Source of the DNA: Phlyctochytrium arcticum
Taxonomy: Eukaryota > Chytridiomycota > Chytridiomycetes > Chytridiales > Chytridiaceae
NCBI GenBank assembly: GCA_025602905.1
Contig: JAHLKI010000018.1
Span: 124,001 to 188,000, forward strand
Length of the DNA stretch: 64,000 bases
Direction: 5' to 3'
Program-made: the position numbers and the translations under genes
In this document: piece by piece, positions 1 to 64,000 of the stretch
Layout of the letters: every line of letters begins with the position of its first letter
How positions within the stretch are numbered: the first letter of the stretch is position 1
Notes under the pieces: model-generated
What the model was told of the DNA's origin: nothing
Database searches by the model: none
Seen by the model: only the letters and a program-made list of their open reading frames with translations

Positions 1-632
1 TCGCGGGAGACCGGAAGGAACCTGGGGATCTGGCTCTGCATTGTTCCGCGCTGGGAGATCAATAGGATCAGAGGAAATATCCCACTCCACGCAGTCGCCC
101 ATCCCATCGTCATGCTCCGGGTTCATCTCACAAGGCGGACCTTGATTAGCGGAGTCTCTTGCGACCTTTTCATAATACGCAACACGCTCTTTGTTCGTAA
201 AGTAAAACGATCGAAAGCGCTTCCTGTCATTCCAATAGTTCCGTCGAAGCTTTCTCACAACTTTGGCCAACAATACCTCTCCAAGCCCGTCCAGCCATTC
301 CGACAAAAGCCAAAAGGCGTCATTGATATTCTGGATGTGCTCATCGGCGGACTGAGCGAACAGAAGATCTAAGCTGATCCCGGCCTCTTTTCTAATCAGT
401 GCAAATAGCGATGCTCCAGCGTCCGTCTTCGGCAACAAGCCAATTTTTACAAACTCGAAAAGCCGTTCCTTCGTCACGAAATGGACCTATCAAAAGTTTG
501 GATCAACATCGTCTCTCTTGTAGGAGATGACCGAGCTGTTGCACTTACCGGCCAGTTTTGGGGTTTCACCTGCTTTCGTCTCTCGTTCTCAACGACGTCG
601 GTCCCATCTCGTGATCTTTTCATACTTTGCAT
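1..632 (-). CDS. Hypothetical fungal protein, two exons, 3' end outside window
   Basis: Exon 1 (632-549) encodes a short basic N-terminus (MQSMKRSRDG...). It ends at a GTAAGTGC donor. The intron is 548-487 (62 nt) and ends in TTTTGATAG. Exon 2 runs from 486 to the left edge with 160+ open codons. The join is phase 0, and reading straight through would hit TGA TAG, so splicing is needed. Exon 2 looks helical and charged, with a segment LFALIRKEAG, an aromatic-rich RNYWNDRKRFRSFYF stretch and an acidic Asp/Pro-rich tail. I recognise no domain. GC content and intron size match the host rather than the virus-like elements. An upstream in-frame ATG is also possible. Confidence 0.6.
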
Positions 633-1914
633 GATGATCTCAAAACAGTCTACCAAGATAGCGTTGTATTCACAAAACAACGGTAGACAGGACAAGTAGA
701 CGCTAGAAATGGACGGACGTCGGACGAAATGGACGAAACACGTAGATGGAAGACGTAGACGGAAGAAAATGGAGGAAACAAGTAGATGGGATACGTGGAA
801 TAAGGACTCGGGGTATTGAGCAGGTATCAATTATTCCGATAGCCTCACTGCAAAGTTACTGAACAGAGAAGGATGCACTATTCTCCTGGAAGGATGCGAG
901 ACTTAAATGAACGAGGGGCCGAAGAGCAGATGATTTGGGGATGGGATGCAACGTTGTGGGGTGAGTAGCTCAAAGTGTTGATCAAGTGACGATAATGCGT
1001 AACTCTTGAAAGGGTTTATCTACGCGCACTGCAACTATGGCAACCGCGCTGTGGAAATAACACAGCCACCCGAGCGGACTGAAAGTTTGTCAACTTTTGA
1101 CTGCACCAGCTCCGTAGGCCGACCGGTCTTTTCAAACAGCACAGCTTCATCAATTCCTGGCCTTCTTCACTCAAGAGTCAAGACCCTTTCAGTCAATCAC
1201 ACCCGCGCACGGTGCGATCGGCAACTTCCCGCCCAATAACTGACTAGATGGATCGGAAAGCCATTGGGTGGGGCATGGAGAAGGTCACGATGCAGGCAAC
1301 ATAGCGATTTTGCAGTCTGGTCCGCTTGGTTTGCATGTATGTGTTGTTGCAATGTGCGGATGTACATAGGACGGGAGTGCCCAAAATGTTTCCTGATCAC
1401 TATGCCTCACTGGTAAAGCATGTCGTCTCCAATGCTTTATCAACCATCACTGGATCCCAAACTGCCGTAGTATACGTTCAACATCACAGCGGAAATCGGT
1501 CCATACCTCCACCCTATGCAAGTTCACCACCCATCGAGATAGTGACGGTATTGTGATTGTCTCCCATGATCACTATTATTACAGTGAGTGAAGGTTCATC
1601 CCTCTTTCATGTCATATTCCACTTTAACACTCCTTACTAGTGGATATATCAACTCTGAAAGCTCCGGGGCCCGCACGACTCATCCCTCAAGAGCCCACAA
1701 GAGAATATGCGGGAGATGGAGACTAAGACCAGGCTAATGAGAGGTGGACCAGGAGGTGGAAGTGGTATGTACCATGTAGCCGCTTTGAGCGACTTAGGCT
1801 GTTTTGGAGAAAGACGGGAAGAAGGATTGATTTGCTGGATGAGAAGGTATCGCCTCAATTACGGAGGAAGTTTCTGCCTGTGATAACCTTTTTTCTAGTC
1901 TCCAAACGCACCCC
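633..1914. other. No gene recognised
   Basis: About 1.3 kb upstream of the left-edge gene. It contains purine-rich repeats of the type ATGGACGGACG / GATGGAAGACG near 710-800, possibly promoter-proximal. The short open frames on both strands have no recognisable protein features. Confidence 0.4.
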
Positions 1915-2281
1915 TTGGCCTTTGGTCTGCCCAGCTTTCCGCGATTGGCCAGAAACATGGTCCTCTGACTCCGCTCAACCTCTCCGTGATCCCACCGGTG
2001 GCTACTCTACCCACTGCTTCACGTCCGAAGTGCCCGAAGACGCTATCGAAATGCACAAAGCCGCTCGGAGTAAGAAGTTGTGTGCCATGCATCAAAGCCC
2101 CTTCGTAGTATCGAAGGATGAATCGGTCAACAAGCTGCCTGTGCGGTTGACGAAGTCGATAAAGGAGCCTGAACTACTGAAACAAGGGTATGATGCTGTG
2201 AATATGGGAGATGTTATTAGCTTTGCATTAACCCTTCCCGCAACTGTTGACTTTTTATCAGCAACTCGTCTTTGTCGTTGA
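1915..2281 (+). pseudogene. Fragment resembling the C-terminus of a NAPE-PLD-type metallo-beta-lactamase fold hydrolase
   Basis: One frame reads FRAIGQKHGPLTPLN..SVIP (about 1937-2000). A second frame, reached by a frameshift near 2000, continues GGYSTHCFTSEVPEDA and then AIEMHKAARSKKLCAMH. In NAPE-PLD-like hydrolases the order is (F)KEIG..GPFDLA.IPIGAY, then a P.EA..IH...ARK.lgiHw segment, and the fragment follows that order. The metal-binding HxHxDH region is not found upstream, so only a decayed 3' part is present. The family call rests on motif order alone and is tentative. Confidence 0.35.
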
Positions 2282-3048
2282 CCAATTGTTATCAGCACCA
2301 CCGACCCTACAAGCAACCTTTTACCATTGTCAAAACTGCCACCGCTATCACGCAATGATCTACGAAACTCGACCGGTGGAGAGCTTCAGCTTCAAGCGCC
2401 GTTTTGCAAGCTTAGCAGTCTATTGACTTTCACGTCTTGTTAGACGAAGCGCCGTGCTGGTGGGAAGTGTTCCAATTTCAAAACCAGTCGATGACGTTCG
2501 CGCCGCGATGTTGACCTCGAGTGGATCTGAAGCAAGTTGCAGATGAACTCTATCATGTAGATTTAAGCAGCACCTTTTCTGTTCTGAGTATTCTGTTATG
2601 ATTCATCGTCATTTTCGATGTATGATTCTGTTTTTCGTCACATTTTTCATTGCGTACTGTGGTTCATCATAACCGTTCATCACCATGTCGTGTGTCCCAC
2701 GTTCTGTATGAGTTCCAACAGATTATTTCCTCCTCCTGATCACTATAAAAACGATACAAGGACGCACTGCTCGGAAGCCAAAATACGGGACAGTGCATTG
2801 TTCGAATACAAGACAGAAAGGACTTAGGTCAATGAGCTATTTGTCTACAAGGCACAATGGTAAAATCGAAGAATTTGCGGTACTGTGTAAACATATTCAA
2901 TACTACATATGGCCACGCAAGCGCATCAAAATATATCAAACCAGAATATTAGTTTCAGAGCGAAAATGAAAGCTAGGACGAATGTGTACTCACACGTAAA
3001 CCAGCTTCAGAATCTCCTTCGCCAACCTGTGCTCCTCATAGGCTAGGG
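2282..3048. other. No gene recognised
   Basis: Moderately AT-rich host-like DNA without a credible open frame, repeat or RNA gene that I can identify. Confidence 0.4.
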
Positions 3049-3650
3049 GCTGGCTGGTCTGATACCCTCCCAGTCAGCTGAACAGGCGTTCTATACATAA
3101 CAAGGGAGTTGTGAAGGAACCAAATAGATGCCAGCCGAAACCGAAGACAAACGCCGCGCATCCCTGCAAACAAGTTTAGATCGAGTTGACAAACACAATA
3201 AAGTTAGCCGCTTACCAAAAACGATCCAGCAGTCTGCTGCCACGTGAATAATAACCTAACAAAAGATAAGTGAACCTATGAATTCTCGAAATGTAGAAAG
3301 ATGCCAGTAAATGGTCCAGTCCTTTAGTAAAGAAAAGGGGACAGCAGTCGGTTCCACTGGAGTTCGTGTTAGTATATAGATAAGAATATGTGAGCTGGAA
3401 TCAGGCCCACCGTTTCTAAGAGCTCATGAAGGTTTCGTTGCCGACCTGTTATCCCTCACAGTCTGAGCACTGGCTGGTGCCATGTGCCTGACACCCTCCC
3501 AGTCAGCTTGAACAGGCGTTCTACATATGACAAGGGAGTTCTGCAAGGGCAGGTCAGCATGGTTTCCTGCACTCTGAGCACTGGCTGGTGCCATATGCCT
3601 AACACCCTCCCAGTCAGCTGAACAGGCGTTCTACATATAACAAGGGAGTT
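3049..3650. repeat. Three direct copies of a 60-80 bp repeat
   Basis: Copies lie at about 3049-3110, 3466-3540 and 3574-3650. Each carries ACCCTCCCAGTCAGCT, then GAACAGGCGTTCTA and CAAGGGAGTT. The last two are separated by only 33 bp and also share an upstream CTGAGCACTGGCTGGTGCC. They could be fragments of a dispersed element. No coding capacity is evident. Confidence 0.7.
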
Positions 3651-5756
3651 GCGCAAGAAACCACTGCCACTGCAAACCGATCCGAAAGGAATTAGCGAGA
3701 TTGGAATTGGGATTTTGTCGCGCTCCTGTCGCGCTCCGCACGGGCTGGTTGCCATAGACACTAAACTTTGATAGAGTTCCAAACTGAGTTCCAAAAGTTG
3801 AACAGAATCAAACCCCATAAAATTACCAAAAACAATCTTTGTTCTGGAGATTAGGCCGATCAGGAAAATCAGAACGATTCAAAGCTTGACATATGGGTCC
3901 GATATAGTTGGACTCCTCAGGGATGAGTCAAGCCCGGACATCTAACTGAAGTCATGCGTTCTTTGGACATTTCCTGTTGTGTCCTCTTGTTTTGCACGCG
4001 CTGCATACAGGGAAAAATGTAACTTTCGGGAATAGAAATTGGACTTGTAGGAGGGAGAAGGAAGGTTTGCAATCGGCCACACGCCAAATCATCGTGCCAT
4101 GCCATCTTCCAGCATAGGATTGACGAAGGGATTGACGAGAGGTAGAATACTGTCAGTAGACGCTAAAAGCGATCGCTTTCAGTCATCTCGCCTTGTCGTC
4201 GAGTCTATTCTTGTCTGCAACATATTAGGAATTACCTGAGTCCCCGAACATCTTGCCGCACATCGCTCCCGGAATTACTTGCACCCCTGCTGCTACTTGA
4301 TGCAGGAAAGGAAAAAGGAAGAGGAATGTCGCCCGATACAGCCAGGAGAAGGGGATCTCAGCTGCATCGGAGACCGTTAGCTATTCCACAGTGGACACGG
4401 TCGTCCATGAGACTTCAGCCGTTCCCAATGTCGATGCTTCCTCAGCAAATGATCATTACTCAGATGGTCGATATTGCAATTGATGTCACGGATGGAAGGA
4501 ACAAAAATGATGTTGCCGCAACCAATGGGTTGCATGCTGCAATCACAACTGAGCAACGTCCTGATCAAGTCTGCAGTCTGCCTAATGACTAGGTTGGAGC
4601 AAAGCTACCAACTATCCGCCAACAATCACATCCAATATGGCTGGTTCCAAGGCATTTCACTTACGAGAGTTGAGTGGTCGACATTGGGGATTACAAGCTC
4701 GGTGAGACATCCGGCAACAAAACTCTTCTACCTGGACTTCATCAATTTGGCTCAGCGAAGATATCAACCTTGATGCGACCGTATTATGTTCATTGTTGCC
4801 GGCACAGTGCAGCCTGTCGATTGGTCACTCAGCGTACTTTGCGTGGCTGCTCTGCACAAAGTGCGCCTAGGGCCATTCGTAACAAGTTGCTAATGGACAT
4901 TTTCCGATCTCAGGAGGAGTGCATTATATTTGCCTTCGGCCGGCATGTCACACCATATTGCGACGATTTGCGTATGCTAAGCCCCTGTTCAATGCGGTTG
5001 GGTCAAGTTTGGACGGAGGCACAAGCTTGTCCTCATCGAGATTTTCACAGAGTCAAATTACGGTGCCAGTTATTGCACCGGGTTACTGTATCACAATTTG
5101 GCCAACATTGCAGGAACGGAACACGACGATGGACTTGTTAATTGTCTGAACCGACGGTGTGGAACAGTCGTCGAGCCGCTCTAGTGTTTGCGTCCTTGGT
5201 ATCTGCTTTAAAGACTTCGCTCGCAATCCGAAGCAAAGATGAGCAGGTAAGGTTGTCCTGAGAAGTACGGGTAATATTGGTTTGTTGCTGATCAATCATT
5301 GTCGAACAGTGAAACAACAACGTACTGGCGGAAACCCAGGCTTTGGACCAAATTTCTGTTCAAAGACCCAAAAACCAACCACATGGTAAGGTCAAACTCG
5401 AAGATGGATACTTTCGACAACAAACTTTTGCTGAATACGTATATATGCAGGAATATTAAATTGCAATAATTTGACGATACGAATCATCTACTCCTCAACT
5501 TTGTCTTTATTACCCCCGGAATCATCGGTGCAACAGACGATCTCACGGACGATTGCTGGAATGGTGGTCAAGTAACCTACAGTTGGGATGATCGTATTGT
5601 GACCTTGGAGTTTTGGGACTGTGCGCTGCACCCAGAGGGTATTTGCGGTCATCTTTGCAGATCGAAGAACGGGGAATGCAGGGCGAGTTTCCGATCATTG
5701 CTGGAGGTGGAAGATAAACTTTGCCAACGCGGTCATCTGTTCGTGTAGTCGGAATG
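3651..5756. other. Host-like DNA, no gene recognised
   Basis: Several open frames of 60-155 codons overlap each other between 4326 and 5320, but none shows a recognisable domain or consistent frame, and splice-like joins could not be assigned. The region ends at the half palindrome that marks the left limit of virus-like element A. Confidence 0.35.
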
Positions 5757-5785
5757 TGTTATAGTGCAGAACCTATAGTGGTACC
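5757..5785. repeat. Half of the element-end palindrome (left limit of element A)
   Basis: Reads TGTTATAGTGCAGAACC and continues to GTGGTACC. This matches the left arm plus centre of the palindrome at 11667-11720. The right arm and the whole left inverted repeat of A are missing. The last four bases, TACC, are shared with the capsid gene that follows, where the homologous gene in B reads CTACCAGAGAG. The junction therefore looks like a microhomology deletion. Confidence 0.8.
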
Positions 5786-5995
5786 AGAGAGGAATCCTTG
5801 TTGGGGACGCAAATACGAAGATACGCTATCAATAGGAATCACAATGTTAGAGCCTGACGAACGAGAATCGAACGTTTCCTTCATAGGTCGGAATGTGTGA
5901 AAATTTTGACTTAATGGATCAGCATGAACAAGAAAGTTCTCCTGCTGATAACTCCAGTTTGCAGGGAAACGAGGGTTTACTAAGAGATTCGACAT
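5782..5995 (-). pseudogene. Major capsid protein, N-terminal remnant (element A)
   Basis: Encodes about 70 residues beginning MSNLLVNPRFPANWSYQ, nearly the same as the start of the element B homologue (MSNALVNPRFPANWSYE). The similarity ends at LRPQQGFLSG, where the palindrome arm is joined on. A complete homologue is present in element C (416 residues), so at least four fifths of the gene has been lost. What remains would be the N-terminal arm and first strand of the first jelly roll. It cannot make a capsid. Confidence 0.75.
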
Positions 5996-6030
5996 AACTT
6001 ATTCTATGGTATTCAAAAAAAAATGAGCAT

Positions 6031-6552
6031 CTAACGTCTGCCAAAGATGTGTGAAAATGCCGCATTTGGTGGCTCATAATATTCATCATATGAATCAAAA
6101 TCAAAAACCATTTTCTTTGTTGAAGGTGATGGTAGTTTTGGTGTTGGCTGTCTCTTTGGCGTAACCTTGCTGTTGTTTGCAGACATTGACTTTTTTTGAG
6201 GTAGTTCGTTTTGGCTTATTGGCTGCTATATATTACTCAATAGCCTTCCTGGCAATCTCTTCGTCACGTTCTTGTTGCTTCAATAGCCTAGCACTCTCTT
6301 TCTCCTTGTCATGCTGTTCTTTTAACTTCTTCATCTCTCGCAAGTTCTCGGTGCGCTTGGCCTGAGCTTTTTTTATATTCTCCAGCTGTTTTGGAGTTCG
6401 TTCTTTCTTTTTGCTCTTGACTGCATTGACAACTTTGTCAAAGGATCTGTGCTGCTATTGGTTTCTATTTGTTCAATACTTTGTTCACTACTTGAATCAA
6501 CAGCTTCGTCGGCTTGAATTGGAGTTTCTTTTGTTGTTTGTTGTTCAGACAT
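6031..6552 (-). pseudogene. Lysine/glutamate-rich coiled-coil protein, broken (element A)
   Basis: Aligns over its length with the intact 168-residue protein at 21164-21670. Start is MSEQQT..; the preserved C-terminus is SHIFGRR. A one-base loss near 6443 (CAAAGGATC against CAATAGGATC in B) shifts the frame, and a TAA near 6233 replaces a lysine codon. Gene order (capsid, charged protein, penton, all on this strand) is the same in A, B and C. The product is probably an accessory structural or scaffold protein. That role is inferred from position, composition and the conserved C-terminal motif. Confidence 0.7.
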
Positions 6553-6580
6553 TGTTACTTGTTGAATAATAGAAAATTTT

Positions 6581-7322
6581 TCATAGGTTCAAAATGTCAT
6601 TATAATCATCCAGAATTCCGATGGTTAGTACACTCGGTTGGGTCATTTTGATTGTACGAAACGATGTTGTATCTACTATACTGTAGTCTATTGAACTTGG
6701 TGTAATTGCGTTTGGGAGAATGACAAACTTGTCAGACGGATTGGCCCATGTTACAATATCTGAAAACAGGCTGAATACAGGCGAGAATGTTCTGATTGCT
6801 CTCAATGCCTGCAGGGTAGAGAATGGATCCATTGGAAGAGAATGTTCGACTCGTCAGGAGAATTGGCCGACTGGCACTGAGATTCACTGGATTAGCAAAC
6901 GTAACAGTCTTTGCGGAAACTGTATCATCTATGTTACCCAATTGATAGTATGCTGTACTCCCTTGTTGCCTTCCCAGCACCTTGAAGTTCTTTGGTCCAG
7001 TTGTACTAAGTGAGATTCTGCGGGTTACTTGATCATACGTTGCTGAATACGGCTGGGTGGTATTCGAGGTCAAAAGTTGCGACAAGGCCGTGCAAATTGT
7101 AGACACGTCGTACACACCATCGGGTAGTGTTATGGTGATGGGGGTGTCGTTTGCCTCTTGGATCACGATCTTGTTGTTGTTCAGTTCAATCGAGATGCTG
7201 TCCCAAGATTGAATGAAAGAGAATGCTTTGATACGAAACGCGTGGATCGTCAGGGGTAAAATTTGGAAACTGTTTTGCAACGAACTAAGGATGGCCGTAT
7301 TCAGTACCAACTGTCTATACAT
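6581..7322 (-). pseudogene. Penton-type minor capsid protein, frameshifted (element A)
   Basis: Starts at MYRQLVLNTAILSS. It carries the pattern usual for penton/minor capsid proteins of the Polinton, PLV and virophage group: ITITLPDGVYDVSTICTALS, then YSATYDQVTRRISLS, then VNLSASRPILLTS. Near 6768 five bases present in B are missing, so the frame is lost about 55 codons before the natural end. The remainder continues in another frame to ..YNDILNL. Expected role: single jelly-roll vertex protein. The start lies 50 bp from the divergent ATPase gene and shares its promoter region. Confidence 0.75.
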
Positions 7323-7335
7323 GTTTGCTTGCCTT

Positions 7336-7350
7336 TTATTATACCATAGA
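7336..7350. promoter_or_regulatory. Promoter-like motif TTATTATACCATAGA between divergent genes (A)
   Basis: Lies between the penton (-) and ATPase (+) starts. The same position in B has TTATTATACAATAGA and in C CTTATATAATAGA. Similar TTA.ACATAGA sites lie before other genes of these elements. It probably acts as a TATA/initiator-like site serving both directions. Confidence 0.55.
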
Positions 7351-7371
7351 TAATAAGAAAAAGCTATCGTA

Positions 7372-8142
7372 ATGAACGTAGAGAAGGTCTCCATTCCGAA
7401 ACAGTACAGGCAAAAGATCGTAGACGCAGCACCCCCTGGTTATCCACGCAAATTCTTCACGCTTTCATGTATCGGTTCGTCTAGGAGCGGCAAGACAACA
7501 TGTATCATCAATCTGATCAAGAAGGTTGCCCATACTTATCGGAATATCGTCGTGTATTCCCCTAGTATTGACGATGTGAGTTGGACGGCGCTTAAGAGAT
7601 ATAATAATGTGTATACTTCACAAACAATCTCGAATCATATTCTCAACAATCTCTTTGAAAAGCAAAAGAAGATATACCAAAAAGACAAAGACAAGAACCA
7701 CATGTTGCTCATCATTGACGACTACGGAATATTAGCTCGTCAAACTGGTACACCCCTCGACAATCCTTTGCAACATGAAGAGAAAGTATCGAGTGGATTC
7801 AAACAGATGGTAGACATTCTGTATTCAACAGCCCGTCACAATGGTATGTCCATTTGCGTCTCATTTCACGATACTCTCCAATGTACCCCATTACAGCGAG
7901 TCAATGCTACTCATGCGATTCTATACCGGCTGAACGATGCGCAACAGGAAAAGATTGCCCCTGAGCTGAGATGTCATTTGTCGAACAAAGAGTTTGTAGA
8001 GATGGCGAATGAATACACCAAAGAGCCTTACACTTTTCTTTACATAGATGTGAAAGCTTTGCGAAATGAGGAAGTATTCGTTAGAGGCAAATCCGCAACT
8101 CTAGTAACACAATCGAGCAAAAAAGAAAAAGATGATTTATAA
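7372..8142 (+). CDS. DNA-packaging ATPase, A32/FtsK-HerA-like (element A)
   Basis: 256 residues. Walker A is GSSRSGKTT (about 35-43), preceded by FTLSCI. Walker B is MLLIIDDYG (about 110-118), in the hydrophobic-DD form seen in viral genome-packaging ATPases. A conserved SFHDTLQCTP segment near 160 fits the sensor/arginine region. Family members pump DNA into preformed capsids at a vertex. The gene is intact here, whereas the B copy is broken. It is followed 11 bp later by the integrase, so the two are probably co-expressed. Assignment to the packaging group rests on Walker motifs plus capsid neighbours. Confidence 0.82.
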   Translation: MNVEKVSIPKQYRQKIVDAAPPGYPRKFFTLSCIGSSRSGKTTCIINLIKKVAHTYRNIVVYSPSIDDVSWTALKRYNNVYTSQTISNHILNNLFEKQKKIYQKDKDKNHMLLIIDDYGILARQTGTPLDNPLQHEEKVSSGFKQMVDILYSTARHNGMSICVSFHDTLQCTPLQRVNATHAILYRLNDAQQEKIAPELRCHLSNKEFVEMANEYTKEPYTFLYIDVKALRNEEVFVRGKSATLVTQSSKKEKDDL

Positions 8143-8153
8143 TAAGACAGAAT

Positions 8154-9440
8154 ATGGACAGCAATGAGGATGAGGTAGCTCGTTACTGGAAGCCCATCAG
8201 ACAGCAAGACTATGATCAACTACTCGACATGTATACCAATGGAGCAGCATTGATGGGAAGAGATCGTCTGTATTTCCTCTACAAGCAAAAATACCCCAAC
8301 TCAAAACTGAGTCAGAGAACGTTACTTGAAGATTTCCTAAAAAAACAGACAGTGTATCAACGCTTCTCAAGACCTCACACGCAACGGGGAATGGTGAGGC
8401 CAATTCTATCGAAGGAGGAGGGTCATTTTCAACTGGACTGCACATTTATGCGGCCATTCAACGGCTACATGGCAATAGTAGTAGCCGTTGATATTCTAAC
8501 CAAGAAAGTCTATGCCCGTCCCTTGAAACGGGTGAACACACGCGGCGTTATTGCATTGCTCCAGTCAATGATTGACTCGGGGGTAGAAATCAAGTCGATA
8601 CAAAGCGACAATGGAACTGAAGACGTTGGTGCTGATACGCAGAATTTTGGTGAGGAATACGGCATCGTTTGGCGGACGAGCAAACCTCAATCCCCTTGGT
8701 TCAATGGGATAGTGGAGCGTATGAATCAGACGCTCAAACGAGCCTTGTATATGGGCGCCAATTTCAACAAGAACTGGGTCCAAATCCTACCTAATGTGAT
8801 TGAGTCTATTAACACTACCATATCTTTTGGTGCCGGTCGTAAACCGAGGACACCGCAGTACATCAAAGAGAATGCACAAGAAATATCAGAAGCTCAACGT
8901 TCTGATAGAAACAAGGGTAGCTCTGGCAAATTGAAGACGTTTAAGATTGGAGACAAGGTGCGTCGTTATATTACTGTCAAGGATACGGGTCTTTTAAAGC
9001 GGTCGAGGACAGGGTATTTCGGTGCAAAGATTTACAGAGTGATAGACAGAATACCAAGCAAATATGCCCAGTATCAGGATGGGTATAAGTTGCTTGACTT
9101 GGAAAACAACGAGGAAGTTAGAGGACTCTTTGCAGCGTACATGTTAAGATTGGTACCCGAAGGGACGAGAGATGAAGCTGCCTCTACCCCTACCACTCCT
9201 CAAGCATCAAATGAAAATGACGATGACGATAACGATAACGATGACGATGACGATTCAGACGTGTTTGAGGCGGAGCGAATACTTGACTCTAGAATCAAAC
9301 GAGTCAATGGTCGTCGAGTGAAACAGGTTCTGGTTGAATGGACAGGCTACCCTGTCTCAGATGCCACTTGGGAAAATAGAAGCCAAGTCATCATCAATGC
9401 AAGAGAATCGGTAGAAGATTATGAACGGAATGTTGAGTAG
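8154..9440 (+). CDS. Retrovirus-like integrase with C-terminal chromodomain (element A)
   Basis: 428 residues. An N-terminal helical domain (GRDRLYFLYKQ.., 1-75) probably binds DNA. The rve core carries the D,D35E triad: D about 95 (QLDCTF), D about 151 (QSDNGTE) and E about 187 (GIVERMN). An SH3-like region follows (KIGDKVRRYI), then an acidic linker of repeated Asp/Asn, then a chromodomain (about 370-425) with EAERILD and VKQVLVEWTGYP and WENRSQV. The enzyme joins linear DNA ends to a target, and the chromodomain may steer it to methylated histones. Linkage to ATPase and capsid genes distinguishes it from a Ty3 integrase. It is intact. Confidence 0.93.
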   Translation: MDSNEDEVARYWKPIRQQDYDQLLDMYTNGAALMGRDRLYFLYKQKYPNSKLSQRTLLEDFLKKQTVYQRFSRPHTQRGMVRPILSKEEGHFQLDCTFMRPFNGYMAIVVAVDILTKKVYARPLKRVNTRGVIALLQSMIDSGVEIKSIQSDNGTEDVGADTQNFGEEYGIVWRTSKPQSPWFNGIVERMNQTLKRALYMGANFNKNWVQILPNVIESINTTISFGAGRKPRTPQYIKENAQEISEAQRSDRNKGSSGKLKTFKIGDKVRRYITVKDTGLLKRSRTGYFGAKIYRVIDRIPSKYAQYQDGYKLLDLENNEEVRGLFAAYMLRLVPEGTRDEAASTPTTPQASNENDDDDNDNDDDDDSDVFEAERILDSRIKRVNGRRVKQVLVEWTGYPVSDATWENRSQVIINARESVEDYERNVE

Positions 9441-9501
9441 AGTTCAAATTAAAAAAAAAGAGATACAAACTATTTTTTACTAGTTTACAAAGAAAAGCTC
9501 A

Positions 9502-9777
9502 ATGTTTAGAAGAGATAATGAATACGAGAGCCCACTTTCTCATGTTCATTATCGATTGGTGAAGGATTTCAGCAAACTTCAATCACCAGAACAGAAGAGA
9601 TCATATCTAAAGGATTTGGAAGAATTGGGTGATCTTATTAACACAGAGACGATCAAGAGTCTTGAGGCGACAATTAAACTGGATGAATTGAGCAAGAAGT
9701 ATAAGAGCAACTTCAAGAAAAAAACCAAGGCTGTAACTCGCCGTGTTGCCGTATCCGATAGCGATGAAGACGAGTAG
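9502..9777 (+). CDS. Small charged helical protein (element A)
   Basis: 91 residues, predicted mostly alpha-helical with heptad-like Leu spacing (YLKDLEELGDL, IKSLEATIKLDEL), a basic patch near 75 and an acidic C-terminus (DSDEDE). In B the slot after the integrase is filled by an 89-residue helical protein on the opposite strand. The two resemble each other in length, composition and pattern (..LR/KYIE/LKD..L..T.K..E..I.LD/E) but similarity is weak. Function unknown. The upstream 60 bp are AT-rich with an A9 run. Confidence 0.6.
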   Translation: MFRRDNEYESPLSHVHYRLVKDFSKLQSPEQKRSYLKDLEELGDLINTETIKSLEATIKLDELSKKYKSNFKKKTKAVTRRVAVSDSDEDE

Positions 9778-9803
9778 TCTGTGGCAATTATTTCATTGTC
9801 TTG

Positions 9804-10706
9804 ATGAAAAGAATGTCATTTGAGAAACGAAAGCTCGTTGCGCTTGAGTCGCGTGAACAGTTCTACACAAACAAGAGTCTCATTGATGAGTTGGTGAATG
9901 AGATTGTTCCACTGTTAACCGAAAAGAATATAACTCATTTCATTGACTCTAGTGCAGGGGACGGTTACCTAGTATTCAAATTGAAGCAACTGTTACCAAA
10001 CATCAATTATGTATCGTATGACTTATACCCAGCATCAGATTTGTATTCAGACGTGATTCAGATGGATTTCCTAAAGGCAACAAGAGACGCTGATATGACG
10101 AGAGTAGCAGTAGGATTTAACCCACCCTTCGGCAGTTCATGTATGACTGCTGTGCGTTTCATTCAACATGCTGTGAAAGAGTATGAACCCGAGACGATTT
10201 GCATGATTCTTCCACACCGAGCTACAGTCAGAGACTTCCCTGGAATGAAGGTTGCTCACAAGAGACTGCTCCCGTCAAAGTCTTTTCACAAGTACGCCAC
10301 TAAGAAGGTATTTAAATACGATGCGTTCTTTACTATATTTGAAAAAGGAGTTTCACCACCAAGGGTAAAACTAGACACCAGATTAGCAGACCAGAAAATC
10401 CTAGCTATCAAACATTTCAGATGGGCATCGAAATATTCCGACAAGGTGTTGGTGATACAGAGATCGTTTAGACCTTTGAAGATGACTATGAAGAATGATC
10501 TACCCCCATATTCAACAAACGACTCCTCCATTGCAATCTACTTTGAAGAAGATACAAGTCCGAATCACATAGAGGAGATAACACGGCAGATCAAGGAAAA
10601 CAGAGATCAGAAGTTGTTCTACAAACGGAGCACGGCCATCTATGACATAGTAGAGTGTCTTCGAGGCAGGGTAGAATCAAATGAGAATCACCCACGAATG
10701 ATATAA
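9804..10706 (+). CDS. DNA methyltransferase-like protein, NPPF type (element A)
   Basis: About 300 residues. I start at ATG 9804, and an ATG at 9813 is also possible. A SAM-binding motif I-like stretch is IDSSAGDGYLVF (about 48-59). The catalytic motif is FNPPFG (about 108-113), the (D/N)PP(F/Y/W) signature of N6-adenine or N4-cytosine DNA methyltransferases. YVSYDLYP fits motif II. No target-recognition domain is obvious. It could protect element DNA or mark it epigenetically. It follows the 91-residue gene closely and ends 28 bp before the inverted repeat begins. No counterpart is seen in B or in the visible part of C. Confidence 0.7.
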   Translation: MKRMSFEKRKLVALESREQFYTNKSLIDELVNEIVPLLTEKNITHFIDSSAGDGYLVFKLKQLLPNINYVSYDLYPASDLYSDVIQMDFLKATRDADMTRVAVGFNPPFGSSCMTAVRFIQHAVKEYEPETICMILPHRATVRDFPGMKVAHKRLLPSKSFHKYATKKVFKYDAFFTIFEKGVSPPRVKLDTRLADQKILAIKHFRWASKYSDKVLVIQRSFRPLKMTMKNDLPPYSTNDSSIAIYFEEDTSPNHIEEITRQIKENRDQKLFYKRSTAIYDIVECLRGRVESNENHPRMI

Positions 10707-10813
10707 GAGTCGGAGAAGAATGGGTGATGAATCAGTATTGGGGCAGAGTTGGCATTTTCAAGTCGACCCCAAGGTTTCGTGTGGGGAAGAGAAATGGTAA
10801 AATTTGTGAAGCA

Positions 10814-11118
10814 ACTCTGCCCCAACTTTGCCCCAAGGCATTTCGTGCAGGGAAGCAAATTGCTCTTTTTAAAACGAGTGGGGAACAGTGTTTCAAATCT
10901 TTGGGGCAGAGTTGAGCTGTATTTTTGTGTGATGAGGAAATCAAGTAGTTGAGGTGGTGGCGAGCTGACCACCTAAGTAAAAAAAAAAAACAGATTAATT
11001 AAAAAATAGCTTAAACTTGACCCCAAAGAAAAGAAACACTCTTCCCCACTCGTTTCAAAAAGAGCAATTTGCTTCCCTGCACGAAATGGCTTGGGGCAAA
11101 GTTGGGGCAAAGTTGAAC
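10814..11118. repeat. Long hairpin inside the A inverted repeat
   Basis: Arms at about 10814-10909 and 11018-11118 are close reverse complements, including GCAGGGAAGCAAATTGCTC and ACGAGTGGGGAA. The loop holds GTGGTGGCGAGCTGACCACC and a poly-A run. The arms differ in sequence from the B hairpin at the same place, yet pair within A. Confidence 0.75.
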
Positions 11119-11557
11119 CTCAACTCTGCCCCAACTTGAAAAATTCTCTCAGGGAAGCGAATCCTTGGGGCAGAGTTTGGGGCAGAGTTTCCCCACTCGA
11201 TTGGAGTTGTAGAGAGACGTAGAGAGATAGAGATGAACATAGTACTATGTACACATGAGTCTCAAATGTCACAGTACAAGTCAAAATGTTGTTGGTGGTT
11301 TGACCACCAAGTATCACGTGACCAAATTTTGTTGGTGGTTTGACCACCAAATTCAAAAAATTGAAAAAAGAGCTTTTCCGTACTCACGACCCACAGGAGA
11401 AGCTAATACGAGACAATAGAATCGACAGTAATGTGAGGGCAGTTCATACCGATCCTATCAATAGTTTTTGAGTAGTATGACCATGCAACTATACCATAAG
11501 CTTGAATACCGTAGGCTTGTATTGTGGTTTGAATGCGGGCCCGCTTGCGCCGCCCAC

Positions 11558-11666
11558 TATTGGTTCTCCAATTTTCCACTATTAGTTCTCCAATTTTCCA
11601 CTATTGGTTAATGAAAAGCGACCTTCCACTATTGGGTCTCGAATATTGCCCAGTCCACTATTGGGG
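11558..11666. repeat. Iteron array, five copies of CCACTATTGGTT (element A)
   Basis: Five copies of CCACTATTGG(T/G)T, one with A for G, separated by 10-18 bp, directly inside the end palindrome. The mirrored arrays of B carry the same core. Spacing and location recall replication-initiator or transposase binding sites. No bound protein can be named. Confidence 0.75.
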
Positions 11667-11720
11667 CTGTTATAGTGCAGAACCTATAGTGGTACCACTA
11701 TAGGTTCTGCACTACAACAG
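11667..11720. repeat. 54-bp palindrome joining elements A and B
   Basis: Centre is GGT|ACC at 11693/11694. The arms run CTGTTATAGTGCAGAACC.. and ..GGTTCTGCACTACAACAG, with a single mismatch (TAT against the complement of ACA). The left arm has the A-type base seen at 5757, and the right arm has the B-type base seen at 27451-27504. It is therefore a hybrid of one A end and one B end, and only one copy separates the two elements. Confidence 0.9.
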
Positions 11721-11846
11721 ACCCAATAGTGGGAAAGTACTATCCAGGAACCAATAGTGGAAAGGGCACTATTTCAGACCCAATAGTGGGAAAGAGGAAG
11801 AACCAATAGTGCCAAATTCAAGAACCAATAGTGGGCAGCGCGAGCG
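11712..11846. repeat. Iteron array, five copies of ACCAATAGTGG (element B, left)
   Basis: Copies of A(C)CCAATAGTGG lie every 22-30 bp just inside the palindrome, mirrored at 27340-27453. One intervening degenerate GCACTATTT is also present. Same core, opposite orientation, as the A array on the other side of the palindrome. Confidence 0.75.
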
Positions 11847-12398
11847 GGCCTGCAAGCAAACCTATCCATAGGATCCCCGAACGGCATTCAAGCTTGCAGT
11901 ACTGTTACATGGTCATACTGCTCAAAAAACTATCGATATGATTCATATGAAATGGCCTGACACTACTATCGATTCTATTGTCTCGTACTAGCTTCTCCCA
12001 TGCATCGTGAATACACCTATAAGCTTACTCGTAATACTCTAATAAAGTGGCGACCGTTTTATTCTGAATCTGGCATGTTACCTCTTGTCCCAATTTCCCA
12101 CATTTACCTCTTTTATGAATTTTCGAACTTGGTGGTCAAACCACCACCAACATTTTTGACTCGTACTGCTACACATGACACATGGGACTTAGCTATACAT
12201 TGTACTATGATCATCTCTCTACCTCTCTCTCCAATCCAATCCAATCGAGTGGGGAAACTCTGCCCCAAACTCTGCCCCAAGGTTTTGCTTCCCTTAACGA
12301 ATTTTTCAAATTGGGGCAGAGTTGATGTCCAACTTTGCCCCAACTTTGCCCCAAGCCTTTTCGTGTGGGGAAGCAAAATGCAGTTTTAGAAACGAGTG

Positions 12399-12620
12399 GG
12401 GAAAGAAAATGGAGTTTTGGAAACGAGTGGGGAAAGAGATTGAAGAGATTTGGGGCAGAGTTGATGTTAATTTTGAATTAATCTATTTTTTTTTTAATAG
12501 GTGGTCAGCTCGCCACCACCTCAGAATACAGGAATTCCTTATAGCACAAAATTACAGCTCAACTCTGCCCCAAATCTCTTCAATCTCTTTCCCCACTCGT
12601 TTCCAAAACTCCATTTTCTT
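12399..12620. repeat. Long hairpin inside the B inverted repeat
   Basis: Arms of about 65 bp at 12399-12463 and 12556-12620 are essentially perfect reverse complements, containing GGAGTTTTGGAAACGAGTGG and GAGATTTGGGGCAGAGTTGA. The roughly 90-nt loop holds a T run and GGTGGTCAGCTCGCCACCACC-like symmetry. The same hairpin recurs in the right repeat near 26552-26773. Confidence 0.85.
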
Positions 12621-12779
12621 TCCCCACACGAAATTGTAGGGGCAAACTTGGGGCGGAGTTGCTTCTCATATTTCACAATTCTTTCACCCCACACGAAATA
12701 TTGGGGTCTACTTGAAACTTCCAACTCTGCCCCTAATCTCTATGACTTACATATCACCCTCACCTGCTTCATCTTCATT

Positions 12780-13199
12780 CTACCATCCATTTTTATCTCT
12801 AAAATATGCATTGTATGCCTCCATGCCAATTTTGTTTCTGCTCATAATCTCATCAATATCTTTCAAAGAATTGAGCTTGGGAATATATACTCTCATACCG
12901 AGATTCTGTAGATAGGCTCCTCTTGTCAGTAATACAAAAAATGGTGAGAATGACTTGACAAATACTTGGCAATGCCTAATATTATACTTTTCATTTTCAA
13001 CTCGTGAAGTTTCTACATCAGTTAAGCGCTTTCTCGACCAGTTTGGTTTAGAGGTTTTTTCAACTGTGTACAGTGTCCACCCCTCTCCCAAACTCTGTGT
13101 ATCAACTCGAGTCTTTCCTTCTTTTCCATCCTTGCATTTTAGGTATTTTTCATGAATAATATTGTAGTCTTCTTCACTGAATTGTTTGATCGTTGGCAT
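12780..13199 (-). CDS. Hypothetical protein, first gene of element B
   Basis: 139 residues, start MPTIKQFSEEDYN. The stop codon lies 9 bp from the inner limit of the left inverted repeat. Mixed alpha/beta composition with a hydrophobic FFVLLTRGAYLQNLG segment and a C-terminal AYNAYFRDKNGW. No recognisable domain. No homologue is seen in A or C within the window. Upstream TATATACTAATTGTATATG around 13201 could be promoter-like. Confidence 0.6.
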   Translation of the reverse strand: MPTIKQFSEEDYNIIHEKYLKCKDGKEGKTRVDTQSLGEGWTLYTVEKTSKPNWSRKRLTDVETSRVENEKYNIRHCQVFVKSFSPFFVLLTRGAYLQNLGMRVYIPKLNSLKDIDEIMSRNKIGMEAYNAYFRDKNGW

Positions 13200-13298
13200 T
13201 ATATACTAATTGTATATGACAAATAACTTGACGTGAGCACAGACGCGCACCAAGGAAACTTTTCATTTGATACCTTCAAGATATAGTAATATTCAAAA

Positions 13299-13637
13299 AT
13301 GTGTCCATCAGCAAAACTAATTCATCTATCGTCACCCAATGGAGAGACAGCTAAAGTGCTTCGTTTGGCTATCAATGATGAAGAGGAATTGACAAAAGTA
13401 GCTCTTGGGTTAAGAGGTAAAGACTTATATGTGTACGTGCCTCGTAGTAGTTGTAATAGGAAGCTCTTTGAGAAGATAATCAGCATCTCGTCTTTGCTTC
13501 ATCCCAAAAAGGATGAGAAATTAAGAAGAGATTTTTTGAGTAACGGGTGGCTGAATATCAGTGATTCAAAACTGGCAATAGGATGCGAAAGGAACACTTG
13601 CATTGAAGTCTTTGAGCTGATATGTAACGAGTTTTAA
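13299..13637 (+). CDS. Hypothetical protein (element B)
   Basis: 112 residues, start MCPSAKLIHL. Predicted alpha/beta, with LAINDEEELTKVALGL and a DLYVYVPRSSCN strand. Faces and overlaps the 3' end of the fibre gene by 4 bp (stop codons interleave), the tight packing typical of virus genomes. Divergent from the 139-residue gene, with a 99-bp gap that should hold both promoters. Function unknown. Confidence 0.55.
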   Translation: MCPSAKLIHLSSPNGETAKVLRLAINDEEELTKVALGLRGKDLYVYVPRSSCNRKLFEKIISISSLLHPKKDEKLRRDFLSNGWLNISDSKLAIGCERNTCIEVFELICNEF

Positions 13638-16600
13638 TATTCAATCATCTGAAGGTCAACTCTGCAGTTACCGTCAAACGAAACATTACTACCAGACCAT
13701 GTAAGAGTAAACGTATGACTTCCTGGTACAAGCCCGCTTGATATGGCATGGAGTGGAAAGCGAATGACCTGACCTTGATATCTCCAAAACAAGTAGATTG
13801 TTTTTATCGGCTGTCCATCCACACGAAGAATAGCGTCCACACCAAATTGATCACTTCCGCACCACAGAGATACGCTTCCTGTGTACATCTGTATACTTCT
13901 AGTAGTTGTGAAAGTCTTTGAAAATTGGGCAACAACTCCAGTTGCCGGGTACGATACATTATCCCATATTGTTGTTGCGACGGGTCGAGTCAGTAATCCC
14001 TGCCCGTCCAGATATAATCCTCCAGAGGGTGCTTTGATATACATTGTATTTTGATAAGGGGGTGACGTGGCGGTATTCCCGATCCCGATAAATCCAGAGA
14101 CAGTAGAATCATTGTTTTCAAATTGAATGGTTGAATAACCACCAGAATGACGGTTCTTTACTTTCAACACATTGCCTACAAAATTAGACTGGATTATGCT
14201 AGTTGTGATTGAATTGAATCCAAAGTCAATTTGTGATTCGGTGGATACTTTCCCGGCCCCACCAATTGGACAAAGACGTAAGGATAAATCGCTCGAATAC
14301 CACCCAATGAATCTATGATTCGTGATGGTATCAAAAAAGTGGAGATCTCCATTTGAGTGGGATGGCGTACATCTTATATACAAATTTCCCAAGTTAATTT
14401 GTGAGAATCCAGTATTCGGGATATTCAAATACGAGCCATTTATTGTAATGTCGCCAGTTGTTGTTAGACTAGGTAACGTGGCTGTTATAGATGAAAGTGT
14501 TGTCAAATTTGGATGACTAGACTGTTTGTTACCAAGAGATGTAATTAATGAATTGCCAGCAACGAATATGTCGGTACCCACATAGAGTGATTTTACAACA
14601 TGAACATTTCCATCTGGTCTTAATTGAAGAATATGAGATGATTGATTAAAATTGTAGAAGCCTATTGAACCGTTAGGCAAACCGCCCGTACCAGCTTGCC
14701 CTGCATGATATATGCCCCATTGGCAACTAGATGATGCATTATTCATGGAAATTATAGCATTTCCTGCTGTTGCTGTTGAAGGAGCATTGACGGTAATGGC
14801 ATTTGGTTTATTACCGGCTCCAAGATTCAATGTTAAAACTTTGGATGAAATTGTATCGATTACTTGCATCGCATTGGCGACTATCGTTTTAGCTACACTT
14901 AAGCCTCCGGCAATTCGAAATGAACCATTATTTGTTGTAGTAGCATCGGTCATTGAGAAAAATAACGCTGTACCGTCTCCGAGCAATTGTGATATGACTG
15001 TTGTGCCTCCATACCATTTAAATCCATTTGAATTATTATTAGCTGGTATCGAAAACCACATATTAGCACTTTCCATGCCGATTGCATAATCCACTGCATT
15101 AGAACTGACAGCAGGATACATTACAACTTTTGTACCGGGACTTCTTGTGGTAAATGAAGGGTTAGATACGATAGTTGCAAAATTGAGATACTTGGAAAGA
15201 TTGACACCACCAGCAACTCTTAAGGCATTTTCAGAAGTTGAATACAGATCAAGTATTCCGTCAGATGCTATATTGATTATTTGCGTTTCTGTTGGAGAAT
15301 TCGCAGGTCTCGTAAAGAAAGCGAAAGCACCAGTGCCTCTCCCATCAAGGCGAAAACCTAAACCAGGATATATCGTATTCTTGTTTGAAGCGTGGAAATT
15401 GGTTTCTAAATTTATAATAGGTGTTGTTCCGCCCAATTCTGTTGTAATACCTGCCGGTGCAGTATAGTTTCCGAGATTTATAGATGATCCTAAATCTATT
15501 TTCGTTCCTGGTAAAAGTCCTGTGACATCAGTGGATGCCAAATCGACAGCATTCTTCAATGCTAATGCGGCAAACGCTGGTTTGTTGAGAATATTTGCAT
15601 ATTCTATTTGACCACTAGATGCCGATGAAGAATGGCCTAACGTTGTTTTAATAGATGCGGCATTACCCGAGGTAATGAGTGTTTGAAGCGTACTTGTATT
15701 CACATTTGCGACAGGAAGAACACCTGTAATATCTGATGTAGATAGGTCAACAGAGTTTTTCAAAGCCAATGCTCCGAGTAATGGTTTGTTTATTATATTA
15801 GAATAATCTAATGTTCTTACAATTTTTAGATTCTTGAATTCCTCCTTCTGAGCATACGACCCCGACCACGAGCTAATTCCCAGGTACGTGTTTTGTGTAT
15901 TAACAGCAGTAATATTTTCAAGTCCCTCATTAGAGATTTTCAGAACATCATTAACATATAAGTACATGGAACCATTGTTGTAAACAATTTTAATAGAATA
16001 CCATGTATTAGCCGTCGGAAACATACTGAGATAAGATGGTCCCGCTACATTAGCATTAGGCGTTCTCAAAGTCGTCACTTGATTGAATCGGGCATATTGG
16101 AAACCGTATGAAGGAATGGCCCCATTCATAAACGTATTCGAGGTTGTTGGTTGAAAGAAGGAAATAAACGATCCATCTCCTACACCTGCCCATCTGTACT
16201 GGATAGTTAATACAAATGAATTCCCTGGATTCATTTTGTAAAGATACGTACCATTTATCTGTGATCCATTAATAGTAGTAACAATTCCAGTTGTTGAATC
16301 ATATGTGGCATTTCCGGAAAGTATTGCCGCGCTTGATAAATTTCCTCTAGTCTCTCGTTCATCTATAAGAACAATGTTATTCAAGTTTGAAAGAATTGGA
16401 GCATTCAGATCACCCGTGATTGCTAGTGAAGATATAGTTGGTGTAGATGTGGAGAGACTATTGAGGTTTGAATGAACATCTTGTTTCAATGCTAGATTCG
16501 GGGTATTTCCAATAAGTGAATAATCCAATTTTGCCGAACTTGTAATCAAAGGGTGTTTTGTTGCTAAACCTGAAGTTAGAGAACTCGTTAATGCATATGG

Positions 16601-19321
16601 TGAAAGATCCGGAGTTCCTGAAACGTTTGTATAAGCGATCTTGTTACTTGATGAAATGACATCTTGCTTACTGTTCTGCAATCCTGTAATCAATCCTCTG
16701 ACAGCCGTATCATTGTACGCCTCAGTCTTCAACGCATATACGGCCAAATTTGGTACATTACTGATTAATGAGTAGTCAAGTTTGTTTCCAGATGTAATGG
16801 TATTCTGTTTTGATGTCAGTCCAGTCGCGAATGCAGCGTTTGATACATATCCAGTGAGTGTGCTTGTTAAAGACGTATTCGAGACGTAATTTGCTGCAAT
16901 ATTCGAAATTGTTGCATATACGGACAAATTCGGAACTCCCTCGAGTAATGAATACGACAATTTGTTGTCAGTTGCAATTTTTGGTTGAAAATTAGCATAT
17001 AGTGTTGATTCTAAACCAGAAAGTAGGAGTTTAGTATCTTCAAGTTCATTTCCCAATGGACTCACCAAAGAACCAACTAGAGTAATAGTTGAAGGCTGAA
17101 TAACCTCAGCGTTGTACTGTCTTAGCATCTCGAGGTTGATTCCAGTTTGTGGATATTCTGATTCGATGCCTAACCACCCGCAGCTAGGAGGGGTGTCCCA
17201 TAATATTCTCGTAACGTCACATCCATTCGAATCTGGTAGCGTAGCAATGACAACGTTAGAACCGTCTTGTAACTCGTAGTTTCCATTGGAATCTAGTATG
17301 GGAGCACCATTAGTACCTTCCTTTCTTTTTCTTTCACGGCCGAATATCGAAATCCAGCCTCCAGTCAATCCTGTCAAAGCTCCTTCTAACATCCCACCGC
17401 CCAAAGCACCAACTGCGGAAGAGGCCGAGCCGATAGCGCCCCCGACCCCGAATACTGACCCAGCTAAAGGACCAAGAACACCGCTCAAACCACATGTAAT
17501 AGAGATCACATCTCCACCAGCGCCTCCCGACTTGAGCACTTGTCCTTCATTACCTTCGGTGAATTCTTCTTGTGGTGAATCTTCAGTTCTCTCTTGTTTG
17601 AAGGTATCTATAGAACTAATTGAATATCCAGAACCAGTCGGAGTCACCAAGATTCCCGTTCCACCCACCAAAGTCATAGTATTGTTGATGGATCTACCAG
17701 CGACATTGATAAATGTGCCCCCGATATATGGTTGCTCTTCAGGTGCTTCGTATTCATATGTTGATGAGATGGTGTTGCCTGTGATCTGAATATTATTTCC
17801 CGCTTGGTAATTCCCCCTTATGTCATTTCCTACCCGAACAATACCGTTAGACGCTGTGAGCTTTTCAGTAATGTGATTCTTACTTGAGTTCATCTCCAAT
17901 GCCCCGTCAACGGTAAGGTCCAACGAAACTTCATGGCTGGAATTCTCGTGGAGCCCCTGTCCAAAGGTGCGCAAGTCTGTAAGAATGCTGCCGTCAAACT
18001 CGATATTCCCCTGCGTCTGCAAATCAAGGTATACCTCGTTCCCGTTACGAATTCCTAGCGAATTATTAGACTGGAATATCAATCCGCTCGTCAATTTCCC
18101 CTCTGCATTCAGTCTGATGCTCGAGTTGTTCACCAAATTCGCGAGATTCACTCCTAGCATATTTGTCACGTCGGTCAGCAATGAGTCATCGTGACGCAGT
18201 GACACGATTTTTCGGCCGAACGACTCGCCGGAGATTTCAATGGAATTTCCAGCTTGATACAATTGTTCGACGTAGGCTGCTGTGGTCAAGGTACTTTTAT
18301 TTGATATCACAAAGTCTTGCTTGCCAATAACATAGTCTACTTGTAGCTGTCTGAGCGTGTTGTTGAATACGAGATTCGAGGATTGATTCATTCCGACTCC
18401 CGTTCCACCGCCGTAGTACACCAGTCCCAATCCTTCACTCTTTACACCAAGACGATTGCCCTCCTGTGTGAGATTATTGGTGTCGGCCGACAACTTGACG
18501 AGAGAAGCATCGAATGCCTCGAGTGGGTCTTTATAGACTGAAATGGCTTGACTCCCTTTCAAGTATTCCGTTGCCTCTTTGGCATTCAACTTTCCATCTT
18601 TGATTTCCAAACGGGATCCAATCTTCAAGGAGACTTCCTCGTCTACTTCATCAAGAGGTTCATTGAACACAAGTTTATCAGGTATTTTGGCAGACAATTC
18701 ATTATTGGAGATTCTCATTGTGTCGGAATCCAGATTCAACGTCAATCTATGAGAATTGAATGCATCAAATTTGAAACCCGGACCGATCTTCAACTCCAAG
18801 CCTTTCGCAAACAATGTCCCATCCTCAAAATACCCCTCGTTTTCTTGGAAATGGGACGAATATTCCAGTTCTATGTTACCATCATCATTGATGAAAAGAG
18901 GGGAATTGACATTCTGGGCACGATTCGAAAGTTTTCCGCTGTTAGTAACAAAGAGTGATGACTGCTCGTCAACCAACAATCCAACCTCGCCGTTTTCGTT
19001 CCGATGGACAGGATCTGAATACAAAGTTTCTAATACCGCCAGTTTACCATCTACCAACTCAAGTGTGTTCTCGTCGTAATTCAGTGAAACCAAAGCGGAA
19101 CCGTCTTCGACGTTTGTGGTTAAAGGTACGTCGGTCTCTATATTGTTGACCAGTAACTGACCATTCTTGTTAGAGATTGATTGAAATGCTCCCTTGTCGA
19201 AATTTTCTATAGAGACGTTATTGCCAAGACCTTTGATGCTATTTGTGACTAAAGGAGAAACGAGGTTCGTCCTCTCAAGCGTTCGTAGACCACTACTGTT
19301 GCGCCCGTTAAGGTCCTTCAT
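13634..19321 (-). CDS. Giant fibre-like protein with beta-spiral-like repeats and a LamG-like domain
   Basis: 1895 residues, start MKDLNGRNSSGLRTL. Residues about 30-480 carry short hydrophobic/polar beta repeats with recurrent N/D-G turns (e.g. LELVDGKLAVL, LEIKDGKLNAK), like the triple beta-spiral shaft of adenovirus fibres. About 597-650 is a Gly/Ala-rich hydrophobic segment ending in GRERKRKEG, membrane-active or flexible in nature. About 760-1000 has fibre repeats (KLDYSLISNVPNLAVYA; KQNTITSGNKLDYS). About 1024-1165 looks like a LamG/concanavalin lectin fold (YSIKIVYNNGSMYLYVND). More repeats follow, then a C-terminal beta domain (about 1810-1895). The role is most likely host attachment. 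It is uninterrupted although B capsid genes are broken. I see no equivalent in A or visible C. Confidence 0.75.
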   Translation of the reverse strand: MKDLNGRNSSGLRTLERTNLVSPLVTNSIKGLGNNVSIENFDKGAFQSISNKNGQLLVNNIETDVPLTTNVEDGSALVSLNYDENTLELVDGKLAVLETLYSDPVHRNENGEVGLLVDEQSSLFVTNSGKLSNRAQNVNSPLFINDDGNIELEYSSHFQENEGYFEDGTLFAKGLELKIGPGFKFDAFNSHRLTLNLDSDTMRISNNELSAKIPDKLVFNEPLDEVDEEVSLKIGSRLEIKDGKLNAKEATEYLKGSQAISVYKDPLEAFDASLVKLSADTNNLTQEGNRLGVKSEGLGLVYYGGGTGVGMNQSSNLVFNNTLRQLQVDYVIGKQDFVISNKSTLTTAAYVEQLYQAGNSIEISGESFGRKIVSLRHDDSLLTDVTNMLGVNLANLVNNSSIRLNAEGKLTSGLIFQSNNSLGIRNGNEVYLDLQTQGNIEFDGSILTDLRTFGQGLHENSSHEVSLDLTVDGALEMNSSKNHITEKLTASNGIVRVGNDIRGNYQAGNNIQITGNTISSTYEYEAPEEQPYIGGTFINVAGRSINNTMTLVGGTGILVTPTGSGYSISSIDTFKQERTEDSPQEEFTEGNEGQVLKSGGAGGDVISITCGLSGVLGPLAGSVFGVGGAIGSASSAVGALGGGMLEGALTGLTGGWISIFGRERKRKEGTNGAPILDSNGNYELQDGSNVVIATLPDSNGCDVTRILWDTPPSCGWLGIESEYPQTGINLEMLRQYNAEVIQPSTITLVGSLVSPLGNELEDTKLLLSGLESTLYANFQPKIATDNKLSYSLLEGVPNLSVYATISNIAANYVSNTSLTSTLTGYVSNAAFATGLTSKQNTITSGNKLDYSLISNVPNLAVYALKTEAYNDTAVRGLITGLQNSKQDVISSSNKIAYTNVSGTPDLSPYALTSSLTSGLATKHPLITSSAKLDYSLIGNTPNLALKQDVHSNLNSLSTSTPTISSLAITGDLNAPILSNLNNIVLIDERETRGNLSSAAILSGNATYDSTTGIVTTINGSQINGTYLYKMNPGNSFVLTIQYRWAGVGDGSFISFFQPTTSNTFMNGAIPSYGFQYARFNQVTTLRTPNANVAGPSYLSMFPTANTWYSIKIVYNNGSMYLYVNDVLKISNEGLENITAVNTQNTYLGISSWSGSYAQKEEFKNLKIVRTLDYSNIINKPLLGALALKNSVDLSTSDITGVLPVANVNTSTLQTLITSGNAASIKTTLGHSSSASSGQIEYANILNKPAFAALALKNAVDLASTDVTGLLPGTKIDLGSSINLGNYTAPAGITTELGGTTPIINLETNFHASNKNTIYPGLGFRLDGRGTGAFAFFTRPANSPTETQIINIASDGILDLYSTSENALRVAGGVNLSKYLNFATIVSNPSFTTRSPGTKVVMYPAVSSNAVDYAIGMESANMWFSIPANNNSNGFKWYGGTTVISQLLGDGTALFFSMTDATTTNNGSFRIAGGLSVAKTIVANAMQVIDTISSKVLTLNLGAGNKPNAITVNAPSTATAGNAIISMNNASSSCQWGIYHAGQAGTGGLPNGSIGFYNFNQSSHILQLRPDGNVHVVKSLYVGTDIFVAGNSLITSLGNKQSSHPNLTTLSSITATLPSLTTTGDITINGSYLNIPNTGFSQINLGNLYIRCTPSHSNGDLHFFDTITNHRFIGWYSSDLSLRLCPIGGAGKVSTESQIDFGFNSITTSIIQSNFVGNVLKVKNRHSGGYSTIQFENNDSTVSGFIGIGNTATSPPYQNTMYIKAPSGGLYLDGQGLLTRPVATTIWDNVSYPATGVVAQFSKTFTTTRSIQMYTGSVSLWCGSDQFGVDAILRVDGQPIKTIYLFWRYQGQVIRFPLHAISSGLVPGSHTFTLTWSGSNVSFDGNCRVDLQMIEY

Positions 19322-19380
19322 GTTCTAATATAGCTTTTATCTTAGAAATTTATATCAAACAACCAACATCGTATTCAATC

Positions 19381-19707
19381 TTAAATCGGCGCTCTTTCAA
19401 GATGATCAAGGAATTTGTCGGTACCCTTGTGGTATTCTGTCACTCGTTTCAAACCAAGATCTGCCAACTCTTGTCCTTTTTGAGAGTAATCGTTGACTTT
19501 GGAGTTTTTGAATAGTTCATTGCTCTGTATTCCTTTGTTCACATGGGTAAGAAGTTTGTGACCTTTAGTTGCAATATTTACAGCATTATTCAGAAAGTTT
19601 CGAGTTTGGGTGATTGGTCTACTTGAAAGAAACGTATTCAGTCGTCCTTTTGCTCTATTTAGAAAGCCAACCATGTATTCTTTTCCGTTCTTAATATAAG
19701 AATACAT
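19381..19707 (-). CDS. Small basic amphipathic-helix protein, shared by B and C
   Basis: 108 residues. The central ATKGHKLLTHVNKGIQ matches ANKGQKLLKGVNQSIQ of the C protein at 58526-58831, and both start with an Arg/Lys-rich segment (LFNKGKQ / FLNRAKG). The paired location, divergent from a large proline/serine-rich gene, is the same in B and C. Size, basic charge and amphipathic helices would suit an internal capsid or membrane-lytic cement protein such as adenovirus pVI. That is inference from character only. Confidence 0.65.
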   Translation of the reverse strand: MYSYIKNGKEYMVGFLNRAKGRLNTFLSSRPITQTRNFLNNAVNIATKGHKLLTHVNKGIQSNELFKNSKVNDYSQKGQELADLGLKRVTEYHKGTDKFLDHLERAPI

Positions 19708-19719
19708 TTTATTACATAG
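19708..19719. promoter_or_regulatory. Promoter-like TTTTATTACATA between divergent genes (B)
   Basis: Only 12 bp separate the two starts at 19707 (-) and 19720 (+). The sequence continues to ATAG and resembles TATATATTACATAGA before the C homologue. It implies very short leaders on at least one side. Confidence 0.4.
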
Positions 19720-20751
19720 ATGTCGTTGGGATATCTACCAGTGAAAACAAGACAGGGAGTATTCGCAAATGAAGATTCGATTGTTAATATTCATGGTACA
19801 CAGTACGCCTTTATCAATGGATTGAGAGGTCCCAAAAACACATATGATCGAGGATTCCACAAGCAGTTCTATGTCCCGAATATCGGAACGGTAAGGCATC
19901 AAAAGGAGCAAATATTGGAACTTGAAAACTCATCATGGACACCAGGCCCAAAAGTAACCAAAGTTTCCAGGGACGCAGTTGAGGCGATGCATACTGTGCA
20001 AAAAGAGAAAGCAAATCAGTACTACTTTGATGAGCTCGATAAGAACAACTTGTTTCCTCGTTCTGGCCGGCCCGTTCGAATGACACGCACTCTAGCAACT
20101 CATTCCAATGGCGACGGCACATATAACATGTTCAGTCAACCCGGCTATATTCGTGCTCAACAGAATAATGATGGTCTTGGTGATGTACCCGGTGTCGTAT
20201 ACAAAGAAGATTCCAAACTACCCACGAGGGCCAATGCGCCTACAGAAAAGGTCATCTTGAGTCGAACCGTGATGCAGCAAACTGATACCTTTAACAATTT
20301 ATCAACTGAAACCGGGGCTATCGGAAATGTCCCTCGTACACCGTATCCTGGATTTGATCGACAACAAACATCAGTCAGTGATATTCCAGTCAAAGATTTG
20401 CGAACAATGGATACTCAGACGGAGCATGAAATCGATAGAGATGTACTCGATGCACTGTTTTCGAATGATGTCAAATTTCAGATATATCTTGATCAGTTGA
20501 AAGCGTCCAATAATATTCTGCGTGATCAACTCGGATCTCAGAATCAGCAAATCGGTTCCATGACTTTGCAGACGTACACCGTATTCCGACATCTTCTAGA
20601 GAGTATTGGTATAAATCACGAAACGATTCCAGAACATCCAACTCCCGACTTCATGATACGAACGTTGAAAGCAGTCAAAGATGCCAGTCCGGTCATCGGG
20701 ATTCTTATACGCTTCATATCGTTTCAAAAATTTCTTTTTAATAGAAGATGA
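19720..20751 (+). CDS. Hypothetical structural-region protein (element B)
   Basis: 343 residues, start MSLGYLPVKTRQG. Low in predicted globular order, many Asn/Gln/Thr/Pro. A helical stretch follows near 240-300 (DVLDALFSNDVKFQIYLDQLK). It holds the same slot as the 505-residue protein of C (divergent from the small basic protein), but the two do not align by eye. The last 15-20 codons (ILIRFISFQKFLFNRR) are read through the opposite strand of the truncated capsid gene, so the natural C-terminus was probably lost in the same deletion. Function unknown. Confidence 0.55.
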   Translation: MSLGYLPVKTRQGVFANEDSIVNIHGTQYAFINGLRGPKNTYDRGFHKQFYVPNIGTVRHQKEQILELENSSWTPGPKVTKVSRDAVEAMHTVQKEKANQYYFDELDKNNLFPRSGRPVRMTRTLATHSNGDGTYNMFSQPGYIRAQQNNDGLGDVPGVVYKEDSKLPTRANAPTEKVILSRTVMQQTDTFNNLSTETGAIGNVPRTPYPGFDRQQTSVSDIPVKDLRTMDTQTEHEIDRDVLDALFSNDVKFQIYLDQLKASNNILRDQLGSQNQQIGSMTLQTYTVFRHLLESIGINHETIPEHPTPDFMIRTLKAVKDASPVIGILIRFISFQKFLFNRR

Positions 20752-21132
20752 TTCTCGATATTGATCCCAACAGATTCTAGCATAGTCATCTATTTGATTA
20801 CCGTCAACTTCCTTTCCACCGAGGATGATTGTTCGTTTACGAAAGATTCCTGAAATACCAACCGATGCAATTGTTGCACTAGTAAAAGGAGTTCCGTCTG
20901 CATTAAATACATTTACTCTACCAGAGAGAAACCCTTGCTGAGGTCGCAGGTAAGAAGAATTGGAATCCACTGGGATTACAATATTAGAGCCGGAAGAACG
21001 AGAGTCGAATGAATCTTTCACAGGCCTATAGGTCATAAAATTCTGGCTTAAGGGATCCGCATTGACAAGAAATTGCTGATCTTCATAGCTCCAATTTGCA
21101 GGAAATCGGGGATTTACTAATGCGTTTGACAT
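20701..21132 (-). pseudogene. Major capsid protein, truncated after the first beta sheet (element B)
   Basis: Starts MSNALVNPRFPANWSYE. It then shows the first jelly-roll features of double-jelly-roll capsids: SSYLRPQQGFLSGRVNVF and NADGTPFT, a GISGIFRKRTIILGGKEV hairpin, and an IDDYARICWDQYR helix. The C homologue has SLILQKLLLSFDVTAMKNG and GLIQSVRVQIGNKVIQE at the same places. Homology stops at about ..KRYEAYKN (20701-20720), and the frame then runs into the neighbouring gene's opposite strand. About 140 of more than 400 residues are left. B is therefore capsid-defective unless complemented. Confidence 0.75.
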
Positions 21133-21163
21133 AATTTATTCTATGCATTCAAAAAAAAACTAC

Positions 21164-21670
21164 CTATCGTCTACCAAAAATGTGAGTCAGAACAGTGTCT
21201 TGTGGTTCATAATATTCATCGTACCCTTCATCAAAAACCATATGTTTTGTTACAGGAGTTGGTGTTGGTGTTGGTGACCTTTTTGGCAAAGATTGTTTCT
21301 TGTTTGGAATATTTGAGACATTGACTTTCTTTGCAGTACGTTTTGGCTTACTCAGGGCTACATACTTCTCAATAGCCTTTCTGGCAATCTCCTCATCACG
21401 CTCTTGCTGTTTGAGTAGTTTGGCATTTTCGACTTCCTTGTCATGCTGTTCCTTGAGTTTCTTCATTTCACGCAGATTTTCTGTTCGTTTTGCTTGAGCC
21501 TTTTTCATATTCTCTTGTTGTTTAGGTGTTCTTTCCTTCTTCTTGGTTTTGACACTATTGACGACTTTGTCAATAGGATCGCTTTCATTGGTTTCTACTT
21601 GATCAATACTAGAATCAACAGAATCTTCGGTTTGAATTTCGTTTTCTGTTGGTTTTTGTTGTTCAGACAT
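21164..21670 (-). CDS. Lysine/glutamate-rich coiled-coil protein with IFGRR tail (element B)
   Basis: 168 residues, start MSEQQK. Acidic N-terminus (about 1-40), then a long K/E/R/Q helix (about 45-115: KKKERTPKQQENMKKAQAK, KLKEQHDKEVENAKLLKQQ). A Pro/Thr linker follows, then a conserved tail EYYEPQ..THIFGRR. The C homologue ends in ENFGGIFGY, so a terminal (H/G)IFG motif is shared. It is sandwiched between capsid and penton genes in all three elements. A scaffold or capsid-anchoring role via the C-terminal motif is plausible but unproven. AATAGATAAC lies just upstream. Confidence 0.7.
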   Translation of the reverse strand: MSEQQKPTENEIQTEDSVDSSIDQVETNESDPIDKVVNSVKTKKKERTPKQQENMKKAQAKRTENLREMKKLKEQHDKEVENAKLLKQQERDEEIARKAIEKYVALSKPKRTAKKVNVSNIPNKKQSLPKRSPTPTPTPVTKHMVFDEGYDEYYEPQDTVLTHIFGRR

Positions 21671-21697
21671 TGTTATCTATTGAATAATAGAATATTT

Positions 21698-22444
21698 TCA
21701 CAAGTTTAGAATGTCGTTGTAGTCGTCGAAAATACCAATAGTTAGAATACTCGGTTGAGTCATTTTGATCGTATGAAACGATGTTGAATCGACTATACTG
21801 TAATCGATTGAACTTGGTGTAATTGCGTTTGGAAGAATGACAAACTTGTCCGACGGATTAACCCAAGTCACTATATCGGAAAAGTCGTCAGGCTGAATAC
21901 AAGCTAGAATATTCTGATTGCTCTCAATACCTGCAGGGTAGAGAATGGATCCATTGGAAGAGAATGTTCGACTCGTCAGGAGAATTGGCTGACTGGCACT
22001 GAGATTCACTGGATTCATGAATGTCACATTCTTTGCGGAAACAGTGGAATCTATGTTCCCCAGCTGGTAGTATGATGTACTTCCTCCTTCTTTTCCAAGC
22101 ACTTTGAAGTCCTTTGGGCCACTAGTACTCAGTGAGATTCTCCGACTGACTTGATCGTACGTTACGGAATACGGCTGAGTGGCATTCGAGGTGAGCAGCT
22201 GGGACAAAGCCGTAGATATTGTAGACACATCATAGACACCATCTGGCAGCGTAATGGTGATGGGGGAATCGTTTGCTTCCTGTATGACGAGCTTGTTGTT
22301 GTTCAATTCATGCGAGATGCTATCCCAAGATTGTATAAACGAGAATGCCTCGATACGAAACGCGTGGATCGTAAGAGGCGAGATTTGAAAACTAGTTGTC
22401 AACGAGCTTAGAATTGCAGTATTCAGTACTATCTGACGATACAT
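21698..22444 (-). CDS. Penton-type minor capsid protein (element B)
   Basis: 248 residues from MYRQIVLNTAILSS; an upstream in-frame extension exists but A starts at the same Met. Features: SWDSISHELNNNKLVIQEA, ITITLPDGVYDVSTISTAL (about 75-95), YSVTYDQVSRRISLS (about 105), a TSYYQLG segment and NLSASQPILLTS (about 155). These follow the order of vertex (penton, single jelly-roll) proteins in Polintons, PLVs and virophages. Intact, unlike the A copy. Divergent from the ATPase gene across a 54-bp promoter gap. Confidence 0.8.
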   Translation of the reverse strand: MYRQIVLNTAILSSLTTSFQISPLTIHAFRIEAFSFIQSWDSISHELNNNKLVIQEANDSPITITLPDGVYDVSTISTALSQLLTSNATQPYSVTYDQVSRRISLSTSGPKDFKVLGKEGGSTSYYQLGNIDSTVSAKNVTFMNPVNLSASQPILLTSRTFSSNGSILYPAGIESNQNILACIQPDDFSDIVTWVNPSDKFVILPNAITPSSIDYSIVDSTSFHTIKMTQPSILTIGIFDDYNDILNL

Positions 22445-22458
22445 GCTTTGCTTGCCTT

Positions 22459-22473
22459 TTATTATACAATAGA
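22459..22473. promoter_or_regulatory. Promoter-like motif TTATTATACAATAGA (B)
   Basis: Same position and orientation as the A site at 7336-7350, between penton (-) and ATPase (+) starts. It is followed by AATAGATAATAAG, also shared with A. Confidence 0.55.
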
Positions 22474-22498
22474 ATAGATAATAAGAAAAGCTTGCGTA

Positions 22499-23331
22499 AT
22501 GAATGTAGAGAAAGTTTCTATTCCGAAGCAATATAAGCAGAAGATTGTCGACAGTACACCAGAAGGTTACCCCCGGAAGTTTTTCACACTCTCGTGTATC
22601 GGAAGTTCACGCTCTGGTAAGACAATATGTATCATCAACTTGATCAAGAAGGTTGCTCACACATATCGGAACATAGTAGTGTATTCACCATCCATTGATG
22701 ACGTAAGCTGGACGGCGCTGAAAAAGTATGACAATGTTTACACCTCGCAAACCATCTCAAATCATATTCTGAACAATCTCCAGCTGAAAAAGTATGACAA
22801 TGTTTACACCTCGCAAACCATCTCGAATCATATTCTGAACAATCTCTTTGAGAAGCAAAAAAGATTTACCAAAAGGACAAGGACAAGAATCACATGCTAC
22901 TCATTATAGACGACTACGGAATCCTAGCGAGACAGACTGGGCAACTGCTCGACAAACCACTTCAACACGAGGAGAAAGTATCGTCCGGAATCAAACAGAT
23001 GCTCGACATTCTATATCCGACTGCCCGACATAACGGTATGTCCATCTGCGTTTCGTTCCATGATACACTCCAATGCACCCCCTTGCAGCGAGTCAATGCA
23101 ACTCATGCCATTCTTTATCGACTGAACGATGCGCAACTGGAGAAGATTGCCCCTGAGCTGAGATGCCATCTGTCGAACAAAGAGTTTGTAGAGATGGCAA
23201 ATGAATATACAAAAAACCCTTACACTTTTCTCTATATAGATGTGAAAGCTCTGTGCAACGAGGACGTATTCGTCAGAGGAAAACCCGCAACTCTAATAAC
23301 ACAGAACAAAGAAGAAAAAGATGATTCATAA
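22499..23331 (+). pseudogene. DNA-packaging ATPase, broken by duplication and frameshift (element B)
   Basis: Aligns closely with the intact A gene. Walker A is GSSRSGKTI (Thr to Ile at the last position). A 66-bp in-frame tandem duplication (22718-22849) repeats YDNVYTSQTISNHILNNL, and just after it one A is missing in CAAAAAAGATTT (near 22860), shifting the frame. The Walker B half (MLLIIDDYG) continues in the second frame to the normal end at 23331. The product would lack Walker B, so packaging activity is probably lost. Confidence 0.85.
22718..22849 (+). repeat. 66-bp tandem duplication within the B ATPase gene
   Basis: Unit 1 is 22718-22783, unit 2 is 22784-22849, both starting CTGAAAAAGTATGACAATG. 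They differ only at a third-codon position (CTCAAATC / CTCGAATC) and at the unit end. The unit adds 22 codons without changing frame. Confidence 0.9.
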
Positions 23332-23342
23332 TAAGACAGAAT

Positions 23343-24617
23343 ATGGACAGCGATGAAGATGAAGTTGCCAGATACTGGAAACCAATTACGAGGCAAGATT
23401 ATGATCAATTACTCGACATGTATACTAACGGAGGTGCGCTAATGGGCAGGGACAGATTGTATTTTCTTTACAAGCAGAGATTCCCAACATCGAAACTTAG
23501 CCAGAGAACATTGCTGGAAGAGTTTCTGAAGAAACAAACTGTGTATCAACGCTTCTCAATACCTCATACGCAACGGGGAATGGTACGGCCGATTCTATCG
23601 AAGGAGGAGGGGCATTTTCTGCTTGACTGCACCTTTATGCGGCCATTCGGAGGCAATATGGCAATTGTCGTGGCAGTGGATATTCTGACAAAGAAGGTTT
23701 ACGCCCGTCCCTTGAAACGAGTCAATAGCAGGGGTGTTGTGACATTGCTTAAATCTATGATCGACGATGGCGTGACAATTAAGACGATTCAGAGCGACAA
23801 TGGAAGTGAAAACATCGGTAGGGAAACTCAGGACTTTGCCGAGGAACACGGCATCGTTTGGCGTACAAGTAAGCTGCATTCCCCGTGGTCAAACGGAATA
23901 GTAGAGAAGATGAACTCTACCGTCAAACGGGCTTTGTATATGGGCGCTCATTACAATAAGAATTGGGTACAACTCTTGCCGAATGTAATTCAATCTATTA
24001 ACAGTACGATTTCGTTTGGTGCAGGAAAGAAACCACGAACACCTCAGTATATCAAAGACAATGCAGAAGAAATAGCAGAAGCTCAAAGAAAGGATAGAAA
24101 CAAAGGTGTTTCTGGGAAATTGAAAACCTTCAAGATTGGTGACAAGGTGAGACGCTATATCACTTCAAAGGATACAGGACTTCTCAAACGGGCAAGAACA
24201 GGCTATTTTGGCTCAAAAATATACAGAATTACAGACAGAATACCAAGCAAGTTCATTCAATATCAAGATGGATATAAATTACTCGACTTGGACACAAATG
24301 TTGAACTCAGTGGCGTATTCGCTGCCTATATGTTAAGACTTGTACCTGATGGAACGCAAGATGTAGCTGCCCCTGCCGCTGCTGCTCAAGCACAAGATGG
24401 AAATGATGATGATGATGATGATGAAGAAGACGACAATGAATATCAAGTCGAGCGAATACTAGATTCTAGAATCAAACGAGTCAATGGGCGTCGAGTGAAA
24501 CAAGTACTTGTCGAATGGACAGGCTATCCCGTCTCAGAGGCAACTTGGGAAGATCGAGATCAAGTAATCATCAATGCCAGAGAAGCAGTTGAAGAATACG
24601 AGAGAGACGTTGAATAG
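23343..24617 (+). CDS. Retrovirus-like integrase with C-terminal chromodomain (element B)
   Basis: 424 residues, closely similar to the A integrase along its length. Triad: D about 95 (LLDCTF), D about 151 (QSDNGSE), E about 187 (GIVEKMN). A KIGDKVRRYI segment follows, then an Asp/Glu-rich linker (D8-like run near 350) and a chromodomain with QVERILD and QVLVEWTGYP and WEDRDQV. Intact. Starts 11 bp after the ATPase stop, as in A. Expected to act on the palindrome-capped inverted repeats of the element; which bases it trims is not known. Confidence 0.93.
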   Translation: MDSDEDEVARYWKPITRQDYDQLLDMYTNGGALMGRDRLYFLYKQRFPTSKLSQRTLLEEFLKKQTVYQRFSIPHTQRGMVRPILSKEEGHFLLDCTFMRPFGGNMAIVVAVDILTKKVYARPLKRVNSRGVVTLLKSMIDDGVTIKTIQSDNGSENIGRETQDFAEEHGIVWRTSKLHSPWSNGIVEKMNSTVKRALYMGAHYNKNWVQLLPNVIQSINSTISFGAGKKPRTPQYIKDNAEEIAEAQRKDRNKGVSGKLKTFKIGDKVRRYITSKDTGLLKRARTGYFGSKIYRITDRIPSKFIQYQDGYKLLDLDTNVELSGVFAAYMLRLVPDGTQDVAAPAAAAQAQDGNDDDDDDEEDDNEYQVERILDSRIKRVNGRRVKQVLVEWTGYPVSEATWEDRDQVIINAREAVEEYERDVE

Positions 24618-24618
24618 A

Positions 24619-24888
24619 TTAAGCCTTTGCCGTTTTGGCTCTGGTTTTCCTTGGTGCTCGGACAATCACCTGATGCTGTTTCAACGTGTCTTTGAATGAC
24701 TCTTGTAGCAGATCGATTTCTACCTGCATCTCCATATTCTTAATGGTGAATTCATCAATATGAGGAATCTTTTTTGCCATCTCGATATATCTGAGCTTAT
24801 CTTCACGTTTCTCAATATCATCAAAGAGATCTAGTATACGTCCCTTTGGGTCACCAAGCGGATCTTTATCATCATTAAAAAATCTCAT
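24619..24888 (-). CDS. Small helical protein (element B)
   Basis: 89 residues, start MRFFNDDKDPLGDPKG, highly helical, basic tail (RAPRKTRAKTAKA). It converges on the integrase with a 1-bp gap. It may be the counterpart of the 91-residue A protein, which is on the other strand. A promoter-like TATATTACTTG lies just upstream. Function unknown. Confidence 0.6.
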   Translation of the reverse strand: MRFFNDDKDPLGDPKGRILDLFDDIEKREDKLRYIEMAKKIPHIDEFTIKNMEMQVEIDLLQESFKDTLKQHQVIVRAPRKTRAKTAKA

Positions 24889-24916
24889 CTTTATATTACT
24901 TGAAGCCTAAAAAAAA

Positions 24917-25189
24917 CTAGTAGTTTGTGATAATTATTTCGTTGTCTTGGTTCTTTCCATGTGAAATGAACGAGTATCTGCGATACTGATGAATATGATA
25001 TGCTTCAAAAAGCTTCATGTGACGCTCACTGCTATCTAGAGTCAGGAGAAAGTTCACCCCTGCATCATTTAGGTAATCACATACAGACAATTCTTTGAAA
25101 TGTATCTACAGGATTGTCCAAAGAGGTTTCTGTTTGTATTCAAAATGCAAGAGTGGGAACGCTTCAAAGTCGATGCCCAGTAGAGGTGC
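24917..25189 (-). pseudogene. Remnant of an unidentified element gene
   Basis: A continuous frame reads LLGIDFEAFPLLHFEYKQK.. then PLWTIL, an in-frame TAG, then IHFKELSVCDYLNDAG and on to ..NQDNEIIITNY stop. The 5' end is missing (a stop precedes LLGID). The extreme 3' end (GATAATTATTTCGTTGTCTTG) is also recognisable in A at 9782-9803, so A once carried the same gene. The 5' part is duplicated at 26255-26392. Identity unknown. Confidence 0.55.
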
Positions 25190-25192
25190 TTC

Positions 25193-25642
25193 TTAGACAG
25201 AATACACGGGAGGATAAACTTCCTTTACAGAATACACGGGACTAGAAACTTCCTTAATGATATGTTTTAACATTTTCGTTTGCGCAATCGCTCTCACTTC
25301 ATCGGCTGTAAACAGATCTAGTTCCATAAATCTCTGAAAGAAACTTGTCGCTGCGGACCATCCAATCCAAAGACTATTGTTGTATAAGCGCGTTATTTGA
25401 CTTTTCAAGTCTTCTTCATTCAGAGAAAACTTACCATGCGAAATATCACAACGTTGAAGTTCCTTTTCTAACTCAGCAATGACTTTCTCGATTTGTTGAG
25501 TTCTTGAAGGACCTGGAATCTCAATTCCAAATTCTTTTTTGATCAATTTGGAGAAATTTGTACAAGCTTCTGTGTTGCCCTCACTATTGTATTTATCATA
25601 AGTCGCCAAAATCTCATTGTAAATTGGTGTGTCAACAATCAT
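25193..25642 (-). CDS. Conserved element protein, B/C family
   Basis: 149 residues, start MIVDTPIYNEILATY. Clearly homologous to the C protein at 63280-63711 (MIVDPSVYIAIISKY..): shared VIAELEKELQRC / VIAELKADLKRC, FSLNEEDLKSQI / FSLNKDDLKEEI, and L(D/N)LFT.(D/E)EVR. All-helical prediction. The B copy has a duplicated VYSV-type tail (SSPVYSV, YPPVYSV). Location near the right end in both elements suggests a shared, probably regulatory or early function, but nothing specific can be said. Confidence 0.7.
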   Translation of the reverse strand: MIVDTPIYNEILATYDKYNSEGNTEACTNFSKLIKKEFGIEIPGPSRTQQIEKVIAELEKELQRCDISHGKFSLNEEDLKSQITRLYNNSLWIGWSAATSFFQRFMELDLFTADEVRAIAQTKMLKHIIKEVSSPVYSVKEVYPPVYSV

Positions 25643-25815
25643 TCTTGTTAGTTTTACATACTATGCAGAAAATGTATTTTTTTAATATTTTACATCAAAC
25701 GCACTTTGCAAAAAACCCAATTGCGTGAGGTGGAATGAAGACAACTACCCCTGGTGCGTTTGTGCTCATGTCAAGTTTATAACAGTGTCTCAAGGGCCTG
25801 GAATACTGAGTTAGG

Positions 25816-26151
25816 TTACTTAGACCCCTTTGCTCTTTGCACCCATTCCTGTACCATCTGTTTCCAGTTATGATGCTCAGCATAATCATCTTTATCAAAA
25901 TACTTGTTCTTCAAGTCAATGCAGTGTACCTCCTTCCGACACGCACGGCAACCCGGTAGGTCGAGTTGAAATTGTTTTAGTGACTCTAATCTTTCCAAGT
26001 CAGGAATTTCGCCCCAGTAGCGAAAATCATTTGGCTGATATTCTTCATTACATTCTTTGCAATAATTTCTTTCACAGGCACCACACCAACCTTCACATTC
26101 AACTGCCATTACCTCAGCACATCCGCTGCAAACATAAAGATCCACACCCAT
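25816..26151 (-). CDS. Cysteine-rich zinc-binding protein (element B)
   Basis: 111 residues, start MGVDLYVCSGCAEV. Cysteines in CxxC pairs: C8/C11, C20 region, C23/C26, C31/C34, then C67/C70 and C76. The arrangement (CSGC..C..C..C..CNYCKEC..) resembles RING or treble-clef zinc modules. The C-terminal half is charged and helical. It could be a ubiquitin-ligase-like or transcription factor. No homologue in the visible parts of A or C. Promoter region upstream is TTAATTATTAG. Confidence 0.6.
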   Translation of the reverse strand: MGVDLYVCSGCAEVMAVECEGWCGACERNYCKECNEEYQPNDFRYWGEIPDLERLESLKQFQLDLPGCRACRKEVHCIDLKNKYFDKDDYAEHHNWKQMVQEWVQRAKGSK

Positions 26152-26254
26152 TGTTAATTATTAGAGGTTGAGAGAAACTTTTTAGTAGTGCATCTAGTTA
26201 AAAGAATGTTACAATTGGACACCAGTGTAGTATCGCAGTGTATCAGAAGGAAGA

Positions 26255-26392
26255 TCGAATTCTTTGAAATGTATCTACAAGATTGTCCAAAGAGGTAACT
26301 CGATGGAATAGAGAATATTCTGTTTCTGTTTGTATTCCAAATGCAAGAGTGGGAACGCTTCAAAGTCGATGCCCAGTAGAGGTGCTGAGGAG
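26255..26392 (-). repeat. Second copy of the LLGIDFEAF gene fragment, next to the right inverted repeat
   Basis: Near-identical to 25091-25185, with about 23 extra bases (GGAATAGAGAATATTCTG...) that insert QNILYSIE in frame. It carries the same in-frame TAG. It ends 9 bp from the inner limit of the right inverted repeat, suggesting a local duplication associated with repeat-end recombination. Confidence 0.75.
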
Positions 26393-26400
26393 AAACTTCC

Positions 26401-27477
26401 TGAAGCAGGTGAGGGTGATATGTAAGTCATAGAGATTAGGGGCAGAGTTGGAAGTTTCAAGTAGACCCCAATATTTCGTGTGGGGTGAAAGAATTGTGAA
26501 ATATGAGAAGCAACTCTGCCCCAAGTTTGCCCCTACAATTTCGTGTGGGGAAAGAAAATGGAGTTTTGGAAACGAGTGGGGAAAGAGATTGAAGAGGTTT
26601 GGGGCAGAGTTGAGCTGTAATTTTGTGCTATAAGGAATTCCTGTATTCTGAGGTGGTGGCGAGCTGACCACCTATTAAAAAAAAATAGATTAATTCAAAA
26701 TTAACATCAACTCTGCCCCAAATCTCTTCAATCTCTTTCCCCACTCGTTTCCAAAACTCCATTTTCTTTCCCCACTCGTTTCTAAAACTGCATTTTGCTT
26801 CCCCACACGAAAAGGCTTGGGGCAAAGTTGAGGCAAAGTTGGACATCAACTCTGCCCCAATTTGAAAAATTCGTTAAGGGAAGCAAAACCTTGGGGCAGA
26901 GTTTGGGGCAGAGTTTCCCCACTCGATTGGATTGGATTGGAGAGAGAGGTAGAGAGATGATCATAGTACAATGTATAGCTAAGTCCCATGTGTCATGTGT
27001 AGCAGTACGAGTCAAAAATGTTGGTGGTGGTTTGACCACCAAGTTCGAAAATTCATAAAAGAGGTAAATGTGGGAAATTGGGACAAGAGGTAACATGCCA
27101 GATTCAGAATAAAACAGTCGCCACTTTATTAGAGTATTACGAGTAAGCTTATAGGTGTATTCACGATGCATGGGAGAAGCTAATACGAGACAATAGAATC
27201 GATAGTAGTGTCAGGCCATTTCATATGAATCATATCGATAGTTTTTTGAGCAGTATGACCATGTAACAGTACTGCAAGCTTGAATGCCGTTCGGGGATCC
27301 TATGGATAGGTTTGCTTGCAGGCCCGCTCGCGCTGCCCACTATTGGTTCTTGAATTTGGCACTATTGGTTCTTCCTCTTTCCCACTATTGGGTTTGAAAT
27401 AGTGCCCTTTCCACTATTGGTTCCTGGATAGTACTTTCCCACTATTGGGTCTGTTGTAGTGCAGAACCTATAGTGGT
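26401..27477. repeat. Right terminal inverted repeat of element B
   Basis: Reverse complement of 11694-12771 with a few substitutions (for example TTGAGGCAAAG against TTGGGGCAAAG). Inner limit TGAAGCAGG at 26401. Contains the same hairpin, GGTGGTTTGACCACCAA and five mirrored iterons at 27340-27453. Confidence 0.92.
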
Positions 27478-27504
27478 ACCACTATAGGTTCTGCACTACA
27501 ACAG
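27451..27504. repeat. Perfect 54-bp palindrome, right end of element B
   Basis: Arms CTGTTGTAGTGCAGAACC.. / ..GGTTCTGCACTACAACAG around GGT|ACC at 27477/27478; no mismatch. Immediately outside is unrelated host-like DNA (GTGCTTCTGTTACAC). The outer arm is therefore part of the integrated unit although no repeat follows it. Confidence 0.9.
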
Positions 27505-28739
27505 GTGCTTCTGTTACACACCCCTCATATGCGGCAGCGCAGCCCCCCCCCCCCTCCGGGGGTCTAGTAAGCTATATCATACCCCTGGCTCAGGGTTAGG
27601 ATCAAAAGGAGTCAAGTCACCAGGCAGATGTGACAGCCCTTGCATAGAAAAAATGCTCTGTTTGTCATGATCAGCACTCAAGGGGCAGATATCCCTAAAT
27701 TCATGCCCTAAAAAAGATACTCTGAGTCATTGAAAGTACCCATAATTTAGGCCTCCTCTTTTGATTGCAACATACTTATGATCTGATGTGCTATAGCTCT
27801 GATTTCCCAATTGCTGGTTGTTGTACACAGAGCCAAAAATATGCTGGGTAGGCAGGGCAAACAAATCCAGACTGTGATAATGAGGTACATTAGACCATAC
27901 ATGGAGAAGCCTACCTGCTCATCTCAATAGCGACACTTCATGATGAGCGCACCTTGTGTCACATTCATCAGTGCTTCAATTGGATAAGACAAAAGGACTA
28001 AGCAAAGGAAATGCTGCTGAGAGAGAAAATCCTAAATTTCGTCAGTAGTTGGCCTTGCAGAGTCAAATTCAAATGTTGGAAACCCTGGTTGCTATGATAG
28101 GGGTTTTTGACAAAGATTGCAATTAACAGAGCCTTTCATGACTTTTTGGAAAGATGATCTTGGTGTTGGTGCTTTCAACCAGCAATCTTGACACTTTCAA
28201 TGTACAATTGCACAATTCCCTCCCAAGCCTATCCCTGTCTATTTTCACTTGCACTGTGATTGCCCATCTACCTGTGTTAGAGTATGTACTGAAGAGTAAA
28301 TCTTTTTCATAGCCATATATAATCAAATGATTTTTCAGATTCCCAATTCGTTATGCCCTCTCTTATTATCGGATATAGACAATGGTTTTGGCTGCGTTGA
28401 CCGCCTAACCAACAGCTTAAGCAACATGAGTACAGTTTGCAGCTATTTTTTACTATTTTTATGGCAGACAACCACAAAATCACCAAAAATGGGCCTAACC
28501 AACATAAAAGCAGCTTCATGAACACAGTCTGTGTATCATTCTGATCCCAATTCATTAGATTCAGAAGCAATAATTCATGCTCACCCCATGTAGACAGGCA
28601 CTTTTTGTGAATCAGTGAGCTAACATCCCTATAGCCTGGAAATGCTCAACTGTCTCACTTCAAGTTGGAGACTTGAATGATTCATCTTTTTCCTCATGTA
28701 TGTTGAGGTGAAAGTGTTCCAGAGTTGTCTGATAAGTCT

Positions 28740-28995
28740 GATTTAGACCCAATCCTAATTTCTTCTCCTTGGCTAATATCCAAAGAGCCATCTCTGGTAA
28801 GTGGGACATTGAAAGTAATTTGATCAAATGGTTGTTGTTTGTATCCATTTCCTGCCGTATCTTGCAGTTATTGCTTTTTGGAGTTTTTCCTACACTGTTC
28901 TTCAGTTGTCACTTCCAATTCACCAGTATTACAAAACTCTGGAATAAATCAGGCTCCGGCTGAGTTGGGTTGAAGTGGGATGCCTGCATGGCCGT
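28740..28995 (+). repeat. Dispersed repeat copy (partner at about 44395-44690)
   Basis: Shares with 44395-44690, in the same orientation, TTCTCCTTGGC.AATAT, AATGGTTGTTGTTT and AAAACTCTGGAATAAA, then GCTGAGTTGGGTTG and GCCTGCATGGCCG. Also the AGTGGAGTGTCTGCTTT unit near 30675 matches 44670. Both are decayed copies of one unclassified family. Confidence 0.65.
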
Positions 28996-29279
28996 ATGGA
29001 TCTTATGTAGACCAACAACATGACCTGCCTTGGTTATTGCAAACAAAGTGAGCTCTCTTTCCATTGTTCCCAACAGCACAGAGGTAAATGACTCACTTTC
29101 TCATGACCAAATTCTAAGACACTTAAATTGGGATTGGCTGGAATTCACCCACTGTCACCGCGCCACTTCATTTCACATTTTTGGATTAATCAAACCGTTG
29201 GAGTGTGAACTGCAAATTTGTGAATGCAGGCAGGAACCAGGGCAGGAACTGAGGACTAAACAGAGAAGACTGATACTTG

Positions 29280-29760
29280 TGCCCAAAGCACAGCCACCAG
29301 CTGGCCTTTGCAATTCTTGCATCATTCTGCCACTCATTTCCAATGAGTGCCAGACAGCTCAATGCAAATGGACAGCAATGGGCATTCAGTGGGCATTGAT
29401 CATTTTTCCTGCCCATCTTGGAAATACATTCATCAACAAGTTCTCGGAAGAAATCACCATTTGTCTGTCATTTCCAGCGTCCTCATCTATTTTTTTCTAT
29501 TCTTTCTTTGTCATTTTTCTTGTCAACAGCCACTATTTCTCTCTTGCTTAAATATTATCTACTCGTTGTGCCATCATAGAAAATGGTGTCCTTGGCAGTG
29601 CAAATGCCCACTGGATGCCCACTGCTGGTTGCAGCCAATCAATTGCAGAACCCTACCATTTGCATCGGTTGAGATGTCCAGCACTCATTGGAAATGAGTG
29701 CCAGTACGACGCAAGAATTGCAAGGCCGGCTGGTGGCTGTGTCACCAGTCCATTGGGCAT
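29280..29760. repeat. Inverted repeat, arms about 100 bp
   Basis: Left arm about 29284-29372 and right arm about 29658-29760 are reverse complements with some divergence, sharing ACTCATTTCCAATGAGTGCC (itself palindromic), GCAATTCTTGC and ACAGCCACCAGC. Looks like the ends of a small non-autonomous DNA transposon. A flanking duplication was not identified. Confidence 0.6.
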
Positions 29761-29810
29761 AAGTCAGTAGTTCACCACATTTCTTCCTCTCAGTCAAAAG
29801 AACCCTATGA

Positions 29811-30035
29811 CAGCCGCCAACAGGCGGCCAGGGGGGTGAGGGGATCACCCCACCCAATCAGTAGTGTGTTTCAGTAAAAAAAAGGAATAAAATAATCCTG
29901 AGGCCATGCATACATTGGTGATTCCTTAGAGGAGATTCATCACATAGTCGAGGATCTTCCTCTGAGATGGTGCCTCTGCGATGGCCGCCGGCAGGCGGCC
30001 AGGGGGTGCGGGGGCCTTCCCCGCCCATTGGGCCA
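29811..30035. repeat. Two GC-rich hairpin units
   Basis: Units at about 29811-29862 and 29980-30035 share GCCGCC..CAGGCGGCCAGGGGG followed by a GGGG..CCCC hairpin and CCCA.T. They are direct copies set in AT-rich DNA. Function unknown. Confidence 0.55.
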
Positions 30036-31181
30036 TTCAGACTAAGCTTGCCTTGACCAAAGGGAGAGTGCAAACAAATCTGAACAGTTATGCCACTGAC
30101 ATGACATCCTTACCTCGGAACAAGCGCTGCGCACTGCTGTGCAAGATTGGATACTTCCTACGGAACACTGCACTTTTGTCCAAGCCACAACCAACCCAGG
30201 AAACCTGCCATACTCAGGAACCAACAAGACCCAAGCACACTACAGCACACCATCAACAGGCCAATCATGAAGAGAAGCACACCACAGGATTACGCAGCAG
30301 GCCTGGCAAATAGTGCCAAGGTCCGGCCGAGAGTATGCAACATAGTGGTAGAAAGGACATTGTATTTTAGTATAAAAAGGGAGCGGTAGCGCGGTCCCTA
30401 GTAGAATAGCACCCAGTCCCGTCTTGACTGGTACCCAGTACCTTGTACCATTGTTTTAATCATACTTTCTATTCTGTCCCTGTTACTCATCTTAGATCTG
30501 CGTACACTTTGTTTGCATCACACAGCGTAGGCCTGTTCATTGCCTCCCTATACTACTGAGCCTGGTCCCCTATTTAGCCCATCCCCTATGCACATGTCCA
30601 CTAGTTTTAGTCATGCCTTCAACTGCTTCACTTGGCACATTCATTCATCCCAAGGGTAGCATTTACGTCATAAGTGGAGTGTCTGCTTTGTCATAAGCAG
30701 ATTGTCTGCTTTCAATATCATACTTAATATCATGGGATTACTCACCGGGGCCACATGGTGAGAGATGGAAAGTTGATGCAGGGCAGTGGCTTGGATATTA
30801 TGTTGCGCATAAATGAGTTGATTCAAGTGCGTCATTCAGCGTGAATGAAATTCATTCAAGCATAGCAATAGCCTTAAGGTTGCGCCGGACGGTGGACTGA
30901 CTGACTGAGAGCCTACCCTCAGCCCCCCGGGCCTACTCCGGGCCTACCCACACCACACAGACATTTGATGGGAACTTTTAAGAAGGTGCTAGGAACTTGA
31001 CAAGGGTAACTGCAGTAAAATAAACTGTAATCAGATAAAATAAAATGAACTCTTTGAGCCTGCCTTGGAGAGCATATGAACCCAATAAGGCAATAAATGG
31101 GGAGTCAATGCCAATGAGAGCGCACTGGTTTGATGAAAGCTGGGGAGCTGAAATACGAAACTAACCCTCCGATAAAATCAA

Positions 31182-33693
31182 GGAAGTTGGTAAATGGACG
31201 CCTGGCGTCAAAACTTAAAATGACGCCCCCATTAAATTAGAGGCAATTATGGCCAAAATGAGAACTATTTTGTGCACAGCCACCGATCTCCGCTTGTCGA
31301 GCCTCGTCCAAGTCGGAGTCCGAGTCAGAGCTTCTGCCATTTAGGCATTGCATTTTGTTCAAACTTTGCAAACGCCCTGTGCGAACACACATAGACGATT
31401 TATAAATCCTGCCATGTCCACAATGGGTGGAATGGACTCGGATGGCCAGATGTAAGGGCAAAAGTGCCTTTCAATTTCCATTTGTTTATAATACGTTTGC
31501 AGGCCTAGCAATCCTATGGATATCGCAGAAGAATTGCCTCAAGCTGACAATGATGGACCTGCCACTGCTGCGGAAGAGAATGAAATAACCACCGTTCAAC
31601 TGAACCGCACTATGCTCGCTCCTCCTGTAGATGGTCAAGGATACGCCGATTGCGACGAGTTTGCTCGTGCGATGAACGCGTTTGCGAAGACCCAAGGATA
31701 TGCTGTTATCAAACGGCGGAGCAAGTCAGGGCGTAAAGCCACCTTTCAATGTTTCTTTGGAAGGAACCCTGACAGCGTTTCTGGAGGAGGACGGAAGACT
31801 GCACCGGGACCTCAAAGCAGGAACAAAGGAAGCAAGGCTGCGGGTTGCCCTATGGATTTCATTGCCAAACTGGGTGCAGATGGCCTTTGGCGTGTAACTG
31901 ATGTCAGACAGGCTGGTCACAACCATGGGCCTGCTCGACGTGCAGACAAGCTCAGCGTCAATCTACGATTGCCCGACACTGTTTCCAACGACATCGTTCA
32001 TATGCACCGATCCGGGGCTATGCCGGCGACTATCATCAGCACCATCAGAGATGGGGATCCTCTGACAAACATTTCTCAACAAGCGGTATACAACGCAATC
32101 ACAAAGGGAAAGCAAGCCGACCTGAAGGGTCGCACTTCTCTTGAAACATTGATTGACAAGCTGGATGATAGCAATCATTGGGTATATCGGTTCCGGCAAG
32201 ACGACGATGGCCACTTGGTAGCCTTGTTCTTTGCCAATAAAAGGTCTCTGGTTTGGGCCCGATCCTACCAAACGGCAATCCTAATGGATTGCACGTACAA
32301 GACTAATAGATACAAGCTGCCGCTCTTGCACATTGTCGGAATGGGTCCTACAAACGAGATGTTTTCCATTACCTTTTCGTTCATGACCAAGGAAGATGAG
32401 GAAGGCTACGACTGGGCAATCAAGTCGATGCTTGAGTGTGTCTTTCAAGGGTACCGTCTGCCTGATGTCATTGCCACTGATTGGGAACAGGCCCTGATGA
32501 ACGTGTTGGCAAAAAGAATCCCTTCCGCAAAAGTTCTCCTTTGTCAATGGCACATTTGGAAGAATGTGGGGTCGAATTTGAAATGGGTGGTCCAGGGGGA
32601 CCGGTGGGAAGAGCTGTCCTTGGGCTTCCACCTTGTGATGATGGCAAAAAACGCGGCCATTTTTGAAGTCGAATGGGCTCAGAGTGCCCACGCGTTGTCC
32701 AATACCTCACTGACAAATGGATCGGCCCTTACAAGGAAATGTTTGTTGCGGCTTGGACAGACGGATTCAAGCACCTCGGGCAAGTTCAAACGTCCCGCGT
32801 GGAAGGAGCTCACGCCACGGTAAAGTAGTACATCGCAACATCCACCGAAGAACTGTCTGGTCAACCGCGATGAACAACTTGCAAAATCCATGTCGGACGA
32901 TGCATTGCTCAAATATCCCGAGGCCACCGCTCTCATCTTCATTTGTGTGGTCAAGAAAGTTTCCGCTTTCGCAATTGGACTGGCTGTGGAACAACGCATT
33001 CAAGCGATGATGCCCGCATGGGAACACGACGAACCTTGTGGCAAAAGGTTGTCAACAGCAATGGGCATCCCTTGTAAACACCGTTTCCGAGAACTCAAGG
33101 TCCAGGGTGATATCCTCTCGCCTAGCGACTTCTACGAGCAGTGGATCCTAGATGGCAAGCTGAATGTTGTGGAAGATAGAGGCTATCTGGAGGTATGCAC
33201 TGTGACAGAAGATGAGCCCAGTACTGGCTTGAATCCACACTCGCCAGAAGCCCAACTTGCTGCTTTCGCCAGGCTGTCTGAAGCCAGGCAAATAGAGATT
33301 CTTGCGGGGTCAGCAAGTGCACCCCACCCGCCGTGATCCTTCCCGCTTTGAACACGTTGCGAAGCGCGCCATTACGTGAGTGCGTGCGGAGGAAAAGGAC
33401 ACAAAAAGGACAACCCGATCTGCCCCAGCCATCCTTGTCGTGCTGGTCCCAGTAGTGGAGCCGGTCAGCAGGAGCAATAGGAGGAGGGCTCTGTAGCTTC
33501 TTCTGTACGTTAAGCTGTTCTTTCTTGTGACAAGTTACCAAAATATGCTCTCTGTTTATTGTCTTTGGTCATGACAAGCCATTCGCAGAGTTAGGGTTTA
33601 GGCAATTTCTCCTCATTTTGGCCATAATTGCCTCTAATTTAATGGGGGCGTTCGTTTTAAGTTTTGACGCCAGGCGTCGCTTTACGATTTCCC
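31182..33693. mobile_element. MULE-1, Mutator-like element with 9-bp target duplication
   Basis: 2512 bp. The ends begin GG and end CC. Left end GGAAGTTGGTAAATGGACGC and the reverse complement of the right end GGGAAATCGTAAAGCGACGC share the following CTGGCGTCAAAACTTAAAA and on to AGAGGCAATTATGGCCAAAA, about 75 bp of inverted repeat. TAAAATCAA flanks it on both sides (31173-31181, 33694-33702). A 9-bp target duplication is characteristic of MULEs. The single gene inside is a decayed transposase. Confidence 0.9.
31516..33336 (+). pseudogene. MULE transposase with FAR1-like and SWIM domains, frameshifted
   Basis: The first frame (31516 to about 32690) has a FAR1/WRKY-GCM1-like zinc region (GYAVIKRRSKSGRKA..QC..CPMDF, about 55-125). 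It then has the MULE core: first Asp in ILMDCTYKTNRYKLP, second in VIATDWEQALM, and LLCQWHIWKNV with the CxxH-type motif. Sequence resumes in a second frame (DKWIGPYKEMFVAAWTDGF, SRVEGAHATVK) with a TAG near 32826. It ends in a third frame carrying a SWIM zinc finger (C.KR.LSTAMGIPCKH, about 33040-33090). At least two frameshifts and one stop make it inactive. Confidence 0.85.
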
Positions 33694-33702
33694 TAAAATC
33701 AA

Positions 33703-34122
33703 TCCAATGTTGGCTAATATTAAACTGAGAAAAGAATGGTGCTATAGCTCAGAGAAAATAACATCAATGAGCATTGCTTTGTCTTTGATAAAACTTTTAG
33801 AAGGGGAAGCAAAGACAAAAATGAAATGAACAAGTCCCGCGGGATTGGAACCAAAAACACCGCCCATTGGTACCATTGAAAAATTTGAAGTCAATGGTGA
33901 AGAATCAACTTTGGAGTTATGGTCATCCTTCCATCAGTATGCCAGGCAAATCTTTGCCTCCCACCCTTTGAGGCTACAGTCCTCTGATTTCAGCCATCTA
34001 ACCAGGACCTCCATCTGCTCTTGTAGCATGGGCGCACTTTGGTCCAGTTCGGCCAAAGGGAATGGGAAGTGGTAAGTCCATGGTCCGAACCAAATAGTAA
34101 ACAAAGGGTCTGAATAACTTAC
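33703..34122. other. No gene recognised
   Basis: Short interval between MULE-1 and the recombinase-like fragment. May include downstream exons of the latter, but no join could be confirmed. Confidence 0.35.
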
Positions 34123-34829
34123 CATTTCTGCCTGCTTTCCGCAACGAGGTGGTACTTGCCATTGTAGCAGTCGTGGGCATGACTGTTGACAAGGAAAGTG
34201 GATGGTTAGTACCTTTGTCATATATATATGAGAGAATGGCATGAAACTTACTAAAACCATCCTTTGAGGGCTGAATGCACGCCGTCCGCGGTAGAGAACA
34301 ACAGTTGCTTTTTTTCCATCTCATTGGCCAGGTAGTGCTTGCAGGCTATGGGAGTGTTTTCATTGACGCCTCCCTTCTCCAAGCACGATACAAGTTCGGG
34401 ACGTGTATTGGCGATGTATTGTTTGAAGTTTTTGATGCGTCCTTCATAGTTGGTAATGGTAGCTTGAGAATGGTAGTGGGTGCCAACGGTTTCCTCAGTG
34501 GCCTCATGAACTTGTTGTGGGGTCATGTCAGTTGCCGGGGCCTTTTTGCCTTTGCATCCTCTGGCTTTCTTGGCGGTAGCTGGGGTGCGGGAGTAGATGC
34601 AGTGGAGGCAGGTTAGGTGCAGTTGTTGTGGCATCGACATCAATGGTGGTTGCAGTGGTAGTAACACCAATGATGGTAGTAGAGACATTAGTAGTGGTAG
34701 TGGGGGTGTTGTTGGTAGCGCAAGGCATGATGAGAGTTGTGAAGGGCAAATATGATGAGAGATGGCAAGGGCAAGTAGGGGGGGGGGGGGGGGGGGCAAT
34801 TGTATCCTGCTTTTATAGAGCTTCCGCAA
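34123..34829 (-). pseudogene. Fragment resembling the core-binding domain of fungal tyrosine recombinases, spliced
   Basis: The exon ending at 34252 encodes a Lys-rich stretch then THYHSQATITNYEGRIKNF (helix), later NTPIACKHYLANEM and FSTADGVHSALKGW. A GTAAGT donor, 69-nt intron (34251-34183) and CAACAG acceptor join it to 34182-34123, giving ..HAHDCYNGKYHLVAESRQKW, followed by another GTAAGT. The pattern of an N-terminal helical domain ending in a (A/S)A.K..F segment is typical of fungal transposon-borne tyrosine recombinases. The catalytic half is not seen. The Thr/Pro-rich upstream part is in another frame, so the start is unclear. Confidence 0.35.
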
Positions 34830-37800
34830 GAATTTACAATGTCGTCTCTGGCATGAGATCTGTCTGGCAAAGGGTATGATCCCGGATACAGGTTAGTGCC
34901 AACTTCCCGTCCATCAGAAAGCGAAGAGACCGTTGCATTTTGCATGCAGCGGGTGCTGTGGATGCCCCAACCCAACAAAATAGATAGCGAGCCAATTCAA
35001 AGCTAAGAGAAAACAAGGTCAATGCAAATGCATCTCCACAAAGTATGAAAGAACCAAAACATGGGACAAGATTATACTCAAGTACCACCATATCCAATCC
35101 ACCAACCAACAACCTCTGCACCACATTCAGCACTGCCACAACAGAAAAGAGGTTACATATGCCCCAAACGCAAAGGAAGCAGATGCTGACCGGCTACTAA
35201 AAAAAAACAGACAGATCCAGACCCAATCTGATGGACCAGTTGCTGGCCTGGTGCAGAAAATCACTTACCATCACCAGACCACATAAGCGGACAGAACATG
35301 ACAATCAAACAGTAAAACAACCAAAAGTCAAAATCAAAAGATCCAAGTCAAGAAACTAACAAAATACAACCTTCAACCTCATCCAAAAAATCATCTCAAA
35401 TAAGGCCAGGTCTTCCAAAGACACAAAGCATGAAGATCCAATACTAAACAAGATATTTGCAGAAGAAATGCACAAAGTATACATAATAAGGAACAAAACG
35501 GATCAAAGAACAGAGATTAAGGAAAAGAAGTTGACATCAACCACCACCTGTTTGTACTCTCAACTTTGCACCTGGTGTACATGTTGTAATTTACGAAGCC
35601 GGCCGCGAACGGCCCAACTGGGGTTTCAAATTCCTAGAACGTTTACGTTTTGGAGATCAGAGAAAAAAACCAAACATTGAAGGAAGGAACAACAGACCCT
35701 AAAGAAAAAAAAACACAGACATCCTGAGACAATGAATGATGAAAGAAACAGCATAGCTTCAAAAAAAAACATGGATGAAAGGATAGAAATCAAAGATTGG
35801 AACAAAAAGGGATGAATGAAAAGAAAAAACATCTTCAAAAGACATCAAAGAATAAAAGACTGGACTCTGTGCAAGTGAAATGGTGAACCATTGGTAAATG
35901 CCAAGCTGAAAACAGACAAAACATGCTAATGGCACCAAATGATGTACCCCAGGTTACCTCCATTACCTGCGCGAATTGATGGAGTAGTCAACACATCATT
36001 TTTTCCAATTCCATCTAAAAGGGATATCCACAAGGACCAAGGCCAATCCAATTATTTACAAAATATGGCAAGAATTTGAAAAGGATCACACTTAAAGAAG
36101 AAAGGACTAGGGTCCAGAACATGTTCTAAATAGCAATTCAAGTCTAAACAACCCAAAGCAGTCCTGCAATGCTGACCAATGTTCCAGATGTGCGCAAATA
36201 GCAGATAGGTGACCGCCCATAGCAGGGGTGCCCTCTAGAACTCTGTTTGCATTTGGCAAGAGTCGGACCAGAAAGACATACATGTATGGTACAAAAGCTC
36301 TTTAGGGATGGTGGGAGGGGAAAAACAGCAGTAAATGAACAATGGTCATACAATGGATGGATGGATTGTCTGCAATGAAGGGAGATGGGAAGGAAGGGCA
36401 GTCCAACTTGGCCTTGGCTTGAAGTTGGAAAAAAGAGTGGCCATGTCTGTGTGAGATCTTATGAGTGCAGCATGCACAGCATATAATCTCATTTGTCCCG
36501 AAGCAGCCAAAGTGGGAAGTCATACGTGCATGCATTGGTGGGGATAGCCGCATCATCCAAACATACAAAAGTATATTCACAAAGTATAAATTGAGCAATA
36601 AACAGAAATGAAGTATAACACTAGATCCAGTACCAAACAAAAAAAATATATATAAGAAAACTTTGAACGTAACTTTCACCATATTCTCATCAAGAGTGGG
36701 ATAATATATCTTTAGATTTCAACCTAATGCGACCCAGGCTTTATACTGGCGACATACTCCTTTTACTCCAACAATAATCCAGATTATGTGCACCATCAAA
36801 TGTATAGAAATCAAATTACTCCATGGGTAAACCCTCAGCATTGTTCATTGTTGGCATGGTGCACTAAACTTAAAATGGTATAACTCACAAAATGTGACCT
36901 TGTGGGGTACCCTCAGCACTGCTTACAGCCTGTTTACGGGCGCGTACAGCTATTACATTTGGCTTTATGGCCCCAAGAAAGCAGCTATGACTTCCAAGCT
37001 TTGTCACTCAGATTGTTGGAGAGATGATTAGATCCTCCTTGCCATAATTTGAGAGGTACAGACATCAGCTTTGTGGATTTTATGTATGTGGACAATGCTT
37101 GTAATGATGGGTCATGCCTGCTGCCGGTATTGAACAGATGAATATAGGAGTTTGAGTGGTGGTATTTGTCTTGTGGCTTTTCAGTACCATAGTGCCATCA
37201 ATGTACCGGCAAAAAAAGAGATACAAGCCGTGAGTGCAGTGAGACTGAATTAGCACAGGCATGCACTTTGGCACTTGGCAAGCAACTTGTTTTTTTTAAT
37301 ATTGTCTCCCATGGTGCCTTGATGGAGTACCCTTGTGGTCGGACTGCCTATGTAGCAGACCATAATGACTTGGTCAAAGACAAGAGTACATGTAGTCTTG
37401 TAAATATCACTGGCTCCTGCCTTCAATTTGGGCCAAGTTACAACTCATTTTTACAGTTTTCCAAAAACTCCAAATTGTGGAGGGGCACTGTTTTCAAAAA
37501 CGGCAGCCACAGCCATGAAGCTGGAGGGGGGGCATCAATTGGTGATTTGCAGTAACAAAATAGGACACTTTCCCCAAAATTTACCAAAGTTGGACACTTT
37601 TCCAGGTCTATAAATTATAGTCTATGCAGCATTGGGGTTCAATTAAAACAAAGTGAAGAAGTTTTAAAAAATTGCCATATGGAGTGGCAGAAGGTCAAAT
37701 TCAAGGCTCATGGAAAAGGATTTTTTTTTGCTGAAAACAGCATGGAAAAAATACCAGCCAAAGTACTGTACCTAACAACAGTTCATTATATGCCTCTCTA

Positions 37801-38663
37801 TAGGTGCAATGGATGTGGAAACTTGCTTGGCATTGGAAAACGTTCTGACAATGTTAACTGTCTCAGCAATGGTGCTGTAGCCATCAAGAATGGTGCCAGT
37901 TCCCTCTGTCCTTAAAACTGGCATGTTTGACCTGGGTGTCTTTGTGAGGAGTTGGTTAACATTTTTTTCCATCTGGATTGTTGTAGTTATTCATTATTTG
38001 ATGTTTTAGAAGATGCCACAATGTCACCAAGACAGAGAGATGCGTGCAATAAGGATAAATCTTGCATTTTATTTCTTAGAGTCTTCAGCAGCGGGCTCCT
38101 GTCCCTTTGTCATCTTTTGAGTCTTGTGGGCATTGCCAAATGGGGTTTGTTTCATTGACAATATACCTCACGTACCTTGCTTGCTCTGGGAATTTGTTGC
38201 ACCATTTGAAAAAGTACTTCTGCTTGGGTGAGTACTGGGAGATAGTTTTTTTGCAGGCAGTTGATCTTCTACGGCTAGCCTCAAGGCAGCATTGTACGCT
38301 GCACCCTGTGAATGGTCTGCCGCACTTGCTCCCATTGCCATCGTCAATTCTGTAGTGTAGGAAAGAAACTTGGGTACTTCTTTGGGGCCTGGGACAGAAG
38401 CAGTCATAGCATGAGGTCATTTAATGGAAGTTGTTTTACCCCAACCAGCCTGTCCAACATGTGCTGAACAAAACTCACAATTCATATTTGGATTTTTTTT
38501 TTTTTCTTCTTTGCCTAAAGATCTATCTGTGCTCCTTGTGACGGCAACCTCATTAAGGCATTTATTCCATGTTTTCTAATTACGCATTCATGCTTTTCGA
38601 GCTCATATAGCCATCTTTTTCACAGGCACAGTCATCCATTTTGTTGGGCACAGCCATCCTGCT
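34830..38663. other. No gene recognised
   Basis: A 3.8-kb AT-rich stretch (A-rich near 35160-35860) with no coding signal. A G19 run occurs just before it (34778-34796). Probably decayed transposon DNA. Confidence 0.45.
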
Positions 38664-38764
38664 GTTTGTTGCACAAATATAGTGTGTTGTTGCACAAATA
38701 TAGCGTGTTGTTGCACACAAATAAGTGCTGTTGCACAGGAATAAGTGTTGTTGCACACATACCG
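38664..38764. repeat. Minisatellite, about 21-bp unit, five copies
   Basis: Units of the form GTTGTTGCACAAATATAGTGT, the later ones diverging to TGTTGCACACAAATAAGTGC and TGTTGCACAGGAATAAGTG. No coding role evident. Confidence 0.75.
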
Positions 38765-39891
38765 AGATGCAGCATATCCTAACTAACAAATCTGAAAACT
38801 TCCTAATGCTTTGGCAAATATTAGAAAAAATGAAATCAATCCGCCATTGCACATGCACTCGCTTGGCCTGCCACTCTGCGTTGCTTGCTGTCCGTTTGCT
38901 CGCACTCGCGCATACGCGCTTGTTGTTGCTTGCACTCCCAGCAGCTAACTCCGAGTGGCTTGGCCGCTCGTTGCACAAAGCTCAAAACACCGCGTTGAGC
39001 ACTTAATCATGTCAATCCAGTGCAATAACAACTACATACAGTCAAGACTGGATCAAGTTGATCAATGGCACAATGATTTCCTGCAATAATGGAAAATCTA
39101 TGCACCAACAACCATTCAGAACATGCTATTTTCCAACCCAATGCAGACAATAGCTGGATGTCAATGGGGTTTCCGAAATTGCCTGCTCATCTTCAGAAAC
39201 TTCAAGTATTAATCCAGATCCAGAACCATTATGTTTCAGAAACTTCTTGGACCTGCCATCTTGATTTAGAGTCCTGAGTGACAACAGCTGATTTTTTGTA
39301 CCATAAAATGTGGGGGGCCGCAGACGGGGAGCATTTGATTCAGTCTATACTGTTGTTGAAGCAGGATCATTCCTAAGACAATCAGTATCTATGCACGTCC
39401 ATAGGGATAAAGATCAAACACCCAGCTGCCAAAGTGCACAGAAAACAGACTGGCAAAGGCTTTAAAATGCAGCCTCGCCATATGGCAAGACCATTACACA
39501 TGCAGAGCAATTTATCTAAATCCAGCAGCTGTAGCATTACTACATTTACAACAAACTTTGGCATATTTTGCCTAATGCCAATATCTAGTACTCATATACA
39601 TTTGGGTTCTATCATGCATCTATTATTTAATAAGATACAATTACTGTCAGAAATGCCCGAAAGTGGCCAGTTTTTGACAAGTTTTGATCTTCCCACATCT
39701 CATTCTAATTTGACTATAATCCAAATAAATAACTTGTGTTTGGGGATTCCTCTCATCATTGGAACAGCTTGCCTGATGTAATGCATCACCAACTTACAGT
39801 CAGATTGGTGTGGTGTGATCCAATGCAATTTACGTGAAGCTGTGTCCCTTCCGGGAACAACCCTCGCCCACCCATTCCTACCTTCAAGCAA
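38765..39891. other. No gene recognised
   Basis: Interspersed low-complexity and unique DNA between the minisatellite and the tandem duplication. Nothing supportable. Confidence 0.4.
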
Positions 39892-40882
39892 ACGAGGATA
39901 TGCCAGGTATGGGGCTAAGCCCAATACAGAGACGAATGTACTGTAAACCAAACACAGAAGAAGTCTGCAAAAAAATGGCAGAGCTTCCATATACAGAATG
40001 CCCCTGGTCATTCTCACCACCAATTCCATTGAGCGCTCCTCTAAAACCATGGCTGTGTGCAAACCCCCCTCCCATCTTGGCTTGGCTTTGAAAATCAAGG
40101 CTGTGTGCAATACCCGCCCAGTCAATGCCATTCCACCATTGATACTCATTCCCTCCATCACTCACAAACGGCCATGCCAAGATGCCATCTATTTTCCCAC
40201 GCACAGGCCATGCCAAGATGTAATCTGGCTTTCGGACTCGGCCTACGTCCTCAAGAATTTGCCCAGAGATTTCAACTCAAGGCCCTCCATCACTTACCAA
40301 CTGCCATGCCAAGATGCAATGTGATTTCCCACGCTCATGTGTAGCAAATTTGGCTTTGGGACTCGGCCTACGGCCTCGAGGATTTGCCCAAAGATTTTGG
40401 AGTCCGAGCAGGTCACGTGGGGCACGTGTTTTCGGACAAATGCTACTATACTATATAGACGAGGATATGCCAGGTATGGGGCTAAGCCCAATACAGAGAC
40501 GAATGTACTGTAAACCAAACACAGAAGAAGTCTGCAAAACAATGGCAGAGCTTCCATATACAGAATGCCCCTGGTCATTCTCACCACCAATTCCATTGAG
40601 CGCTCCTCTAAACCATGGCTGTGTGCAAACCCCCCTCCCATCTTGGGTTGGCTTTGGAAATCAAGGCTGTGTGCAATACCCGCCCAGTCAATGCCATTCC
40701 ACCATTGATACTCATTCCCTCCATCACTCACAAACGGCCATGCCAAGATGCCATCATCTATTTTCCCACGCTCAGGCCATGCCAAGATGTAATCTGGCTT
40801 TCGGAGTCGGCCTACGTCCTCAAGAATTTGCCCAGAGATTTCAGCTCAAGGCCCTCTATCACTTACCAACTGCCATGCCAAG
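39892..40882. repeat. 567-bp tandem duplication; second copy split by MULE-2
   Basis: Copy 1 starts at ACGAGGATATGCCAGG (39892), copy 2 at the same sequence at 40459. Copy 2 is interrupted at CATGCCAAG (40882) by MULE-2 and resumes at 43463-43600 with GATGCAATGTGATTTCCCAC and the CTCGGCCTACGGCCTCGAGG block. Each copy contains several CCATGCCAAGATG motifs. The two copies differ by scattered substitutions. Confidence 0.85.
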
Positions 40883-43462
40883 GGGTGCGTATCGGGCGTA
40901 GAAGAACCAGTGGTTTGATCCAACTCATTTCTTCCCAAAACGTTAAATGAAGCGGACTTTGGTTTTGGAAATTTGGATTTTGGATCTTGCCCAGGGTCTT
41001 GCCAGTCGCGTTGAGTGAGTTTTGCGATCTTGACATTCAAGATCGCGGGCCCGTATTACCCCCAGACACCCTTGCACTTTGCTACTCACTCACAAAGAAT
41101 CAGTTTTACTCAATATCTGTCATGTACTGTGCTCTTTACCAACTTCTTCGCTATTTTAACATTGCTGACTCTTTGGAACCATGTCGCCAGCGTTTGTTCA
41201 ATCCAGGTCAACCCTTCACTTTACGTCTTCACGATTTCAACGAACAATGGAAGCTGGGCGACAACTTTTGGAACGTGTATATACGGCACTAACAAGCGCG
41301 CCGACGGCGTTTTAACAACTAGCTACAAATGCAAATTGAAGAAACATCGAAAGTCGTCCGGGCCTTGTGCCGACAAGGAAGGAGAACTTCAAAGAAGAGA
41401 CGCATCACGTCTGTTTTCAACAGTGTCAATTGTGCGGCTCGTTTGCTAGTGATCAAAAATCCCGCAAACGGGACCGTTACTATTCAAATGCACCCGGATT
41501 ACAGTACCCATTCCGCCGGCCACCACATATCAGATGTGGATGACGTTACCCTGTGCTCCCAAGCTAACGAATTCATCCAGTAAGAAGCCAATCAACCATA
41601 TGCGCCTTGCCAGATTGCTGACGCTTTGCCAGAGATTATTGCGCGGTCCACCTCCCCTTGCAGAGCTGCGGCCCTTGGGCTTAGTCGCATCACGGCTCGA
41701 GCCGTTTGGAACAAACGATGGAAGGCGCGTAAGGTTGCAGCTGCACCCCCTTCATCGCTTGACGACGACGTCTCCCAAGCAATCTCAGATCTTCAAGGTG
41801 CAGGCTATGAAGTTAAGCGGTTTTTGATTGCATCCGACGAGGGGAATGTCCCGGAGGGATTTGCTTTTGCAACTGCTCGTGGCCTCGAGACTTTGGTGTC
41901 GAGTAGCTATCTGGTACAGCTGGACTCAACCCACAAGACCAACATCTACGATTGGCGTCTCTTCACGGTGATGGTCCGCGACAAACACGGCAGCTGGATT
42001 CCTGCCGGCCAATTTTATACTAGCATTGAAAATGCTTGCGCGGTTAACGGGGGCCTTCAGACATTGCGCGATATGGTATCTGCTGGTGGATTCGGCACCT
42101 GGCAACCACGCTACTTTTTGATTGATCAATCGCATGTGGAAAAGAACGGAATCCACAAAACCTTTCGGGGAATGGAGGCTGGAGAAGAGGAGGTATACGT
42201 GAAGTTCTGCAAGGTAATGTGATCTATTTTGAGTTACCTTGGAATTCAACTTGTTGAATGATTCTTAGGTGCATTTAATTCGGACATTGATGAGAAAAAC
42301 ATCAATACACCCTTCAACGTTCCGAAAGATGTTACATGCCATGAACAAAACCACTCGACTTGGGGCACGTCAATTGGTGGAAGAGGCGATTGCCGGCGCA
42401 CCCCAAACGATTAGTACCTATCTCACCACGTACTGGTCGAAATCGACCGATATTGAGAGCTGGTCAATGGCCGCAAGGCACCACTCGCCTGTTCTACTGC
42501 AAATCACCTCTACAAATGCCCTCGAGTCATACCATAGATTGGTGAAGGCCCCGGGGAAATGCACGAAGCAATGCAGTCTTTTGCGAGCAGCCCGCGCTCT
42601 GGTGAAGGTCAATAAACAACGCTGGCTAGAGGCCGACTGTACAGCGACTATATTTCGTACCAAGACCTTGAAACGCCTCAACGCCTACCCCAAAATCGGG
42701 AAGTTTCCGTACCCCATCCAGAGACTCCTGATCGATCAGTATATGGCGGTGGAAAAGCGTATCGCTAAAGGAAAACCCATCCCTCAACTGGAGGGTGATT
42801 GTCACTGCTTGTTTGCGCGACAGTATCAGCTACCATGTAAGCATGTGTTCCATGCAGACAGTTGCAGCGACAGTCGCATATTGACACCCGAGCGATGGGA
42901 AAGTTACGCCATTATGTTCGAAGAGTGTGGGTACGAGGTTTACGAAGGAAGGGAGACAGTGTCTGTACCGGTCGTACTGCCCGAGATTGATGTTGCCCGT
43001 GACTCTAGAAAGAGAAAGGTTAAAGCCGCAGGTGAGGAGATTATGAATTTCTATTTCCATCTAGAAGATCAAGTGAAGGATCAAGATCCGCTGGCCTGCG
43101 GCAAGTTGGACAAGTTTATTGCAGACCTCTTGAGCTTTACAACCACCAACACTATCTACACTTTCCATCAGGAAAACTAGACTAGAATCAGGATAGCATC
43201 GGGATCTTTTGCCATCATTACTTCCAGCAGATAGACTTATTGCGGGTAGCAAGGTTGTATATGTTTTGCCAATTATTACAGTGGTTCTCGTCCGTTCTCG
43301 GGCTCGCGTCCATTTTTCCTGCAGCACGTTGCGTTGCGTCTGTTGAATAACTTGAATTCCTTCAGACCTTCGCGTCAAAGGCTGAATTTTGATCATTTAA
43401 CTAATTTGGGAACAAATTACAACTGGTTCGATTTCTGGTTCTTCTACGCCCGATACGCACCC
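40883..43462. mobile_element. MULE-2, Mutator-like element with perfect 9-bp target duplication
   Basis: 2580 bp. Both ends read GGGTGCGTATCGGGCGTAGA inward and stay identical for 28 bp (to AACCAG), then partly similar for about 40 more. CATGCCAAG is duplicated at 40874-40882 and 43463-43471. The target lies inside the second copy of a 567-bp tandem repeat, so the insertion is younger than the duplication. Confidence 0.93.
41329..43180 (+). pseudogene. MULE transposase with one 55-nt intron and an in-frame stop
   Basis: Exon sequence begins about 41329 (N-terminal zinc-like region, partly in another frame) and is interrupted by TAA at 41581 before EANQPYAPCQIADAL. The core has the first Asp in VQLDSTHKTNIYDW and the second in YFLIDQSHVE. 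The intron 42214-42268 (GTAATG..TTCTTAG) joins YVKFCK to VHLIRTLMRK. Next come SWSMAARHHSPV and TNALESYHRLVK, as in this superfamily, and a SWIM finger (CHCLFARQYQLPCKHVFH). The ends of the element and its target duplication are perfect, so it moved recently, perhaps with help from another copy. Confidence 0.85.
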
Positions 43463-43600
43463 CATGCCAAGATGCAATGTGATTTCCCACGCTCATGTGT
43501 AGCAAATTTGGCGGACTCGGCCTACGGCCTCGAGGATTTGCACAAAGTTTTTGGAGTCCAAACAGGTCACGTGGGGCACGTGGTTCAGACGGATTCTATT

Positions 43601-44068
43601 TTAATGTATAGAATGTCTGTCCTGCTTTGCAATTTTACTTTGATACTGTCCTGCCAACAACCAAAAATATTTCAAAATTTTGAGGATGCCAGAACCAATG
43701 AGGAACAACCTAATCAATGATGCACGCCGGCCTTGGTTGCAATCTGCTGATGGATTTTCTGGATGTCATTGGAATTACTGCACAACTGGCCCACAGTAAA
43801 TTTTTTGAGAACATGGGCAATAAAGATGCTCTGGCTTTGATCTAGACTGAGGCAAACCTTTCCACCAAAAAGGCATTAGTCCATGTTAATTATTAAGCAA
43901 GGGAATGCAGCAATCCTTCTTGGGATGACAATGAAGAAGAGTACATTATGCGTCCTATTATTGCTATGAGTTTGTGCAAGAAATCCCGTGGACTGAAAGC
44001 AGTCCTGCAGGAAGGCAATTTTGGAGGACCCTCAAAGCAAATAGAGCACTTCAATCTTGTCACGCACG
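43601..44068. other. No gene recognised
   Basis: Remainder of the interval between the interrupted duplication and the non-autonomous element; nothing supportable. Confidence 0.4.
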
Positions 44069-45330
44069 GAATTGTCGGGGGGTCATATTGAGTCCAGGCA
44101 AATTGTGGTTTTTAAATTGAGAATGTCAAAGTTGGACTTTGATATTTCATGTTCCCTTTGAATTTTGTCCCGTTTTTCAGTGCGGACATATTTGACTCGA
44201 TTTTTGTCCCAGGCATATGAAGAATGATATTGATAAAATGATGCGTACATATAACGTTGACTACAGAATACAGTATCTGTACAAAGTGATGAATGTTCCC
44301 GGGAATATTAAACACCACTTCAACATACAAACCGTAGGTTACCAGCGCTTTTCTGTGCAGATTGTCCAGCTTAAAACATTTTGTTGGCACCATTAGAAAC
44401 CTTGACCATAACTTTCTTCTCCTTGGCCAATATGAAAAGAGCCGTTTCTGGCAAGTGGGACAATTGATAGTAATTCGGCCAAATGGTTGTTGTTTCTGGC
44501 CATTTCCTACCCTATCGTGCACTTGTCCTTTTTCCCACGCGTATCTTCAGTCATCACTTCCAACTTACTATTGTTGCAAAACTCTGGAATAAAATGGGAA
44601 ACCTTGTCCAGAAGTTTTTTTGAAGGCACTGGCTGAGTTGGGTTGGAGGAGGACGCCTGCATGGCCGCAAGTGGAGTGTCTGCTTTTAGTATGATGACAG
44701 TGGGAACCTCTACCAAAAGCATAGTCAAGATTCCCGGGAACATTGATTGAGAACATTATGCTATTACTCTCCCAGGCCACATTGTGGGAGAGGGAAAGTT
44801 CATGCAGGGTGGTGGCTCCGATAGTATGTAGAAATTTTGAGAGGGTTACAGGTGCATAGAACCTTTAACAAAAGCATAGTTAATATTCCCAGGAACATTT
44901 AGAACGTTATGCAATTACTCACCCGGGCCACATTGTGGCAGAGGGACACTTCATGCAGGGCGGTGGCTCAGATACTACGTAGAAAACTTTGAGAGGGTTT
45001 CAGACACATACAAGGCAGTAAATTCTCTCACAGTAAGTAAAAGAGATCAGAACTTTTTGCGACCTTATCCGGGCACTGTTTGTTACAAATCCCAGCAAGT
45101 TTGGCGAGGAAAACATTGTCAAGAGGAACAAAAATATCTCAGCGCTCTTAGGAGCACCCCAGCTCATTCACATCCCTCTGGAACAGTTTATGTATTTGTT
45201 TTAGTCCGCATGGGAACATTGCGGACAAAGTTTCACAGTCATGTCAAATATGAAAGTCCGATTTTGACATTCTCAATTATAAAACCAAAATTTGCCCGTA
45301 CTCAATTTGACCCCCGGACAAAAAAAATGG
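44069..45330. mobile_element. Non-autonomous DNA transposon with long inverted repeats
   Basis: Left end about 44069-44205 and right end about 45215-45330 are reverse complements sharing TTGTC.GGGGTCA.ATTGAG, GGCAAATT.TGGTTTT, ATTGAGAATGTCAAA and GGAC, followed by AT-rich similarity. About 1.26 kb, no transposase gene. Inside are two 145-bp direct repeats and sequence shared with 28740-28995. The transposon superfamily and target duplication were not resolved. Confidence 0.6.
44706..45003 (+). repeat. Two direct copies of a 145-bp repeat
   Basis: Copies at about 44706-44850 and 44857-45003, each with AACAAAAGCATAGT-type start (ACCAAAAGCATAGT in the first), GGCCACATTGTGG.AGAGG, TTCATGCAGGG.GGTGGCTC and TTTGAGAGGGTT. 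A third partial copy (GGGCCACATGGTGAGAG..) lies near 30745. Confidence 0.75.
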
Positions 45331-46975
45331 TGACAATCTCAAAGGATGCCTGGATTCAGTGCAGGGGTCACTCCAAGACCCAGGCCTGCAATTTTTGATC
45401 GTGGTGGATGGTGATCTCACCAACAAAGACACTTTGGACCATGACTGTTAGTACAAGAAATTTTCCTTGACCGTGAGTCACACACAAGGTCAAGAATATT
45501 AGAACAAATATCAAAAAAATCACCAAGATTATGCCAGCACATGGGGAGATTCTGTACCAAACTATTTCCAAGATACTGTCTACTGGGCAGTTGAGCACAA
45601 TGACGAGTGTGCCCCCGCCAATCAAACTACTGAATCTGCCCTGAGACTGCATCTACAGTATGACAGTTTTTCCTAAGCATCTACAAGGTGAGTTAATATT
45701 TAAGCAAGTTACTGTTCTCTGAAGACATCAAATAATCATTGCCAAATTTCACTCTAGATGGTTGCTCTGACTGCAAGTGGGAGACTTGTTGTCACAAACT
45801 AAATAACCATGAGCAATGTCTGGCTCCCAAACTCATGACAGACACTCCTGCCTACATCTCTGGTATCATCAAAATGATTGAAGCTTTGTTCAGTGTGAAC
45901 AGGGCATACAAGATCATCACTCCCATGTGCACCACCCCAAACGAAGCTTTTAATCATAAACAGACAAGGAGGACCCCAAAGTCTCTTGGAGACAAATATG
46001 GGTTGCGCAAAGAATATTATTCGGCTTTGCAAAGCCTACACAGTTTTTTGCCAGCAAAGAGTCTTATTGAACAACAAAGATATCCAGGAGCAAAATGATA
46101 TTTGCCAGGAAAGGATTGCCAAGGTCATACGGGAGTCCAGACTTCTTGACTGGAATGCTCCCTACCAGTCCTATGGGGAGCATGATACTCAACCAATTTA
46201 TGTGCCCTTGTGGTTGACCAACGTTGAAGATTGGGAGTCAAGTGTCAAGTGTGTTTGCTGTCAGATTGTCACTGTCACAGGGGTGAGATTTGGGGGTGGG
46301 GGTAGGATATCCTCCTATGTGGTATACCCCCGGGACTGTGTAATCCTACCCCAGCATTACACCCTACCCGACATTACACCGATAATCCACCCTACAACCC
46401 AGCATATCTCACACAGGATTAAAAATAATCCTCTCCATAATCCAACAATCGAGTCAACATTCACAAACCGAATCATCTCGCTCCACAATTCATCGACTGA
46501 AGCCGCTGCCTTTGGCACTACGGGAATTCCAATTCCAATCACAAAAACATAAAACATTCCGTTTGGATTACCCGCCCGACCTTACTCCCATCTGGAGATT
46601 ATCAAGAGGATCAAGATCATCAGTTTTACCCCCTTCTTCAAAACTCACAAATGTTTCTAGGTTTTTATGGACTTTGCAGAAATTCCCTAAATTGTAGCAT
46701 CTTCAGCCCATCTATCAAGACCAAGATCATCAAGAGTATCAAGATCTGCAGGATCATCAGTTTTTCCCCCTTTTTCCAAACTCACAAATTTTTCTAGATT
46801 TTATGCACTTGGCCAAAATTGCCCAAATTTCACCAAAGTTTGGATATAGTACCAAACTTCCCACATTTCCTCCTTATATGTTCTCCATCATTCATCCTCG
46901 GTTTTTCTGGATATTGTACCTCCACAGTGTGTGTAGAAGCAAATTACCAAATTATCTGTTGAATGCCAAATTTCA
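45331..46975. other. No gene recognised
   Basis: AT-rich with several open frames of 60-190 codons but no recognisable protein feature; CAAGATCATCAAGAG-type short repeats near 46600-46740. Confidence 0.4.
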
Positions 46976-47047
46976 TCGACTTCATGGATATGCAAATCTG
47001 ACATTAGGATACGACAATGCCACTTTTGCATATCCATGAAATCGATG
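46976..47047. repeat. Hairpin, 23-bp arms
   Basis: CATCGACTTCATGGATATGC.. pairs with ..GCATATCCATGAAATCGATG (one mismatch) around a 26-nt loop. May be one end of, or a small, miniature transposon. Confidence 0.7.
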
Positions 47048-47344
47048 TTGCGTTGATGGAAATGAATAGGGGGTTTCAAAATCAGAATTGAGGCTCAAGT
47101 TCAAGTCTTGAACGTTACACCGGTTTGAATCCAGGTGTCACAGGCCCCTCCATTTGGTGTAGCTTTAGTTTACTAGTAAAATCGCCAGAGTTGAGCTGCG
47201 CAGCACAACTTGAAAAAACGGCTGCCAGGCACGCATTTTGCTCTCAAGTTGAGCCTGTCGCGCGTTTTACACCCATTTCGCGACATCATCTCTCATCCAT
47301 CTCCATCTCAAAATCCACACACTTTCCTCTCAAACAACACCAAA

Positions 47345-48634
47345 ATGCCCCGCAAAAGCAAGCGACAGCAGACGATAGAACAAATCGAAGATCTCGCTCT
47401 CGCCAATGTCTTAGCCGAAGCACTTACGATCGAGCCAGAAAGCGACGACTCGCTTTCGAGCGACGAAGATGGCAACTCCAGTGGCGAGGATAGTCTGGGG
47501 TTGGATGATGACAACTGCCAACCAATGGACGTCATCCCCGCTGTGCTCGGCGCCCTTCAAAATGCCCGGTACTTGTATGAGCGGCCGCGAGTTCCAAAGC
47601 AATCGTTCCTACCGCTACTGGACCAGCTGGATGCCGGCCGGTTCCAAAACGAAATCCGATGTTCGCGTGAGACGTTTCATGTGTTGGCCGACATGCTTAG
47701 GACCAATCCTGTATTCTATGCAGACGGCCCGACGAAGCAGGCGCCCGTGGAGCTCCAACTGATGGTGGCCTTGTCGCGCTTTGCTCAAAGCGGAAACGGC
47801 GCTCGTATCGCGAGGCTGTCCAGGATGTGGGGGGTCTCGGAAGGGTCCATCTGGAATTACACCAGAAGAGTAATCACCGCGCTTCTGGGGCTTGCACCCC
47901 AGTGGTTGCGGTGGCCCACTCCCGAAGAAAAAGCCCGTTGCAAAGCCTCGATTAGACGGAAGTCAGGATTTCCTGACTGCATTGGGTTCGTAGACGGAAC
48001 CCTTATTCCGCTTTACGAGAAACCCATCCGGGACGGCGAGGCTTATTATACTCGAAAGTCGAGGTATTCACTTTCCCTGATGGTCGTATGTGATGATCAG
48101 AAGACAATTACCAGCATCTTTACCGGATGTCCTGGATCATATCACGACAGCCGAGTGTTTAAGAGCTCGGAATTGTACACCAACCAAGCCCGGCACTTCT
48201 CGGGGGAGGAGTACATTGTCGGTGATTCGGCTTACCAGTGCACCCCCACCGTCATCGCATCCTACAAAAAGCCTGCTGCCAACCTAGCAGAAAACAAGGC
48301 CTTCAATTACGCGGTTGCGAAGCTGCGGGTCGTCAACGAGAATTGTATTGGCCTGCTGAAAGGGAAGTTCCAGAGCTTGAAAGAGCTCCGTGTCATGCTC
48401 TGGGATGCAGACAGCTGTGCCCTCGCGGAAGGTTGGATTTCCGCGTGCTGTGTCCTTCACAACATTCTGTTGCAGGTAGATGAGACCTACGACAACGACG
48501 AATTCGCTGCCCAAGAAGACGCAGATCAGGCAGGGGATGGCGGGGTGGACGACGACGAGAGCGATGGCTGGAATAAGCGCGAGCTCGTGAAGCAGGATGT
48601 AGCGATGTGGGAATTGGCCAGACGACAACGATAG
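47345..48634 (+). CDS. PIF/Harbinger transposase (DDE superfamily)
   Basis: 429 residues from the ATG at 47345 (MPRKSKRQQ). An acidic N-terminal linker is followed by a helix-turn-helix-like region with ELQLMVALSRFAQSG and WGVSEGSIWNYTRRV. The DDE_Tnp_4 core has IGFVDGTLIPL (first Asp), a SLMVVCD..T...TGCPGSYHDSRVF block, YIVGDSAYQC (second Asp) and NENCIGLLKGKFQSL (Glu). Spacing and surrounding motifs are standard and the frame is intact, so it may be active. It converges on the Myb/SANT partner gene, the usual two-gene layout. Clear inverted ends were not found. Confidence 0.9.
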   Translation: MPRKSKRQQTIEQIEDLALANVLAEALTIEPESDDSLSSDEDGNSSGEDSLGLDDDNCQPMDVIPAVLGALQNARYLYERPRVPKQSFLPLLDQLDAGRFQNEIRCSRETFHVLADMLRTNPVFYADGPTKQAPVELQLMVALSRFAQSGNGARIARLSRMWGVSEGSIWNYTRRVITALLGLAPQWLRWPTPEEKARCKASIRRKSGFPDCIGFVDGTLIPLYEKPIRDGEAYYTRKSRYSLSLMVVCDDQKTITSIFTGCPGSYHDSRVFKSSELYTNQARHFSGEEYIVGDSAYQCTPTVIASYKKPAANLAENKAFNYAVAKLRVVNENCIGLLKGKFQSLKELRVMLWDADSCALAEGWISACCVLHNILLQVDETYDNDEFAAQEDADQAGDGGVDDDESDGWNKRELVKQDVAMWELARRQR

Positions 48635-48768
48635 ATATATATTTGGAGATTTATAGTCAATATGAAGATATGTGTTATGTTATTGAATAATCAGATGAAG
48701 CACTCTCCACTAATCAACTCCCTTATATTAGAGCTTGTCTTTGAATGCAGCAGTGATACAACATACCT

Positions 48769-50106
48769 TCAGTTAAAGCCCCGAGCGCGCATTTCCATCA
48801 GCTTGAGCTCCGCTTGAACCTTGGCTGCTTCCGCGTTGGCCTTGGCTGCTTCCGCGTTGGCCTTGGCTGCTTCCGCCTCGAGCTTTCGAATCGCGAGCTC
48901 TTCCTTCCTCAGATTTTCTGCGGCGGCCGCTTCCCTATCCTCTCTCGCCGCAAGCCGCTCCTCCATCCTCTGCTTCAAGGCCAATTCGGCTTCGGCAAGG
49001 GTCGTCGTCCGCTCCTCCAGGCGCTGCTCCCGATCCGCACGCTCTCGCTCCCGGTCCGACCGCTCTCGAGACAACTTCAGCCGCTCCTCGGCTAATTGGT
49101 TGCGGCGATCCTCTCTTTTTTCGATGGCTTCATTGCGCTCGTCACAAGCGCGGTTGACCAAGTCTGCAATGCCCTGTCGAATTGGAGGGGATGCCGGGCG
49201 TGGGTTTCTTCGGCTGGGTCGCGACCCAGCGGTGCCCCCCGTTGCTGCAGTTGGAGCCACCTCCGCGTTCCTGCCTGCTGGTGGGGACGACCTTCTGGTG
49301 GGCGTGGGCGTGGATGGGGACGCGCTTCGGTTGCTTGGACGTCGCTGTGGGGACGCGCTCCTTCGCTGCGGACCACGCTGCGGGGATAGGGACGCTGAGT
49401 CGCGACGCGTGGATGGGCTGCGCGTCCCCTCGTCGTCGTTCATGATGGACTGGATGGCCATCCCGGTGCGGCGACGAGGAGCGGGCATGGCGGCGCCGGT
49501 TGAGGGGCCCTCTGAGTCGCGCGACTCGGGGTCATTTGCGTCGTCGGTCCGCCGAGATGGCCTTCTGCCTAACGTGCTGATAAGACCATGAAATCCCTGG
49601 GATGAGTCGGTGGTCAACAAAGGCTTGTGCACCGCGCGGTCCATGAAGATTGGGTCAAGATCTTCGAAGCAAGGACAGATCTTGAGGACTTTGTCACGAA
49701 TGGACTCTACCCCCATCTTCGCTTCGGTCGTTAATAGGCCATTCCCCGTTTGGTCCAGCTCCTTGGTGGCCGCCCGGTACTTGTCTTCAAACTGGGTGAC
49801 CTTGGATTGCACTTGCTTGGCATCGACCTGGAATCCTTTGGTTCCCAAAAACTCGGCAGCTTCCCCAGCTACAGCAATTTTCGTCTTGCCTGAGCTGCGC
49901 GACCGACCACTAGCATCGACTTTGCCGGCGTTGCGGAACCGGTTGTAGTTGTCATCTTCACCCAACCAGTTCAGAAGATGCTGCTGGGGCACTATGGTCC
50001 ATTTGAAGTACGAGGTTGATGCCGCGGCCTCTTGACTTCGCGCAGATGGGTTTCTGTTGCGAGAACTAGTAGCGCGGGAAGACGAAGGATTTCCGTTAGA
50101 GGACAT
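48769..50106 (-). CDS. Myb/SANT-like DNA-binding partner of the Harbinger transposase
   Basis: 445 residues, start MSSNGNPSSSRATSS. Residues about 30-145 form a trihelical Myb/SANT-like module (HLLNWLGEDDNYNRFRNAG, QSKVTQFEDKYRAATKEL, then VLKICPCFEDLDPIF). The middle (about 170-310) is Ser/Arg/Pro-rich and disordered. The C-terminus (about 320-445) is a long coiled coil rich in R/E/A ending in tandem EAAKANA heptads. Harbinger elements need such a protein for nuclear import and binding to the element ends. The module is common in fungal Harbinger families, notably in rust-type Basidiomycota. Confidence 0.85.
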   Translation of the reverse strand: MSSNGNPSSSRATSSRNRNPSARSQEAAASTSYFKWTIVPQQHLLNWLGEDDNYNRFRNAGKVDASGRSRSSGKTKIAVAGEAAEFLGTKGFQVDAKQVQSKVTQFEDKYRAATKELDQTGNGLLTTEAKMGVESIRDKVLKICPCFEDLDPIFMDRAVHKPLLTTDSSQGFHGLISTLGRRPSRRTDDANDPESRDSEGPSTGAAMPAPRRRTGMAIQSIMNDDEGTRSPSTRRDSASLSPQRGPQRRSASPQRRPSNRSASPSTPTPTRRSSPPAGRNAEVAPTAATGGTAGSRPSRRNPRPASPPIRQGIADLVNRACDERNEAIEKREDRRNQLAEERLKLSRERSDRERERADREQRLEERTTTLAEAELALKQRMEERLAAREDREAAAAENLRKEELAIRKLEAEAAKANAEAAKANAEAAKVQAELKLMEMRARGFN

Positions 50107-50492
50107 GTTGGGTTGATATTTGAGGTGGTTGTGTAGATGTGTGTATCGATAGTTTGTAGTTGAGGGTAGAGTAGATTTGTGTGCATGGATGTGCCAAGCG
50201 CTTTTTATATGATTTTTTGGTCACCACCATTTCATTCTTTCATCATTTCGCTCGTGCTCATGCTTCTTGGATCTCTTGGATCTCAGCATTTCATCATTTC
50301 ATGCCATGGACATCCTGCATGATCCTGCATGACAGCCAAACTCAGCCTTCAAGGTTGTTCAAGTTGACAGCCATGACATCGCAGCCAGATTTGCGGATGA
50401 CATCGCCTGTACTACCAACAATATACCCTTATGGGGAAATAGCTAGGGCTCGGAGCTGGTTCGAGTGCCTCAACTTGAGCACGCAAGTTGAG
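50107..50492. other. Upstream region of the Myb/SANT gene; possible Harbinger end
   Basis: Contains CTCAACTTGAGCACGCAAGTTGAG (quasi-palindromic) at 50469-50492, loosely mirrored by GTTGAGCTGCGCAGCACAAC at 47190-47210. The match is too weak to call terminal inverted repeats. Candidate promoter for the Myb/SANT gene. Confidence 0.3.
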
Positions 50493-50625
50493 TGAGATGG
50501 AGCTATAGTCAGGATGAGTAGTATATATTGTCTAGAGTACAAGAGAGTGCTGGGGTGAGGCTACAAGAGGTAGGGACGTGGCGTAGGTATGGCGCAGGGC
50601 CAAGAGCCAAGCCACATCCAGGACA
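50493..50625 (-). repeat. Probable 3' LTR of the Ty3 element
   Basis: On the minus strand, downstream of pol, a polypurine tract AGGGGGGGGCA (50636-50626) is followed by TGTCCTGGATGTGGC (start of LTR). A natural CA end (..CATCTCA) lies at 50493, giving about 133 bp. The second LTR should lie beyond element C, outside the window, so it cannot be compared. Confidence 0.45.
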
Positions 50626-50698
50626 TGCCCCCCCCTACAGATAGAAAGGCGGGAAGAATACGACACGCCAAAGCAAAGGAATACTAAAGGAGAATATG

Positions 50699-53600
50699 TC
50701 ACGCAGAGGTCGGTTCCGGGTCTTCTGTCTTCGGCCGATATACCCAGGGGACTTGACCCCGGAGGAGTCGCTGTAACTCACCATCGGCAAGATTGGCACG
50801 ACGGAGCTGATTGACGTGATATTGTGCCTTGACGGGTTTGCCGGAAAGGTCTTGAAGTACGTAAGAGTCAGGGAAAGTGCCGGAACCGGTGACGACGAGA
50901 GGGCCATAGCGCTTGACTTGAAATTTTTTGGGTTTGGCTACCTCGATGAGAACGAGGTCATTGGGGACGAAGACCTCGTGGGCGAACAAGTTGTTGTCAT
51001 GCCGTTCCTTAACGCGTTGCATATAATCCTGGGCGAGCTTGTTGGCATGTACGCGGGCGTCGATGGCGTCCATCAATTCGCGAAGGCGGTCCTGGGTAAG
51101 CTGCGGTGTTGTGGGAAATCCGGTGGGAAGGGGGAGGGCATCGCCGGGAATACGTGGCTCCACACCATACTTTAGGAAGAAAGGTGAGTATCCTGTGATT
51201 GAGTGTTTGCGGGCGCGGATCGCAAACAGAGCGACAGGTACAAACAAATCCCATTGGTTGGGGGCGAAACGAAAGTCGGTCAGGTACTTGGTGATAATCC
51301 CTCCAAGCAGGCCGTTGAGCTTTTCGTTTCTGCCGTTAGTCCTGGGATGATAAGCGGAAGTTGTGCGGTGATGGATAAGGTGCTTTGATGTGAACTGCGC
51401 AAGGACGTCGCCGACAAAGTTATTTCCGAGATCAGACAATAGTTCGGCAGGCATGCCGTGCTCCAGGAAGATCTGATGATACAAAGCGTCGGCAATTTCG
51501 GGGGCTGTGGCTTCCTTGAGCACTACTGCAACCGGCCAATCTAGGGTGTGTTCAAGAAATGTGAGTATCCAGCGATTACCGCGGCCTGTGATGGGAAGAA
51601 CACCAATAAAATCCATGGACCAACGTGAAAAGGGGCGGACAGGACGACGTAAGGGGTGCAATGGGGCGTTGGGCTGGTTGCTACGCGGGGCACTGACTTG
51701 ACAAGCGGGGCAGGCCGAAGTAATTGCTGTAAGCGACGACGCTAAGTCGGGCCACCACACTCGGGTGCGAATGATATCACGCAGGGCTTTTCCACCGAGG
51801 TGGCCTAAATCATTATGGAATTTGACAATGGTGTCGGCGCGCAGGGGGAGTGGGACGTAAGGGATGTGGTCGTAAAGAAGGGCGTCGTCCGCGTCTAAAG
51901 AAAAATGGCGAAGGTGAGTGTGACAATGGGTGCGGGTGGACTCATCGACCGGGAGGTGGGTGACGAGCTTCGCGGCATAGTCGTAGTCGAATGTGACACC
52001 TTGGCGAGACTGCACAAGCACTTGCTGGACTAATTCCGGCCAGGTATGGGTCCAGACCTGGGGTTCGTTAGCAGAGGCTGGGCTTAAAGCTTGGAGTCGG
52101 GCTGCCAGTTCGTCGGGTTCACCAAGTTTCTCCGCGAGCTTGGTTTTCCATAACAAGCGAGACAGGGCATCGGCGACTTTTTGCTGGTCGCCTTTCCGAT
52201 ACTGTATGATGAAATCATACTCGGTGAGCAACATAACCCAACGAGCCATCCGGCGCGACAGCGATTTCTGGGTTAGTAGATGTTCCAGCGATTTGTGATC
52301 CGTTCTGATAAGGAACGTTGGGCCCTCTAAATAGTGACGCCAGATGCCTAAAGCGTGAACGATGGCCAAGAGCTCCTTTTCGTGTATCGGATAATTTCGT
52401 TCATGAGAATTGAGCTTCCTGGAGTGGTAGGCCACAACGTGTTCGAGACCGTTCGCGTCTAGCTGGAGTAATGCACAACCCAAAGCCCAGTCGGAGGCGT
52501 CGGCATCTACGATAAATTGTTTTTTGAAGTCCGGGTGAGCAAGGACAGGGGCAGTGGTCAACGCAGTCTTAAGCTCAGAGAATGCGAGGTCTTGTTTCGT
52601 AGTCCACACGAGACGAGGACCCTTGGTGGCTTCGTATAACGGAGCGGCAAGCTGAGCGAAATTCTTGATATGCTGGAGAAAGTAGACGCACATTCCGAGA
52701 AAAGTTTGCAGTTCACCGAGGGTCGTGGGGGAAGGAATGGCGTCAATGGCAGCAATTTTAGACGGGTCTGGCCTGATCCCGTTTGCCTCGACTATGAACC
52801 CAAGGTACTTGAGGGACGATTGGGCCCACTTGCATTTTTCAAAACGTAAATGCACCTTGGCGGCCTGAAGGCGTTGCAAGACTATGTCGACGTGTCGAAG
52901 ATGGTCAGTCATTGAGCTGCTGAAGATAAGGATATCATCAAGGTAAGCAAAAGCAAACTTTCCAAGCACGTCGCCAAGAGCATTGTTAATAAAGCGCTGA
53001 TACGCCGGTGGACCATTGGTTAACCCAAAAGGGAGAACTAGCCAATAGTAATTGCCCAAAGGAGTTGTGAAGGCGGTCTTGTGCTGACTCGACCGATCCA
53101 TCGACAAGCGGTAAAACGCCTTCTGCTGATCCAAGGAGGTGAATATCGTGGCGCCACTCAATGCGGACAAGATACGACCAATATGTGGTAAGGGGAAACG
53201 GTCGCGGATGGTCTTACGGTTTAGGGCACGATAATCGATACAGAGCCGTAAACCTGCGCCGCCGGGTTTCTTTGCGAAGAGTATCGGAGATGCCCACTCG
53301 CAGTTGGGTGGAGCTTCCTTGATGAACCCCGCTGCGAGAAACAGGTTAAGTTGGTCGCGTAGTTCCTCTTCCTCGGCTGGTGAGAGGCGACGGGGGTTGG
53401 ACTGTACCGGGACATTATCCGTGGTTTGTATGCTGACTTTGGAGGTATCCGCGGGATCGTAGGGATGAATTTTATCAAAATCGGCGAACAATGACTGGTA
53501 CTTGGCAACCACCTCGGCCAAGGGGGCAGGGAGTTGGCTGGGATCAAACGCGTCGGTGGATAAGGCAGTGCCGGCAGCGGATCGTAACGGTTTCGCGATA

Positions 53601-53977
53601 GGGGCTTCAGACAAGGCGGGTGCAGCGCTCGAAACGAGAGCTTGCAAACGCATAGTCGGAGCCGGAGGGGAATCGGCGGTGGGCATAGCCAAGAAACACT
53701 GATCGGGCTGTTTGCGTAAGAGTTTGTTAAATTGGTTGGCGCTTAGATAGATTGGTGTACGGTCCGAGCGTATTCTGTTGAGATCAATGCTACAGAGCTT
53801 CGCAGGGTTGGGGCTGTCGAGGTGTGGTTTGGTCCTAGTGGGGATGACTATGGTATGGATCTGACTGGTGCGACTGTCGGGCCAGACAATAACATCCTGG
53901 TCAGGTTGGTGTGATGTAGTAACTGAGTTGCGCTTGGACCAATCTAGACCGAGAATAATGTCAGTGCTACGGTGCAT
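50699..53977 (-). CDS. pol: Ty3/Gypsy pol polyprotein, 5'-truncated by element C
   Basis: 1092 codons open. They begin in the C-terminal end of the aspartic protease (DIILGLDWSK; the usual motif is ILG.DW). Reverse transcriptase follows with LRLCIDYRALNRKTI, FTSLDQQKAFYRL and the YLDD box (FAYLDDILIF). RNase H has FIVDADASDWALG and HEKELLAIVHAL. Integrase has a zinc domain (H..H..CPACQ), DFIGVLP (Asp), SDLGNNF (Asp; the usual QG.EF box is degenerate) and NGRNEKLNG (Glu). No chromodomain is visible. The MHRS start is only palindrome sequence of element C, so gag and the protease catalytic DTG are displaced. The long intact frame indicates a young Ty3 copy and a younger C insertion. Confidence 0.92.
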   Translation of the reverse strand: MHRSTDIILGLDWSKRNSVTTSHQPDQDVIVWPDSRTSQIHTIVIPTRTKPHLDSPNPAKLCSIDLNRIRSDRTPIYLSANQFNKLLRKQPDQCFLAMPTADSPPAPTMRLQALVSSAAPALSEAPIAKPLRSAAGTALSTDAFDPSQLPAPLAEVVAKYQSLFADFDKIHPYDPADTSKVSIQTTDNVPVQSNPRRLSPAEEEELRDQLNLFLAAGFIKEAPPNCEWASPILFAKKPGGAGLRLCIDYRALNRKTIRDRFPLPHIGRILSALSGATIFTSLDQQKAFYRLSMDRSSQHKTAFTTPLGNYYWLVLPFGLTNGPPAYQRFINNALGDVLGKFAFAYLDDILIFSSSMTDHLRHVDIVLQRLQAAKVHLRFEKCKWAQSSLKYLGFIVEANGIRPDPSKIAAIDAIPSPTTLGELQTFLGMCVYFLQHIKNFAQLAAPLYEATKGPRLVWTTKQDLAFSELKTALTTAPVLAHPDFKKQFIVDADASDWALGCALLQLDANGLEHVVAYHSRKLNSHERNYPIHEKELLAIVHALGIWRHYLEGPTFLIRTDHKSLEHLLTQKSLSRRMARWVMLLTEYDFIIQYRKGDQQKVADALSRLLWKTKLAEKLGEPDELAARLQALSPASANEPQVWTHTWPELVQQVLVQSRQGVTFDYDYAAKLVTHLPVDESTRTHCHTHLRHFSLDADDALLYDHIPYVPLPLRADTIVKFHNDLGHLGGKALRDIIRTRVWWPDLASSLTAITSACPACQVSAPRSNQPNAPLHPLRRPVRPFSRWSMDFIGVLPITGRGNRWILTFLEHTLDWPVAVVLKEATAPEIADALYHQIFLEHGMPAELLSDLGNNFVGDVLAQFTSKHLIHHRTTSAYHPRTNGRNEKLNGLLGGIITKYLTDFRFAPNQWDLFVPVALFAIRARKHSITGYSPFFLKYGVEPRIPGDALPLPTGFPTTPQLTQDRLRELMDAIDARVHANKLAQDYMQRVKERHDNNLFAHEVFVPNDLVLIEVAKPKKFQVKRYGPLVVTGSGTFPDSYVLQDLSGKPVKAQYHVNQLRRANLADGELQRLLRGQVPWVYRPKTEDPEPTSA

Positions 53978-54027
53978 ATGACCCTAATTCCCTCTAAGAG
54001 GGAATTAGGGTCATATGCACCGTAGCA
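53965..54027. repeat. 63-bp palindrome, left end of element C
   Basis: Arms of 31 bp (TGCTACGGTGCATATGACCC.. and its exact complement ..CATATGCACCGTAGCA) around a single central A at 53996. Limits are TG...CA. It has the same architecture as the A/B palindrome, and after TG both carry TGCA followed by ACC, but the sequences are otherwise different. It abuts the Ty3 protease codons on one side and element DNA on the other. Confidence 0.85.
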
Positions 54028-54230
54028 GTGACTGGGTTCCTATATAGATTTGACCTGGTCAAGCGCTTAAGATGCCGCCCGAGCCAATAGTATAGATACA
54101 TAGTTATATGGTTACATAATACAGATCTATCCTATTAATAGAACTATGACCAGATCCTGACCAGATCCTGACCAGATCCAAGATCGAGTCAAATCCGAGG
54201 GCAACCGCCCGTCTTGCCTTGAATCTCACA
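54028..54230. repeat. Subterminal region of C with three 11-bp iterons
   Basis: TGACCAGATCC is repeated three times in tandem at 54147-54179, with a related TTGACCTGGTC near 54048. Equivalent in position to the CCAATAGTGG arrays of A and B. The right end of C is outside the window, so the inverted-repeat nature cannot be tested here. Confidence 0.6.
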
Positions 54231-54581
54231 CTAATCTATCTGTATCACCTCTGACTCGATGACGTCATCCGCCGTGGTGTCACTCGTCTCTATTATATCG
54301 ATATTCCGAACCCACACTTCATTCGTCGTCAGATACAACTCTCTGACTTCCTCTGGCATATTCGTCACGTCTACGTGGCGGGATGTCAAGATCTTGAACT
54401 TTAGCTTCTTCAAAATTGTCCCTCGCTTGATTTGATGGCTTGTTATATTCCGCAGCTTCATTGTCTTCTTGATTGTCGCAAGTAAATCACTATGTTCCTT
54501 TATCAGCTTCTGCGCTTTCTTAAACTCTTCCGATTGATCCAAGTCTATCAGACGTTCCATCTTCTTCTCCAGGTAATCCAT
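54231..54581 (-). CDS. Hypothetical protein at the left end of element C
   Basis: 116 residues, start MDYLEKKMERLIDLD. N-terminal half helical and charged (FKKAQKLIKEHSDLLATIKK), C-terminal half beta/acidic ending TSDTTADDVIESEVIQID. Lies 200 bp from the end palindrome. A TATATAAAG box is about 70 bp upstream of the start. No relative in A or B is recognisable. Function unknown; position and strong TATA box suggest early expression. Confidence 0.55.
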   Translation of the reverse strand: MDYLEKKMERLIDLDQSEEFKKAQKLIKEHSDLLATIKKTMKLRNITSHQIKRGTILKKLKFKILTSRHVDVTNMPEEVRELYLTTNEVWVRNIDIIETSDTTADDVIESEVIQID

Positions 54582-54647
54582 TGATGCTCTTTGATGCTAT
54601 TTGGCGCTAACTTGATTCTAACTGAGGATATCTGAGGCAGGACCGTC

Positions 54648-54658
54648 GCTTTATATAC
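54648..54658 (-). promoter_or_regulatory. TATA box of the 116-residue gene
   Basis: GAGTATATAAAGCG on the minus strand, about 70 bp before the ATG at 54581. It is a textbook RNA polymerase II TATA element, unlike the ATAGA-type sites of the structural genes. Confidence 0.5.
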
Positions 54659-54659
54659 T

Positions 54660-55084
54660 CGGGATTGTATCTATACCTTTTCTTTCTATGGATAGGAAAG
54701 ACTCTCTTGCTCCTTCACTGCCGCTTATTCGCCCCGAGGTCCCATGCTACATGTCGCCACTTGTCTATTTACTTTTAGCAAAAAGTCGCAAAAATCCTAC
54801 AAAAGTATTATTACTCCTGTATTTTTACTTTTATAGGTTTTTTCCTACTTTTTCAAATTGCTGAATATGAAGCTACGTGTTGTAAGTGACGCAAGCAGTA
54901 ACAGGACTGCCCTCGACGCAAAAAGGCGTATGGGGAAAATCTTGGCCATATGACTCACACTCTTGGTCAGACAATACCATCTCTATTCTTTATTGATTCT
55001 TTATGATTCTTTAGCTATTCAAACATTGCATTATTTGAAGCTTTTATATTACAAAGTCTTTTTCGAAAATATTCAATTGGTCAT
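54660..55084. other. Intergenic region of element C, no gene
   Basis: AT-rich, T-run-rich 425 bp downstream of the capsid gene. It contains three TGATTCTTTA-like short repeats near 54992-55015 and GACGCAAAAAGGCGTA. No open frame of note. Confidence 0.45.
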
Positions 55085-56335
55085 CTAGATTACATCAACC
55101 AAGTCTGAAACACTGAGGGTAACGTTCTCTTGGTATGTCAACAACAAGCGACAGTTGCTACTAGGTTTGTTGTTGGGGTCGTGTTCTGTAGTGAGTTTGA
55201 ATACTGCATCTGTACCAGTAAAGTTCAATGCAGCCGGAACACCTTCTTCTAGAGATTGGAAAGCCCAGCCTGCGCTAAAGTACTTGTTGTTATAATCAGC
55301 CAAACTAGGAAGTGACAATTCACCCATAGAGTAAAAGTCATTCTGCTGCAATTGAGTGACCAATAGAGTCTGAGGATTCGTTAGTGAATTCTGGAAGCCT
55401 CTGCCTGTATTATTCGGAATAACAATACCACCGATATTCATCCACCACTGACGCAAGCCTTTTGAAGAACTAATAGAATTCTTGTCTTTGGAAAGATCTT
55501 GCATTTGGTCGTCGTCAATCCATGAGAAATCAATAGATCGTAAAGAGCGTACACCAGAAAAGTTTGTAGAGTAGATTTGTCGACTAGCACCGTTGCAATT
55601 AATTTCAACTTGAGTCGTTCGGACGTAATCGTAATTGATTGCTTTGCCAGCATCAATCGACTTCTCCACTTGGAATACGTATTCAGGAGGAGGAGTAACA
55701 CAGGGGACCAAGAATTCAACGTTTCTGAATATAACTTCATCAACTGTATCATTCAAGTAAAACTGTTTGGGATCAACTATAGTCAAGTATATATCAATAT
55801 TCTGTGAGGGGTGGGCCCATATATGGAGTGGACGGTCGTCATCACAGTGGAAAAATCCTATCGGCATGTGACTCGTGTAAGATACTGTAGGTGATGTTTG
55901 GAAGATGTTCGTCGTACCATAGCCGTTCATGCTTCGAATCGTTTTCTTCAACGTTTCAGGAATATACTTGTAGTTGTGAGTTAGATAATGAGGATAGTTG
56001 GGAATTTCCTGAATAACCTTGTTACCAATTTGAACACGCACTGATTGAATAAGACCATCAAGGCCCAATTCGGTATTCACAATATTGTTCCCTGAAACAG
56101 GAACACCGTTTTTCATGGCAGTTACGTCAAATGAAAGAAGCAACTTTTGCAATATCAAGGATCGAGAAGAATCATTTAAGGTAATCTTGATAGGGGTAGT
56201 TGTTCGCGTTTTCGACGTGAATACATCTTGACCTAATGGATTGAAAAACAACCAAGATTCACCACGAGGGTCAGAATAGGGCATACTATAGCGATTCGAA
56301 TTAATTAGCCAGTTGCGCGGAATATTTTCAGACAT
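55085..56335 (-). CDS. Major capsid protein, double jelly-roll type (element C)
   Basis: 416 residues, start MSENIPRNWLINSNRYSMP. First jelly roll: SLILQKLLLSFDVTAMKNG and GLDGLIQSVRVQIGNKVIQE, then PHYLTHNYKYIPETLKK. Inter-domain/second jelly roll: IDIYLTIVDPKQFYLND, VEINCNGASRQIYSTNF, GVRSLRSIDFSWIDDDQ, WWMNIGGIVIPNN, and a closing beta segment (CRLLLTYQENVTLSVSD). The order fits double-jelly-roll capsid proteins of the Polinton/adintovirus/PLV group, though it is shorter than most. The N-terminal third aligns with the truncated A and B copies. It is the only intact capsid gene in the window and lies next to the charged protein and penton genes. Confidence 0.75.
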   Translation of the reverse strand: MSENIPRNWLINSNRYSMPYSDPRGESWLFFNPLGQDVFTSKTRTTTPIKITLNDSSRSLILQKLLLSFDVTAMKNGVPVSGNNIVNTELGLDGLIQSVRVQIGNKVIQEIPNYPHYLTHNYKYIPETLKKTIRSMNGYGTTNIFQTSPTVSYTSHMPIGFFHCDDDRPLHIWAHPSQNIDIYLTIVDPKQFYLNDTVDEVIFRNVEFLVPCVTPPPEYVFQVEKSIDAGKAINYDYVRTTQVEINCNGASRQIYSTNFSGVRSLRSIDFSWIDDDQMQDLSKDKNSISSSKGLRQWWMNIGGIVIPNNTGRGFQNSLTNPQTLLVTQLQQNDFYSMGELSLPSLADYNNKYFSAGWAFQSLEEGVPAALNFTGTDAVFKLTTEHDPNNKPSSNCRLLLTYQENVTLSVSDLVDVI

Positions 56336-56363
56336 GGTTTACTTAATGAATATATAAAAAAAA

Positions 56364-56846
56364 TCAATACCCGAATATTCCGCCAAAGTTTTCTTCTTCA
56401 ACTACTTTTTTTTCAACTTGTTTAGTTTTTTCAACTTGTTGTTTCTTTTGGGCCTTTGGTTTGACCTGCGTATTCTTCTGTTCTCTCAATTGTTTCTTTT
56501 GTAACCTTTCGAGACGTTTCTTTTCTTTTTCTTGTCGTTTACGTTCTTCTAATTGATTCACCAAGTTGTAGGCCTCTTCAATTTTCCTCTGATATTCCAA
56601 TTGTTCCCTTTCTTCATCACGTTGTTTCTGCATAGTATTCAATTGAATCTTCCTCGACTCTTGCGCTTTGCGTAGAGCTTCCTTTTGCTTCTCAGACATC
56701 TGCCTCTTTTTCTTGGGTGCTTCTTCAATTACAGTAGCTGTTGGTTCTTCTTCTTGTTGTACTGCTTCCCGTACAGGTTCTTGTACAACATCTTGTACCG
56801 GACTAGTTTCTTGTGGTTCAAGTAAAGCGTCTTCTTCAGTATTCAT
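56364..56846 (-). CDS. Lysine/glutamate-rich coiled-coil protein with IFG tail (element C)
   Basis: 160 residues, start MNTEEDALLEPQETS. Acidic N-terminus, then a long K/E/Q/R helix (about 45-150: KKKRQMSEKQKEALRKAQE; ERKRQEKEKKRLERLQKK), ending EENFGGIFGY. Same slot and character as the B protein (THIFGRR end) and A remnant. The conserved tail after a disordered charged body suggests a docking peptide, for example to capsid or penton during assembly. Composition makes database matches unreliable. Confidence 0.7.
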   Translation of the reverse strand: MNTEEDALLEPQETSPVQDVVQEPVREAVQQEEEPTATVIEEAPKKKRQMSEKQKEALRKAQESRKIQLNTMQKQRDEEREQLEYQRKIEEAYNLVNQLEERKRQEKEKKRLERLQKKQLREQKNTQVKPKAQKKQQVEKTKQVEKKVVEEENFGGIFGY

Positions 56847-56872
56847 TTTATCATGTACAAAACAAAAAAATA

Positions 56873-57043
56873 TTAGAGTAATTTGTTTAAAGTCTTGAGT
56901 GCTTTCTCTAGTTGTGTCAGTACTTTGTCTAATTTTTCTTTTTGTGACTTTTCAATTCTTTTTTGTGTCTTTTCCTTCTTGTTTCATTTTTCGATCTCGT
57001 TTAATATTTTGTATGTCTCAAAAAATTCTTCTTCATTATCCAT
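56873..57043 (-). pseudogene. Small coiled-coil gene interrupted by TGA (element C)
   Basis: 57 codons from ATG 57043 (MDNEEEFFETYKILNEIEK) to TAA 56873, with a TGA at codon 20 (56986-56984) and then NKKEKTQKRIEKSQKEKL..LEKALKTLNKLL in the same frame. The downstream half keeps heptad spacing, so the frame looks recently closed or read through. TGA is used as a true stop elsewhere in C (ATPase end), which argues against recoding. Confidence 0.5.
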
Positions 57044-57068
57044 TTTATCCTAACAACAAAAAAAAATC

Positions 57069-57788
57069 TTATATTCTCACATCTTGGACGTCGTCGGCAA
57101 GGAGAAAGCGTACAGTGAGTGGTGATTCTAGGGCCAGCTCTTCGTTGGTCATGCTATCTACAAGATGAAACTCTATTTTGCTAATAGTTTGATCCACAGT
57201 GAGCCACTCACTATCGTTGGTAAAATTGATGACATCTCCGAAACTGTCAGGCACTAATGTTGCTACTACACTGCTACCAATGTCATTGTAATCGCTAAGG
57301 AATCTAACTGAAGGGACGTTGATGTTGCTAGTAAGAAGTATGGGGTAACTACCTGAGAGATTGACTGTGTTTTTAAATGTAGCAGATTTGCCTAAAGATG
57401 TCGCTGTGCGATTCGACATGCCACTGACACTGTACATTTTTGTTCCTTCTTTGCCAGGCAGAATACTGAAATCCTTATCAACACAAGACAATGTAATGCG
57501 ACGTGTGATTTGGTTGTAGGTTGCAGAATACGATTGGGAACCTGCTATTGTCATGGCTGATGCAACGGCCTGACCAAAGTTTGCAACGGTATAATTTCCT
57601 GGTGGAACAGTTGCAACGATTGGATCGTCATTGCCGCTTTCTTTGAATACAATGGTGTTGTTGGTTGAATTAATAAGATCGTAGTCTTGGATGAATGAGA
57701 CACTGAGAATCTTGATGTAACTGACATTGCGACGACCTATGGGAAAGCTACGGCCTTTCAAGCTACAGAATGTCAACTTGTTGATCAT
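57069..57788 (-). CDS. Penton-type minor capsid protein (element C)
   Basis: 239 residues from MINKLTFCSLKGRSF. The open frame extends upstream, but that part overlaps the ATPase. Features in order: NNTIVFKESGNDDPIVATV and PPGNYTVANFGQAVASAM, then YSATYNQITRRITLS, a KMYSVSGM segment, NLSGSYPILLTSNI and a closing ISKIEFHLVDSMTNEEL, which resembles the C-terminal strand of PLV/virophage penton proteins. Homologous to the B and A pentons though well diverged. Divergent from the ATPase, 37 bp apart. Confidence 0.82.
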   Translation of the reverse strand: MINKLTFCSLKGRSFPIGRRNVSYIKILSVSFIQDYDLINSTNNTIVFKESGNDDPIVATVPPGNYTVANFGQAVASAMTIAGSQSYSATYNQITRRITLSCVDKDFSILPGKEGTKMYSVSGMSNRTATSLGKSATFKNTVNLSGSYPILLTSNINVPSVRFLSDYNDIGSSVVATLVPDSFGDVINFTNDSEWLTVDQTISKIEFHLVDSMTNEELALESPLTVRFLLADDVQDVRI

Positions 57789-57804
57789 CGTACTTGTTTC
57801 TTCT

Positions 57805-57817
57805 CTTATATAATAGA
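57805..57817. promoter_or_regulatory. Promoter-like CTTATATAATAGA (C)
   Basis: Sits in the 37-bp gap between penton (-) and ATPase (+) starts, aligned with TTATTATAC(C/A)ATAGA of A and B. Confidence 0.55.
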
Positions 57818-57825
57818 AAAGAAAC

Positions 57826-58533
57826 ATGTATCGAGTGAAACCTATATACAACAGTAAATCGGTAGCACCAGACAAAAGAGTACCCTTTCCCCTAGCATCT
57901 CCGGAGCTATGCTCGACGTTATGCGCGCCCAGAAAATCGGGCAAAACTAGTTACGTGTGCGGAGTAATAAACGATGTCTATGCGCCAGTGGTTGACAAGG
58001 TGATTATCATGTCTGATACAGTAGAATACGATTTATGTATACAAGAATTGGCCAAAGTCACAAAGCATCAGAATATATTTTTTGCCGATGTAGTCTCTAA
58101 TGAAAGTATCAAGAGTATTGTTGATTCGCAAATTGCAGGGGATTGTAAAGACAAGATCCTATTATACATTGATGACGCGGGCGATTCGGCACGAAGTAAA
58201 GACTTGTCGCGTGAATTGGACAAACTCTTTACGAAGGGAAGACACTACAATATCTCTATAATTGTGACATGTCAAAGCATCACCAGTCAGCTCTCTCGAA
58301 AACAAAAAAATTGCACAACTGAGTGGATCATATTCCGCAATAACAGAAAAGATATGGAAACTCTGGCCGAGACTTTGGTGACAGCTTTTGCTGACAAGAA
58401 GGAAATATTAGACTATTTGGTTCAATGTACGACAAAGCCGTATTCGTTTTGTTATATAAATTTAGCTAATGATAATGCAAAGGAAATCTACACATACTGT
58501 GAAGACAATGTATTCAAATATTACTTTACTTGA
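57826..58533 (+). CDS. DNA-packaging ATPase, A32/FtsK-HerA-like (element C)
   Basis: 235 residues. Walker A is APRKSGKTS (about 33-41), preceded by STLC. Walker B is ILLYIDDAG (about 110-118). IIVTCQSITSQLSRKQK (about 145-160) fits the sensor/arginine-finger area. PYSFCYINL near the end matches PYTFLYIDV of the A and B enzymes. Intact. The last 8 bp overlap the 3' end of the small basic gene on the other strand. TGA is its stop codon. Confidence 0.82.
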   Translation: MYRVKPIYNSKSVAPDKRVPFPLASPELCSTLCAPRKSGKTSYVCGVINDVYAPVVDKVIIMSDTVEYDLCIQELAKVTKHQNIFFADVVSNESIKSIVDSQIAGDCKDKILLYIDDAGDSARSKDLSRELDKLFTKGRHYNISIIVTCQSITSQLSRKQKNCTTEWIIFRNNRKDMETLAETLVTAFADKKEILDYLVQCTTKPYSFCYINLANDNAKEIYTYCEDNVFKYYFT

Positions 58534-58831
58534 GGTTCGCTTCAAGTCTATCGGCAAATGCTTCTGAATTCTTATGCAGGTCGGATAGCTTCTTCACGCC
58601 GCTTTCTGCTTTGGAATTGAGGTCATTTGCTTTTCCTCTAATTTTCTCATTAAACAGATCGGGACTCTCTTGAATACTCTGGTTAACACCTTTTAGTAAC
58701 TTCTGTCCTTTATTCGCGATTCCTACCGCTTGTGATGCAAACGATCGAGCTTTGTGGGCAAAGAGCGGTGCGTTTGTCCATGCTGTACGCAATCCTTGTT
58801 TTCCCTTATTGAAAAGGTTACGGAAACTCAT
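58526..58831 (-). CDS. Small basic amphipathic-helix protein (element C)
   Basis: 101 residues from MSFRNLFNKGKQGLR; a longer in-frame start at 58870 is less likely because B starts at the equivalent point. ANKGQKLLKGVNQSIQ matches the B protein's ATKGHKLLTHVNKGIQ, and both end with a charged LDHLE / ADRLE segment. Proposed internal capsid or membrane-active protein on the basis of size, charge and helix pattern only. Confidence 0.65.
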   Translation of the reverse strand: MSFRNLFNKGKQGLRTAWTNAPLFAHKARSFASQAVGIANKGQKLLKGVNQSIQESPDLFNEKIRGKANDLNSKAESGVKKLSDLHKNSEAFADRLEANLK

Positions 58832-58838
58832 GGTTTTG

Positions 58839-58854
58839 TTATATATTACATAGA
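58839..58854. promoter_or_regulatory. Promoter-like TTATATATTACATAGA (C)
   Basis: Lies 7 bp upstream of the small basic gene start (-) and about 35 bp before the 505-residue gene (+). Same ATAGA core as the penton/ATPase sites. Confidence 0.5.
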
Positions 58855-58888
58855 TTTTATATTCTCTCATGCATAGAGAAAAGAAAGA

Positions 58889-60406
58889 ATGGTATATCGG
58901 ACCAATCTATTAGAATTCGATGGTTCACTAAGAACACCAGAACCTAATCCTCAGAGTAACCTGAAGACAGTAGGTGTCGATGTAAATCACGGAAGACCTC
59001 GTGTAGTCGGCACATTTAACAAAAGGTTGAGACGTATGAATACGCGAAACGTTTCTCATATTGATCACCATGTTCAAGATGTCTCTGCTACAGATTTAAA
59101 GACAAGTGATTCTCGGTATGCCACTAAAGCATATAAGGACTTTGAAGAATATAAAAATCTCGAACTGATGTATCGAGAGAAACAGCAATTCATTGATTCA
59201 ATCACGCCGCAAAAGTCAGTCAGTGGAACAAATGCGTCACGTTTACCCATTCCGTCGCAGAATGGAGTGATCTTTCATTACCCCCCAGAAGTCACTGCGA
59301 ATACTGGAATGATGTTTTCCAAGCCGCAAAATACACCAGAACGTGAGAGACCATTACAGGGGCAAACTGTATCCCGTCCTGTCATTGAAGTGTCTGATAC
59401 AGTTGTGCGAAAAGATGCAGAAACTGGTCTTGGGTTTCTCAGTGAACCATCGACTGTAGTTAATCCGTTGCGAATTCGACGACAACCTGAAGAAATTGAA
59501 ATCAGTATTCCAGGTGGTTTCCCTAGAGTACCAAGTCCCGAACCTTCGCCTCGAAATGTGACCCCAGTTGAGACATATGTTCCTCAGAGTTTCCCTCCTT
59601 CCGACATTGTTGCATCAGGTCGAGCTAATGTTCAAGAAGTTCTTGATGACAATTTTGTCAACAATAATGATTCAGAATATAGCATGCGAGGTACAATTAG
59701 GCGAGGGAGAACAACAACAAACCGTACTAATCCATACAATAAAAAGGACAAGGTACGTCTTGCGAATGGACAACTGTCAAATCCTGTTGTAACTGATTCA
59801 GAGATTCACAACAATGTTGTCACTGATCCGGTATCAGGTTCGGCTGTATTCGTTCCTCAAACTGAAGGGGTAGAAACCCGTCAAAGGCGTCGACCTTCGA
59901 CACCGATCCCTCGCCCGTCTCCATTACCTGAGGCAGATGTGGGTCGTGAGATTCAATATGATTATTTGGCCGCAGATGCAACGACAAATGTCGCACAACG
60001 TATTCAAGAACAGCAACCTATTAATGTTTCTGTCATTCGTCCACTAAGTGCCTTACCAACACAGTTGACTGATTCGGCTATCATCAATCCGAAACGCTCG
60101 CAACGTCAAGAAGCGGATTTAGAACAGGCTGCACCTAAGCGACGAAAGAAAAATCCTCGGCTGGAGCCTCCAGGATTCGTGGCGTTACCCAAAGCACCTG
60201 CTACCTCATACAAGGAATTCGAGAAACCGTTTGAATACCCAAAGAAGGATGTGAAAGACCCAGCTCGGCCCTTTGCATATTCAAAGAAAAAGGGAAAAAG
60301 TCCAGCTAGTGGAACAGCGATTCTGAATCCCGCTAGAGCAAATCGGTTACTCGAAGCTGAAAGAGAGACACTCGCGCCTCCGGCAAAGCGTCAAAAGAGA
60401 AAATAA
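58889..60406 (+). CDS. Proline-rich, largely disordered protein with basic tail (element C)
   Basis: 505 residues, start MVYRTNLLEFDGSLR. Dominated by Pro, Ser, Arg, Val and Asn with few predicted helices. It has repeated PSPEPSPR/PIPRPSPLP blocks and two nuclear-localisation-like clusters (APKRRKKNPR about 420; PAKRQKRK at the end). Two similar units occur near the C-terminus (FEYPKKDVKDPARPF, FAYSKKKGKSPAS). It occupies the slot of the 343-residue B protein. It could bind DNA or line the capsid interior, by analogy with disordered core proteins. The next gene, the integrase, starts 14 bp later. Confidence 0.6.
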   Translation: MVYRTNLLEFDGSLRTPEPNPQSNLKTVGVDVNHGRPRVVGTFNKRLRRMNTRNVSHIDHHVQDVSATDLKTSDSRYATKAYKDFEEYKNLELMYREKQQFIDSITPQKSVSGTNASRLPIPSQNGVIFHYPPEVTANTGMMFSKPQNTPERERPLQGQTVSRPVIEVSDTVVRKDAETGLGFLSEPSTVVNPLRIRRQPEEIEISIPGGFPRVPSPEPSPRNVTPVETYVPQSFPPSDIVASGRANVQEVLDDNFVNNNDSEYSMRGTIRRGRTTTNRTNPYNKKDKVRLANGQLSNPVVTDSEIHNNVVTDPVSGSAVFVPQTEGVETRQRRRPSTPIPRPSPLPEADVGREIQYDYLAADATTNVAQRIQEQQPINVSVIRPLSALPTQLTDSAIINPKRSQRQEADLEQAAPKRRKKNPRLEPPGFVALPKAPATSYKEFEKPFEYPKKDVKDPARPFAYSKKKGKSPASGTAILNPARANRLLEAERETLAPPAKRQKRK

Positions 60407-60420
60407 ATGATTAATAGTAA

Positions 60421-61689
60421 ATGGAAGAAGTACCGGTCATTAAATCGAGGAGTCTACAATATTCGAAAGAGCTATCAGATCTAGATGCCCGTCAATTGAA
60501 AGAGTTTTACTATAAGGACCTCCATATGTATGGTAGGGATAGACTCTATTATGCATATAAACAGAGGTATCCTGATTCTAAAGTGTCTCAGAGAGCGGTG
60601 TTAAAATGGCTCAAGAAACAAGAAATCTATAAAAGAAGTAGTCGCCCTATCGGAAGTAAGGGTAGTATTCGCCCTATACTCTCATCCAAACCAGGGACTT
60701 TCCAAATTGATACTGTGAATATGAGGTCACATTCATATAATGGGTTTAATTATATTGTAAATTTAATCGACATCTTCAGTAAAAAACTGTATTCAAAAGC
60801 TCTGAAACGGAATACACAAGAAGAGGTCAAAACATTTCTAGAAGATCTATTAGAAGACGGTGTCGAGATAGTATATGTGAACAGCGACCAAGGTCAGGAA
60901 TTCAAACATCTGGTTCAAGGCTTAGCTGAAGAATACGGTATTAAATGGACATTTTCAAAACCTCACACACCGACTTCAAATTCACATGTAGAAAGGGTCA
61001 ATGGCTCACTTAAAAATATTCTGTTCAAATCGATTCAATTGGGTGATCCAAATTGGCCAGCAGCATTACCAAAGATTGTGGAAAATTTAAATACTAGCGC
61101 TATTCATTTTGGTAGTGGCAATATGACCACTCAACAGATATTAGATAATCCTGAAGCAGCTTATGGGACGCAATTGTTGCAAAGAACGAAAGGAAGGGGA
61201 AACAAATTACTACCCGACCTTTCGGTGGGAAACAAGGTGAGAAAACTAACAACTATCTCTAAACTGGAGAAAAGGAGTAAAAAATTGTACTTTTCAAAGG
61301 AGATTTATACGATATCAAAAATAGTTAAAACGACACGGTCTAGTGCTTATCAAGATTCTTACAAGATAAAAAACTCGTTAGATAAAGAAATGTATGGGCT
61401 GTACCCTGCCTATATGCTAAGAAAAATCGATGATGTAGAAAATGTATTGCCTGAACCTGCAAATGTGAATACTGAAACTGAAGAAGAAGAAGATGAAGAA
61501 GATGATGGTATTGAGAAATACGAAGTAGAAGCTATTTTGGACAAGAAAATTACACGACAAAAGATTTTTTACTTAATTCTATGGAAGGGGTACAATATAG
61601 AAGATTCTACTTGGGAACCTAGGAGTAACCTAATAGAAGACGGATTTCAAGATGAGATAGAAGACTATGAAAGAGAACACTCTAATTAG
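60421..61689 (+). CDS. Retrovirus-like integrase with C-terminal chromodomain (element C)
   Basis: 422 residues. N-terminal helical domain (GRDRLYYAYKQRYPDSKVS, shared with A and B). Core triad: D about 97 (FQIDTVN), D about 155 (NSDQGQE), E about 190 (SHVERVNG), a D,D35E spacing. Then a VGNKVRKL segment, an E/D-rich linker (about 345-360) and a chromodomain (YEVEAILDKK, FYLILWKGYN, STWEPRSNL). Clearly homologous to but more distant than the A/B pair. Intact. Overlaps the tyrosine recombinase gene by 4 bp at the 3' ends. Confidence 0.93.
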   Translation: MEEVPVIKSRSLQYSKELSDLDARQLKEFYYKDLHMYGRDRLYYAYKQRYPDSKVSQRAVLKWLKKQEIYKRSSRPIGSKGSIRPILSSKPGTFQIDTVNMRSHSYNGFNYIVNLIDIFSKKLYSKALKRNTQEEVKTFLEDLLEDGVEIVYVNSDQGQEFKHLVQGLAEEYGIKWTFSKPHTPTSNSHVERVNGSLKNILFKSIQLGDPNWPAALPKIVENLNTSAIHFGSGNMTTQQILDNPEAAYGTQLLQRTKGRGNKLLPDLSVGNKVRKLTTISKLEKRSKKLYFSKEIYTISKIVKTTRSSAYQDSYKIKNSLDKEMYGLYPAYMLRKIDDVENVLPEPANVNTETEEEEDEEDDGIEKYEVEAILDKKITRQKIFYLILWKGYNIEDSTWEPRSNLIEDGFQDEIEDYEREHSN

Positions 61690-63158
61690 TTCGTTGCCTG
61701 CTCGCGTCTACGTTTGCATTTTAGTGCAACTTTCTCTATTGTCAAGTCTGGAGGCAATCGTTTACTGGCCATGATGTATTTTTGTACGGTTCGAAAAGGT
61801 TTGATTTCCATTGCTTCGTATTCGTCCATGAGTGCAAATGCTATCTCTTTTTCTTCATCGGACCACTTGCGTGTCCACTTGCGTTTATTAGAACTGCTGC
61901 TACTGCTGGTGGCCGTATTCTGTTCCACAGCTTCAACTTGTTCGACTTGTTCCATGTCTTCTTCAATTCGAAACGTATAGTTCAGCGCTTGTAAATTGAT
62001 ACTATGTCCCATTTCATATGCCATTTTCTTTCTCTCTGGGAGATATTTCAAATTACCCAAGGCAGTTTGATATGACACATACAATTTTCTCATATCAGTG
62101 GAAGTCAATGGTTTACCCACTACACGCTGCATGATTGATGCGACCTTTTCACTCCATCTGTTCTCCCATCCAGTGAATAAATTCTGATCCTCGTCTGTAG
62201 CAAACCTGGTGCGATATGCCTCAATCATTTTTCGCTCGTGTCGGGTTACATGAAAAACGTATTCGCCATAAGCGTTTACGGTCTTGTAATCATTTAGAAC
62301 AATGTCAAAATTTTCATCATCATAATGGTTTGGCGCATCTTTGTTTAGTGACATCGTCGAGAAGTCTTTACTACGTCTTGGCGGGCGGTTTGTATAGAAC
62401 GAAACAATGATTGCAGCACGCAGCTCATCTTTGGTGCAATTGTCAAGGTCAAGATTTTGCAAGTGTTCGGCAGACCTTTCCTTAACATAGACCCATGGGA
62501 TGTACTTGTTTCTCATAAACGCTTCACTGGCTCGTTGTTCTTGTCGAATTAAATTGATTTGTTGGTTATAATATGTTTGATGGGAAGAAAACATTTCCTT
62601 TAATCCTTCATAGTTTTCCACCCGCTGTTTCTCTTCATTGTTTAATATTCGAAACAGAACAGCAAATCCTTTGCATGCATTAGCCAGTAGTTGCATCTTT
62701 TCTTTCACTTCAGTTTCATTCTCTAGAATTTCCTCCAATTTAGCATCTAGTAAATTTTTGATATAATGTTTCTTGAGAATATAATCAGTCGTTTCTAATT
62801 GAAACAAAGTCATGCCATTTCTGGCGTCTAATTTGCGCTTGGTTAAAGTATTTCTTTGTATGGAAATGTTTGGGTCTTCTTTGGCTCGTTCAAAGACCAT
62901 GTCAACAAACTCGGGCGTAAACTCTAAAGGTTCAATTTCCCTAATCTCTTGTGCCATTTCCATGTGCACTGGTTGTTCAACTGATTCGGGAAGTTGAGGC
63001 AAAAGATTAACGATATATTCGGCAAACTCGGGGGAAACATTGTTTGCAAGGAGAAAATATCCTAGAGTCTGCTTCGTTAAATTCTTGTCCATGATATGCG
63101 CAACACCATTAGGTGTCATGTACTGGGAGAATACAAAGTTTCTCATATAGTCGTCCAT
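61686..63158 (-). CDS. Tyrosine recombinase with C-terminal Myb/SANT-like domain (element C)
   Basis: 490 residues, start MDDYMRNFVFSQY. The N-terminal two thirds are helical (DNA-binding/core-binding). The catalytic part follows the virus/Crypton type: RPPRRSKDFSTM (Arg about 258), FDIVLNDYKTVNAYG (Lys about 290), STDMRKLYVS (second Arg about 354, Thr/Asp where His is common), EMGHSINLQALNY (His about 384, candidate nucleophile Tyr about 393). A Ser-rich linker (about 415-425) then leads to a basic WTRKWSDEEKEIAFALMDEY Myb/SANT-like tail. Such enzymes excise, circularise or integrate DNA. Having it beside a D,D35E integrase is unusual. Confidence 0.8.
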   Translation of the reverse strand: MDDYMRNFVFSQYMTPNGVAHIMDKNLTKQTLGYFLLANNVSPEFAEYIVNLLPQLPESVEQPVHMEMAQEIREIEPLEFTPEFVDMVFERAKEDPNISIQRNTLTKRKLDARNGMTLFQLETTDYILKKHYIKNLLDAKLEEILENETEVKEKMQLLANACKGFAVLFRILNNEEKQRVENYEGLKEMFSSHQTYYNQQINLIRQEQRASEAFMRNKYIPWVYVKERSAEHLQNLDLDNCTKDELRAAIIVSFYTNRPPRRSKDFSTMSLNKDAPNHYDDENFDIVLNDYKTVNAYGEYVFHVTRHERKMIEAYRTRFATDEDQNLFTGWENRWSEKVASIMQRVVGKPLTSTDMRKLYVSYQTALGNLKYLPERKKMAYEMGHSINLQALNYTFRIEEDMEQVEQVEAVEQNTATSSSSSSNKRKWTRKWSDEEKEIAFALMDEYEAMEIKPFRTVQKYIMASKRLPPDLTIEKVALKCKRRREQATN

Positions 63159-63279
63159 GATGATTGTTATAAAAAGTAAGATATTTTATTTTGACTCGAT
63201 TTTTGACTCGAAACCGCAGCTTTTATGTACAACAATACTATCGATACAAAACTATGGATTGATACAATATGATGCAAGA

Positions 63280-63711
63280 TTACTTGGAATATTGGGGCGG
63301 TTGTTCAACCTCACTGATTATATGTTCTAAAGCCCTTAATTCAACAATCATTCTAACCTCTTCACATGTAAAAAGATTTAAATCTTTAAATCTCATGAAG
63401 AACAATGACGCTCTACTCCAATCTACCCACCTAAGTGAATTGAACACTTGTCTGATTTCTTCTTTTAGGTCGTCTTTGTTTAATGAAAAATCAAAAGATT
63501 CCCATGAATCGTTCATACATCTTTTTAGATCAGCCTTTAATTCCGCAATGACCGTTTTAATCTGTTCTGCTCGTGTACGAATAGGTAGATCGATTTTAAA
63601 GGTTTCTTTTATAAGTCTCTTGTAATTCTCTGTCGCTTTTGTCTCGCCTTCTGTGATATATCTCTCATATTTGGAAATAATCGCAATATAGACAGAAGGA
63701 TCAACAATCAT
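63280..63711 (-). CDS. Conserved element protein, B/C family (element C)
   Basis: 143 residues, start MIVDPSVYIAIISKY. Aligns throughout with the B protein at 25193-25642: EGETKATENYKRLIKE / EGNTEACTNFSKLIKK, VIAELKADLKRC, FFMRFKDLNLFTCEEVR. All-helical prediction, no known domain. Conservation between otherwise diverged elements points to a core function. Confidence 0.7.
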   Translation of the reverse strand: MIVDPSVYIAIISKYERYITEGETKATENYKRLIKETFKIDLPIRTRAEQIKTVIAELKADLKRCMNDSWESFDFSLNKDDLKEEIRQVFNSLRWVDWSRASLFFMRFKDLNLFTCEEVRMIVELRALEHIISEVEQPPQYSK

Positions 63712-63790
63712 TCTTATTTCTCAATAATACAAAAATATGTCACTGACTTGAAACGCAGTTTATTACAGATTGATACAATATGATGCTAGG

Positions 63791-64000
63791 TTACAACAGT
63801 TTGTGGGTCATGATCTCGTTTTCGAACCAACCGGAAAAAGACTCAAAACCCATACTATTACACTTATCCCTCATGAAATCAATTGCGCCCTTCTTTTCAA
63901 AAAAGTCCCAAGCTCGTCTCTCTACATCAGTCCCAAATTCAAAAATGTCCCAGTTTGGAAACATTGGTCGTATTTGATTGACATATTCCGGTGAAAGACA
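63791..64000 (-). CDS. Partial gene entering from the right edge (element C)
   Basis: 69 codons open to the window edge on the minus strand, ending TAA at 63791. Sequence includes SPEYVNQIRPMFPNWDIFE, ERRAWDFFEKKGAIDFM and a C-terminal GWFENEIMTHKLL. High Trp/Phe content and even codon use look genuine. Not identified; the rest of the gene lies outside. Confidence 0.55.
   Translation of the reverse strand, partial: CLSPEYVNQIRPMFPNWDIFEFGTDVERRAWDFFEKKGAIDFMRDKCNSMGFESFSGWFENEIMTHKLL

Follow-up and report, generated by a model that had tools for sequence, protein, structure and literature searches.

Element B is probably a defective, recently inserted member of an endogenous family of polinton-like viruses (PLVs) in a chytrid fungus, the reading that best explains a deletion, a fused insertion and palindromic ends jointly. 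The genes missing from B were lost by ordinary deletion, and the family to which it belongs are polinton-like viruses. What is unusual about the family is its ends, and an earlier sequence-only reading of this DNA gave the palindromes found there a mere mention. To our knowledge, it is an open question how the ends are copied in polinton-like viruses that have no PolB. Hence, our interest is in the ends and not in the missing polymerase, which is an ordinary loss.

The host is Phlyctochytrium arcticum. The window, the whole stretch of 64,000 nucleotides that was analysed, covers positions 124,001-188,000 of contig JAHLKI010000018.1 (C18). Positions of B are window positions, and labels such as C4, C10 and C18 denote contigs of the P. 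arcticum genome.

Palindromic ends

As the earlier reading had it, inverted repeats of about 1.1 kb and a palindrome mark each end of B:

11667..12771: terminal inverted repeat at the left end of B, 1.1 kb, with 99.3% identity to its right-hand counterpart
26401..27504: terminal inverted repeat at the right end of B
27452..27503: 52-bp palindrome at the right end of B, its arms matching at 26/26 positions
27504..27508: GGTGC, one copy of the target-site duplication; its partner lies just before C18:109243, the left end of A', beyond the window
53965..64000, on to C18:203194: element C, of helicase type; its terminal palindromes differ in sequence from those of B, and its duplication is GTCAG

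Helicase-type elements of three lineages carry near-perfect terminal palindromes of 46-63 bp, bounded by TG...CA. Exact 5-bp target duplications flank six of seven units of palindrome-ended elements, and in every unit with an exact duplication the outer TG...CA edges are the insertion edges. A pattern search of the genome gave 11 B-type and 9 C-type palindrome places (reversed-pattern controls: 0). Arms within one C-type end agree at 30/30 positions in eight of nine ends and at 29/30 in one. Between the two ends of C, a gapped comparison gives only 87% likeness (15/24 ungapped, a value lowered by an indel). The third lineage contributes two perfect palindromes, in a stretch picked by gene positions and not by palindrome search. 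Across 48 loci, ten of which (L030-L039) were chosen through pattern matches, 24 palindromes (score at least 18) occur in 355,148 bases, against 0 in one order-2 Markov shuffle; three of them lie away from known element ends. C17 carries a lone 52-bp palindrome with its own duplication, GTCGC. IMG/VR was scanned with one major capsid protein (MCP), with an alignment of MCPs and with the exact core of the palindrome, and gave no match.

Palindromes are absent at all four ends of the PolB elements C7 and C25, the two independent PolB elements read to both ends. Both have plain inverted repeats, and C25 has a 6-bp target duplication. A third PolB element, on C26, is 97.4-99.6% like C7 and not independent; its ends lie outside the pieces read.

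The palindromic sequence suggests that the family carries hairpin-closed ends and not the protein-capped ends expected of its relatives. Outside the chromosome, helicase-type elements would be linear molecules, each end closed by a hairpin. Replication round the hairpin would yield junctions that are palindromic and concatemers linked by palindromes. Then the rve integrase would cut at TG...CA on the outer edges of the palindromes and insert the piece with a 5-bp stagger. We consider this combination of hairpin-ended free form, concatemers and rve cutting the most likely account of the ends, with about an even chance of being right. Hairpin ends are supported because palindromes occur in three lineages, arms agree within ends, two pairs of elements are joined by a palindrome and PolB ends have none. 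Several observations count against them: C-type elements have palindromes without a recombinase-like relative nearby, the D/B2 pair lacks a matching outer duplication, the palindrome of A' is short by its 6 central bases, and the arms of the right palindrome of B2 match at only 22/26 positions.

A recombinase-like protein of the full siblings might resolve the junctions, a speculative and rather unlikely step. Searches of Pfam, PHROGs, NCBIfam and PDB gave no match for this 377-aa protein, and its structure model is very weak (pLDDT 37.5). Only the motif spacing in the alignment, set beside the motif of tyrosine recombinases, suggests such an enzyme. Its database relatives are from P. arcticum only (two in one search, eight in another), and none was found near the C-type elements C18, C26 and C41, all of which have palindromes. 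For the C10 MCP, the protein database gave its own record and one metagenomic protein only; the MCPs of C10 and C reach 23% in the alignment. The model of the full MCP of C is weak (pLDDT 49); the structures that match it best are viral capsid proteins, at a TM of about 0.3, and the MCPs of Sputnik and mavirus are among the matches listed. PDB sequence searches with the MCP and the recombinase-like protein yielded no credible match.

Alternatively, the palindromes may be integrase-binding ends only. Their symmetry would be kept by selection or gene conversion, and the free form would be ordinary or protein-capped. The coincidence of the TG...CA outer edges with the insertion edges, wherever the duplication is exact, fits this reading, and the lone C17 palindrome with GTCGC could arise by exchange between the two ends of one element, like a solo LTR. 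However, arms agree within an end but differ between ends, two element pairs share a single palindrome, and the PolB relatives, with an integrase of the same type, manage without palindromes. We regard it as a real but somewhat doubtful possibility.

The broader form of the hairpin reading is tentative, its chances slightly below even. One fungal genome, and one capsid lineage, would hold two replication styles: PolB polintons, whose inverted repeats are plain, and viruses of the helicase type, which would have gone over to hairpin telomeres, palindrome-linked concatemers, their own recombinase-like resolution and rve integration of single or fused genomes. The integrated copies are a readable record, with self-complementary ends, palindrome-joined genomes in one target duplication and mirror-image copies. 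The PolB relatives in the same genome are an internal control; thus whether end structure goes with the replication enzyme is testable in one chytrid. If true, hairpin ends would define a hairpin-telomere branch of polinton-like viruses, a possible bridge to the end copying of poxviruses.

Joint insertion of B with A'-A

To the left of B lies one arm of a mirror-image element:

1118..11719: right arm of A'-A; the other arm is C18:109243-119816
5783-11719: viral part of the A arm, with a capsid fragment of 71 codons, penton, ATPase, integrase and methyltransferase-like gene
7372-8142: ATPase of A, Pox_A32 match, E 9.8e-8
8154-9440: integrase of A
9804-10706: methyltransferase-like gene of A, PHROGs match
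11668..11719: single palindrome common to A and B, 52 bp, with one A-type and one B-type arm that match 25/26

Positions 1118-5782 of the A arm hold no recognised viral gene, and their sequence occurs in the two arms only. Very probably B and A'-A were already joined, through one palindrome, when they entered the chromosome. A'-A-B is one 42-kb unit (C18:109243-151503), because one GGTGC duplication encloses all three. Hence the gene list of B is not complete for this copy: B was not inserted alone, and some of its genes are broken. A second pair, D and B2, is joined through one palindrome and has no matching outer duplication; that D is the left partner of B2 is what we infer from read sequence that excludes C4:1394001-1407150.

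A and B could instead have been brought together after insertion, either by B inserting into an A end or by exchange between separate copies. Nested insertion does occur in this genome: C is inserted in a Gypsy element, and on C26 a PolB element is in two halves with a C-type element between them (from a survey in which 150 of 222 candidates were scored). The D/B2 pair without a matching duplication would also agree with later joining. But insertion of B into A should give two palindromes and an inner duplication, whereas one palindrome is seen, and exchange should give unlike flanks, whereas GGTGC flanks the unit on either side (two 5-bp sequences would match by chance in about 1 in 1000 cases). 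On these two observations we rejected nested insertion and later exchange for A/B as quite unlikely.

The deletion in B

Between its repeats, B contains the following:

12780..13199 (-): ORF, 139 aa, no assigned function
13299..13637 (+): ORF, 112 aa, relatives in D (48%) and B2 (99%)
13634..19321 (-): open frame for a fibre-like protein of 1895 aa; Laminin_G_3 matches weakly (E 1.5e-4), under the cut-off
19381..19707 (-): p108, conserved among siblings
19720..20693 (+): p343, codons 1-325; 3' part removed by the deletion
20693..20694: deletion junction; about 6.9 kb of C10 (C10:394539-401411) missing from B
20694..21132 (-): major capsid protein, cut down to the N-terminal 146 codons out of 414
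21164..21670 (-): p168, conserved among siblings
21698..22444 (-): penton-like protein, 248 aa, open; named by the earlier reader
22499..23331 (+): packaging ATPase of Pox_A32 type, broken into two frames at a 66-bp tandem duplication (22717-22846)
23343..24617 (+): open frame for a 424-aa rve integrase that has a chromodomain
24920..25090 (-): what is left of a Dam-type methyltransferase (codons 213-269), from a six-frame protein search
25193..25642 (-): p149, partial relative in D (61% over residues 1-84)
25816..26151 (-): ORF, 111 aa, 98% copy in B2

The sequence-only reading described B as complete, with a full gene list. Its outline of repeats, palindromes, chromodomain integrase (Pfam: rve PF00665, E 2.4e-11; Chromo, E 9.3e-12) and open 1895-aa fibre ORF stands. 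Completeness does not, given the truncated capsid gene, the split ATPase and the insertion jointly with A'-A. The ATPase sequence that it named is present (Pox_A32, E 2.3e-5, Pfam), but broken like the capsid gene; its penton is present as an ORF whose protein has no family match (best Pfam E 0.062). It was right that polymerase, helicase and primase are missing: six-frame searches of B found no match to S3H helicase, recombinase-like protein, PolB (C25), Prim-Pol, p143 and two methyltransferases, seven of nine sibling or C-element proteins. As for the adenain-type protease that it also gave as missing, general Pfam scans matched no protease family among B proteins. PHROGs, searched with ten proteins, matched the A methyltransferase and p149 only (two weak matches for p149), and Rfam gave 0 matches.

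B is without replication genes because the stretch holding them was deleted. Among the eight elements of the B subgroup (penton match at least 78%), only in C10 and D (the latter on C4) are the 3' part of the capsid gene and p343 present together. In both, about 6.9 kb sits exactly at the break point of B. Between capsid 3' part and p343 they carry an SF3 helicase of D5/VapE type (PF19263, E 6.8e-15 and 2.2e-14 in C10 and D) and the recombinase-like gene. Missing from B at the junction are the rest of the capsid gene, p143, the SF3 helicase, the recombinase-like gene and the 3' part of p343. Almost certainly, a deletion of about 6.9 kb at 20693/20694 took two thirds of the capsid gene together with the family's SF3 helicase and recombinase-like gene. 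B2 is 98-99% identical to B, yet differently rearranged at this point; therefore the loss is recent. B2 retains p343 sequence absent from B and is without the capsid fragment that B retains, so their common ancestor had both. With these genes deleted, B would depend on other copies and presumably moves or replicates only with proteins that they supply. dN/dS is 0.03-0.07 in five comparisons (with dS above 1, saturated, in four) and 0.31 for the helicase.

The earlier reading offered gene loss or replication by host enzymes, and gene loss is the alternative that held. That B fully represents a lineage which lacks replication genes and uses host enzymes is highly improbable: although B, A'-A, B2 and two C9 elements have no helicase or PolB match and the integrase and fibre of B are open, every one of these copies shows truncation or mirror duplication, the capsid and ATPase genes of B are broken as well, and both copies with both break flanks carry the helicase, so that C10, D and B2 reject it. 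Full siblings with a helicase at the capsid break thus exist, which is the outcome that the earlier reading itself had named as refuting it. PolB is absent near all eight elements, with no PF03175 match.

Comparison with known systems

PLVs with S3H and without PolB are a described kind in the relevant parts of PMC4642659 and PMC11071308; hence missing genes do not support an undescribed system. With the PLVs treated there, the B family shares a double-jelly-roll-type capsid gene, packaging ATPase, terminal inverted repeats, the lack of a protease match and S3H in place of PolB, the last in the full siblings C10 and D and not in B itself. The B family differs in its rve integrase, without which most PLVs in those parts of PMC4642659 are described, and in its terminal palindromes, fungal host and fused insertion units.

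Polintons, or Mavericks, share with B the rve integrase with chromodomain, the ATPase and inverted repeats, and true PolB relatives (C7 and C25) are in the same genome. The B subgroup differs in lacking PolB and in having palindromic ends. Polintons start with AGT and have a 6-bp duplication (as C25), in contrast to TG...CA and 5 bp (GGTGC) in the B family.

The mirror-image end duplications of the B family presumably have a parallel in poxviruses. As far as the parts of PMC8956199 on end replication go, poxviruses also share a D5-kind primase-helicase and palindromic junctions between genomes. They differ in size, integrase and host, and the hairpins of the B family are only proposed, from its palindromes, with no Holliday-junction resolvase identified.

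Hairpin-telomere replicons with a telomere resolvase (phage N15, Borrelia), to the extent that our sources cover them, differ in that no sequence relation was found and the recombinase of the siblings is a candidate suggested by motif spacing. They share the palindrome as a candidate replicated telomere and a recombinase-like gene, here in the full siblings. As in these replicons, palindromic junctions between genome units are present, at A/B and D/B2.

Loss of replication genes in element B

The window spans C18:124001-188000 (contig 18) in a 31.5 Mb genome of 91 contigs. Its element B, a virus-like element, carries an rve integrase with a chromodomain and an open reading frame, a penton-like gene and an 1895-aa fibre. 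Several of its ORFs gave no match in family searches. The sequence-only reading was right about the inverted repeats, the integrase and the fibre, but not about completeness. The capsid gene is a 146-codon fragment, the ATPase is split around a 66-bp tandem duplication, and a Dam methyltransferase remnant is still present.

Element B, its closest sibling and other mobile genes in the window (Cn, contig n)
B, window 11667-27504: inverted repeats of 1.1 kb, 99%
B2, C4:1407-1431 kb: 98-99% identical to B, differently broken
MULE transposase, window 31516-32823: E 1.7e-22
DDE_Tnp_4 nuclease, window 47345-48634: E 4.2e-34

The penton-like gene has 68 matches genome-wide. Those of at least 78% fall in eight elements, some of them represented by a pair of arms or by fragments: B, B2, D, A'-A (the mirror-image neighbour left of B), two on C9 and two on C10. 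Database records assign the sibling-element proteins to the chytrid fungus Phlyctochytrium arcticum. The 3' part of the capsid gene and p343, a gene that the deletion cuts in B, are retained together in two of the eight: C10:387-404 kb and D (C4:1370 kb onward). In D the capsid gene is spread over several frames. Between the capsid gene and p343 both elements encode a 377-aa protein and, in an open frame, a protein of 807 or 844 aa whose SF3 helicase domain is of the DUF5906/VapE type (PF19263, E 6.8e-15 and 2.2e-14; PHROG 'DNA primase', E 1.3e-18; PDB 'Primase', E 8.6e-9).

In a nucleotide alignment, the segment absent from B is C10:394539-401411. B2 retains p343 sequence that B lacks, is missing the capsid fragment of B, and has tandem repeats in between. 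Neither is the parent of the other. Because each retains sequence that the other lost, their common ancestor possessed the region. The sequence-only reading had offered two alternatives, loss of the genes or a lineage that replicates with host enzymes. The second is contradicted by the helicase that C10 and D carry at the capsid break, the finding named beforehand as its refutation. Deletion explains the missing replication genes.

Residues are conserved in the alignment of the 377-aa proteins, and its terminal H...Y spacing is suggestive of a tyrosine recombinase. Profile, PHROG, NCBIfam and PDB searches gave no supporting match, and the surroundings of the C-type elements on C18, C26 and C41 yielded no relatives. 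The C10 helicase gene sits between inverted copies of a repeat of about 255 bp (94.6%; L016 1968-2223 and 4961-5215). In D (on C4; L009 5586-5835) such repeats also surround the helicase, and one more copy lies close to the left end of the element; helicase and repeats together look like a movable cassette.

Polymerase elements and other helicase lineages

The PolB profile PF03175 has 14 matches in the genome, 12 above cut-off; this genome-wide search found none near the eight B-subgroup elements.

PolB elements read at both ends
C7:983378-1005696: inverted repeats of 837 bp, 90%
C25:398332-414234: inverted repeats of 739 bp, 81%

Both elements, the two that the end comparison covers, start with AGT and lack a terminal palindrome scoring at least 13 at either end. 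Their 6-bp duplication is exact at C25 and 5/6 at C7. At C26:364984-401019 one virus is inserted into another: inside a C7-like PolB element, with penton/MCP on one side and integrase/PolB on the other, sits a C-type element (C26:370323-395460) that has the duplication GTAAC.

C-type elements, named after C (window 53965 to C18:203194), encode Prim-Pol plus D5_N, and their end palindromes differ from those of B. Of nine such ends compared, eight have arms identical at 30/30 positions and the ninth at 29/30. The palindromes at the two ends of C, by contrast, agree with each other at only 87%; the outer arm thus resembles the inner arm belonging to the same end, which is what copying around a hairpin would produce. 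In the C-type copy on C41 (L026, C41:138001-146000), a 2.6-kb segment that takes in the start of the fibre gene is present as three tandem copies at 100%. C itself probably inserted into a Gypsy element (window 50493-53964), since the Gypsy ORF is cut at the start of C and an identical 135-bp piece lies beyond it (C18:205280-205414).

The full major capsid protein (MCP) of C gave a weak predicted model (pLDDT 49). The 50 PDB matches listed comprise capsid or coat proteins from viruses such as PBCV-1, iridovirus, Sputnik, PRD1 and mavirus, together with a single scaffold protein of a poxvirus; the named viral-library matches listed are mostly major capsid proteins. At a TM of about 0.3, the model supports a viral capsid protein but does not prove it.

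For a third lineage we chose, by gene positions, the stretch between two C4 elements (MCPs 43% and 44% to C), which covers their facing ends, one each. Two perfect palindromes lie in it, one of 60 bp near C4:900126 and one of 62 bp near C4:900771. Each has the form TGTGATAGTGCA...TGCACTATCACA, and they are 87.5% alike. The left element has Prim-Pol (49%); the right, within the stretch examined, has only a weak Prim-Pol match (26%, E 1.6e-5).

Palindromic ends and joined units

The right end of B is a 52-bp palindrome with arms matching at 26/26. The left palindrome is common to A and B and has a single mismatch between an A-type and a B-type arm. As assembled, A'-A is a mirror image with 10.6-kb arms (99.4-100%) around a 5.3-kb centre, where a weaker MULE match falls just under cut-off. 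The five bases GGTGC occur on both outer flanks, to the left of A' (C18:109243) and to the right of B (window 27503). Given these flanks and the common palindrome, A'-A-B is inserted as a single 42-kb unit.

A second pair, D|B2, is joined through one palindrome with repeat sequence on either side; we infer that the left partner is D. Its compared outer flanks hold no matching duplication, making it the only one of seven units read at both ends without an exact 5-bp duplication. The other six are the C18 composite, C9, C on C18, C26, C41 and a lone 52-bp terminal palindrome on C17 (L031, C17:430583-430634; duplication GTCGC), which has an inverted repeat on neither side and resembles a solo LTR. 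A' has a B-type outer arm and B2, on its right, a D-type one, which gives the impression that each unit was excised from a longer chain. A broken helicase relative (66-69%; L012, C4:1431323-1433721) starts 14 bp past the right end of B2.

A possible replication mode and known systems

The free form of the helicase-type elements may be linear DNA with hairpin ends. Copying it would give palindrome-linked concatemers, which the integrase would cut at TG...CA; more speculatively, the 377-aa protein would act as a resolvase of junctions. Single-strand ends of B and C fold as full hairpins because they are symmetrical.

Mirror-image copies on C9, as assembled
C9:366464-381117: arms of 3.3 kb
C9:387383-408646: arms of about 9 kb

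These copies fit end exchange during hairpin/concatemer replication; they could also be later duplications or assembly errors. Inverted pairs of helicase matches 10-20 kb apart occur at C24:306775-324839, C30:313913-331987, C58:52262-64946, C13:609494-624709 and C10:3942-22317, and none among the 14 PolB matches.

Passages in PMC4642659, PMC11071308 and PMC10120064 already describe PLVs with S3H and without PolB, as well as integration by rve or tyrosine recombinase; duplications of 5-6 bp are usual according to a passage in PMC12220804. The word palindrome is absent from PMC10120064, PMC4642659, PMC12220804 and PMC8547959, and hairpin from the last three; in PMC11071308 'hairpin' occurs only in a reference title. 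Among the matches listed, no literature title concerns palindromic polinton ends. The kind of virus is known, and the end structure of B's family is interesting and testable. The nearest mode to the one proposed here is that of poxviruses, with the hairpins and concatemers described in PMC8956199.
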